Assembly: GCF_037975245.1 (NCBI RefSeq)
Contig: NC_092564.1
Location: 4,730,984 to 4,794,983, forward strand
From: Apostichopus japonicus
Lineage: Eukaryota > Echinodermata > Holothuroidea > Aspidochirotida > Stichopodidae
Direction: 5' to 3'
Length of the DNA stretch: 64,000 nt
Below, piece by piece: positions 1 through 64,000 of the stretch (position 1 is the first letter of the stretch; every line of letters starts with the position of its first letter). A program made the translations under genes and the position numbers. A model generated the notes under the pieces. That model was given only the letters and a program-made list of their open reading frames with translations, was not told the origin of the DNA and did not search any database.

Positions 1-199
1 TGATCACATGACTACAGTTATTCTTTACATACTTCGGGGAAGAGCTATTTCGATCTGCGTGGGCGTATGGGCTAATATAGCAGTAGTTCTTCAGACAGGC
101 CTATAGACTAAAGGCTAGCTTGAGTACAGTGGCGTCGAGAACCAAGATTGGGTCCCCGGTGTCATTAACGTCACCGTGTCCCCCAAGTTTTATTTTAAT

Positions 200-980
200 T
201 TTAATATGTAATTAAAAATGCATTTATGAGACTACATTATTGTTTGTCCCATATTTCCCCTGGCCACCAAATTGAAACTTGGCACCGAGGATGTATATTT
301 TCACGAATTTTAAAATGTTTTAAAAGGCAATTGCTTTTATTATTAAAAGAATTTAGCAAACCAATTGCCTCTAAATGTAAGCTTTCTAAAGTCTTGTTTT
401 TATGGGGAAGTCAGTATCTCCACTGTGTTCCTTTTGCAAAATTGACGTGGAGTCAATCGAGCATCTTTTTGGGGACTGCTACGTAACGGCAAATTTTATC
501 CTTAATGTCGAAATGCGTTTCTAAAATAAGCAATTTTTATTCTCCAAACAAGATATCTTTTTCGGTTTGGCAACGTTTACTGTCACCCTTACAACTGTTT
601 AATTATCCACCTGAAGTATTATATTTTCGTATGCAAGACAAGTAACACCGAGCCAAATATCGATGATTTCTTTTATAAATTTAAATTTGTTTTGAGAGTT
701 GAAAGCTTAAATTATTTTAAGCGAAAGCAGCCCCGGAAAAATATAGTTAATTTTTCGGAGCTTAGAAACGCCTTTTCATTTTGCCATAACTTGTTTACGT
801 AGATGTCGTAGATTGTGTATTGCAATTGGTTTCTATTGCTGTCTGCTGCCATTAACTGATATTAACTGCAGATGCTTGAATATATAACAGACCATGCAAT
901 TTTTGTTTTTGCAATGTATAATTTTAATGTCAACCATGTTTAGTGATCCTGAATACACATGGAGGAGGAAAAATAATAAT
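200..980 (+). mobile_element. Degenerate LINE C-terminal (zf-RVT) and 3' end
   Basis: Seen: near 420-500 one frame reads CSFCKIDVESIEHLFGDC, the Cys-x2-Cys ... His-Leu-Phe-x2-Cys pattern of the zinc-binding domain found after the reverse transcriptase of many non-LTR retrotransposons (zf-RVT). The sequence before and after continues in related but frameshifted and stop-interrupted frames to about 830. An A-rich stretch with an AATAAA-like signal lies near 970-990. Inference: this is a dead 3' remnant of a LINE on the plus strand, truncated on its left by the window or by 5' truncation. It encodes no intact protein. Confidence 0.55.
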
Positions 981-989
981 AAAGTTTTG

Positions 990-1603
990 TTTTATTTTTT
1001 TTCTGTATAGTTACTGAACACATATAGCCTACGTCGAAACAGGGTACCGGTACTTAATCATTATGATGAAGTTTCATATGAGAATTTTTGCATAGATCTC
1101 TAGGAGAACTTTTGACAATGTATACACTCAATAGTTACAGTTTACATTCACGATTAAAGTCGAAATTTTGAGAAATAATTATTATATATCAAGATAGATG
1201 GAGGTAAAGTAGTCAGCATTTGGGGATAAAAAGTTAAATTTTCAATATTCAATAATATTCCATATTAGGAAAGACTCCCAACCGACACTACTGTTTGTTT
1301 CATCACTTGTCACAGCTTCCTACTCCCCCCATCCCTCGTCAAGTTATTCCCTGCTCGGCTTAGAAAATAACATAGCAGTGAGAGAGGGAAAGTCCTGAGG
1401 GTGCACGGCAATAAAATATCTGTACAGATTTGAACACATGTGACCATGACTGGAAATCAAGCTGATTTTTAATGTTGAAGAACGTATCGCGTTATATATA
1501 TAATTATAAGTTCATAACATTTAAAAGAGAGAAAATATCATCATTTTAGGGACGATAAACCCATATAATATTGCCGTTGACTTTTCACATTAAATAAATT
1601 AAA
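990..1603. other. Intergenic, nothing recognised
   Basis: AT-rich sequence between the LINE remnant and the left edge of tandem unit A. No open frame with recognisable similarity, no RNA gene and no clear repeat is visible. Homology to the 3' flanks of genes B and C begins at 1604. Confidence 0.5.
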
Positions 1604-1780
1604 GTGGTCTCTAAGCGATTGTAGGTGTTTTCGCTAGCTTCAAGTTATCTCTCACTGGATAGCATATATGTTGTTCATTCACGGTACCTTCAATATACTA
1701 TATTATATACTATGTATATGTTCTTAGCTAGGAAAGCCTAATTTTCTGGTCACCAAATCCGAACCTCTTCACTCTGGTAG

Positions 1781-1859
1781 ATATATATAGATATATATAT
1801 ATAAATATAAATATATATATATATATTTATATTTATATATATATATACATATATATATA

Positions 1860-1938
<79 letters not shown>
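1781..1938. repeat. (TA)n microsatellite
   Basis: About 158 bp of nearly pure alternating T and A with a few ATAAATAT interruptions, in the 3' flank of gene A. Units B and C have no repeat at this position, so it expanded in A only. Confidence 0.95.
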
Positions 1939-1941
<3 letters not shown>

Positions 1942-2285
1942 CCGACCATCATTTTGTCAAAAGTCGTTTACATTAGTCAGATCAGATTATAAAGAATCTT
2001 TAAGGTGGTACAATTGTTTTTATCATTTTATGTTATACAACGTAAACATTCGTAGCTTTTCTGCAAAAAGATAACTTTGTAACATTTGGTATACCTATAT
2101 CATAATTTAAATGTTGATTTATTGATAATAAGTAAAGTTGAAGATATATTTACAATTTCCATATTTACAAGACGATTCTGACAATTTCAATTGCATTTAA
2201 ACGTTTCTATCAATACTGAGATTGTAACACACAAGTTGTTTCTCATTTACATTTTTCCAATCCAAAGCGTTATAAATGGTATTTC

Positions 2286-5200
2286 TCATTTTTCGGAGCA
2301 AATGTCTCTCGCAATCAATTCCTTCATGATTTCGTTGCTCCCAGTATAAATCGGATACACTTTAGTTGCAGCAAACGCTCGGGCTATTGGATACTCCCAC
2401 ATATAACCCCATCCTCCATGCAGCTGTACACACTCACCAGCAACTCGAGTAGCAAGGTCCGTTGTCCTAGCAACAGATAAAAATAACTTTTATAAAGGAG
2501 AGAAATATTTCAGGTCTCACATTAAGAAATAACGTAAATCAAACCCTTGACCGAATTCAAAGAACGGAACATTTCTCCGTGATATAAATAGGATCATTTC
2601 TTCGTGAAATAAGTATAGTATACTTAATGCAGTATCGATTAATTTATACCTCGTTCTTCTCGACGCGCTGAGGACAGTTCGATTCCCTAGATATTATTAG
2701 TTTCAAATTTCTCTTTGTTTTTGTTGATGTCTATCCTTGTTTTTTTTTTTTTTTTTTTTGCATTTGACATGTTTGTATTTGTATTTTGTCTGTATTCGCC
2801 TTTTTTGGAGAGCAAAGTTTTAACCCATATACAGCTATTGGGTCGCTCCTATTTGGCATTCGTGTGTGTTTATGCGTGTGTGTATGTTCGTGTTAGTGTT
2901 ATTGTGTGTTTATGTCTATGTTTTCATTTGCGCTTTTTGATTACTTTGGATTGTCGTGTTTATTTCATTTCATTTCGTTTAGTTTTGATTTATTATGTGT
3001 TGTTTCGTTTATTCTGGTTTTGTCAGTTTGTCATGCTTACCGTTCTTCTTCTTTAGACTTACCAATATTTTAGCATTGAAACAGTTGCATTGTCGAGTCT
3101 ATTCTCGCAGTACATTTGAAGACATTTATCAGCGAATGTTCTGGTGATACAGATCTCTGTCTTCATTTCCGCCATGCGATGCTGAATAGTCTAAAAAATG
3201 GCAAAAGTAAATATGTAAAAGGATCATAGGTCATCTCATCAATTGTGACGTCAGTTCTCTCTATTTTTCGAATACCGTTGTGTTCGCTATTGCTGTGGAA
3301 TACAACCTGTAGGTACATATCTGTTAAACGATTTATTCACTTGTAGATGGGTCTGTACAACTTTTCGACTTAATTTGTCTTGAATGGTTGTTTGAACACT
3401 AGTAAGGCATCCTTCGCCAACTTGGAATAGACAGCAAACGTTTGGTCACCTTTAAATTAAGGCGTTCCATTTACATGTACGAACTCCCTGGTCCCCTCCC
3501 CCACGCCCCACGCCCCACGCCCCACGCCCCCAAGTATGGCCGGATAACACATTACAATAGTATTTTTTAATATTATTATAGAAAATATATAGAAATATGA
3601 TTTATATTTAACTCCATAAGTTTCATTATCTGTTTTTATCTGTTTTACCAACAATGTTGAAACTGGTAGAGCTTCGTATCAACATTTTTGTCATCGCTCA
3701 AGTGTGCATGAACAGCAATATAGTCCTACTTCGGTACTCTGTACACATGTTCTTACGACACACGTTCAACATGGTTATCCCAAACGTGGTGTATTTACCT
3801 GCAGCTTTGACAAAGTCTTTCCAAACGCTTTTCTCTTCGTTACATACTCCCTAGTCATTTCGAACATACATTCAGAGTGGGCTTGGACACCCAGAGATAA
3901 AATAAGACGTTCTCTCGGTAACTGGTTCATGAGGAAGTAAAACCCTTTGTTCAAGTTGTTTGCGCCTCCCAATAACGCCTCCTTTGGCAAGCGTACGTCT
4001 TCAAAAAACAGCTCAGCAGTGTCCTGTAATTATTCAATATTAAAACATAATGGAATTAAGAGCCATTTCATGAAGCTTTCTTTGCACGAAATTACGATTA
4101 AGAGGGAAATAAAACAAAAGTTGTCTTTCCATAAATACATGGGGCCTATAAAGAATGCATGGACTTTAATCTAAGGCATTGCGTAACTTGTCACACACGT
4201 GACACCCCAAACCCCATAAATTCAGTGTTTAAAAATGCAAATTAATGTTAAGATGCAACTTGCAAGGCCTGGGGAGTGCCATTTCCAGCGATCTGGGAAG
4301 CATTTTCTGACAAAATGTTCGTGCACGCTACGCGCCAACCCATGGTGGCGCTCCTCTTAGATAGTGGGCATAATCGTGAAAGGGTCCCTAACCTATTCTG
4401 GCCCCGGGCCTCCCACAAGCTAAATCCTGCCCTGAGTATATGGGCCGTTATCAGTTCCAGACATACCGCTGATCTTTGTCCAATCTTCTTCAAGGGCTTG
4501 CCTTTATGAAATCCCGGTGTATCTGCATCCACAAGAAATAGAGATATTCCATGCGCTTGCCGTTTTGCAGCAAGATCAGTAATAGCGACGACAACCGCCA
4601 TGTCGCATAAATACCCATTCGTAATAAACACCTTAGCAGAAAAGAAAACAATTACCATATGAAATTGTTCAGATGCAAAATTATTTTCGACCGATGAAAG
4701 AGAGACATATTAGCAATTCAAACTCATGGTGGAACTTGCATTCAATCGGAACAGTAAAGTTGACTTGCAGCAAACGGGTATGTTGCTATGGGGCTTTGTT
4801 AGGTACAATATGTATAACGTATTAACAACAGGTATCAGGAGTGTCAAATACTGATCATTCCTAGAAAGGCCAACTTGACAATAGAAAATGTTGAAAGTTT
4901 TATGATACCTTATTGCCGTTTAATATCCAGTCATCTCCATCTCGTTTAGCTGTCGTCTTTATTCCTTGGAGGTCGCTGGAGAAAGTATAAAGTAGAAGAA
5001 AGGCCGTACGGTTATACTGACAAATTTATGTGGGCCGATAATAATTTACAACATATCTTTGTAAACACTGACGTGTTTTAACTTATAGAGAGAGAGATGT
5101 ATGGGAAACCTTTTAATGTCAGATAAAGTACATTGTTTATGCATGCGTCGACCTGTTCTGTTGGGATGGTACGGTACGTTTAGATGGCGCTCTTGCAATT

Positions 5201-8200
5201 CAAACATAGATCAATTTATGTTCAAGCATCATTGTAGTCGATTGCCACAACGAGTTTAAAATATATTCAATCTGAACTGAAGTCGCGTGGAAACCAAATT
5301 GAATTGTTACAACTTTTCGCAATTTCGGTACTTCTAATAATCGCTGTTGTGTTGTGCATATGATATATCACAATATTTGCTATTATTAAGCGCTTTATTA
5401 TCGTTACGCTCTACGATATTTCACCAAGCTAGAAAAAATGTGCGATCGTTTCAAGATCATAGAACTAGGAGTAACGAACTTTGCTGACTTTTTTTTTCAG
5501 AACAGACTGATACGCTAACAGCACATTATGACATGATTTCTTAAAGAAATCACCAAACATTGATCATGATGTCATTGATACATCATACAAGGATCAAATG
5601 GTTTGGCTTAGAAACATATCTTATGTCTCAGTTGTAACTTACCTTGCTGAGTTCTGTTTATAAGTTTGTAAAGCAAAAAGAAAAGTATAAAATAGCATTC
5701 ATGAATATTTAGAGATATGTAGGTTTACAAAAGATGAGATCGGAAATTACTGTCAAACTATATTAAGTTATATACCTCCCAGCCTGAGGTTCAGTCATTG
5801 CGATGGCTCCTATGATCGTCCCAGCAGCCATCCCGGGTACGTATTTTTCTTGCTGTTCTGGCGTTCCATACTCTACTACATATGGCATGATAATGTCATT
5901 ATGTAACTGCCAACCGCTCGTACCAGCGTCGTTAGAGTAACCTCTTCGAGATGACGAGGAGAGATAAAACGAAAACAAAATAACTGTCAACAAAAACGCT
6001 GCCAATATGTTTACAGACAGTATATAAACACTGCAGTAGTTCAAAGTGACTGGTGTTTGTATAGTGTATTCCTTAGACACAGCACATGTATACATAGTTA
6101 ATTTTCTGCAAACTGAGGATATGACGTCACAGTATGGCTGTGATTGGTAATTGAGAGATTGAGAGGGTGACCCAAATCTTCACCTTTTTAATTTGAGCGA
6201 CCCTCCTCCAGTGGTGGAAATTGTGACCAGGGAAGGGGTATACGTGGCGGTGGCATTTCCTCACCCTTTGAGACATTTTTATATGGTTAAAAGGGTCCTT
6301 AAGTACAAACTGAATGTTTATATTTTGCAGAATTGAAGTAAATTCTGTTTAAGAGTATTCCACTTTCCCCCACAAATATTAGCAATTTGTCTTTCAAACT
6401 TTGTGGACCCTCCGAATCCGATTAGGTCACAAAATATGTTTATCTGTAAAAGAAAAAAGAAGGAAAATGAGTTCCACCCCCCCCCCCCCACCCCCAAAGA
6501 AATGATGTAAACTTACTGCTCTTCTGGAAAGATGGCGGCATACTTAAAATCACCACCTACTCCTCCCATTTCAGCTGGTGCTGAAATTCCTAACATTCCC
6601 GCTGCTCCTAACTTAGCCCATAGCTCCCTGTCTACATGTCCTTGCTCTTCGTATCTGTGAGAGAAACGAATACATTTCATGAAGACGTCTTCGTTTTGAA
6701 AAGGCATGGCTGCCAACAGGCATTGCCATTAACATGTCACGCATGACATTTTAAGCTAATCTATAAGCCTAGATAAATCCTATTGACTTTTCTAACAGAA
6801 AATATTTCCCTGGGTAAAAAAGGACTTTTATTAAAATAGCTGGTTTCGACCTGTTGTTTGTTGCGCAATGCTGTGATTAAAATTTAAACACGTCTGCAGT
6901 AAGGTAAACGCTAAGGTTGGGTTCCATTGCCATGTTCAACTTATATGATAGCCTAACTTTGGCAAGAGCAAACGTCGTAAACTCAACAGGTTTAGCTTTG
7001 TCAATTTCACTGGAAAAAGAATATCTATGGAAGGAAATGTATATTTGTTTGAGCGACTGTAAAATAACTTAACAAATTCGAGGCACTATAACGTCCCGTG
7101 AAAAGTTATTACTATAAAAACTAATTATCATAGCTACATATGTTAAACGATAGGTCGTTCCTTCCATCCTTAGGCAACGTTGACGATGAAATAACTTTTG
7201 ATCATTTTTTAACCATGTTAAAGCATTGCAATATAAAGGAAAGTGTCATTTGCCTCACCTCATTTGGTTTGGCAAAATTTCTTCTTGGAAAAATTTCCTT
7301 ATTGACCGGCGAAAGATGTCATGTTCTTCAGTAAATACATCTCTTGTACCAATTTCCATCATATTTTCAACTTGACCAGGTTCTGGTCTCCTAAAACAAT
7401 TAAGTTAAAACAAAGAAGAACAAAAATTCTCAAATGAGATAAATTGGTTGTCAAACCGTAATTCGGTAATTGCATGCATTGTTTATGTTAACCATCAACA
7501 ATAAAAAAAAAATAAAAAAAATAGAACGACTGACGGAAATCGGATTGTGAACTTGATTAAATATAAATCTAGGTCTGCAAGGAACTTCCTAATACCCATA
7601 AAAAATGGGATTAATTCATATTTTCAAGTATAATTGCAATGCATATAATGTAACATTGCTTAGTAGCATGTGGGAGTTTCTCCCAGGATACTTTCGAAAT
7701 GTCAACAAGGACAGAGCCTGGGTACAAAATTCCAGATAACTTGATTCCCTCTCAACGCCAACCCCCTTTACATTGAGACTATCAACATAGTGATCATCAT
7801 GACGGTTTCAAGTGCTGTAGAACTTGAAAAGTATTGTATATGAATATCCTGTATAAAGCTCTCACGACCTAAGACGTTACAAGATATTTACATACAGAAA
7901 ACATCCTCCTCTCCTAACCCTGAAAAGTCCAACTTGTAAACAAAGACACGATCCATTTATTTACCATGGTTTGGGCGATTCTTCATTTTCTGTCGTCGAG
8001 TTATTATTGTGTTGATACCTGTGAGAAACAGGGAGGAAAGACTGCGTAATGGACACATTTAGAGTGAAGTGAAGTCAGTGTCATAACGATTTAACTTGTG
8101 GGCCCGTGGCCAAGGATTAGATGCGGCCCTCTAAGCGAACTGCTAACGACGGCCAAAAAAAGATGGAGCCCCTAAAGCTAGCGAAGCGAGAAATGACATC

Positions 8201-10109
8201 CCTTCCCACATCTTCTTGGTGATACTGAATCTGTCAGTTTTTTTAATGAAATTTGCTCTCTGAACCATTTAAAGTGCGGCTCTGCCTGGCCTCTCAATCA
8301 CTTGTCATTAGAACCGATGGAGCCTGCTACTGTAGGAATCTTGTATATGGCGGGCAAAGGCTCCTGAGTAGCGTTATAAGTACATATATATACGCATGGA
8401 AACAGTGGGCATACAAGTAGCATTTAAAAAAAAATCATTTATTTCTCTCATTTTTTTAAAGAAATCCTTAGGGCTAAGGAGCAATAGGGCAATCGTTTAT
8501 TAATTTGTATCATTGTTATTCGGTAACACGTAAATACTTTGTAAAGTATAAGACAAAGGAAAACTGCAAAGTCTTATCAAAGTCTTATCTTCCAGGTCTC
8601 ACAAGTTCATCATTAATCTTACACGTGATATTTGTTGTATTTGTCCAACCTCTTGAACTTTGATAACGGTATCGCAAAGCTAATATAAACTTACGTCATA
8701 TCTTGCAGCAAAAATAAAATAAAACAACAACAAAATAATTTGTGTGAATCGAAGAGTTCTTTGTGGACACATAATATTGATACATATCTTCACGAACACA
8801 AAGACATAAACAGCACAATTGTCATTAAACTAGCTATGATACAATTGAAAACTAGCTATGCTACAATTGTCATTAAACTAGCTATGATAACGCCATAGAA
8901 TTGATCATTCATTTAAGCTAGTTCTGAATAGTGTTTGGTTTCAGTCTTTGCGAATGTCTGCTCTAAATGTAGCGAGTAGGGTTGCAGGGTGGAAGAAAGA
9001 TATTCTTTCAGTCCTTAAAATACTGAATTGTTTTTAAAAGAAATATTACACATATCGTTTAACACTATATGAAACCAGCTATATATGACTTTACGAGCGT
9101 CTTTGATTGTAGGAAAGTTGTGACGTAGGAAGCAAAACGTGGGATTTTTGTCATTACCTAATGCATCTTTCAAAATTCACGATAAATGCTTTTAAAAAAA
9201 GGAGAGAAAACATCGCTACGTAATTTGACCTATTAGCCAAAGTAAAACAAATAAAATTGAGTTCTGTATGAAAATTATTAATCTAACGTACAAAATTCGA
9301 ATTACGTATCCATATGATTTTAACGCAAATTCAATCACTGGACATTAAAGAGCTTGTATCCATTATGACTTTAACAAATATGACATGTTAACTTTCTGAT
9401 CGATTGAAAGATTGAAAAGTTTCTTCTCTGTAACTTAATGGACAGACTTCCTTACACAATTATAACAAGTAATATAAAACAGTACAAATTGTTACAGCGT
9501 GTACACGTATGTATGTATTGTATGTAATTTAGATCCTCCTGCAAGCAGGAACTCGCGAAGAAGCCATCATTGCCTTATCAAGCCGCAAGCTGACCGAAGT
9601 CAGTCTCTTAGATTCATATTTAACGTCCATGATTATCAATTGTCAATTGTCAACAACTCTGTAACTGGACGACATACATTAATCTTGAAGTGACTCGAAC
9701 TCGGGACCTTATGATTGGAAGGCACCGGCGTTAGCGGGGCACCGACGTAGGCACCGACACCGCAAGGCACCGACGTACAGCGACACACAACGAGAAATAA
9801 CGACGTAGACACGACACACGAAGACCAACAACGAAGTTGGCAACGACAAACGACAGCAGAGGTTAAACAACACACGAAGGCACACAGAGACACATGACGA
9901 CACACACAGACACACGACGACTCACACACGACACACGACAACAATACATGCGTCAACGTACAACGACGTAAAGTGACGTACAACGAACCATTTAGTCCGC
10001 CAATCACCAGGATTCTGAGTGGTACTAACCTTGAGAAGTATTGGAGACAAACAGCCGGGTTCCTGATGCATCTTGCTGGAACTTTTGAGAATAATGCCAA
10101 CGAAACCAT
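2286..10109 (-). CDS. ACADL: Long-chain acyl-CoA dehydrogenase-like, copy A (10 exons)
   Basis: Mitochondrial FAD enzyme oxidising long-chain acyl-CoA to trans-2-enoyl-CoA and passing electrons to ETF. Exons, in coding order: 10109-10030, 8018-7965, 7390-7259, 6654-6517, 5943-5776, 4975-4909, 4631-4467, 4023-3799, 3190-3063, 2466-2286 (stop). All introns are GT-AG and phases join to 445 codons; human ACADL has 430. Exon 1 encodes an Arg-rich presequence (MVSLALFSKVPAR...), fitting mitochondrial import. Signature 1 AMTEPQAGSDLQG is at about 183-195; QLHGGWGYMWEY begins near 400. The family's catalytic base is Glu306 in PRERL; the position matching MCAD Glu376 is Thr427, as expected for an ACADL/IVD-type active site. 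The frame stays open upstream to MHNIS..., giving a possible 12-residue longer start. No stops or frameshifts seen, so probably functional. Mid-chain or branched substrates are not excluded. Confidence 0.94.
4112..4432. other. Copy-A-specific intron segment
   Basis: In intron 7 of gene A this stretch replaces about 400 bp that B and C share (B 13430-13785, C 26010-26365). It is more GC-rich than its surroundings, with runs such as GGCCCCGGGCCTCCC on one strand or the other. Inference: either an insertion into A or an indel exchange. No terminal repeats or target duplication could be identified. Confidence 0.55.
9497..9735 (-). mobile_element. tRNA-derived SINE in intron 1 of gene A
   Basis: On the minus strand it reads: tRNA-like 3' half with B-box GGTTCGAGTC-type sequence (GAGTTCGAGTCACT), a unique body, then AGGATCTAAA and a tail of CATA repeats. 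The A-box end is cut off at about 9735. Copies at the same place in B (20760-20991) and C (31751-31979) show it was inserted before the tandem duplication. A full-length member is at 19727-19969. Confidence 0.8.
9737..9990. repeat. CGAC/ACACGACG-rich simple repeat, copy A
   Basis: Purine-pyrimidine-biased stretch built from imperfect ACACGACG and CACCGACG words, lying in intron 1 between exon 1 and the SINE. Matching stretches are at 20992-21225 (B) and 31980-32215 (C). It creates long Cys/Val/Ser-rich open frames on the minus strand that are compositional, not genes. Confidence 0.75.
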
Positions 10110-10240
10110 TTTGTTCAGTTGCATATTTACAGATATATTGTGCATTGAATGGTCAAGACTATACTGTTGACCAATTGGTAAGACGGTCCCATCTTATTAA
10201 GCTTAACTTTGACTTGACTCAAGAGAAACGCTGACCTGAG
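10110..10240 (-). promoter_or_regulatory. Putative proximal promoter of gene A (CCAAT, DR1-like)
   Basis: A palindromic CCAAT box (CCAATTGG, 10171-10178) sits about 62-69 bp upstream of the start codon. A DR1-like nuclear-receptor motif reads AAGTCAAAGTTAA on the minus strand (10203-10215), about 94-106 bp upstream. An AGGTCA half-site follows near 10230. Both elements occupy the same places in copy B. Known: vertebrate ACADL is controlled by PPAR/HNF4-type receptors through DR1 sites. Inference: similar control here. No TATA box was assigned. Confidence 0.4.
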
Positions 10241-10920
10241 CAGTGGTCAATCTAATATGGACAAAGTAAATAGTGACAACTGTTGTGGTTAGAAATCCGG
10301 TCAAATTTCTGTATTTATTATTTACAAATTGATTTGATAAAAACGGATAAGATATCCTATAGACCTTTAGCAGTTTGAAGTTTTATTTTGCCGGATATCA
10401 AAACAAGCAACACAGCGATTTAAAGTCAGATTCTTAACATCGAGCTTAACACGGGTAAGTGCTTGTTTCCTTTTTGGAAATTTATATAAATTTGAAACGA
10501 AATGTTACCAATGAAAACGAGGAGGAGCATGATATGGCTTAGTTGGTCAAGTGTGTTTAGATATCTGTATTTAAGTGTACATGGACATGGATATTAGAGT
10601 GCACATAATATGAACACACACATATTCAAGTGTACGTGTACCAGTTCGTGTTGTGTACAACGGGGTCGGGGAATGTGATCATGCCCCCTCCTCGTCCATC
10701 GTCAGTCGGGTGAAAATGGTCCAGTTTAGGAAATTGTAACATTCAGTAGAGGAAGAATCAGACCACTCACTCCTTTAGGTGTCCACCCCGCTGTATAACC
10801 TCCCACATAATTTAAGGATATTTAGTAGCACAACCTTGCACTTAGACCTAAGTATAGGCCTAATATATGGTCTAGATATGTCTCTGGAAGAACCATTTGA
10901 CGTCTAAGCGTCTGATTTTG

Positions 10921-10922
10921 AT

Positions 10923-10953
<31 letters not shown>

Positions 10954-11170
10954 CAGGAACAGCCATTTGTCGAGTTTCATTGTTTTTAATCACACAACGT
11001 TCATTTTTCTGTACAGATGTCTCTCGCGATCAGTTCTTTCATAACTTCGCTGGTTCCTCCATATATCGTGTTAACCTTTGCTGACGTACATGCCCTTGAG
11101 ATAGGATGCTCCAACATGTATCCCCAACCCCCGTGCAATTGTAAACATTCACTGGCCACTAGAAACTACA
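10921..11170 (-). repeat. Junction filler between units A and B
   Basis: Between the end of unit A and the start of unit B lie a short (TA)n tract (10921-10953) and about 220 bp homologous to the 3' end of the plus-strand gene at 41 kb. That segment comprises part of its last exon, its stop codon and about 45 bp after it, here in minus orientation. The same composite, with a longer (TA)n, occurs at the B/C junction. Confidence 0.8.
11001..11160 (-). pseudogene. Last-exon fragment of a type-2 ACADL-like paralog
   Basis: Reads on the minus strand as VASECLQLHGGWGYMLEHP... to a stop at 11001, matching the last exon of the plus-strand gene (40858-41038) far better than genes A-C. The first seven codons of that exon and its splice acceptor are missing; homology stops abruptly at 11160. 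The remaining frame is open. No other exon of this gene is nearby, so it is a relic. It marks the A/B duplication junction. Confidence 0.85.
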
Positions 11171-11945
11171 GTGGTCTCTAAGCGCTTGTAGGTGTTTTCG
11201 CTAGCTTCAAGCTATCTCTCACTTCATAGCTTATATGTTGTTCATTCACGGCACATTCAATATACTATACCATATACCATGAATATACTTAACTAGGAAA
11301 GCCTAATTTTGTGGTCACTAAATCCGAACCCAGTCTCTTTGGTAGATTGGGATTTTCGTACGACGTTCCTCAAAGACAGAGTATACTAAAATTATTACTA
11401 AAATTATAATAATCCTATTTTCACACCACATACTCTTTCAATCAAGTAGTTTACATTAAGTTCAAATAACAAAAGAAACGTGTCCCCCCCCCCCCCCAGC
11501 TGGCCAAATGTCTCACGGTTTTCGACAAATTTTACTCTCTGGCCCAATCAAATCTTAGGTTGTGCTAACTTACATAACTCAATGACGTATTTTGATATAG
11601 AATTTCAGCCACACTGCAGGACGGCAGGACACAGTAAATAAGCAGTAATACTAAAGGGTTGTGCATTCTATGGATAGGCTGCCAGTTCATTACACAGAGC
11701 GGGCAAAGCAAAATTAGTACAAAAAATAAATAATAAGCCTAAACATATTAACGGCTCATTTTGTTAACACATTTGAGCTTAAGCATAGCTGGTCATATTT
11801 AGCAGTATTACTGTTTATATATAAGTGTAGTATTAGTAAGAAGTATTGCTTGATATGTAACGTTTCTATCAATACTGAGATTGTAACACACAAGTTGTTT
11901 CTCATTTACAGTTTTGTTAATCCAAAGCGTTATAAATGGTATTTC

Positions 11946-14900
11946 TCATTTTTCGGAGCAAATGTCTCTCGCTATCAATTCCTTCATGATTTCGTTGCTC
12001 CCAGCATAAATCGGATACACTTTAGTTGCAGCAAACGCTCGGGCTATTGGATACTCCCACATATAACCCCATCCTCCATGCAGCTGTACACACTCACCAG
12101 CAACTCGAGTAGCAAGGTCCGTTGTCCTATGAGACAGATTTAAAAAAAAAAGTTAATAAAAGAGAGAAATATTTCAGGTCTCACATTAAGAAATGACGTA
12201 AATCAAACCCTTAGTGACCGTTTTATAGTGTGTTTATGTCTGTGTTTTCATTTGTGCTTTTATTACTTTGGATTGTCTTCAATTCATTTTTTTTATCTTT
12301 CCGTATTGTATTTTTTTCTTTATTTTTTCTTTAAGTAAAAAGAAATCTTTAGACTTACCAGTATTTTAGCATTGAAGCACTTGCATTGTCGAGTCTATTC
12401 TCGCAGTACATTTGAAGACATTTATCAGTGAATGTTCTGGTGATACAGATCTCTGTCTTCATTTCGGCCATGCGATGCTGAATAGTCTGAAAAAATGGCA
12501 AAAAGTATGGCAAATAGTTACAGGGTCATAGGTCATCTCATCAATTGTGACGTCAATTCTTTATTTTTTTTCGAATGCCGTTGTGTTCGATATTGCTGTG
12601 GTATACAACCTGTAGGTACTACGTACACACCTGTTGTATTCACTTGTAGATGAGTCTACCTGTTCAGCTGGATTTGTCTTGAATGACTTTGTGAACACTA
12701 GTAATGCATCCTTCGCCAACTTGAACTTGGATTACACAGGAAACACCTTTAAATTAAGGCGTTAAATTTACATGTACGAACTCCTTGTTGCCCCTTCCCC
12801 ATCGTCCCCCTACTCAAATAACACATTACAATATTGAAACCTTTTTATTACTATCACATAAATCTGATTTATATATAACTCCATGAGTTTCATTAAACTC
12901 GTTATCAATTCTAATGCATAGCCAATACACATTAAAACTAGTATAGTAACCAATGATTTGGAGGCAATTTATCTATGTTTTCCAACAATAGCGAAACTGG
13001 TAAACGTTCATAATACAATCTTTGTCATCGCTTAAGTGTGAATGAACAGCAATCAGAATCTTATGTGCTTACGACACGTTCAAAATTGTTATTCCAAAAC
13101 GTAGTGTACTTACCTGCAGCTTTGACAAAGTCTTTCCAAACGCTTTTCTCTTCGTAACATAATCCCTAGTCATTTCGAACATACATTCAGAGTGGGCTTG
13201 GACACTCAGAGATAAAATAAGACGTTCTCTCGGTAACTGGTCCATGAGAAAGTAGAACCCTTTGTTCAAGTTGTTTGCGCCTCCCAATAACGCCTCCTTT
13301 GGCAAGCGTACGTCTTCGAAGAACAGCTCAGCAGTGTCCTGTAATTATTCAATATTAAAACATCATGGAATTAAGAGCTTTTATGAAGCTTTCTTCGCAC
13401 GAAATTACAATAAAGAGGGAAATAAAAATCATCCACCCTACAGAATAAAATATATAAATAAATATAAAAGCAAGAAAAACACCAACAAGTTGTTACTGGA
13501 AGAAAAGATGTCTTCTACCACAATTAGTCTCAAGAACATAAAAATAGTCCAAATGTTTTTCATATTAATGATAGATATCCCGAGAAGTGCAAAACAACAC
13601 TTTACCAAAGCATCGTCGTAACTGATTAACAGGTTGACATGAAAATGACATTTTAAATTTACTACAAGCCGCCCATCCCCCACCCCCATCACCCCATTTG
13701 TTTTTAACAAAATGGAACTCTCTCTCAGTCTATATATCTATATATCAGTGGCGAATGGGCTTATTACGTGGTTAAGTACTTCAGTATATGGGATGTTAGC
13801 AGTTACAGACATACCGCTGATCGTTGTCCAATCTTCTTCAAGGGCTTGCCTTTATGGAATCCCGGTGTATCTGCATCCACAAGAAATAGAGATATTCCAT
13901 GCGCTTTCCGTTTTGCAGCAAGATCAGTAATAGCGACGACAACCACCATGTCGCATAAATAGCCATTCGAAATAAACACCTTAAAAGAAAAGAAACAATA
14001 ACCAAATGAAAAGAATTTGTTTAGAGGCAAAATTATTTTCGACCGATGAAAGAGAGACATATTAACAATTAAATCTCATGGTGGAACTTGCATTCAATCG
14101 GAACAGTAAAGTTGACTTGCATCAAACAGGTATCTATATGAGGCTTTGTTCGATGCGATATGCGTTACGTATTACCAACAGGTATCGGGAGTGTCAAATG
14201 CTGATCATTCCTAGAAAGGCCAACTTGACAATAGAAAATGCTGAAAGTTTTATGATACCTTATTGCCATTTAATATCCAGTCATCTCCATCTCGTTTAGC
14301 TGTCGTCTTTATTCCTTGGAGGTCGCTGGAGAATGTATGAAATAGAAGAAAGGCTGTACGATTATACTGACAAATTTATGTGGGCCGATAATAATTTACA
14401 ACATATCATCATAAACACTGACGTGTATTACTTATATAGAGAGAGAGAGATGTACGAGAAACCTTTTTTAAAGTCAGAAAAAGTACATTGTCTATTCATG
14501 CGTCAACCTGTTCTGTTGGGATGGTACGGTATCTCTAAGGTGTATACGTTTAGAGGGCGCTCTTGCAATTCAAACATAGATCAATTTATGTTCAAGCATC
14601 ATTGTAGTCGATTGACACAACGAGTCTAAAGTATATTGAATCTGAACTAAAGTCGCGTGGAAACCAAATTGAATTGTTACAACTTTTCGCAATTTCGGTA
14701 CTTCTAATAATCGCTGTTGTGTTGTGCAAATGATATAACACAATATTTGCCATTGTAAAGCGCTTTATTAACGGTACGCTTATTCTACGATATTTCACCA
14801 AGCTAGAAAAAATGTGCGATCGTTTCAAGATCATAAAACTAGGAGTAACGAACTTTGCTGACTTTTTTCAGAACAGACTGTTACGCTAACTTGACGTTAT

Positions 14901-17900
14901 GACATGATTCCTTAAAGAAATAACCAAAAATCGTGCATGATGTCATTGATACATCATACAATGATCAAATGATTTGGCTTAAAACATACCTTATGTCTCA
15001 GTTGTAAATTACCCTGCTGAGTTCTGTTTATAAATTTGTAAAGTAAAAGGAAACGTATAAAATAACATTCAGGAATATTCAGAAATATGTAGATTTACAA
15101 AGGCTGGACCCGCAATTACTGTCAAACTATATTAATTTATATACCTCCCAGCCTGAGGTTCAGTCATTGCGAGGGCTCCTATGATCGTCCCAGCAGCCAT
15201 CCCGGGTACGTATTTTTCTTGCTGTTCTGGCGTTCCATACTCTACTACATATGGCATGATAATGTCATTATGAAACTGCCAACCGTTTGTACCAGCGTCG
15301 TTAGAGTAACCTCTTCGAGGTGACGAGGAGAGATAAAACGAAAACAAAATAATTGTCAACAAAAGCGCTGCCAATATGTATACAGAGAGTATGTAAACAC
15401 TGTAGTAGTTCAAAGTGTATGGTGTTTGTATAGTGTATTCCATAGAACCAGCACATGTATACATTATTAATTTTCTGCAAACTGAGGATATGATGTCACA
15501 GTATGGTTGTGATTGGTAATTTTGATAAAATGCATGACATAGGTGGAAATTATTATAAATTCACGGGTTTTGCATGCAGAAATCTTCTTGAATTATTGAG
15601 CTAGATTCCTTACTGCAGTCTCTTCTTTCATGATCTCTATGATTTTTTTAATTGCTGCTTAATTAATACATATATAATTACAACCGTTTCTCATCATTCG
15701 CTTTAACATGGTTAAATTGGTAAGCTTAAGCTGTAGGTGTATTGCTACTAAACACTATTTGAAATATGACCTGGGATATCATGCTAAATATGTAGATTAC
15801 AAATGTCACAAGGACCTGGTATTCAAACCTATTTTTGGCGGAGAGGGGGGGGGGTGGGAGAGGGTGACCCAAATCTGCAACTTCTTAATTTGAGAGACCC
15901 TCCTCCAGTGGTGGAAATTTCAAGGGGAAGGGGTATACGTGGAGGTGGTATTCCCCCCCCCCCCCCCCTTTGAGACATTTTTATATGGTTAAGGGTCCTT
16001 AGGTACAAACTGAATGTTGATATTTGCAACATTTGAAGTAACCTCTGTTTAAGAGTTTTCCACTTTTCACCACAAATATTAGCAATTTGTCTTTCAAATT
16101 TTGTGGACCCTCCGAATCCGATTAGGTCACAAAATATTTTTATCTGTAAAAGAAAAAAAGAAGGAAAAATGAGTTCCACCCCCCCCCCACCCCCAAAGAA
16201 ATGATGTAAACTTACTGCTCTTCTGGAAAGATGGCGGCATACTTAAAATCACCACCTACTCCTCCCATTTCAGCTGGTGCTGAAATTCCTAACATTCCGG
16301 CTGCTCCTAACTTAGCCCATAGCTCCCTGTCTACATGTCCTTGCTCTTCGTATCTTTGAGAGAAACGAATCAAATTCACAAAGACGTCATCGTTGTGAAA
16401 AGGCATGGCTGCCAACAGACATGTCACGCATGACATTTAAGCTAATCTATAAGCCTAGATAAATGCTATTGACTTTTCGAACAGAAAATATTTCACTGAG
16501 TAAAAAAGGACTTTTATTAAAGTAGCTGGTTGTTATTTGTTGCGCAATGGTGTGATTAAAAAAATTTAAACACGTCTGCAGTAAGATAAACGGGTTCCAT
16601 TGCCATTGTCAACTTATATGCTAGCTTGTTTAACTAACTTTGGCAAGAGCAACATGTCGCAAACTCAACAGGTAGCTTTGTCAATTACACTAGAAAGAGT
16701 ATATCTTATATCTATGAAAGGAGATGTATATTTGTTTGTGCGACTGTAAAACAGCTAACCAAATGCGAGGCACTATATATAACGTCCCGTAAAAAGGTAT
16801 TACTATAAAAACAATTTATCATAGCTATATAAGCTAGACGTTAGGTCGTTTCTTCCATGCTATACCAACGTTAACTATGAAATCATTTGAAATCATTTTT
16901 TAACCGTGCAAAGTTATTCCAACATAAAGGAGAGTGTCATTTTCTTCACCTCATTTGGTTTGGCAAAATTTCTTCTTGGAAAAATTTCCGTATTGACCGG
17001 CGAAAGATGTCATGTTCTTCTGTAAATACATCTCTTGTACCAATTTCCATCATATTTTCAACTTGACCTGGTTCTGGTCTCCTAAAACAATTAGGTTGAA
17101 GCAAAGAAGAAAAAATATTCTCAAATGAGATGAAATTGGTTGTCAAACCATAATTCGGTAATTGCATCCAGTGTTTATGGTCACCATCAACAGTAAAACA
17201 AAATAGAACGATTGAGTAAAATCGGATTGTGAACTTGATTAAATATAAAGCTATAGGTCTGCAAGGAACTTTCTAACACCCATACAAAATTGAGATTAAC
17301 TCATATTTTCAAGTATAGTTGCAATGCATATAATGTAACATTGCTTAGTAGCATATGGGAGTTTCTCCCAGGATCCTTTCGAAATGTCACCCAGGACAGA
17401 GCCTGGGTACAAAATGCCTAATAACTTGATTCCCTCTCAACGCCAACTCCCTTTACATTGAGACTATCAATATTGTGATCATGACGGTGTCAAGAGCTGT
17501 AGAACTTGAAAAGTACTGTTTATGAATATCCTGTATAATGCTCTCACGACCTAAGACGTTATAAGATATTTACATACATAGGCGTAGGAGCCTCATTTGA
17601 TTTGGGGGGGCTGTAACGACTTGCCCGAAAAATATAACCAAAATTTTTTCGCGCGCTCCGCGAGCGTTCCACATGTTAATATGCATATCATATAGGCATC
17701 CATCAGTTATTACATCACCTGCCAATAACATAAAATCATTTTCCGTGTTATTACCCTTCCATATTGGTTAGAACTATTGGGGAAGTCGTTACAACAATGA
17801 TGATAATAATAATAATAATATAAGTTTAACCATTGAAAAACACATTGCAAATTCTTCTTCTTTCAGTAGGTGCCAGTGGCGGAGCTAGGGGTATTGGTCA

Positions 17901-20900
17901 GGGGGGGGGGGGAGAATGGTCTGTAGGGGTGCTTTTGACACTAAGCGGAGCGCCACCACAGGTTGGCGCGGAGCGTACAGAAATTTTTTGAGTAAAGATA
18001 CTCCCTAGATCGCCGGAAATGACCCTTTCCGGGCCTTGCTAATTTGCAGATAAACGAAGACTAAATAGGTGTCATCGCCATTTGTCAGAAAATTGCACCA
18101 ACAAAATGTGACAAATGTCAATAGGTATTTGAGAGCGCAATAAAAAAGTCAATAATCGCGAATAAGTAAAAAGTGGTAAAAAGCTGAAAAGGGCGCCAGC
18201 AATCCATTTGAGTTCGTCAGGGGGGCATCCGCCCCTTTGACTGTATGGACGCTCCGCCACTGGTAGGTGCCCGCAAAATTCTCAGCATATTGCCCAAATT
18301 TTCAACAAAAAAATTGAAAAAAAAATGCAAATTATTATTCTTTCAGTAGGTGCCCGAAAAAAATACTCAGCATATTGCCCGAATTTTCACCAAAACATTT
18401 GAAAAACACATTGCAAATTATTCTTCTTTCAGTAGGTGCTCGAAAAATTCTCAGCATATTGCCCGAATTTTTACCAAAAAATTGAAAAACACATTGCAAA
18501 TTATTATTCTTTCAGTATATGCCCGAATAATTCTCAGCATATTGCCGAATTTTCACCCCCCAAAAAAATGAAAAACACATTGCAAATTATTATTCTTCCA
18601 GTAGGTACCCGAAAAATTCTCAGCATATTGCCCGAATTTTCACCAAAAAATTTGGTTGGGGGGGGGGGGCTGCAGCCCCCCGCCTCCTACGCCTATGTTT
18701 ACATAAAGGGAACGTTCTCCTCTCCTAACCCTGAAAAGTCCAAATTATATACAAAGACATGATCCACTTTCTTTACCATGTTTTGGGTGATTCTTCATTT
18801 TCTGTCGTCGAGTTATCATTGTGTTGATACCTGTGAGAAACAGGAAGGAATGATTGCGTAATGGACAAATTCAGAGTGAGGTGTAGTCAGCGTCATAACG
18901 ATTTAACTTGTGGGCCCGGGGCCAAGAATTAGATGCGGCCCTCAAAGCAAACTGCTCACAGCGGCCAAGGAAAAATCGAACCCCTAAAAGCGAGCAAAGC
19001 GAGAAATGATATTCCGATCTCACATCTTCTTGGTGATACAGAATCTGTCAGTTTTTTAACGAAATTTGCTCTCTGCACATTTTTTTAGTGCGGCTCTGCC
19101 TGGCCTCAAGCCCTTGTTTTAAGCCGATGGAGCCTGCTACTGCAGGAATCGTGTATATGGCGGGCAAAGGCTCCCGAATAGCGTCATAAATACGTATGCG
19201 TATGGAAACAGTAGGCACGCGAGTCTCGTTATAAAAACTCATTTATTTTTCTCATTTTTTAAGTTCCTAGGTCAAAGGAGCAATAGGGCAACAGTTTATT
19301 ATTTTTTATCATTGTTATTCGGTAACACGTAAATACTTCGTAAAGTATAAGACAAAGGAAAACTGCAAAGTCTTTTCAAAGTCTTATCTTCCAGGTCTCA
19401 CAAGTTCATTAATAATCTTACACGTGATATTTGTTGTATTTGTCCAACCTCTTGAACTTTGATAACGGTATCGCAAAGCTAATATAAACTTACGTCATAT
19501 CTTGCAGCAAAATATAAATAGAAACAAAATAATTTGTGTGAATCGAACAGTCCTCTGTGGATACATAACAATGATACAGATCTTCACAAACACATAGACA
19601 TAAACAGCACAATTGTTATTAAACTAGCTATGATACAATTGTCATTAAACTAGCTATGATACAATTGTTATTAAACTAACTATGATACAATTGTCATTAA
19701 ACTAGCTATGATACAATTGTCATTAAGGAGTGTTAGCTCAGTGGTTAACGCCGGTGCCTTCCAATCAGGTCCCCGGTTCGAGTCACTCCAAGATTAATGT
19801 ATGTCGTCCAGTTAAAGAGTTGTTGACAATTGACAATTCATAATCATGGACGTTAAATATGAATGTAAGAGACTGACTTCGGTCAGCTTGCGGCTTTGAT
19901 AAGCCAATGAGGCTTCTTCGCAAGTTCCTGCTTGCAGGAGGATCTAAAATACATACATACACATACATACATTAAACTAGCTATGATAACGCTGTAGAAT
20001 TGATTATTCATATAAGCTTATTCTGAATAGTGTTTGGATTCAGTCTTTGCGAATGTCTGCTCTAAATGTAGCGAGCAAGGTTGTAGAGTGGAAGAAAGAT
20101 ATTATAAGCCAATGAGGCTTCTTCGCGAGTTCCTGCTTGCAGGAGGATCTAAAATACATACATACACATACATACATTAAACAAGCTATGATAACGCTGT
20201 AGAATTGATCATTCATTTAAGCTTATTCTGAATAGTGTTTGGATTCAGTCTTTGCGAATGTCTACTCAAGCAAGGTTGTAGAGTGGAAGAAAGATATTCT
20301 TTAATATAAATATTACACGCCTTTTAACACTATATGAAACCAATTACATATGACTTTACGAGCACTTCTTTGATTGTAGGAAAGTTGTGACGTAGGAAAC
20401 AAAACTTGCGATTATCGTCATAACCTAAGATATCTTTCAAAATTCACGATATATGCTTTTATAAAAAGGAGAGAAAACGTCGCTATCGTAATTTGACCCT
20501 ATTAGCCAAAATAAAACATGTAAAATTAAGCTCTGTGTGAAATTAGCAATTTAACGTACAAAATTCGAATTACGTATCCATGTGATTTAAATGTAAATTC
20601 AATCCCTGGACATTAAAGAGCTTGTATCCATTATGAATTTAACAAATATGACATGTCAACTTGAAAGTTTGAAAGTTTCTTCTCTATATCTTAGTGGGCA
20701 GACTTCCATACAAAATAATAAAAAGTTATATAAAGCAGTACAACTTGTTACAGCGTATACACGTATGTATGTATTGTATGTATTTTAGATCCTCCTGCAA
20801 GCAGGAACTCGCGAAGAAGCCATCATTGCCTTATCAAGCCGCAAGCTGACCGAAGTCAGTCTCTTAGATTCATATTTAACGTCCATGATTATCAATTGTC

Positions 20901-21345
20901 AGATGTCAACAACTCTGTAACTGGACGACATACATTAATCTTGGAGTGACTCGAACTCGGGACCTTATGATTGGAAGGCACCGGCGTTAGCGGGGCACCG
21001 ACGTAGGCACCGACACCGCAAGGCACCGACGTACAGCGACATACAACGAGAAATAACGACGTAGAAACGACACACTAAGACCAACAACGAAGTTGGCAAC
21101 GACAAACGACAGCAGAGGTTAAACAACACACGACGGCACACACAGACACACGACGACTCACACACGCCACACGACGACAATACGGGCGTCAACGTACAAC
21201 GACGTACAGTGACGTACAACGAACCATTCAGTCCGCCAACCCCCGGGATTCTGAGTGGTACTAACCTTGAGAAGGATTGGATGTAAACAGTCGGGTTCCT
21301 GATGCATCTTGCTGGAACTTTTGAGAATAACGCCAACGAAACCAT
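11946..21345 (-). CDS. ACADL: Long-chain acyl-CoA dehydrogenase-like, copy B (10 exons)
   Basis: Same enzyme and exon plan as copy A. Exons in coding order: 21345-21266, 18830-18777, 17081-16950, 16353-16216, 15312-15145, 14325-14259, 13979-13815, 13338-13114, 12486-12359, 12126-11946 (stop). Every exon has the same length as in A and the splice sites are intact, giving 445 residues. Differences seen include SFS for YFS at the end of the presequence, GTNGWQFH for GTSGWQLH and GALAMTEP for GAIAMTEP in exon 5, VFISNG for VFITNG in exon 7, TRDYV for TREYV in exon 8, and Ala for Thr at 427. Catalytic Glu306 is kept. Intron 2 has grown by about 1.1 kb through a nested MITE insertion away from the splice sites. 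No disabling change seen. Confidence 0.93.
17832..18650. repeat. About 85-bp minisatellite inside the outer MITE
   Basis: Roughly five imperfect copies of a unit containing CACATTGCAAATTATTCTTC, TTTCAGTAGGTGCCCG and CTCAGCATATTGCCCGAA. The first copy is split by the nested MITE, whose target duplication GTAGGTGC is part of this unit. The repeats create short open frames rich in QHIARIF-like words that are not genes. Confidence 0.85.
17874..18262. mobile_element. Nested hAT-type MITE, 389 bp
   Basis: Begins CAGTGGCGGAGCTAGGGG and ends GCTCCGCCACTG, so the termini are inverted. It is flanked by a perfect 8-bp target duplication GTAGGTGC (17866-17873 and 18263-18270). It sits inside the first 85-bp repeat of the outer element, so it inserted later. 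A second copy of the same family is at 53357-54131. No coding capacity. Confidence 0.9.
19607..19726. repeat. 26-bp minisatellite in intron 1 of gene B
   Basis: About five copies of a unit like ACAATTGTCATTAAACTAGC plus TATGAT. Copy A has about two to three degenerate units at the matching place (8815-8890) and copy C essentially one. The SINE at 19727 inserted at its right edge. Confidence 0.88.
19727..19969 (+). mobile_element. Full-length tRNA-derived SINE, unit B only
   Basis: Head is tRNA-like: GGAGTG at the start pairs with CACTCC near 19783-19788, A-box TAGCTCAGTGGTTA at 19734-19747, B-box GGTTCGAGTC at 19775-19784. A tRNA-unrelated body follows and a tail of CATA repeats ends the element. 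CATTAA precedes (19721-19726) and follows (19970-19975) the element, fitting a short target duplication. It is absent from the matching sites in units A and C, so it inserted after the duplication. Confidence 0.88.
19898..20300. repeat. Direct tandem duplication of about 200 bp
   Basis: The block starting at ATAAGCCAATGAGGCTTCTT (end of the SINE, its tail, and the flanking intron to GGAAGAAAGATATT) is present twice in a row, at about 19898-20103 and 20104-20300. It contains the 3' half of the B-specific SINE, so the duplication happened after that insertion. Confidence 0.85.
20760..20991 (-). mobile_element. tRNA-derived SINE in intron 1 of gene B (shared copy)
   Basis: Same truncated minus-strand SINE as at 9497-9735 and 31751-31979, in the same position relative to exon 1. 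It is collinear with the full-length member at 19727-19969 but in the opposite orientation. Confidence 0.8.
20992..21225. repeat. CGAC/ACACGACG-rich simple repeat, copy B
   Basis: Counterpart of 9737-9990, between exon 1 and the shared SINE in intron 1 of gene B. It is shorter than in A by loss of some ACACGACG words. Confidence 0.7.
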
Positions 21346-21475
21346 TTTGTACAGCTTCAAATAGATATATTGTGCATTGTGAATGGTCAAGATTATACTG
21401 TTTACCAATTGGTAAGACAGTCCCATCTTATTGAGCTGAACTTTGACTTGATTCAAGAAAAGCGCTGACCTGAGC
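21346..21475 (-). promoter_or_regulatory. Putative proximal promoter of gene B (CCAAT, DR1)
   Basis: CCAATTGG at 21405-21412. The minus strand reads AAGTCAAAGTTCA over 21437-21449, the best DR1 match of the three copies, about 92-104 bp upstream of the start codon. An AGGTCA half-site is near 21470. Spacing matches copy A. Function is inferred from family knowledge only. Confidence 0.42.
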
Positions 21476-22072
21476 AGTGGTTAATCTACTATAGAAAAGT
21501 AAATAGTGACAACTGTTGTGGTTAGAAATCCGGTCAAATTTCTGTATTTATTTTTTACAAATTGATTTGATAAAAACGGATTAGATATTTTATAGACCTT
21601 TAGCAGTTTGAAGTTTGATTTTGCCGGATATCAAAACAAGCAACACAGCGATTCAAAGTCAGATTCTTAACATCGAGCTTAACACGGGTAAGTGCTTGTT
21701 TCCTTTTTGGAAATTTATATAAATTTTCAACGAAATGTTACCAATGAAAACGAGGAGGAGCATGATATGGCTAAACTGGTCAAGTGTGTATAGGTATCTG
21801 TATTTAAGTGTACATGGACATTAGAGTGCACATAATATGAACACACACATATTCAAGTGTACGTGTACCAGTTCGTGGTGTGTACAAGGGGGTCGGGGAA
21901 GGTGGTCATCCCCACTCCCCGTCCATCGTCAGTCGGGTGAAAATGGTTCAGTTTAGGAAATTGTAACATTCACTAGAGGAAGAATCAGACCACTCACTCC
22001 TTTAGGTGTCCACCCCGCTGCATAACCTCCCACATAATTTAAGGATATTTAGTAGCTCAACCTTGCACTTAG

Positions 22073-22076
<4 letters not shown>

Positions 22077-22160
<84 letters not shown>

Positions 22161-22301
22161 TACTAGATGAGACTAGTGGAACACTAGTAGTTGTAACTCG
22201 GAGTTTCACGCTTTGTAGCGATCTTCAGACAACTCAAGAACATATATTCCGCTCTGTCCAATGGACATAGAGCACTCTGCGCCAAGATAGACGCCAACCT
22301 A

Positions 22302-22386
<85 letters not shown>
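22077..22386. repeat. Two (TA)n tracts flanking a 147-bp segment
   Basis: (TA)n at 22077-22157 and 22305-22386. The DNA between them (22158-22304) has no recognised similarity. This replaces the end of unit B. Confidence 0.9.
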
Positions 22387-22388
<2 letters not shown>

Positions 22389-22599
22389 TTGTGCGGATAA
22401 CATAACCTGGAATAACATCTTTGATTGTGGAAACAAGGAGCAATCCGGGAGAAACAGTTATCGGCTATATGGCGAATTTTGAATGAACTATGTTACAATG
22501 ACACATATAATCGAATCCTTCAATGTTGCTCAAAGATATGTGTACGTGGCTACAACTCATTCCTTCCCAAATGTAATGCAAATGATTATTTATTGACAG

Positions 22600-22758
22600 A
22601 GGTTATGCAAATGCGTGTGGAACCGCATGGGGTATTCACAGTGATATTGTAATGCCGTATATAGCAGAGTATGGGACTCCCGAACAGATAGAAAAATTCA
22701 TGCCTGCTGCTGGGACAAATATCGGAGCAATCGCAATAACAGAACCAGGCGCTGGAAG
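22600..22758 (+). pseudogene. Orphan exon 5 of a third ACADL-like type
   Basis: Acceptor TTGACAG precedes and donor GTAAAG follows. The open 159-bp exon reads GYANACGTAWGIHSDIVMPY..., ending IAITEPGAG, the FAD-binding signature region. It corresponds to exon 5 of genes A-C and of the plus-strand gene and has the same phases, but its sequence (GIHSDIVMPY, TEPGAG) is nearer to vertebrate ACADL than either local type. No other exons of this type are visible in the window. It lies on the plus strand, opposite to the tandem genes. Likely a relic of a lost or displaced gene; use as an alternative exon is unlikely. Confidence 0.85.
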
Positions 22759-23031
22759 GTAAAGTACGCAGAATATTATACATTACATGCTATGTTTATG
22801 TGTATATATGTATATAGACATTGATAGCCTATATATGTATATAGCCTATATATGTCTATAGCCTATATATGTATGTAGCCTTCTTCCTAGTTTGAAAAAT
22901 GAAGGAAAATGTGAAGCCACCTGACACATATAGTTTACGTTTTACTAATTGTTTTGCACAATTTGCAACCCAAAGTTTAGTACCGGTCTGTTCACACCTT
23001 CTACTGATGAATGATGACACTAACGCCATGC

Positions 23032-23033
<2 letters not shown>

Positions 23034-23072
<39 letters not shown>

Positions 23073-23078
23073 TATATC

Positions 23079-23114
<36 letters not shown>

Positions 23115-23125
23115 GATATAGATAT
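23034..23125. repeat. (TA)n microsatellite with GATATA interruptions
   Basis: About 90 bp, matching the (TA)n that follows the stop codon of the plus-strand gene at 41.1 kb. It belongs to the 3' fragment at 23195-23354 rather than to the tandem unit. Confidence 0.9.
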
Positions 23126-23194
23126 ATCTGCCGTGCTACTGTGCTTCAGGAACGGCCATTTTGTCGAGTATCATTGGTTTGAATCACACAACGT

Positions 23195-23354
23195 TCATTT
23201 TTCTGCATAGATGTCTCTTGCGATCAGTTCTTTCATAACTTCGCTGGTTCCTCCATATATCGTGTTTACCTTTGCTGACGTTGATGCCATCACGATGAGA
23301 TACTCCAACATGTATCCTCAACCCCCGTGCAATTGTAAACATTCACTGGCCACT
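23195..23354 (-). pseudogene. Second last-exon fragment of a type-2 ACADL-like paralog
   Basis: Minus-strand counterpart of 11001-11160, cut at the same base (after GGCCACT at 23354) and ending at a TGA at 23195. The Trp codon of HGGWGYM is a TGA stop here, so this fragment is clearly dead. Homology continues about 60 bp past the stop into the same (TA)n-bearing 3' flank as the plus-strand gene. It marks the B/C duplication junction. Confidence 0.88.
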
Positions 23355-24168
23355 AGAAACTACAGTGGTCTCTTAGCGCTTGTAGGTGTTTTCGCTAGCT
23401 TCAGGCTATCTCTCACTTCATAGCTTATATGTTGTTCATTCACGGCACATTCAATATACTATACCATATACCATGAATATTCTTAACTAGGAAAGCCTAA
23501 TTTTGTGGTCACTAAATCCGAACCTCCTCTCTTTGGTAGATTGTGATTTTCGTACGACGTTCCTCAAAGACAGAGAATACTAAAATTATTACTAAAATTA
23601 TAATAATCCCATTTTCACACCGCATACTCTTTCAATCAAAAAGTTTACATTAAGTTCAAATAACAAAAAAAACGTGTCCCCCCCCCCCCCCCCCCCAGCT
23701 GGCCCAATGTCTCACGGTTTTCGACAAATGTTACTCTGTGGCCCAATCAAATCTTAGGTTGTGCTAACTTACATAACTCAATGACGTATTTTGATATAGG
23801 ATTTCAGCCACACAGGACGGCAGGACAAAGTAAATAAGCAGTAACACTAAAGGGTTGTGCATTCTATGGATAGGCTGCCAGTTCATTACACAGAGCGGGC
23901 AAAGCAAACTTATTACAAAAAATAAATAATAAGCCCTATTCAAATAAGAAAACAACATTTCATAACATATTAATGGCTCATTTTGTTAACACATTTGAGC
24001 TTAAGCATAGCTGGTCATAGTTAGCAGTATTACTGTTTATATATAAGTGTAGTAATAGTAAGGAGTATTGCTGGATATGTAACGTTTCTATCAATACTGA
24101 GATTGTAACACACAGGTTGTTTCTCATTTACAGTTTTGTTAATCCAAAGCGTTATAAATGTTATTTTC

Positions 24169-27100
24169 TCATTTTTCTGAGCAAATGTCTCTCGCTATCA
24201 ATTCCTTCATGATTTCGTTGCTCCCAGCATAAATCGGATACACTTTAGTTGCAGCAAACGCTCGGGCTAATGGATACTCCCACATATAACCCCATCCTCC
24301 ATGCAGCTGTACACACTCACCAGCAACTCGAGTAGCAAGGTCCGTTGTCCTATGAAACAGATACAAAACAAACGTTTATAAAAGAGAGGAATATTTTAGG
24401 TCTCATATTAAGAAATGACGTAAATCAAACCCTTAGTGACCGAATTCAAAGAACGAAACATTCCTCCGTGATATAAATACGAACATTTCTCCGTGATATA
24501 GATAGGATCATTTTCCGTGTTATAGATAGGATTATTTCTCCGTGTTAAATAAGTATAGTACACTTAATGTAATATCAATTAATTTATACTTCGTTCTTCT
24601 TGACGTTGAGGACATTTCGAACCCCTAGATATTATTAGTTTCAAATTTCTCTTTGTTTTTGTTTTTGTTGATGTCTATCCTTGGGTATCGGTTGTTCCTA
24701 TAGTTGGCATTCCTGTGTGTTTATGCGTGTGCGTGTTCGTGTTAGTGTTACAGTGTGTTTATGTCTGTGTTTTCATTTGCGCTTTTATTACTTTGGATTG
24801 TCTTGTTCTATTTCATTTTGTTTTCGTTCCGTATTGTATTGTTTTGTTTAATTTGCTTTAATGTCATTTTGTCTTGTTTTTCTTTCTTTAATTAAGTAAA
24901 AATAAATCTTTAGACTTACCAGTATTTTAGCATTGAAGCACTTGCATTGTCGAGTCTATTCTCGCAGTACATTTGAAGACATTTATCAGTGAATGTTCTG
25001 GTGATACAGATCTCTGTCTTCATTTCGGCCATGCGATGCTGAATAGTCTGAAAAAATGGCAAAAGTAAATAGTTACAGGGTCATAGGTCATCAATTGTGA
25101 CGTCAGTTCTATCTATTTTTCGAATGCCGTTGTGTTCGATATTGCGGTTGTATACAATCCCACACTGTAGGTACTACGTACACACCTGTTGTACGATTTA
25201 TTTACTTGTAGATGAGATTGTCACTGTTCAGCTGGAGTTGTCTTGAATGACTTTGTGAACACTAGTAGTAATACATCCTTCGCCGACTTGAACTTGGATA
25301 ACACAGGAAACGTTTGGCCACCTTTAAATTAAGGCGTTCAATTTCCATACGAACTCCTTGGTGCGCTCTCCCCCACCGTCCCCTACCCGGATAACACATT
25401 ACAATATTAAAAACTTTTTATTACTATAACATAAATCAGATTAGGCTATATATAACTCCATAAATTTGATTAAACTCGTTATCATTTCTAATGCATTGAG
25501 CCAATACACATTAAAACTAGTATAGTGACCAATGATTTGGAGCAATTTATCTGTTTCCAACAATAGCGAAACTGGTAAATGTTCATATTAACAGTTTTTG
25601 TCATCGCTTAAGTGTGAATGAACAGCAATCAGAATCTTATGTGCTTACGACACACGTTCAACATTGTTATCCCAAAACGTGGTGTATTTACCTGCAGCTT
25701 TGACAAAGTCTTTCCAAACGCTTTTCTCTTCGTTACATACTCCTTAGTCATTTCGAACATACATTCAGAGTGGGCGTGGACACCCAGAGATAAAATAAGA
25801 CGTTCTCTCGGTAACTGGTTCATGAGGAAGTAAAACCCTTTGTTCAAGTTGTCTGCGCCTCCCAATAACGCCTCCTTTGGCAAGCGTACGTCTTCGAAGA
25901 ACAGCTCAGCAGTGTCCTGTAATTATTCAATATTAAAACATCATGGAATTAAGAGCCATTTCATGAAGCTTTCTTCACACGAAATTACAATAAAGAGGGA
26001 AATAAAAAGCATCCACCCTACAGAATAAAATATATAAATAAATATAAAAGCAAGAAAAACACCCACAAGTTGTTACTGGAAGAAAAGATGTCTTCTACCA
26101 CAATTAGTCTCAATAACTTATAATTAGTCCATAGGTTTTTCATATTAATGAAAGATATCCCGACAAGTGCAAAACAACACTTTTACCAAAGCATCGTCGT
26201 AACTGATTAACAGGTTGACATGAAAATGACATTTTAAATTTACTACAAGCCGCCCATCCCCCACCCCCATCACCCCCATTTTTTAACAAAATGGAACTCT
26301 CTCTAAGTCTATATATCTATATATCAGTGGCGAATGGGCTTATTACGTGGTTTAGTACTTCAGCATATGGGATGTTAGCAGTTCCAGACATACCGCTGAT
26401 CTTTGTCCAATCTTCTTCAAGGGCTTGCCTTTATGGAATCCCGGTGTATCTGCATCCACAAGAAATAGAGATATTCCATGCGCTTGCCGTTTTGCAGCAA
26501 GATCAGTAATAGCGACGACAACCGCCATGTCGCATAAATACCCATTCGTAATAAACACCTTAAAAGAAAAGAAACAATACCATTTGAAATTGTTCAGAGG
26601 CAAAATTATTTTCGACCGATGAAAGAGAGACATTTAATAATTCAAATTCATGGTGGAACTTGCATTCAACCGGAACAGTAAAGTTGACTTGCAGCAAACA
26701 GGTATGTTGCTATGAGGCTTTGTTCGGTGCGATATGTATTACATATTAACAACATGTATCAGGAGTATCAAATACTGATCATTCCTAGAAAAGCCAAAGT
26801 TAAAAGACTATAGAAAATGCTGAAAGTTTTATGATACCTTATTTCCGTTTAAGATCCAGTCATCTCCATCTCGTTTAGCTGTCGTCTTTATTCCTTGGAG
26901 GTCGCTGGAGAAAGTATGAAATAGAAGAAAGGCCGTACGGTTATACTGACAAATTTATGTGTGCCGATATAACGTTACAACATATCTTTATAAACACTGA
27001 CGTGTATTACTTATAGAGAGAAAGAGATATATGGGAAACCTTTTTAAAGTCAGATAAAGTACATTGTCTATGCATGCGGCAACCTGTTCTGTTAGGATGA

Positions 27101-30100
27101 TATATATACGGTATCTATAAGGTGTATACGTTTAGAGGGCGCTCTTGCAATTCAAACATAGATCGATTTATGTTCGAGCATCATTGTAGTCGATTGCTAC
27201 AACGAGTCTATAATGTATATTCAATCTGAACTAAAGTCGCGTGGAAACCAAATTGAATTGTTACAACTTTTCGCAATTTCGTTACTTCTTATAATCGCTG
27301 TTGTGTTGTGCAAATGATATAACACAATATTTGCCATTGTAAAGCGCTTTATTAACGTTACGCTTATTCTACGATATTTCACCAAGGTAGAAAAAATGTG
27401 CGATCGTTTCAAGATCATAGAACTAGGAGTAACGAACTTTGCTGATTTTTTTCAGAACAGACTGTTACGCTAACTTGACGTTATGACATGATTCCTTAAA
27501 GAAATCACCAAACAGTGATCATGATGTCATTGAAACATCGTGCAAGGATCAAATGATTTGGCTTAAAACATACCTTATATCTCAGTTGTAACTTACCCTG
27601 GTGAGTTCTGTTTATAAATTTGTAAAGTAAAAGGAAAAGTATAAAATAAAATTCAGGAATATTCAGAAATATGTAGATTTACAAAGGCTGGACCGGAAAT
27701 TACTGTCAAACTATATTAAGTTATATACCTCCCAGCCTGAGGTTCAGTCATTGCGATGGCTCCTATGATCGTCCCAGCAGCCATCCCGGGTACGTATTTT
27801 TCTTGCTGTTCTGGCGTTCCATACTCTACTACATATGGCATGATAATGTCATTATGTAACTGCCAACCGCTCGTACCAGCGTCGTTAGAGTAACCTCTTC
27901 GAGGTGACGAGGAGAGATAAAAAGAAAACAAAATAATTGTCAACAAACACGCTGTCAATATGTATACAGGCAGTATGTAAACACTGCAGTAGTTCAAAGT
28001 GTATGGTGTTTGTATAGTGTATTCTATAGACCCAGCACATGTATACATTATTAATTTTATGCAAACTGAGGATATGACGTCACAGTATAGTTGTGATTGG
28101 TAATTTTGATAAAATGCATGACATAGGTGGAAATTATTATAAATTCACGGGTTTTGTATGCAGAAATCTTCTTGAATTATTGAGCTAGTTTCCTTACTGC
28201 AGTCTCTTCTTTCATGATCTCTATGATTGTTTTTAATTACTGCTTAATTAATACATATATAATATATAATTACAACCGTTTCTCATCATTCGCTTTAACA
28301 TGGTTAAATTGGTAAGCTTAAGCTGTAGGTGTATTGCTACTAAACACTATTTGAAATATGACCTGGGATATCATGCTAAATATGTAGATTACAAATGCCA
28401 AAAGGACCTGGTATTCAAACCTCTTTTTTGGCGGAGAGGGGGGGGGTGGGAGAGGGTGACCCAAATCTACACCTTCTTAATTTGAGAGACCCTCCTCCAG
28501 TGGTGGAAATTTCAAGGAGAAGGGTTATACGTGGAGGTGGTTTTCCCTCCCCCTTTGAGACATTTTTATATGGTTAAGGGTCCTTAGGTACAAACTGAAT
28601 GTTGATATTTTGCAACATTGAAGTAAATTCTGTTTAAGTGTTTTCCACTTTTCCCCGACAAATATTAGCGATTTGTCTCTCAAACTTTGTGGACCCTCCG
28701 AATCCGACAAGGTCACAAAATATGTTTATCTGTACAAAAAAAGGGGGGAAAATGAGCCCCCACCCACCCCAAAGAAATGATGTAAACTTACTGCTCTTCT
28801 GGAAAGATGGCGGCATACTTAAAATCACCACCTACTCCTCCCATTTCAGCTGGTGCTGAAATTCCTAACATTCCGGCTGCTCCTAACTTAGCCCATAGCT
28901 CCCTGTCTACATGTCCTTGCTCTTCGTATCTTTGAGAGAAACGAATAAAATTCACAAAGACGTCATGTTGTGAAAGGGCATGGCTGCCAACAGACATGTC
29001 ACGCATGACATTTAAGCTAATCTATAACACTAGATAAATCCTATTGACTTTTCTAACAGAAAATATTTCACTGAGTAAAATGGGACTTTTATTAAAGTAG
29101 CTGGTTTCGACCTTTTGTTTGTTGCGCAATGGTGTGATTAAAATTTAAACACGTCTGCAGTAAGATAAACGCTAAGGTTGGGTTCCATTGCCATTGTCAA
29201 CTTATATGATAGCTTGTTTAACTAACTTTGGCAAGAGCAAAAGGTCGTAAACTAAACTGGTAGCTTTGTCAATTACACCGGGAAAAGAATATTGATGGAA
29301 GGCGATGCATATTTGTTTGAGCGACTGTAAAATAGCTAACCAAATGCGAGGCACTATAACATCCCGTGAAATGTTATTACTATATAAACAAATTATCATA
29401 GCTACATATGTTAAACGTTAGGTCGTTACTTCCATGCTAAAGCAACGTTGACGATGAAATTATCCTCACCTCATTTGGTTTGGCAAAATTTCTTCTTGGA
29501 AAAATTTCCGTATTGACCGGCGAAAGATGTCATGTTCTTCAGTAAATACATCTCTTGTACCAATTTCCATCATATTTTCAACTTGACCAGGTTCTGGTCT
29601 CCTAAAACAATTAAGTTAAAACAAAGATGGAAAACTGATTCTCAAATGAGATAAATTGGTTGTCAAACCGTAATTCGGTAATTGCATTCATTGTTTATGA
29701 TCACCATCAACAGTAAAACAAAAATAGAACGAATGACCGAAATCGGATTGTGAACTTGATTCAATATAAAGCTATATGTCTGCAAGGAATTTCCTAAAAC
29801 CTATGAACAAATTGGGATACATTCATATTTTCAAGTATAGTTGCAATGCATATAATGTAACATTGCTTAGTAGTATGTGGGAGTGTCTCTCAGGATCCTT
29901 TCGAAATGTCACCCAGGACAGAGCCTGGGTACAAAATGCCAAATAACTTGATTCCCTCTCAACGCCAACTCCCTTTACATTGAGACTATCAACATGTGAT
30001 CATGACGGTGTCAAGAGCTGTAGAACTTGAAAAGTACTGTTTATGAATATCCTGTATAATGCTCTCACGACCTAAGACGTTATAAGATATTTACATTATA

Positions 30101-32334
30101 CATAAAGGGAACGTTCTCCTCTCCTAACCCTGAAAAGTCCAACTTATAAACAAAGACATGATCCATCTCTTTACCATGTTTTGGGTGATTCTTCATTTTC
30201 TGTGGTCGAGTTATCATTGTGTTGATACCTGTGAGAAACAGGAAGGAATGATTGCGTAATGGACACATTTAGAGTGAAGTGTAGTCAGCGTCATAACGAT
30301 TTAACTTGTGGGCCCGGGGCCAAGAATTAGATGCGGCTCTCTAATGAACTGCTAACGGTGGCCAAGAAAAAGATGGAGCCCCTAAAGCTATAGCGAAGCG
30401 AGAAATGACATCCCGTCCCACATCTTCTTGGTGATACTGAATCTGTCATTTATGAACGAAATTTGCTCTCTGCACATTTTTTTAGTGCGGCTCTGCCTGG
30501 CCTCTCAATCCCTTGTCGTTAAACCGATGGAACCTGCTACTGCAGGAATCGTGTATATGGCGGGCAAAGGCTCCCGAGTAGCGTTATAAGTACATATATA
30601 CGCATGGAAACAGTGGGCATACAAGTCGCATTATAAAATTCATTTTTTTCTCTCATTTTTTAAATCCCTAGGTCAAAGGAGCAATAGGGCAATAGTTTAT
30701 TATATTTTATCATTGTTATTCGGTAACACGTAAATACTTCGTAAATTAAGACAAAGAAAAACTGCAAATTCTAATCTTCCAGGTCTCACAAGTTCATTAT
30801 TAATCTTACACGTGATATTTGTTGTATTTGTCCAACCTCTTGAACTTTGATAATGGTATCGCAAAGCTAATATAAACTTATGTAATATCTTGCAGCAAAT
30901 GAGGGGAGGGTTAGCCGAAAACACATCTAGTGTAATGAAAAATAGAACACAATACCGTATTTCACACTGCCTGCCGAAACCACAATATTGCTCCCGATTC
31001 TTAATAAGGTACTTTGGAGGAATCTTACATGTTTGCCGTTAACGCAAAACACATGCATGGGAAATCATATGATGTTTTGAGTCTTTTCTCCCATTTATAA
31101 CGTTTCTATTGATTTTCCCTCTACAATTGGGATAAAGGCATTTTTCCTCCAAATAATTTTTGTGAATCGAGCAGTCCTCTGTGGATACATACTAATGGTA
31201 CATATCTTCACAAACACAAAAGAATAGACAACACAATTGTCAATAAAATATAGATTAGCTTTGATGATGCCGGAATATTGATCATTCATTTAAACTTTTT
31301 CTGAATAGTTTTTGGGATTTAGTCTTTACGTATTTCTGCTCTAAAAGTGCCGATTAAGGTTGTAGGGTAGAAGAAAGATATTCTTTCAGTCTATAAAATA
31401 CTGAATTGTTTCTAATAGAAATATTCCACATATCGTTTTAAACTGTATGCAACCAACAATATATGACTTTACGAGCACGTCTTTGATTGTAGGAAAGTTG
31501 TGACGTAGGAAACAAAACAAGATGATTATCGTCATTACCTATTGCATCTTTCAAAATTCACGATATATGCTTTTAAAAAAAGGAGAAAAAACATCGCTAG
31601 CGTAATTTGATCCTATTAGCCAAAAACTGACATGTTAACTTTCTGATCGACTGAAAGATTGAAAGTTTCTTCTCTGTATCTTAACGGGCAGACTTCCTTA
31701 CACAATAATAACAAGTTATATAAACAGTACAAATTGTTACAGCGTGTACACGTATGTATGTATTGTATATATTTTAGATCCTCCTGCAAGCAGGAACTCG
31801 CGAAGAAGCCTCATTGGATTATCAAAGCCGCAAGCTGACCGAAGTCAGTCTCTTAGATTCATATTTAACGTCCATGATTATGAATTGTCAACTGTCAACA
31901 ACTCTGTAACTGGACGACATACATTCATCTTGGAGTGACTCGAACTCGGGACCTTATGACTGAAAGGCACAGGCGTTAGTGGGGCACCGACGTAGGCACC
32001 GACACCGCAAGGCACCGACGTACAGCGACATACAACGAGAAATAACGACGTAGACACGACACACGAAGACCAACAACGAAGTTGACAACGACATACGACA
32101 GCAGAGGTTAAACAACACACGAAGGCTCACACAGACACACGACGACTCACACACGCCACACGACGACAATATGGGTGTCAACGTACAACGACGTACAGTG
32201 ACGTACAACGAACCATTCAGTCCGCCAATCACCGGGATTCTGAGTGGTACTAACCTTGAGAAGGATTGGATACAAACAGTCGGGTTCCTGATGCATCTTG
32301 CTGGAACTTTTGAGAATAATGCCAACGAAACCAT
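24169..32334 (-). CDS. ACADL: Long-chain acyl-CoA dehydrogenase-like, copy C (10 exons)
   Basis: Same enzyme as A and B. Exons in coding order: 32334-32255, 30228-30175, 29601-29470, 28929-28792, 27896-27729, 26904-26838, 26558-26394, 25916-25692, 25047-24920, 24349-24169 (stop). Lengths equal those of A and B; splice sites are intact; 445 residues. Own differences include GGADNLNKG, GVHAHSE and TKEYV in exon 8, and YPLARAF for YPIARAF in exon 10. Catalytic Glu306 and both signature regions are kept, and Ala is at position 427 as in B. As in A, the frame is open upstream of MVSLAL to a further Met (MHNISIN...). Its upstream DR1-like site is damaged, so its expression may differ from A and B. 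Confidence 0.93.
31751..31979 (-). mobile_element. tRNA-derived SINE in intron 1 of gene C
   Basis: Third orthologous copy of the truncated minus-strand SINE (see 9497-9735). It confirms that the insertion is older than the tandem duplication. Confidence 0.8.
31980..32215. repeat. CGAC/ACACGACG-rich simple repeat, copy C
   Basis: Counterpart of 9737-9990 and 20992-21225 in intron 1 of gene C. Confidence 0.7.
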
Positions 32335-32465
32335 TTTGTTCAGCTGCATATTAATAGATATATTGTGCATTGAATGGTCAAGACTACACTGTTGACCAAT
32401 TGGTAAGACGGACTCGCCTTATTAAGCTTCGCTTTGACTAGATTCAAGAGAAACGCTGACCTGAC
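32335..32465 (-). promoter_or_regulatory. Putative proximal promoter of gene C (CCAAT kept, DR1 eroded)
   Basis: CCAATTGG is kept at 32396-32403. The place of the DR1 (32428-32440) reads TAGTCAAAGCGAA on the minus strand, having lost the second half-site. The AGGTCA half-site near 32460 is retained. Confidence 0.38.
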
Positions 32466-33144
32466 CAGTGGTCAATCTAATATGGACAAAGTAAATAGTG
32501 ACAACCGTTGTGGTCAGAAATCCGGTCAAATTTCTGTATTTATTATTTACAAATTGATTTGATAAAAACGGATTAGATATCCTATAGGCCTATAGCAGTT
32601 TGAAGTTTCATTTTGCCGGATATCAAAACAAGCAACAGAGCAATTCAAAGTCAGATTCTTAACATCGGGGGGCTAAACATGGGTAACTGTTTGTAACTTT
32701 TTTTGGAAATTTATACAAATTTGAAACGAAATGTTACCAATGAAAACGAGGCGGATCATGATATGGCAAAATTAGTCAAGTGTGTATCTGTATTCAAGTG
32801 TACATGGACATGGATATTTGAGTGCACATAATATGAACACACACATATTCAAGTGTACGTGTACCAGTTCATGGTGTACACAAGGGGATAGGGGGAGGTG
32901 GTCATGCCCCCTCCCCGTCCATCGTCAGTCGGGCGAAGATGGTTCAGTCTGGGAAACTGTAACATTCAGTAGAGGAAGAATCAGACCACTCACTCCTTAG
33001 GGTGTCCACCCCGCGGTATAACCTCCCATAGAATTTAAGGGTATTTAGTAGCTCAACCTTGCGCTTAGACCTAAGTATAGGCCTAATATGTGGTCTAGAT
33101 ATGTCTCTGGAAGAACCAATTGACGTCTAAGCGTCTGATTTTGA

Positions 33145-33850
33145 GGAGGGTCGGGGGGGGGGGAGATGCCCAGACCTCCAAACATAGTAATCCTCTTCAA
33201 CGACCCCAGAACCACACCATCTTCTTTATGAAAACCTTAATGCGCCTCTGAACCCTTCCATTAAGGTTCTCGCCCCTACGTACAACAGTGGGGGTATTAA
33301 GAATCCCCGACCCCCCCCACCTCCCACCACCCACCGTTGAACTCATGTTTCATTGTCGAGCACATCAAGATATTAAACTATTACTTAAACGTTTTAACAT
33401 TTAGGCGTACATTAATCCAAAAAAAAAGTCTGGTCCAGGAAAAGAAGGCATACTTGATGAACTCTCAAACCCAGTCCCCTTACATCATCGAGATTCTAAT
33501 CGCATGATCACAAGTCGTATATTACATTGAGTCCCTTGGAAAGAGAATGTATCTTGCACATGATAGGGTTGAATGTTGGTGAGCGTTCCACTTTGTTTAC
33601 TGTCTACAAAGTGATTGCATTTCCGTTCATGTAATGATGATTAGGGTGCTTACGTGTAATATACGCACTGTAGGCCTACTACCAGTATAGTAATCAAGTT
33701 GGGACACTGCCAGTATCAAACCAGATTCAAAGTCTAAAGAAGGCTACGGTTTCGATGGAATTTAGTCCTGGCAATTATTGATCGCCTTTACCACATGGTC
33801 TGGACGATTACCTGTACAGGAATAAAAATATATTACTCTCGGGAACAATC
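33145..33850. other. Spacer between unit C and the plus-strand gene
   Basis: Begins with a G-run and a C-rich stretch near 33150-33340. No recognisable coding sequence or repeat family. The two genes flanking it are divergent: gene C runs left and the 33.85-41.04 kb gene runs right. The spacer therefore should contain the plus-strand gene's promoter, but no clear core element was found. Confidence 0.5.
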
Positions 33851-36800
33851 ATGGCTGTATGTTCAACGATCAACCGTTGTGTTCCAAGAATCAATTCTGC
33901 ATTTCGTTTTAGTTTATTAAACAGGTGAAGTACGATAACGTTTCTTGTTCGGATGGAGTTAACAATTTGTTGAGTATTTGTAGGAATGATGTTATACATT
34001 ATCAAAATGATCAATATTTTTATGTGCAGGAATGCGACATCAAGACAGCAATATGTTTTATTAATTTATTGTTTTAGTGACTGTATGCTCTTCCCGATTT
34101 TAAAATTTGACCGGGTAAGGGCGGATAATGTGTTGAATCGTTTGGAATTATTTGTACCACGGAAAACATATTTTGAGGTTTTCTTCGGATTCGAAGATAC
34201 ATATATTTATGTCATTATATACATTTATGTCATTATAATTTCGTTATAAATTCTTTGAAAAGTTCAACTTTTAGGCACAAAATTAATATATTGTACATAT
34301 TTAAGAAACACTATACCAACCAGCTCATATTTTACTTGGTTACGACTTTAATTTTTTGGAGAAATGACTCGTTATAAACATCTGGGGCTTTATGAAATAA
34401 ATTGGTTGGACTATTTAAGCTATAACATACATACAGTTTGTTCAGTCAGTTCATTATTTGCAAAGACAAAGCATTAACAAAGATAACAATTTTATACCCT
34501 TAAATATGCATACAAACTTGCCGGGGACAAAATGTAGCTCAACCGTGGGGGTAAATTAATACTTGAAAATTCCTTTTAAAGAAACACTTATAATATACAT
34601 TTTAATAAAATTACGAAACGTAGTCGGTGAATTCAGGCAAATTAGAGTGTGTTTATAACATGTACTGCTTGTAGCTTTCACCATCAGATTATAATTAAAC
34701 GGTGTAGACATGGTTGAAAGGTGTGGGGTGGGGTGGGGTGGGGGATAGGGGATATTACGCTCTAAATTCCCCTGACTAAATTAAGAAGTGGTCTAATTCT
34801 TTCCCGGCTGAGCGTTTATGGTTTAAATCTAAAGTTGCAGAGACTTTTTGTTATAAAACTAAGTTTCCGTTATTTGCATAGATATCAAAGCGGAAGTACA
34901 GCGGAGTTCCAGTATGAAGCAAAAATCAATCCATACAAGTAAGTATTCTTAATCTCTAAAAATGATTAAATTTATACGTTGATGAAATTATTACGTCCCC
35001 CAAAAATAAAAATGTATAATTCCCCCTTTTTTCTCTGTAGTATTATTTATTCCTTTACTCCTTGCAAAAGAAATTTGGAAATGATAAGGTTCAGTAATAA
35101 ACAAGAAACAATAAAAAATTGGGGTGGGTGGGAGGGGGAATTTCATCCTTATCCAAGCATGTGAAGTTATGGAAAGATCAGATGTCGGAATTAAACGAAT
35201 CATTGTTATCTTTATCATCTTACAACAGGGATGACCGACTTGAACTCAGTCAAACTGAAAATATGCTCGATATCGGAGCGAGACGAATTTATACCCAGGA
35301 TCATGATATGTTTAGACGATCGGTGCGAAGGTTCTTTGTAGAAAATGTTCTACCACATCAAATGAGGTATTATTAATTGTGATTACATTTTCAGAGGCTT
35401 TTCTCCCGTATTTGTAGGATTTTACACGTAACTTCCGGACTCTTGCCTCATACAAGATCATCACCTTCCGGGTATATGATCTATGTGCCACATACGATCC
35501 TGTTACTAAAATGTAACCCCTTCCACCAAAAAGATGGTTCCCAATTTACACACCCAGTCACCGTTTTTATTTTTAAGAGCATGCTTTTGCATGTTTTTTT
35601 TAGCTCAAATTTGTCTATATGTTTTGAGATTTAAAACTCATAAAACGCATTTTCAGAGGCTTGTAGAACTAGGTCGCTCCAAGGAGACAATTATGTTTAA
35701 GACCCCCTCCCATCAGTCCATTTTGTACTCCTTATCTTTTGTAGTTTTGAAAATAAGAATCTCTGTTTTTAATTCCCGTATATTCTTGGGCGCCATCTAC
35801 ATTTTGCGGACCCCCTAAATTGACTATGGGTCCGGGTCTGTACCACACTGACACACTATCTCGTCAGACCTGCGTGGTTCCCGATCATCTCATCACGTAG
35901 ACTATTAAAGTATATTGCGTTGTCGTACAGTTGACTGGTGTCAGCATTACATGATAAAGTTTGAAGGATTGTAAAGTGATAAAAGCCGGAGAAAACTGAA
36001 GTCCAGCTGAATATCTACGCTCTGCAAATGATTACGGCTAACTAAAAGATAATACGTTATTTGAGAACGATTTACTGTAATACAACAAAAATGTAAAAAA
36101 TGAAAGGAAAAAAATATTGAAATTCTAATCATTGTTTTTTTTCACGGGTTACAGATATGAGAAACAGGGCTTTGTTGACAGAGAAATGTGGGAAATGATG
36201 GGAAAGGCAGGAATGTTGGGCTTGAACACGTCCACGGAGATGGGTGGACATGGAGCAGATTTCAAGTTTGCATCGATTGTCGACGAAGAACAGTACGTAT
36301 ATATATATATTAGATCGATATCCCAGTATATGTTATCCCAATGTAACCTCCTATCGCAATTCCGAATATATAATTGACGTTTTATCACAAATTTGTTTAT
36401 CATATATTAATATCGACCGCCCAACAAATTGACGGATTATCGGAGTTAAAATGGATGACTTTTTGCCCAATTGTTCAATTAGTGTGTTGTCGGCGTTCAT
36501 GACGTTTGTTCTAGGGGTTTGGGGAAATTCGATTCCTCGAACAAAAACGCCACCATCCCCCATTTCAGTCGTCCAACAGAAGTGACGCGCCTGCCTGCAC
36601 TCGGCATGAAAATGATGAAAAAGTATTTACTATGTGCCAAAGTAATGTTGATAATGTTCTTTCTCTGTCTAATTGGTAGATGTTTTCTGAATGATGTAGG
36701 CACCAATGGATGGAAAGTACACAGTAACATAGTAATGCCCTACATTGAAGAATATGGAACAGCGGGCCAACAGCAGAAGTATCTCCCCGATATGACCGCT

Positions 36801-39800
36801 GGGAAGCTAATTGGGGCTATTGCAATGACTGAACCCCAGGCAGGCAGGTAAGTGAACATTAAAACATGAATAAGGATTACTTAATTTTAATCTCTCATGC
36901 AAGAGTATAAATTATTCACATTGCTTCGTAATTTAAATTATTGAAAGGAAAAAGGGTAATTTATCTGAAGTTTTTATTCATTGATTCACTGATCGATTAT
37001 ATATTTTGCAACTGTACGTGTTCCATCGGCTCATAGCCAGGCCGGGACACAGGGGGTGTGCCCCCCCCCCCCACCCACAGTGACCTTTGTGCTCGACCTC
37101 TCCCCTCATCTCTGTCAACATCATGTTTGAACAAACTTCACAAGGTATATCTATGGACCAGAGCCGTATATAGAGATACGGCTCTGCTATGGACACGAGC
37201 ATTGTGCCCTTCCTTAGTTTGCAGATACCCCGCATTAAATTATCGGTGGCACTCCAACTCAGAATTTCTGGATACGGGCCTGGAATTCCAGTTTACTCCA
37301 TCCCCAGATAAATACTAATGAACAATGAGTATGAAGTCGCAATATCACGATATCACGTGACGTGAAGCAAATCGCAAAACCGAAAAGAAGAAAAAAACAC
37401 TAAGAGCAAATCTTCTCCATTAATATTCGAATATGAAGTATGTAAAAGTTATGTCTTACGAGTCATGCTTGCATGCACTAGGATCACTTGACACTTGACC
37501 TATACCGGAAGTACGAACCACATGTAAAAGCTGAGTTGAAAAGTTATGGAACGGCCTATGATGGTATGTTGTCCGGGGGAAATACTTTTAAAAGCAATTC
37601 ATTTCCTCTTGCTTTAGATTCTCGTTGTGTACTTTATTTTTTTAATTTTTGTTTGCAGTGATCTGCAAGGGATCAGAACTAACGCGAAGAGAGATGGCGA
37701 GGACTGGATCCTAAATGGCTCTAAGGTAAGTTCCTGTTATCGGTAGAGTATAATTATTTACTCTCAGTCGCTATAATCCAGGCAAGAAAGAAATAAGCCA
37801 GTGTAAGTATTTTTTTTTATTTAAAGATACGATACCCAAGTACTTGAATCCTGGGCGTTATTTAACGGAAATGACCGCAGCCCCATTCCTAGTCCCCTTA
37901 CATCCGGGATTCTGATTAAATGATCTTATACGATTCTTAAAGACAGATGCAATCACGTGATCTGATGAGCGGTGTAATAACTGATAATGCACAATACTCA
38001 GGTTTTGTTGATCGATTCACCGAATGATGTCATATGAACAGACGAAAAGCTGAAGGATTGCCTGCGTAATCTGGCCGTGACGAGAAGATGGTTGGGCTAC
38101 AGTCACGGGACCGGGTAAATAAGGGGGTGGGTGGGTGGGTGGGAGGAAATATGGAAAGGCTTCGGGAAAACATGGAATAAATGAATCACTTATTTTCAAG
38201 TTCATGATATTGTGATGATGGGAATAGGATAAGTGTAAATTGGTGACACAGATTATCTCCCCCCCCCCCCCTGCCCCGTGGCTGGACCTGGGTATCTATG
38301 CCTTTAAATGTTTCGGAACCGCGTCAAGTTATTGTCGATTGTATTCCCAGTTAGTTTAGTCGTTACGATAAAACCAGTAATGTTTTTGTTTTAGTTACCA
38401 TGCATCCTTCCTCCAGTAAGAGCTCGACACTGCACTTTCAGCTTAGATCTATGTTGCCAAGAATTTATCATTAATAGAAATATGTAAGCAGTGAATATTC
38501 GTCACTGTTTTCTTATCACTTCCTCATTTATTATTTCTTAGGTATTTATTACCAATGGACACGTTTGTGATATGGTAATCGTTGTGGCTATCACAGACCT
38601 CCAAGTAAAACATAAAGCACATGGAATATCTCTCTTCCTGGTTGACGCAGATAGCGCAGGATTTTCAAAAGGCAAACCTCTTCAAAAGATCGGCCAAAAA
38701 GCAACGGTATGAAATATTGTCTGTTTGTAGTATATGATAAAAAAACACTATTTCAAATTGATATCAGAATGGTCAAAGAGATGCCTAAGTCCTTCGTCTT
38801 TGAAACAAAATTTTACAAATCCAACAAAACATCCAAACATAATTTTTCGTATTAAAATTCGTTTATTGAATTTTAGTTGTGAAACGTTTGTACAGTGCAT
38901 GGAATATACCTGTTTACAACTATACGTTATCGACTCCCGAGCTCGAGTTTTTGTTTATAGATGCTAAAATATATGTTCTGTTGTTCTACCATTGTCTGTT
39001 TTATTCATTACAAGCTTCTTTTCTTTTTACAATTTCTTCGATTCACTTGGCATGGAAATTTCCGAGAAAATTTTCTATTATAAAAAATGACCTCATTTCA
39101 TGGAAAATAAAACAGCTTTTCTGACTTAATTAAGCTACAATTTTCTGCTTAATGTTTCTCTACAATTCAACAGGACACCGCGGAATTGTTCTTTGACGAT
39201 GTTCGTCTTCCCAAAGAGGCGTTGCTAGGAGACGAGCCTTTGATGAACAAAGGATTTTATTGTCTTATGAAACAATTGCCAAGAGAGAGATTGATCGTTT
39301 CTTTATCTGCTCAGGCACTCTCCGAATGTATGTTTGAGATGACCAGGGAGTACGTCAAGAAAAGACAAGTTTTTGGTAAAAGCTTGTCTAATGTTCAGGT
39401 ACCTTTTACTCTTTGATTACGGGTATTTGCTAGATCTCTTCAATACAATACAATGCGCATGCGTCAGAAAGGGAAGTTTTCATTTTTTTTGTGCATATCT
39501 TGGTTTCGATCTCTAAACTCCTTTGAAGCAACAACGTGTTATCTACTGCACCTATGGTTACAATATTTTATATGATGCAAGGAAGACAAGCCCGGGAAGG
39601 GTCTAGATTGGGGGATCTCCTCAACTGTTGTGGGAAAATGACTTTGAAAGATAGGCTACTTACTGACATGACTGGGTTTGACGTTAAAGAGAAACCAATA
39701 TGACTTGTAAGATGAGATAGGTGGAAAAACTATAACCATTGATAGTTTTCAACTTTGCCAAAGATTGTCATGCGATACATATGCCATATGACGGCATTGC

Positions 39801-41038
39801 CGCATTTTTTAAAAGCATGCAATGCGATGCGATGCGATGCGATGTGATGCGATGTAATGTGATGTAATATAACATATACCCGAACGTCTCTTTCATGTAT
39901 CATATGGTAATATGACATTGTCACGGTGCTTAAACATGATGTGATGTGACGCAATGCGATGGTATTCAATTGTTATGCCTAATACATCTTTTAAGTGTCA
40001 TATACTTCGATATGACATTGTCATATTACTACATCATGCGATGCGATTCTATGCGATGCGATGCTATGTATTTTAAAACCTAACGCCTACCACAGCTTTC
40101 ACGTTCAGTAATACATTGCCAACTCTATTGAAGTATGTTTTTCAATACCATGTTTGTCTTATAGACAGTTCAGCATCGCTTGGCTGAGATGAAGACGGAA
40201 ATTTGCGTAACCAGATCCTTCGCTGATCAATGTCTGGAGCTGTTTGGAGAAAATAGACTGGATAATTCCAGTGTATCGATGCTCAAATATAGGTGAGGCT
40301 AATCTTTTAAAGTGCCTTTGTCTCTTCCTTGAGTTAAATTCTAAAGGGAATGATCAATTTCTCTCAAAAGAAGTCCCATAGGCTACAGATATATAGCCTA
40401 CCATTCTAGAACAGGTTGATAAATAGCTACGCAAATAAGAATTTAAGATGATACAGGTCACGTGACGATCAACCTGACCATCAAATTTAATTGGTGACAC
40501 TGTCTCACGTGACCGAGAAATCTCATTCCGGAAAATATCAGTAAGAAGCTTTTATATACAGTGGAAGGATACATGTCAATGGCGATTTCCAGTTTCTCTT
40601 GATGGAAAGGGGAAGGGTGCACGGGGAAGGAAGATACTATAGTAAATACCAAAATTGCCATAACGGTACCAAAGAACATCGGTACAATGTTATGAATATG
40701 AATGGACGTACGCGGCGCATATTAAACATTTTCTACAATGTATCTGAGATAAAAATTGTGTTTGTCGATTTTACAATGGGGGCCAGTCTTCCTTCCTGTA
40801 TATATTTCTGTAATATTTGTAAGGTGAAATTTGAAAGTGTAATTATTTTCTTGGCAGGACGACTGACCTTAGTACGAAAGTGGCCAGTGAATGTTTACAA
40901 TTGCACGGGGGTTGGGGATACATGTTGGAGCATCCTATCGCAAGGGCATTTACGTCAGCAAAGGTTAACACGATATATGGAGGAACCAGCGAAGTTATGA
41001 AAGAACTGATCGCGAGAGACATCTGTGCAGAAAAATGA
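33851..41038 (+). CDS. ACADL: Long-chain acyl-CoA dehydrogenase-like, type-2 paralog (10 exons)
   Basis: Same reaction and compartment as genes A-C. Exons: 33851-33924, 34882-34938, 35229-35366, 36155-36292, 36680-36847, 37659-37725, 38542-38706, 39174-39398, 40165-40292, 40858-41038 (stop). Phases join to 446 residues. Exon 1 is an Arg-bearing presequence (MAVCSTINRCVPRINSAF...) ending AG/GTGAAG; exon 2 opens with Tyr-Gln as in the tandem genes. Exons 4-10 have the same lengths as in A-C. Signature AMTEPQAGSDLQG spans exons 5 and 6; PRERL keeps the catalytic Glu (about 307); Gly occupies the MCAD Glu376 position. Exon 8 is about 76 % identical to copy A at the protein level by my count. Introns do not align with the tandem genes, so this paralog is much older. 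No disabling changes seen. Confidence 0.93.
39821..39868. repeat. GATGC pentanucleotide microsatellite
   Basis: Runs of GATGC/GATGT in intron 8 of the plus-strand gene. Related short runs recur at 39936-39960 and 40035-40070, with ATATGACATTGTCA repeated nearby. Confidence 0.8.
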
Positions 41039-41108
41039 ACGTTGTGTGATTTCAAAAAAATGAAACTCGACAAAATGGCCGTTCCTGAAGCACAGTGACA
41101 TGGCAGAC

Positions 41109-41113
41109 ATATA

Positions 41114-41171
<58 letters not shown>

Positions 41172-41174
41172 TTT
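41109..41174. repeat. (TA)n microsatellite after the type-2 gene
   Basis: Starts about 70 bp after the stop codon. The same tract follows the two last-exon fragments in the unit junctions, showing that those fragments carried their 3' flank along. Confidence 0.92.
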
Positions 41175-43030
41175 CGGGCCCCCATATCGATCCGGACCCC
41201 GGGTTTGTATTCCCTAGCGAAGAACCACGCCCAGTTCCTCTTACTTTCATATCACTAAACACTTATTTTCATTGCAAATCATCCTTTTGGAGTTGTTTCA
41301 TCCGACCCGCCTTATCTCCACATACGCCTTCAATTATAATTATGACTGTGCTTCCCCCCCCCCTCACCTCCCACCAACACACCCTTTCCCTCTCTCTCTC
41401 TCTCTCTCTGTCTTCCCCTGGTGCTGGAAGCGGTCTGCAGTGAGTTTCTACTAATATATCGATTCGAACTTCATTTGTTTAATAAGATTCCTATCTTGCT
41501 AGACCTTTATCAAAGTTAAAATATTAGATAAACACAGAGATAAACCACTTCTAAATTACATAAGTCCAAGTTCATTACGATGGCTATAGCAGTTACTAAT
41601 GATCCAAGCTACCTGAAGTAGAAAAGAGGGAGTACTACAATATGATATCTACCATTCAATCTCAATCATTGATATGTATTTCGGACCTTGAGTTATAATA
41701 TTGTTCTAATATCTTATAATTGCTCTCTTATTTGAATCCAAACAACTTAGCTATAGTAGAATGTCCTTGCTTATATAAGGCCTATGACAAAGGTCCTTGC
41801 CAATGTAACTGTTACAATGGATTCATATTATCAAAATAAAAGATCGTGGTGGTGACAATATCAGTGTTGAATACGTCCATCTTAAAAGCCCTTGTCAACC
41901 GGTTGAACAATTGATAAAGTTATCATTTTAAATCTCCACATTTGGCACAGTTTGCTATATAGTACTATAACATACCAGTAAGCCTTTAGGATAGATCAAT
42001 ATACATGAGAATATATATATCAATCCCCCCCCCCCCCCCCTCTCAATTTTTGGATCACTCAAATCCACAAATTGAATTGATGACATTAGATAATACAGTG
42101 GATAGCTTTCAAATAACAACGATTATTTTTTATGAAACTTACCTCAGGGCATTATGTGCGTTGTATTTCTTTTGAAATTTCATGAAGATGTGTGTCAACA
42201 TCTCAAGTATGATATTTGTTTTTATGTTGAAAATCACCAAGTGATGCTCGTCAATTCCACATTTACTAGAAATTATGCAAATATATTTATATATATAATT
42301 GTTCTGAATGAACGACTTGCGTTCTTCATGTTTTCTGTTTGGTACTTTTTTTTAATCGTATACTTTATACGGTACCGTGGCGTTGATGGTTTAGAATGCG
42401 GTAAAGAAAACTACATATGCCTATAAATCAGTTTATAGCAAGGTGGGTAATAGTTTTACCAACGAGAGAGATTTGCTTCAAATTGTTTTGATCTAACTGT
42501 TAATTTCTATAAATAAATACGGTGACCTACTTTACTGATAATTATTAATGATGTCGATTTCCAATTTGACAGAAATATTTCAAGTTATCCCTTGTACAGT
42601 TGTTATTATTTTTAAAAGTTGTTTAAATGTTTTATTTCAGAAAGTTACTTTTAAAGCAACTTTGAAATTGGCATTGTTCCTATTTTTCAATGTATTTTTA
42701 AAGTAACGTATAATTGTTCATTTGTTATTAATTTGAAGTGACATTTCAGCTTCAAATAAAAATCTTGAAGTTGCAGTTTATTGTCTTGTTTATATGCCAA
42801 TGCCTTCTCACATGCACGACTTAATCAATTTACTCTTGATCAGTGCAGTAACCTGTCCCATCTTAAGGCATTACCTGTCATCCAAGTTACCAAATGATTG
42901 CTTTTTTCATAAACCCGAACGTAAATGAAGAATTTGTTCTGAAGTATTTAAGTACCATTGACACTATATACTATAAAGCTACAGTTATCGATGGACCATA
43001 AACCGTTTTAAAAGTTTTAATTACCGAAAT
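41175..43030. other. 3' flank of the type-2 gene, no gene seen
   Basis: AT-rich. Contains a CT microsatellite (41391-41410) and a C-run at 42026-42040. AATAAA-type signals near 41835 and 42755 could end the transcript of the gene upstream, but none stands out. Short open frames here resemble nothing known. Confidence 0.45.
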
Positions 43031-43260
43031 GATGTGACTCTCTTTATTGTCTTATTCTTGTTTATCTCTTCATCATGTTTTTACTTTATGTTTTCTTCAT
43101 TTTTAGTCAACTTTTGTAAGCTTTCAGTTTTCTTTTGTTTTTGGTATAATGCTCGTTTACTGTCATACTTTCAACCATTTCATGGTTTATACTTATTTGT
43201 AACTGAGGGCCTCGGGGAAGATTAGCCCCGGCTCATCGAGTTATACCCTCTTCTTTGCGA
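43030..43260 (+). mobile_element. LINE 3' end with conserved hairpin
   Basis: T-rich sequence leading into GAGGGCCTCGGGGAAGATTA and a downstream complementary GAGTTATACCCTCTTC (43205-43244). The same arrangement, GAGGGCCTCGTTGAAGATAA ... CGAGCTATCCTCTTC, is at the end of the LINE at 51674-51720. Inference: a 3' UTR fragment of the same LINE family. No protein-coding remnant was found directly before it. Confidence 0.5.
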
Positions 43261-43559
43261 ATGGTCAAAGCAACAAAGCCTTACAAGATCCAAGCCCCTT
43301 CTTCATCCGTGATATTTTACTCATACAGTGTCAACATGTTATATCTGGGCACATTATGTAACATTGCCATGTTAATTGATTTGTATAGCAGGAGCAGGTG
43401 TAAAAGAACGTTTGTGTAACGAAAATGTCCATTAAATTGTATTATTAGTATTACTGTTGTTGTACTGTGTTATTTAACTCTTCTAGCACAGAATGACACC
43501 TAGATATTTACGCTTGTCGAAGTGAGCCTCATTTTCATAACACTGACCTGGATGTTACA

Positions 43560-43735
43560 AAGGAGCCATAGCAGAACAGTATTTCTGGTTCCTCTGCTTC
43601 CATCTCACATATATTATGCCGATACTATATAATTACTGTTGACTGTATTTGATACCATCTATATTTATCCTATAATGTTCAAAATGTAAAAAATGGAATG
43701 TAGCAAATAAACTTGAACTTTGAACGATATTAGTG
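43560..43735 (+). mobile_element. Possible LINE 3' terminus
   Basis: The stretch ends in AATGTAGCAAATAAACTTGAACTTTGAAC, an A-rich, GAACTT-repeating tail like those of CR1/Jockey-type LINE ends. No coding part remains. Low confidence. Confidence 0.3.
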
Positions 43736-43894
43736 TAAAAAACAGTGTTAACTGAGAGAGATCTATCTTGTTTTCGTGACCTTAAACAGGTATAAGGATA
43801 TTATAAGCTCCACTTAGTCACCTACTCTATGTAAGGCACTGTACTGACGGGCGAGTTGTTCACAATGTCCGTTATTGATTGTGGCAGTATTCCT

Positions 43895-44212
43895 GTATAT
43901 TCACCCGATACACACAGAGAACACAGTTACTTCTGTAAATTTTAAAGTTTTGTACCACAGTAAGACTGGATCGTGCTATTAATCGACAGCATGTGCATAA
44001 ATTACAGTAAGAACTGTGGATATGTGAAATCCCAACAAAACTAGTTGTTGGGATTTGTTGGGATTACACATATCCTCAGTTCTTACTGTAATCCTTATAG
44101 CACATGCTACCCATTTATCAGATATTTCAGCACGATCCAGTTTTTACTGTCGTACAAAACTTTAAGATTTATAGTAGTTACTGTAATCTCTGTGTGAATC
44201 GGCTGGTATATT
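43895..44212. mobile_element. Fold-back (palindromic) element, copy 1
   Basis: An imperfect inverted repeat of about 318 bp centred near 44050. Left-arm words CACACAGAGA, AAAGTTTTGTACCACAGTAA, ACTGGATCGTGCT, ATTACAGTAAGAACTG and GGATATGTGAAATCCCAACA return as reverse complements in the right arm. The transcript would form one long hairpin. A related copy is at 59081-59352. No coding capacity; probably a MITE-like family. Confidence 0.85.
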
Positions 44213-45000
44213 AGGCTAAGACGTTTCAACCATAAGCCCCCGTTCTGCGCTTTATGATGCTTAAGAGAGGAAATGTTGGACTTCCGTTAACTTTTGTGAG
44301 AATCATTTTCATTTATAAGAGAGTGCTCGACAGACAGGAGATATATCAACTGCCTCATGTAGTGACTGTGATGAGATGTCACTATTCCTGACAAATACCA
44401 ATATATGTATCATTGAAACATGGAAAGGTATTTCTTAAGTTCATCTATTTAATGTCTATAGTATTGGTATACCTGCAGTTATCTTTTTCAAATTTGAAAA
44501 CCAATAGTTACCGTACTACCAGTGAAACGTATTAACAACATACAATCTTTATAGGCTAGGTCTCTATGCCAGTGTTATGTACCACCATACTATTTACCGT
44601 TTTGCGGGTGTTTAGCCATGTATCTGTATATATCATGTACGTAGGCTACAGGTGAGCAAAGTGCTGCCCGTGGTTCATTTTCTGTGGCCCGAGAGGCGTT
44701 TTCCCAAACAATATAACTGCGGCCCACGAAACATAATTATATGGCATGTCTAAAACATGAAACACGTAAACCATTAACAGTTTGCATAGAGGCCGAGGGC
44801 TTACTTGTGATAGGAAATATCAACAGATCAGATTGACAACGCGCGTGTGGAACATTCTGATCAGTTATTTAACCATATAATATAATATTCCCCTTTCCCG
44901 GGGATAGGCTCATCCGTAACTGTTGTGGCCAGCGGTTTGGGTAACAAATGTCAATGTGGACCGCAAGATCCATTCCATACCCACCCATTATCTGGGCCTG
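44213..45000. other. Intergenic, nothing recognised
   Basis: No supported gene. A short GC-richer patch near 44655-44740 with GTGGCCCG/GCGGCCCACG words may be a fragment of an old transposon end, but no terminal repeats were found. Confidence 0.4.
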
Positions 45001-45942
45001 AAATAACGTTATTTACAGAATGCCCCCTACCTCAAACCATTAATTAGCATTAACAACGTGACATTTTACATATCAATGGATGGAAAATATCTAAAAAGAG
45101 TTGATTATACAACGTTTTTAGTAGTTATTAGTAACTCGGGCTTGACGTGGAATAACCACGTTAATTCAATCTCTACAAAGATTGCCCGAAGAGTTGGGAT
45201 TCTCTCAAATTATAAGCATTCACTACAGAGACAAGTTTGGTGCAGTTCAATGTATTCTAATATCGAGAAACGTCCGACGCTACAAAAAAGAGCAATTCGT
45301 CATATTTCTTTTGCTTCCTTCAATGATCACACCTGCAAGCTTTTTACTTCTCTCAATCTCCTTAAATTTCCTGACCTTATTAATGATCATATTGCTACTT
45401 TTGCTTACCATTCTATTAATAATCATAATACTCCTGTATTCACAGATTATTTTATACGTACAACAAGGATATACATAATTATAACACGAGGAAGGCTGTT
45501 TACATGCACAAACCAAGTTCTCGAACTAATATTATTATGCAGAGCTAATGTCATATAGCTAATCCTTATTGGAACTCTTTGCATATCAAATGAAAATTCA
45601 TGCTTCACCGCATTCATTTAAAACGAATCTTAATATTTATTATTCAAAAACCGTATAGCTATTGAATATTCACTCATAAATAATACTGTATTACCTGGAG
45701 TTTTTGCTATGTTTCAGACCATTTAATCTTGTGTATTAATCCATGTTAAAAGTTTAAAAAAATCCTTTTGGGAAGTGGATCTACCGTTATGCCGATTAAA
45801 GATTTTTTTTTTAACCACTTCCTTCCTCTTTGTACATTTTAAGCTGTTTTTATTGCAAAATAAGCATACATATTCAATCTGCATTGTATGTATATTGAGG
45901 AAAACTGAAAATAAATGAATGAATGAATGAAATGAAATGAGG
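45000..45942 (+). mobile_element. Degenerate LINE: reverse transcriptase C-terminus and 3' tail
   Basis: The frame at 45058-45558 reads GLTWNNHVNSISTKIARRVG, then LQKRAIRHISF and LLKFPDLINDHI, and in another frame RKAVYMHKPSSRTNI and YWNSLHIK. These are the ordered landmarks of the region after the palm domain in CR1/Jockey-type LINE reverse transcriptases. The frame is interrupted, and the usual central segment is deleted between RRVGIL and LQKRA. It ends at 45912-45942 in AATGA repeats, a typical LINE tail. 5'-truncated and dead. Confidence 0.75.
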
Positions 45943-47430
45943 TTCAAAAGTATATACATGATTGCTGAATGCTATTTTAAGTTGATGACCTGATAAACTG
46001 TTGTTTGCCATACAGTGAAGCAACCATACGGTTGTAACATTACCAGAATTATGATCCAATTATGGTATGGCAGGGATGCTAATGAGTATTTCTATCAATG
46101 TCATAGTCATGATCTGATAACCAGATCCGTAATGTCATTTTTAAAAATGATTATGGAGGTACAGTGTGATACTTAAAAACCGACGGGAATTTTCCCCCAG
46201 TGCAAAGCGACCGGAGGCGCTATTCAGATAATGAACATGTGGGTTTTCCCCGAGTAGCAGTCGGTAGTGTGCGGCGGTTCACGACTAAAACAGCCCAGTT
46301 TTAATATAATAATGTAAAAATCCCCTGAAATTTATTTATTTAACGTGCGGCCTAAACCAGTACTGGTCGACAACAGAAAAAAAAGACGTTTGTGTGTGCT
46401 CAACAGTCGTTCAGTGTGCGTGGGTCCAGTTGTACGAGTTAATGGGTCTTCATGAGTCACCACTATCGAGAACTGGGTCACGACTGTCGAGTGTATTGGG
46501 GTCGCGCGTTCGGTCGGGACAGTCCGGCGATTTCCGGCGATGTCCGACAAAGAAGGTCCTCATAGCTAAGTGGCCGAAAGCCAGAGTCCCCACGGTTTTG
46601 CCGAAATCATCTTTTTAGCGCAACATAGATATTCGTCACAGCTTAAGATAAGTGAGTATAGTCGAATCTTACTCCGTATGCTATGCTACTCCTGTACATT
46701 ACAAAGCAATAAGCCAGTTTTTTTAAATAAATATCTTCACACTAGACTTTATCCTCATGTGCAAAGAAAGTGTCTAATGATGTATATTATTGAAATTTCT
46801 TCTGAAGACTAATGAATTTCCTCTCAGACTCTCAGACTTTAATACAACAAACTGTATGGTCAATGATGTTACGCACTGACAATGTTTTCCGCACACAGAC
46901 AGCAATCTATCAGAAAAATGACATGAACAAGGTTAGGTCTCAAAGACGCTAGAATATTAAATAATGTCTCTGCAACTCTCATCAGACCATCCTTAATCTA
47001 GGAATGCCGTAGAAAGATTAGATATCCCAAATGCCCTTGAACAAATTCTTGACAATGTTAGCATGCTGAAAATTTGGCACCAGTACAAATGACCTTCTGA
47101 TGACGCTAGTGTGCCTACCAGATAGGCTAATGAAAATTACATTTGTGCCGGAAGCTTCTTTCCAGACGTTGTATGCAATATAAACAGACAAAACAACAAT
47201 TACACTCAATATGATATTATAGTAATTTTAAAATAAATCACGCTTATCGTAAAGACAGAAACATCTTCAGATTTTCAGGGTCATGGAGACGGAAACAATT
47301 CTTTATCCATTTCATAGAAACAAAATGTTATTTATGTTTCGAGCTATATGGAAACCATAACGATTATTTTTTTTAAGTCAATAACAAGGATATCAATTGC
47401 TGAGGTCTCTGAACTTTGTCCGTTGAATGA
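45943..47430. other. Intergenic, no supported gene
   Basis: A GC-richer patch at 46180-46600 carries overlapping open frames on both strands (72-77 codons) with no recognisable motif. It may be a promoter-like or old repeat sequence. The rest is AT-rich without identifiable features. Confidence 0.4.
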
Positions 47431-50400
47431 CATATGACGTCACCCACATCCAGGCGGCAGCGCCGAGGTTCCAATCGCGGAGTCGAGCACCAAACTTCGA
47501 GGGACAGTGGAAAATGTGACTTTGACATGAGTAGGGAAAAAGCTAACTCACATCAAAACTTCCCGACAAAATAGATCCTCGGTGCATTCAGTACTTACAC
47601 ATCCAGTGATTTGTTGATTAAACAAAGAGGTACCTTTTTAAATTTCTCAATTTTAAGGGCACTGCTTACTTTCACTTTTCTTCATTCCTCCACAAAAGGG
47701 CACGTTCTAATACAAAACAAAAATGGTGGGGAAGGCACTTCTACAGCTGCCACAAATATGGCGCCCAACGGGGAAGAGTTTGCAAGACAGGAGTGAAAGG
47801 GACCCAAATTTCCTCGACTACTGTCAAACCAACGGAAAAGAAACACAAACAAGGGAGCAGTGTTACTCGGAGCAACCGTTTCGACCTCCTAGAAGTTGAA
47901 AATGAAAAGTAAGGTCCGCTGCTACTGAAAGAGAACGAAAAGATGGTCTCCATGATTCCGTGGACCAAGCTTTAAAGAGGCGTTTAAACCAGTACCAACC
48001 TAAGCTTAATTAATGCTACCATGTATCAACTTGAGTATATAGCGAGCCTAACATTACAGGTGCCATTACAAGCAACGTTATCTTCAACTTATAGGCCAGC
48101 CCATGGTATAGGAGGCCGTGGTGGAGGCAATATCAGCCACTACAGAGAAATTTTGGAGAGAACTCGACGTGATCTGGATGGACAAAATTCAGAGTGAAAA
48201 GAAAGAACTTTCTGACTTGAAAGAGAATGTTCGACGGCAAATGAGTGAAACAAAAAGGCTTGGACAATACTCAAGTAAGCAAAACATCAAAATCTTTGGA
48301 CTGAATGAAAGCGAAATTGGAGACTTGTAGAAGAAAGTTATTAACCTGTCTAATGAACTTGGTGTTGAAATTGAGAGAAATGATGTCGCAATTGCCACGG
48401 TCTCCGTAGAAACGACAGAAACTGTCATTGTGAAGTTTGTCAAAAGAAAAACGAAAGATATAAATTAGAACGAAGAAGAACTTGAAAGCTAAGAATGAGT
48501 ACAAGATTGTTTATATCAATGATGACTTAACTACAGTTTTAGAGGAAAGGTTGTGAAGATGATGAATGACGACAGAAATATTCAAAAAGCTTGGACAATC
48601 GATGGGAACATCTCTTTTTTTTCATTTTTGAGAAAGCCGGGGGATAGTGCTAAACTTATGTTGAACTCGATTGATATTATCCCTAACTTCGGATGAGATA
48701 ATGAAAAAGGACTTACGGCTGTATATGTCATTATGATCCAAGACGGAACCAGTCAGCAAACAAGAGAGTGGCCCAGAGATGACATCTCAATATGGAATTA
48801 ATATGACTTCCGTTATGAGAATGATCATGAAAAATTGAAATGGCATTCTGAATGATTTTATTAAGTTCAAGGAAATCATTTACATGTTATAAACTATAAG
48901 AAAGCATTCCCAAAAGAAGATGTCACATGGACAAATGGGTGAATAACAATGGGGCCAAGTTTTGACCTCCATGTTGTTAGTGGAAGAACATGTTCCGATC
49001 ATTACCGTGGTTACATTACGTGTCATAACAAGATCACCCGTCGATTACGTTATTACTTCCCTTGATGTATTTCCACATCTTGAAGAATTCTTTGGAGACA
49101 TCTTTGATAACTATAACTTCGGATAAGCATAACCTAGTTTTCGTGAAGTATCTGAATGGGAACCCGCTGGCAAGTCACATTGATTGGAGTGTGTTAAGTA
49201 AACTTGGTGTTCAGGGGGAAAACTTCAAAGATGATTTACTGGAAGAATGAGAAGAGGGATGATCTTATAAGGCAGGGGTTCCCTAACTGGGGTGCATGTA
49301 CCCCCATAGGCTGCGTGAGTCCATCCCAGGGGCCCGGGGTTCATGAGACGTTTCTGAAAGTCAAAACTAGAGTACTTTTTGTTGAATTAAAATCTGATAA
49401 ATCATATAATTCAGTAATGTACAAAAGTCGTATCTATCGACAAACTCTTTTCGCGTTCCATAAGCATATATGTTGCCATAGAAGTACCGTACCGTGAATG
49501 TATAAAAAAAACTGAGTTATGAAATATTTGTTCATCTCTTGTTTTTTTGTTTTTTTTTCATTACAATATTACACAATGAACTTGATCTTTTACGAAGCAC
49601 TTTTATGCGTATTATAGTATAAGAATGACTCAGATCGTGTCTCGAAAAGTTGGGGTATCTTGGACTACTATGTCATCCACAGGGGATTCGTGGGGGGGGG
49701 GGGATAAATTTAGGGAAACCCTGTTATAGGGGCTATTTAAGTAACACGGACGTTAGCGATATTTTAGGGGAACGTCGTTTTGTAATTCGTATTTGAAATG
49801 TCTCACAAAGTGTAATTGATGGTATAGTTGCTTCCTTGCGGAATGTATACGTAGAGAATGCTGAAAGGTTGGAATCGTTAAAAAAAAGTATATATAAACC
49901 CTACAAGGACTACCAAGAATTTTGGTAATAGAAATCGGTGGTTTAGGAGCTGTTGCAAACGGGTGATGAAAATATTAGTCCATTCAGTCTAAAAGGACAT
50001 ATAAAGTGATATTATCGACCCACCGTAAGATAAGGCTAAGGCAGGCTTCTGAGCGTTATCATAAAACTTTGAAAAGAGTTAAGAAAATAACATTTTAGTA
50101 ATTTGAACCGACAACTAAACGAAATGCGTACCTCCCAACCCTAAGCACTATTGGGACGTTAGTAATAGATCTTTATAAAGCAAACATATGACGAATTGTA
50201 GGGGTTGCAACAGAATCGCTTGTGAAAAATAAAAAAATAAAGGCTAAGTGAAATTGATAATGTGGTTGGGGATGGTAAACCATTCGACCTAAGATCCTCT
50301 GCCCCAGGATGGTACAAATGAGGCATTAAATAAGTCCATAACTGAGTTGGAAGTTTTGCAGCTAGTCCAAAAATTAAAAAAAATCAAAAAAATCTAGGGA

Positions 50401-51735
50401 TTTATTTGATTGTGAACGAATTTCTTAAAAACAGTCCTAATCAGTTAATTCAAGTAATCACGAAGTGATTTAATTTCATTCTCTTAACAAGTATTGTTCC
50501 TACAAGCTGGATAATAGGGCTGATTAAGCCAATTTATAAAGGAAATTATCCAATGGATGATTCTGATAATTACCTGGGAATTTCTCTTCTTAGCTGTCTA
50601 AGGGAAACCTTTCACTTCTATTTTAAATCATCGTATATCGTCAATTACATCGATTGTGTGGGCTTGATTGGGGATGAAAAAAGGGTTTTTTTTTTACAAG
50701 TTATCACTCAACTTTTGATCATATCTTTGATTTACATACAAAGTCATTGAGTACTATCTCAGTAAGAGGAAAAGGATTTATTGCGCTATTATCGACTACT
50801 TAAAAGCCTTTCTATACAATTAAATAGATCTTTCTTGTGGTCTAAATTAATCGCTAGTAATATAAATGGTATAACGTATTAAATGTAATTGATGCTATGT
50901 ATGAGAATGCCAAACCGTGTGTGTTAAACGATGGAGATATACGCCGTCCTGATTAAAATTGCATAGTATTGGAGTGAGACATAGCAGGGGAAAATCCCAC
51001 GTGCTTTTCAGTATTTTTTCTTAATGATTTTGACAGACAGTTTGAGTCATTGTTATTAATGTTTTCAACATGCATGCTTTCCTCGTTCATGAAGGATACA
51101 TTAAGTACTGAACATGTTGATATTTTCTTAAAACTGTTAACACTACATGCAGACGACACTATTGTATCGCTGAAAGTGAGACCGAACTTTAAAATGCATT
51201 TGATGGGGTTAAAACGTATTGTGATACCTGGCGAATGAATATAAACACATCTAAAACTAAAAGAATTGTATTTGAAGGTGCAAGATTAGACTTAAACCAA
51301 GCGTTACTGTGCATCGGCTGAATAGTAAAAAAATTGGATGATGAATTTCATTATATTTTAGAAATGTCCAGCCTTTAAGAAAGAAGAAATCTTTACCTTA
51401 AACAGCATTTTCGAACTAGAACCAGCTCGATTAAGATGCATTAAAGTGTTCAATCGAAGTCTAAAGTCGTTATTTTCAATTCAAGTCATTTTTGATAATG
51501 CAAACCTTCCCGTAATTGATTTCCATCACAATTGCCAACACTAACTGTAGTGCTGGTGCCATCATGTCAGTACTGCTCTCATTAAGGATACATCTTATTT
51601 TTATTTTTTTTTATATTTTGTATTTATGACTTCTTAAATTTTCATACATTTTATATTATTATATGTCTTATTAGAGGGCCTCGTTGAAGATAAGCTATTG
51701 CTAAACGAGCTATCCTCTTCAAATAAAGTTTAAAT
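47430..51735 (+). mobile_element. Degenerate near-full-length LINE (ORF1, endonuclease, RT)
   Basis: Non-LTR retrotransposon broken by many stops and frameshifts. ORF1 remnant at about 47740-48470: SVTRSNRFDLLEVENE, a coiled coil (KKELSDLKENVRRQMSETKR), SKQNIKIFGLNESE and ETVIVKFVKRKTKD. Endonuclease remnant near 49030-49090: SPVDYVITSLDVFPHLEEF. Reverse transcriptase remnant at 50490-51170: WIIGLIKPIYKG, YLGISLLSCL, KLIASNINGI, then FLKLLTLHADDTIV, where the catalytic YADD has become HADD. The 3' end at 51674-51735 has a hairpin and an AATAAA-rich tail. A hAT MITE is inserted at 49273. Not active. Confidence 0.8.
49273..49723. mobile_element. hAT-type MITE inside the LINE, 451 bp
   Basis: Left end CAGGGGTTCCCTAACTGG, right end TTTAGGGAAACCCTG: inverted termini of the CAGGGGTTCCC type common in hAT/Charlie-like elements. 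Flanks are TTATAAGG (49265-49272) and TTATAGGG (49724-49731), an 8-bp target duplication with one mismatch. No transposase. Inserted between the endonuclease and RT parts of the LINE, after that element's own insertion. Confidence 0.85.
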
Positions 51736-52159
51736 AAAATAAAAATATATATGAACATAATTAATCTTGCATTATTTTCTGCAATCCTGTCTGTCTTGTA
51801 TCTCTCTTTTGACTGCCATCTACATGTATGACATTTTTTATGATCTCTGTTTTGTTGTTGCATTTATGTCTTTTATACGTCCTTTGGAGGATAGATAAAG
51901 AAAATAAACTAAACTGAAACTTTATGAAAATGGGCATTTGTGAGGAATGTTTCTTTTACAAAACTGACATGTGCGGCCCTTATTACTCCATTTAGCCGCC
52001 TTCGCTCTCGGAAAGTGTAAGTTGTTTTTTTCTTTCTTACATAGTGTGCAGTACATACATACATACATACATACATACATACATACATACATACATACAT
52101 ACATACATACATACATACATACATACATACATACATACATACATACATACATACATACA

Positions 52160-52194
<35 letters not shown>

Positions 52195-52200
52195 TTATAT

Positions 52201-52235
<35 letters not shown>

Positions 52236-53348
52236 CACCAATAGTTCCGTTGTTGTATACACGATCAGTGGTATAAACAACGCAATTCAATAGTGATAAC
52301 AAAGCTGTTATATATGATAACAATGATGTTATTAGCTATTTCCTGAGTGGGTTAATTTTTTTCATTCGATTTGAGTCTCAAGAAATTTACAAAGTTACTG
52401 ACTTCCAACCTTATCCAAAATGTTCCAGTGTATCAATTTATGAGAAATGTAATTCCATACCGTATCAGACAAAGGAAATGGTCCATTCCTCTTACAGACG
52501 GCAACATTGATGACCTTTGACATGTCTCGCTGATACCATCAGTTCATTGACTTGAAAAATACAACTGTTCAATCTGAAGAAAAAAACTCTGTTTTTCACC
52601 TGAAAAACTCCTGTTTTGTACTGAGTCTTTTGTTGTTGCGATAAACTGAGTTTTTCGAATTATTGAACATGATAGGCTTACCAGAAACATTAAAATAATG
52701 TTTTAACTGTACGACATTATTGACCCAGCATCTCGGAATTTGAGAAGTCTCCTGCAGCTACTACTACGCAGCCGCAGACGGTAGTATCACGGCTGACGCC
52801 TGCTTAAGACATTGGTGATAAGTTACAATACTGGTGTTAATTGTTTGTTAGTTTTATGAGCTGGCCTCTGGAAGAAGATCACAGTATACGATCGAACGTC
52901 GGATCCTCCAAATCTTTACTTTAATTGTTTATTGTGTGTAGGATCTTTGGCGTCTCAATGTGTATCAATGGATGGCGATTTCTGACGGTCCGCTGAGATA
53001 TAGCAGCAATTCAGTCATTTCTAACACCGATATTTGGTCCTACATGTGCATGTGACAACAACATGTTATCATAGTTAGCCGTGTCTGAACTGCGTAGTGA
53101 ACAATTATTTGTTTTTAAAGAAAGAAAATTATTGGTGGATAGATAATTATGAGGTAAGGAATATCTTTTAACTGGTAAATTCTTTTAAGCTTTTTTTTTT
53201 GGTGTGTTTTTTGTTTTGTTTATTATTTTGAATTATAATATGTGACTAATATAGACCTACAAACTGTGTCATTGTTGTTGTACGTTCTAATTATTCTAAC
53301 CCTGCCTTACTCCTGTCGTTGTTAACAAAAACGATACCCTAATTGATG
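51736..53348. other. Intergenic with microsatellites, no gene seen
   Basis: Another LINE-tail-like end (CTTTGGAGGATAGATAAAGA followed by AAATAAACTAAACTG) lies at 51880-51920. The remainder, apart from the CATA tract, shows no recognisable coding sequence. Confidence 0.45.
52053..52234. repeat. (CATA)n plus (TA)n microsatellite
   Basis: About 34 uninterrupted ACAT units (52053-52188) followed by a (TA)n tract. It produces the spurious open frames made of repeated Met-Tyr-Val-Cys or Thr-Tyr-Ile-His. Confidence 0.97.
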
Positions 53349-53356
53349 TTTGTTAC

Positions 53357-54131
53357 CAGTGGCGGAGGTAGGGGTATTGGTCAGGGGGGGGGGGTGAGAA
53401 TGGTCTGTAGGGGCGCTTTCGACACTATAGTCTTTCAAAAATCTTGTGCAATCCTGTAAATTATTTTGCATAGTCTTTCAAAAGTCCTGTACAATCCTGT
53501 AAATTATCTTGCATAATCTTTCAAAAATCCTGTTCCATCCTGTATATTATCTTGCATAGTCTTTCAAAAATCCTGTACAATCCTGAAAATGATCTTTCAT
53601 AGTCTTTCAACAGTCCTGTAAAATCCTTTAAAATATCTTGCATAGTCTTTCAAAAGTCCTGTACAATCCTGTATATTATCTTGCATAGTCTTTCAAAAGT
53701 CTTGTACAATCCTGTAAATTATCTTGCAGTCTTTCAAAAATCCTGTATATTATCTTGCATAGTCTTTCAAATTTTATGCAGGATTTTGTGCAGGACTCTT
53801 TTGTAAGGGTAAGCGGAGCGCCACCACAGGTTGGCGCGGAGCGTACAGAAATTTTGTGAGTAAAGATACTCCCTAGATCGCCGGAAATGACCCTTTCCGG
53901 GCCTTGCTAATTTGCAGATAAACGAAGAATAAATAGGTGTCATCGCCATTTTGTCAGAAAATTACACCAACAAAATATAACAAATGTCAATAGGTATTTG
54001 AGAGCGCAATAAAATAGTCAATAATCGCGAATAAGTAAAAAGTGGTAAAAAGCTGAAAAGGGCGCCAGCAGTCCATTTGAGTCCGTCAGGGGGGCATCCG
54101 CCCCTCTGACTGTATGGGCGCTCCGCCACTG
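53357..54131. mobile_element. hAT-type MITE with internal minisatellite, 775 bp
   Basis: Same family as 17874-18262: begins CAGTGGCGGAGGTAGGGG and ends GCTCCGCCACTG, and nearly identical outside the expansion. Flanks are TTTGTTAC (53349-53356) and TTTGTCAC (54132-54139), an 8-bp target duplication with one mismatch. It is almost twice the length of the other copy because of a tandem array near its left third. Confidence 0.9.
53427..53808. repeat. 43-bp minisatellite inside the MITE
   Basis: About eight copies of TAGTCTTTCAAAAATCCTGT, ACAATCCTGTAAATTATCTT, GCA (43-44 bp), with a few shortened units. It is absent from the sister MITE at 17874, where GACACTA runs straight into AGCGGAGCG. So it arose within this copy. 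Confidence 0.9.
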
Positions 54132-54139
54132 TTTGTCAC

Positions 54140-54703
54140 ATAATATGAAAGTTCACGTCTTTTCACAAGTTTTTAGTATACCTCTTATAGCATTATTACG
54201 ACAGAATAAGAGTTGAGGTTGGGAAGGGTAGAGGTAGAGGGTAGGTAATAGCATCTAAGGGAATGGGGGGGGGGTCGGGGAGTGCAGGGCAGGGCAGGGG
54301 CAGGGGCAGGGGCAGGAGCAGGAGCAGGAGTGTATCATACAATGTTGCGTATACATGAGGACTTCTTCTTTCAACTTTTTTGTAACGTCGGGCGTTATAT
54401 GAAACTAACTCGCATAAATATGTCTCACATTTCATAAGGGCGTTTCTCTTCAACTGTAGGGAGATTGGCAGTTTGTGGGTTGGGGGAAGGAAGGGGAAGG
54501 GATCATTCTTATGTAATATCCTTAACAATCGATACACTACAGACATGGATACGTGATGGGATCGATTGCAAATTGCTTCCTTTGCTATATTTATTTCAAC
54601 GCTTATTGTTTTATGTCCAAAAATAAGTCTCGTTGACGCTGTAAGACCTGCTTTAGTTCGATTCAGAATAAGTCACAACAATGGAATTAAATGATCTAAC
54701 TTC

Positions 54704-54771
<68 letters not shown>

Positions 54772-54814
54772 TATATATATATAGTTATATATATATATAA
54801 ATATATATATATAG

Positions 54815-54873
<59 letters not shown>

Positions 54874-56390
54874 TATATAGTTATATATATGTGGGGCCGA
54901 ACATGATATTAGTTTTACGTCTTTACGTGAGTTCAATATTAATGATCTGATGGCATACGTGACACTATATAAACTCATATGTTGACCTATATGAACCTTG
55001 GAAATGTTTCATAATAATTGAATCACCATGTGATTTTTTTTTTAATTATATTATCAAAAACAAATCATATTGAAAAACAAATGACTTCCGCCTGGTAAAA
55101 GACATTTAATGTCTCAATGTGTGTTTGCCAAATTTAAACTTCAACATTTCCAGCTTACTGCCCGAATAGCTCAGTGAAAATGACACCGTTCTATGCAATT
55201 TTCATAATAATATTCATTATTTTAATTGAGTTATCTGTCGTTAAACATTTTGAGCGGAATAAAATTCGCCAGATTTTATTAACGAGTCCGTTGATTCTAC
55301 AAACTTCAACCAAAATTTGCAAGCCCCGCCCAACAGATCATGCGCCAATCAAATCTCTCTGTATTGTTTACGACCGTTAGGCTTAGTTTCTCTTTCACTT
55401 TCGTGGTTAGCCTGAAGTAGGTTTCATCCCTTAAATAGTATCTTTCTTTTGGTCTTACAGATTTAACTTTCGAAATTGTGTCATTCCCTTCCATTGCAAT
55501 GAAAAAACAGGTGTTTTCAGACGTTTCCTCTGTGGAATTGGGTCCAAAAAGTGGACGGTACGAGTATATATAGGTTACATTTGTGTAATGAACATGTTGA
55601 TATGGGCGGTGGCAGTGATTTTTACGGTAAACCGTTCGCGCTATATAGGGCAACAGAAAATAAATTCTTTCTTTCGATTGCGACAGCTTTTCTCAATTAA
55701 TCCCACCTTGTCAGAGTGAATTTAGAATAGAATCATTTAATCTGCTTCGGAAGTTTATTTTCCGAAATTCATAGGCAAACACGTATTGATACTTTAAGTG
55801 TAGCAGCCGAAAGGTGATGACCGATTTGGGTTTGCTTGGACAGGACGACAGGTGACAGATAAATTGTGTAGACGAAGTTAATGGTCGCATGAAGTTAATG
55901 AACGCATGCGCATATTCGGAATGGAAATATTTCATGGACAGCCAGTTGGGACAATTTTGAAATGGTATAATACTGCAGTATATATTGTCCTCTCGTGTTA
56001 CACTTAAATGCAGCCATATACGAACAGTTTGAACATTTCATAACCTATTTCTGATATAAACAGAATATTCAAACTGCACATACTGTCAATAAGATTGCTT
56101 TGAAGTTTGAAATGTAAGATGACAGAACTAATATTAAACAAATTGCCCCAACTGGGTGGGTGTGGTTTGCATCCAAAATGAATTACACTGAAAAGCGACA
56201 TCAAAGACCAATGATATTTGAGACAACCGTCTGTATGTGATTATTCATTAGTTTACTATTGAAAATTCCGCCCAGTCCACCTCATTCTACCGCCTCCGTT
56301 AAATTTGAGCTCTACTCCCTCCTGAATACTGCTTCGATTTGCTATAGGGTTAAATTTTCATTCATTCCGCCTCTTTTAAAGTGTGTGGCG
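54140..56390. other. Intergenic upstream of the sulfotransferase gene
   Basis: Contains G-rich GGGCAGGGGCAGG/GGAGCA repeats (54281-54330) and a (TA)n tract. The rest is unique-looking. A 115-codon minus frame at 55306-55653 and a 116-codon one at 54196-54546 have no recognisable domain, and the latter is driven by the G-rich repeat. Confidence 0.4.
54708..54891. repeat. (TA)n microsatellite
   Basis: About 184 bp with periodic ATAGTTATATA interruptions. Confidence 0.95.
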
Positions 56391-56404
56391 TGACGTCATA
56401 TAAA
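56391..56404 (+). promoter_or_regulatory. CRE-like plus TATA box candidate
   Basis: TGACGTCA (56391-56398), a full CRE palindrome, abuts TATAAA (56399-56404), about 270 bp upstream of the sulfotransferase start codon. Position and order suit a core promoter with transcription starting near 56430. Inferred from sequence only. Confidence 0.4.
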
Positions 56405-56675
56405 CGCTGGTAGTTTCATCGTCTCGTGTGATGTCCATGTCTCCTTTTGTCCAGTAGTGCATGTTAGTTTGTTTGTGTTCTATTTACGAAATCTAAAATA
56501 TTAGTGCAACATTTGATCTCTTCCATCTGTGTTTAAAAACGTCCAATTTATTGTATAGTATGGACGTGACGTCTGAGCAATACTCCCATGAAACCCCACT
56601 AGTAGCCTACATCCTCTACACATTTTAGTAACTGTTTTAGTAGCTGTGTTTTAATCTGATTTATTCCATATATAC

Positions 56676-63060
<6,385 letters not shown>

Positions 63061-64000
63061 TAAAAATAAAAATAATAACAACGAGTCTTATATGGCGCAT
63101 GCAGACTCCAACAAAGGTTGTTCAATGCGCTTTACGGGTGCTGAATGTGCAAAAACTAATAGTTGAGTTGAGAGAAAAGAAAAGTTTTAAGACAGCGCTT
63201 GAATTGAATAATAGAATCTAAAGACCTCATTTCAACCGGTTCCATAAACGTGAATAGGTATTGACGGTTAATATTATTGCCCACCCCCCCCCCCACCACC
63301 ACCACCGCATTCACACACACACGCATTGATGTCCCTTCTCCGAACAACCACCCACCCACTAAATCCCAAAAAGGAATAACAATAATAACTAAATTGATAA
63401 AAGAAGTTAGTATGATAACATTAGCAGCAGTTGCTAAAACTACTTTTCTGAGTTCTTTATACCCCCTAATTATTCACACATAGTTTATAACTGTGTGTTA
63501 TATGAGGTGAGATGCTTAGAAAGAAACGAGACCACGGAGTCAGGGCTGTCGCGAGAAGCCACTTCGGACTCCGAATTAAGGTTTCTATATTATAATGACC
63601 CCGTTTTGAAGTCTTCATACTTCCTTAAGTTTATTATGACACTTACAAAAACAAACCATTTCCGAATGCTTTATCTCTTATTTGCCGCCCCTCTGATTGA
63701 CCCCGAGGCTCAGTCTGTAGACCCCTACCCCCCCCCCCTCCGCTCCACACCACCTAGTCCATTTTGCCAGGCTTGCACAGAGGTTACAGTGTATTGTCAA
63801 TTGTTGACGTTAACTAATCATTCTTGGGGCAAAACATAGGAACCATTAAAGAGAACTTCAATGTTTACTCAGTATACAGAAACCGATATGTGCGCCATCT
63901 TTCAAATTGCTGTCTATTCCGTGTACTGCCATTGTTCCACAATTTCAACACGGAAGGGACCAAGAAAAATAGGAACTTATTTTACTACTTATTTCTTCCC
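63061..64000. other. 3' flank of the sulfotransferase gene
   Basis: Immediately after the stop is an A-rich stretch with AATAAAAATAAAAATAATAA, possibly the polyadenylation region. Beyond that are C-rich and CA microsatellites near 63281-63325. A 114-codon open frame at 63495-63839 has no recognisable domain and ends in a Pro-rich low-complexity part; I do not call it a gene. Confidence 0.45.

Follow-up and report, generated by a model that had tools for sequence, protein, structure and literature searches.

Gene organization of the locus

The window, i.e. the entire 64-kb stretch of Apostichopus japonicus DNA that was analyzed, contains three ACADL genes (U1, U2 and U3) arranged head-to-tail on the minus strand between positions 2286 and 32334. 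For U1 (2286-10109), predicted from exon models and comparison with the ACADL family, exons 1 to 5 are located at 10109-10030, 7390-7259, 6654-6517, 5943-5776 and 4975-4909, and exons 6 to 9 at 4631-4467, 4023-3799, 3190-3063 and 2466-2286; the middle copy U2 (11946-21345) extends from exon 21345-21266 to exon 12126-11946, and the right-hand copy U3 (24169-32334) from exon 32334-32255 to exon 24349-24169. Each copy comprises nine coding exons of the same lengths (80, 132, 138, 168, 67, 165, 225, 128 and 181 bp), i.e. 427 codons and a stop; the internal exon boundaries are AG/GT throughout, there are no internal stops or frameshifts, the introns are alignable across all three copies, and the catalytic Glu is present in each. 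The predicted proteins are 96-98% identical to each other.

A head-to-tail triplication of complete ACADL-like genes, with identical exon lengths, alignable introns, intact splice sites and the catalytic Glu in each copy, had been recorded in a preliminary description of this DNA, and all of these features were reproduced; the ten exons and 445 residues given there per copy were not. An in-frame upstream Met is found in U1 and U3 and is not conserved in U2, and an extra non-coding first exon may be present in U1-U3.

The amplified block extends from 1596 to 33144, close to the extent of 1604-33144 described before. Its left edge (1596-1782) matches 11163-11347 and 23357-23541, with no G4 piece (see below) to the left, and at its right edge (33060-33144) the U1 copy of the flank ends in TA repeats. 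Matches between the units span several kb, mostly at 88-93% identity and far above chance. Scanning the window against Rfam and for tRNAs gave no matches.

A fourth ACADL gene, G4 (33851-41038, plus strand; protein 66% identical), is divergent and intact and lies head to head with U3, which retains the 5' flank running on towards G4. Its nine exons are located at 33851-33924 (exon 1, picked by eye), 35229-35366, 36155-36292, 36680-36847, 37659-37725, 38542-38706, 39174-39398, 40165-40292 and 40858-41038.

Junctions between the units

Both internal junctions contain an inverted piece (approximately 200-290 bp) of the last exon and 3' UTR of G4, and share one breakpoint and filler. Junction J1 between U1 and U2 (10922-11162, minus strand) consists of (TA)n, the G4 piece (10954-11160, 96.2% identical to 41087-40879; a 52-codon fragment is open) and a short filler; junction J2 between U2 and U3 (23034-23356, minus strand) consists of an AT repeat and the G4 piece (23060-23354, 90.9% identical to 41172-40879; the reading frame is interrupted by a stop), with breakpoint and filler as in J1. 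J2 carries approximately 0.9 kb of extra sequence that is missing from J1, including a 569-bp copy (22463-23031, plus strand; 91.3% identical to C4:4716941-4717501) of g03 exon 4 with intron sequence on both sides, g03 being a fifth ACADL gene approximately 36 kb from this junction; the orphan exon, at about 22599-22759, lies between the 5' flank of U2 and J2. The joint has AT repeats on one side and the short filler on the other; the pieces have since changed by 4-9%, and exact homologies are blurred.

Divergence and selection

For the three-way alignment of the units, 7,210 of 8,473 columns were kept and poorly aligned ones were dropped. Noncoding divergence of the three pairs is 0.090, 0.090 and 0.081 (5,926 aligned columns), hence the copies are not very young. 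Pairwise dN/dS, whose computation together with intron divergence had been proposed in the preliminary description, is 0.24-0.27. The private changes of U1 (7 nonsynonymous, 8 synonymous; p 0.007) and U2 (10 and 11; p 0.002) include fewer nonsynonymous changes than expected under neutrality, and those of U3 (4 and 3; p 0.18) are not informative; no out-of-frame indels were found in the 1,284 coding bases, for which the introns predict about 9-11 per pair. U1 and U2, at the least, are thus under purifying selection, and the previous statement that no copy shows decay is upheld and strengthened. U1 and U3 are more alike at silent exon sites (11 differences in 276) than in introns (535 in 5,926; p 0.002). 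Gene conversion of U2 by G4 was considered and rejected: at the 21 U2-private coding sites G4 agrees with U2 in five, with the other two copies in ten and with neither in six, so that there is no excess of G4 matches.

Origin of the array

The middle copy U2 is a hybrid with a U1-like 5' part (U1-U2 divergence 0.059; other pairs 0.086 and 0.094) and a U3-like 3' part (U2-U3 divergence 0.075; other pairs 0.104 and 0.092). The mosaic model has a log-likelihood ratio (LLR) of 29.3, compared with 12.8 for the best of 300 shuffles, and with noncoding sites only the LLR is 30.9, which was reached in none of 500 shuffles with blocks of 1, 5, 10 or 20 sites. The best-supported switch point lies in intron 1 of U1 (8503-8540, minus strand), at about 19339 in U2 and 30740 in U3. 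Near 8.6-8.0 kb of U1, U2 is the odd one out, and a protein tree pairs U1 with U3 (96/80); further conversion tracts blur the two-step history set out below.

The array was probably formed in two steps. We infer from the layout of the joints that a single U gene next to G4 became a tandem pair through a repair event in which templates would have been switched at short homologies and AT repeats, and that the joint kept a copied, inverted piece of G4 and perhaps the piece of g03; the latter need not date from this first event, since J1 is without it. Later, misaligned copies would have exchanged unequally to give the hybrid middle copy U2 and a second copy of the joint. The templated insertions at the joint (G4 in both, g03 in one) are as expected of template switching, and the hybrid middle copy with its parts in the expected order, together with the same joint at both internal junctions, is as expected of unequal crossing over. 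This two-step history and the noncoding divergence of 8-9% weaken the earlier suggestion of a very recent origin.

Enzyme identity and conserved machinery

The acyl-CoA dehydrogenase N-terminal, middle and C-terminal domains (PF02771, PF02770 and PF00441), for which U3 was scanned, were all detected far above cut-off. Over 393 aligned residues U3 shares 56% identity with human LCAD, and it scores 509 bits against LCAD, vs 370 against the bacterial acyl-CoA dehydrogenase 2pg0 and 237 against isovaleryl-CoA dehydrogenase (IVD); G4 scores 506 bits against LCAD. LCAD shares 24-34% identity with other eukaryotic acyl-CoA dehydrogenases (ACADs) (PMC11153573).

The catalytic helix-G Glu (human Glu291) is conserved in U1-U3, in G4 and in all 16 paralogues of the assembly (see below), as is the ETF-contact Glu (human Glu260) in 16 of 16 paralogues. 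The position of the MCAD catalytic residue (Gly412 in human LCAD) is without Glu, with Thr in U1, Ala in U2 and U3, and Gly in G4; among the 15 paralogues that reach this site there are eight Gly, five Ala and two Thr. At the position of Pro132 (start of helix E) none of the 16 paralogues has Pro (eight Thr, four Ser, three Ala, one Phe), and only 21 of the best 80 of 582 bacterial relatives have Pro there; we therefore regard Pro132 as a trait of the human enzyme, not one that marks the clade. Exon 1 encodes a presumed N-terminal mitochondrial leader, transit-peptide-like by eye. A mitochondrial location and acyl-CoA dehydrogenase activity on long or branched acyl-CoA are predicted: each U protein would bind FAD, the helix-G Glu would remove the alpha proton of the acyl-CoA, and the electrons would then be passed to ETF.

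The ACADL family and its substrate cavity

At least 16 genes of the LCAD type, with exons 2-9 open (one has no visible exon 9), are present in the same assembly, and 14 of them are located on the contig of the window. Outside the window, the exon search accepted only open exons that had splice edges; an unrestricted check of the exons found internal stops only in the partial gene g1. The 16 paralogues are 55-62% identical to human LCAD, and in a tree with human and ten bacterial sequences all of them fall on one side (100/99). The family size is a lower bound, and within this lineage-specific ACADL family U1-U3 form the youngest branch; in this sense they are young, as had been described, though not by their noncoding divergence. 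The retention of at least 16 such genes is at odds with the earlier remark that a single copy would suffice for the pathway. G4, the partial exon copies in the junctions and twelve more ACADL-type genes elsewhere in the assembly were absent from the preliminary description. Among the literature matches listed, no title or abstract opening reports an ACADL expansion, and the 2017 article on the A. japonicus genome (PMC5638244) uses neither 'acyl-CoA' nor 'fatty acid' in its main text; PMC4783884 reports two long-chain ACADs of A. japonicus as distinct proteins.

Across the 16 paralogues (375 of 393 sites kept), mean entropy at cavity sites is 1.67, about twice that of the remaining sites (0.79), and the changes per site on the tree are 5.1 and 2.5, respectively. 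In the bacterial relatives (best 80 of 582 loci, from a scan with broadened alignment) the respective entropies are 1.36 and 1.16. When the cavity list was displaced by 3-7 residues, entropies were raised as well (1.04-1.23; four of six with p < 0.01); the permutation p of 0.0002 is therefore too small, and the claim rests on effect size.

In U2, four of nine private changes were in the cavity in a first alignment (p 0.0015), and three of eight after realignment, when matched for variability in the best 80 of 582 bacterial relatives (p 0.03); the signal weakened because one site lay in an insertion, and the cavity bias of U2 taken alone is modest. Phe130 and Leu164 of U2 and Thr409 of U1 are absent at those sites among the best 80 of 582 bacterial relatives, and a reduced activity of U2 and U1 from such residues is possible; the Leu and the Thr recur at these sites in paralogues. 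AlphaFold prediction with just the four proteins of the window reached a pLDDT of 32.5, and the model was not used.

Interpretation

Taken together, U1-U3 are probably functional mitochondrial LCAD-type genes in an expanded family, formed by template-switch duplication and unequal exchange and with variation in the pocket. The paralogues would retain the catalytic machinery and vary the residues of the acyl cavity, a combination which suggests that the family members most likely divide the acyl-CoA range (chain length, branching, bulk), with U2 as a recent case. The sub-division of function raised in the preliminary description gains support from the cavity-biased changes in U2 and from the 16-gene family, within the modest weight of the U2 bias on its own. 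More tentatively, the set of at least 16 ACADs with fast-evolving pockets might handle different acyl-CoAs that are bulky or out of the ordinary (very long or branched ones, or sterol/triterpenoid side chains tied to the saponin and sterol chemistry of the animal itself), and the window would then catch duplication, hybrid formation and change of the U2 pocket under way.

Output is commonly raised through tandem amplification, and the three U copies could be the same enzyme kept for dosage, as more LCAD may be useful, e.g. in a gut or a season of high fat use. Their near-identical proteins under purifying selection agree with this reading, which would be compatible with pocket divergence among the older paralogues; the enrichment of U2 private changes in the cavity, the Thr/Ala difference between U1 and U2/U3 at the Gly412 position and the pocket diversification across the whole family speak against it, and we regard it as a possible but less probable account. 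Retention with pocket diversification is better supported than dosage alone, given purifying selection and a cavity bias that is absent to that degree in bacteria. Neutral retention, with copies too young for loss and kept alike by gene conversion, would explain the clear exchange of sequence among copies and the closeness of U1 and U3 at silent exon sites; it is unlikely, as the coding frames have escaped out-of-frame indels at 8-9% noncoding divergence and nonsynonymous private changes in U1 and U2 are below the neutral level.

Uncollapsed haplotypes or a chimera at the AT repeats adjoining both junctions might mimic an array; such an assembly artefact is very improbable, since the window contains no N, the non-repetitive side of the joint and the same filler are found twice, the units differ by 8-9% with copy-specific insertions, and the matching published A. 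japonicus assembly is described in PMC10344927 as built on 64x PacBio CCS reads. Finally, the open G4 fragment in J1 could be a nascent alternative last exon that is spliced to exon 8 of U2 and gives a G4-type C-terminus, and one of 49 AG sites there is in frame from exon 8. This candidate was rejected as extremely unlikely: the piece begins within the exon and the native splice acceptor is missing, the sole usable AG is internal to the fragment, so that about ten residues would be lost, and none of 50 AG sites works in the stop-containing J2 copy, which leaves one weak candidate at 49 and 50 AG sites.

Comparison with known systems

The A. japonicus genes resemble human LCAD in that they have the catalytic Glu on helix G and the ETF-contact Glu260, lack Glu where MCAD has its base, and carry a presumed mitochondrial leader. 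They differ in that Pro132, which widens the human cavity, is lacking in 16 of 16 paralogues; U1-U3, G4 and g08 have one extra loop residue in this region, and g17 and g18 have one at another column. Human ACADL is a single gene, compared with at least 16 genes here. Gene-family expansion with pocket diversification is well known in detoxification enzymes, and core mitochondrial beta-oxidation enzymes are usually few-copy. The true substrates of LCAD are debated, and bulky and branched ones have been argued for (PMC11153573); if the paralogues do divide substrates, they would represent natural LCAD pocket variants with which the question is directly testable.

Sdic of Drosophila (PMC7475035) is a tandem multigene family in which gene conversion and unequal crossing over have been at work, and the U array resembles it in its tandem units, the exchange between copies and one copy diverging in coding sequence despite exchange. 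The Sdic gene itself is chimeric and affects sperm competition, and its copy number has been shown to vary in populations (PMC7475035), whereas the U array is known from one genome and belongs to an enzyme family with old members.

The locus also preserves a duplication joint that is aged yet readable. It contains a filler and an inverted piece from nearby, and one of its two occurrences also has a further piece from approximately 36 kb away; in this it resembles the products of FoSTeS/MMBIR, for which PMC5120786 lists templated insertions between 6 bp and 13 kb long. In contrast to these, template switching is here deduced from an aged joint whose exact microhomologies are hidden by later change, and both source pieces are paralogues of the duplicated gene.

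Gene models in the window

Three ACADL (LCAD) genes lie head to tail on the minus strand (U1, 10109-2286; U2, 21345-11946; U3, 32334-24169), and a divergent, intact ACADL gene of nine exons (G4, 33851-41038, plus strand) stands head to head with U3, with about 1.5 kb between the start codons. The triplication proposed in the preliminary description is real and its copies are intact, but the picture of a young and self-standing event is incomplete, given 8-9% noncoding divergence and a family of at least 16 genes. The larger fact is the family itself, which comprises no fewer than 16 LCAD-type genes and whose substrate pocket is changing fast.

Each of U1, U2 and U3 comprises nine coding exons with 427 codons plus a stop; the ten exons and 445 residues described previously were not reproduced. 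The claim of three complete copies with equal exon lengths and intact splice sites was borne out: coding exon lengths are identical, AG/GT is present at every internal exon boundary, and no stops or frameshifts were found in the coding exons. The catalytic Glu, also claimed, is present in all three copies at the site of Glu291, the catalytic residue of human LCAD according to the available text of PMC11153573. Across 393 aligned residues, U3 and human LCAD share 56% identity, and the match scores 509 bits, well ahead of the next-ranking kinds (bacterial acyl-CoA dehydrogenase, 370 bits; isovaleryl-CoA dehydrogenase, 237 bits); the G4 protein is 66% identical to U3, and its match to human LCAD is 506 bits.

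Other elements were also observed. Intron 1 of U2 carries an insertion of about 1.1 kb with 86-bp tandem repeats (17577-18705), with relatives at 53356-54131 and, left of the ACADL-type gene g02, at C4:4697974-4698362. An element of about 225 bp, probably a short mobile element, occupies the same place in intron 1 of U1, U2 and U3, with an extra inverted copy in U2 (9507-9733, 19746-19970, 20763-20989 and 31752-31978); copies also occur in the g02-g03 region (C4:4724771, 4699341). Sulfotransferase-like open frames extend over 60402-63060 (plus strand), with a PF00685 match at 62641-63060 only and the other pieces recognized by eye.

The ACADL family in the assembly

The assembly (671,581,487 bases, 35 contigs), in which the window occupies C4:4730984-4794983, was searched, and 21 stretches were analyzed, with exons 2-9 modelled by homology outside the window. 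A full set of exons 2-9 (eight exons), in matching phase and with open frames, was modelled in eleven genes beyond U1-U3 and G4: on contig C4, which contains the window, g02 (4.70 Mb), g08 (5.34 Mb), g09 (7.89 Mb), g10 and g11 (8.87-8.88 Mb), and g12, g13, g14 and g16 (25.81-25.86 Mb); g17 on C1; and g18 on C16. For g03 (C4, 4.71 Mb), exons 2-8 were recovered; this stretch is partly N and the last exon is unseen. The resulting count of 16, with 14 genes on C4, is a lower bound.

Because the exon search was restricted to exons with open frames and splice edges, openness is partly built in; the real test of the models is the recovery of each exon. In the 12 modelled genes, acceptors are AG (95/95), donors are GT (84/84), and exon lengths are at most one codon off those of U3. 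Among 197 matches of an unrestricted search, 19 contained a stop: 17 in intron overrun (by reading) and two in exon 8 of g1, a partial gene near C4 4.696 Mb (exon 8-9 pair at C4:4695752-4696843). A lone ACADL exon 9 was found at C4:25845394-25845558; this exon and g1 are likely remnants of additional family members. The assembly search lists about thirteen other PF00441 places besides the modelled genes; at three of them, tblastn gave no match (C23) or 29-44% matches only (two places).

A protein tree was built from the 16 paralogues, human LCAD and 10 bacterial relatives (taken from the best 80 of 582 loci). A branch with 100/99 support separates all the paralogues from human and bacteria, which on these sequences dates the expansion after the split from the human lineage. 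Clades were obtained for U1-U3, G4 and g08 (100/100), for the four 25.8 Mb genes (100/100), and for g17 and g18 (100/98); some deeper forks are weakly supported. Silent sites are saturated in 110 of 120 paralogue pairs; by silent-site divergence, the U copies are youngest (0.044-0.069), followed by g14-g16 (0.515).

Substrate pocket and function

Of 375 sites compared, 26 were cavity positions (the cavity and P-loop list in the available text of PMC11153573, plus Gly412; human LCAD numbering). Mean entropy among the 16 paralogues was 1.67 at these positions versus 0.79 at the other 349, and 1.36 versus 1.16 at the same sites in the best 80 bacterial relatives. The excess survives with one U copy only, with the helix-E loop removed and with the 25.8 Mb clade removed, and is present inside that clade alone; changes per site on the tree were 5.1 in the cavity versus 2.5. 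Lists shifted by 3 to 7 residues were also raised (1.04-1.23; p < 0.01 in four of six shifts), showing that variable stretches are clustered and that the cavity's nominal p is too small; the true list lies clearly above every shifted list. It holds eight of the 40 fastest sites, and fast sites occur elsewhere in the protein too. Glu291 and Glu260 are invariant (16/16), and Pro132 is found in none of the 16 paralogues and in 21 of the best 80 bacterial relatives.

Among the U copies, the mature U2 protein carries nine private changes, four of them at cavity-list positions (p 0.0015; evolvable sites, 0.0033); after realignment with bacteria, which places one U2 site in an insertion, the count is three of eight (p 0.03 after variability matching). 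U2 has Phe130 where 79 of the best 80 bacteria have Leu, and Leu164 where 75 have Ile; at the Gly412 site, Thr in U1 corresponds to Gly in 49 and Ala in 31 of these bacteria. Leu at 164 and Thr at 412 recur among the paralogues; Phe at 130 does not. These replacements may represent tuned substrate choice or lowered activity.

From its sequences, the family is best read as putative mitochondrial acyl-CoA dehydrogenases that probably share out a range of substrates. Under heat stress, A. japonicus shows a rise in two long-chain ACAD proteins (PMC4783884), and on day 7 following evisceration one ACADL is down to 0.11 (PMC11050598); in the available text of both, the paralogue is unspecified. On general grounds, the family may also be tied to the side chains of sterols or saponins.

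Age and constraint of the array

Noncoding divergence is 0.090 (U1-U2), 0.090 (U1-U3) and 0.081 (U2-U3; 5926 columns), values that do not fit the 'very recent' origin previously offered. At synonymous sites the same pairs differ by 0.072, 0.041 and 0.053, respectively, with dN/dS of 0.24-0.27. Private changes (N:S) depart from neutrality in U1 (7:8, p 0.007) and U2 (10:11, p 0.002) and show no departure in U3 (4:3, p 0.18), and the 1284 coding bases hold no out-of-frame indels, with about 9-11 per pair expected at the intron rate; selection therefore maintains working proteins in U1 and U2 at the least. Exon silent sites of the pair U1-U3 are less diverged (11/276) than introns (535/5926; p 0.002); this difference is not significant for U1-U2 and U2-U3.

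Origin of the array

A mosaic test was based on 741 noncoding two-state sites of U1-U3, and was also run with coding sites. The commonest odd one out is U3 in the part 5' of about 8540 (106/207 sites) and U1 in the part 3' of it (242/534); the likelihood gain of 30.9 was matched by none of 500 shuffles (blocks of 1, 5, 10 or 20 sites). U2 is U3-like in its left (3') part and U1-like in its right (5') part, and unequal crossing over between the first two units would yield a middle copy that is hybrid in this order. Private changes in U2 exceed the simple-hybrid expectation, and at about 8.6-8.0 kb of U1 the odd copy is U2, so conversion beyond a single exchange is likely. The protein tree pairs U1 with U3 (96/80).

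The amplified unit has its left edge at 1596 and its right edge at the position equivalent to 33144. Both junctions, J1 (10922-11162, between U1 and U2) and J2 (23034-23356, between U2 and U3), hold an inverted piece of the last exon and 3' UTR of G4, with the same start base inside the exon and the same short filler to the unit; the piece is absent at the left edge of U1. J1 and J2 hence descend from one joint. Beside J2, a further 569 bp are copied from g03, a gene about 36 kb to the left, and cover its exon 4 with intron sequence on either side (91.3%); this piece would have been either lost from J1 between AT repeats or gained later by J2. Long (AT)n arrays were observed at 1781-1938, 22077-22157, 22305-22386, 23034-23127, 54710-54890 and 57053-57242, several of them adjoining unit edges and junctions. 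Also beside J2, 22161-22343 and 22377-22460 resemble g03-region sequence (85% and 83%) and are perhaps further copied pieces, or dispersed repeats.

The most economical reading is that the array started by tandem duplication of the unit through repair, in which template switching would have left copied pieces at the joint. Templated insertions via template-switching repair are described in the available text of PMC5120786, and the joint proposed here for the duplication would be of the same kind.
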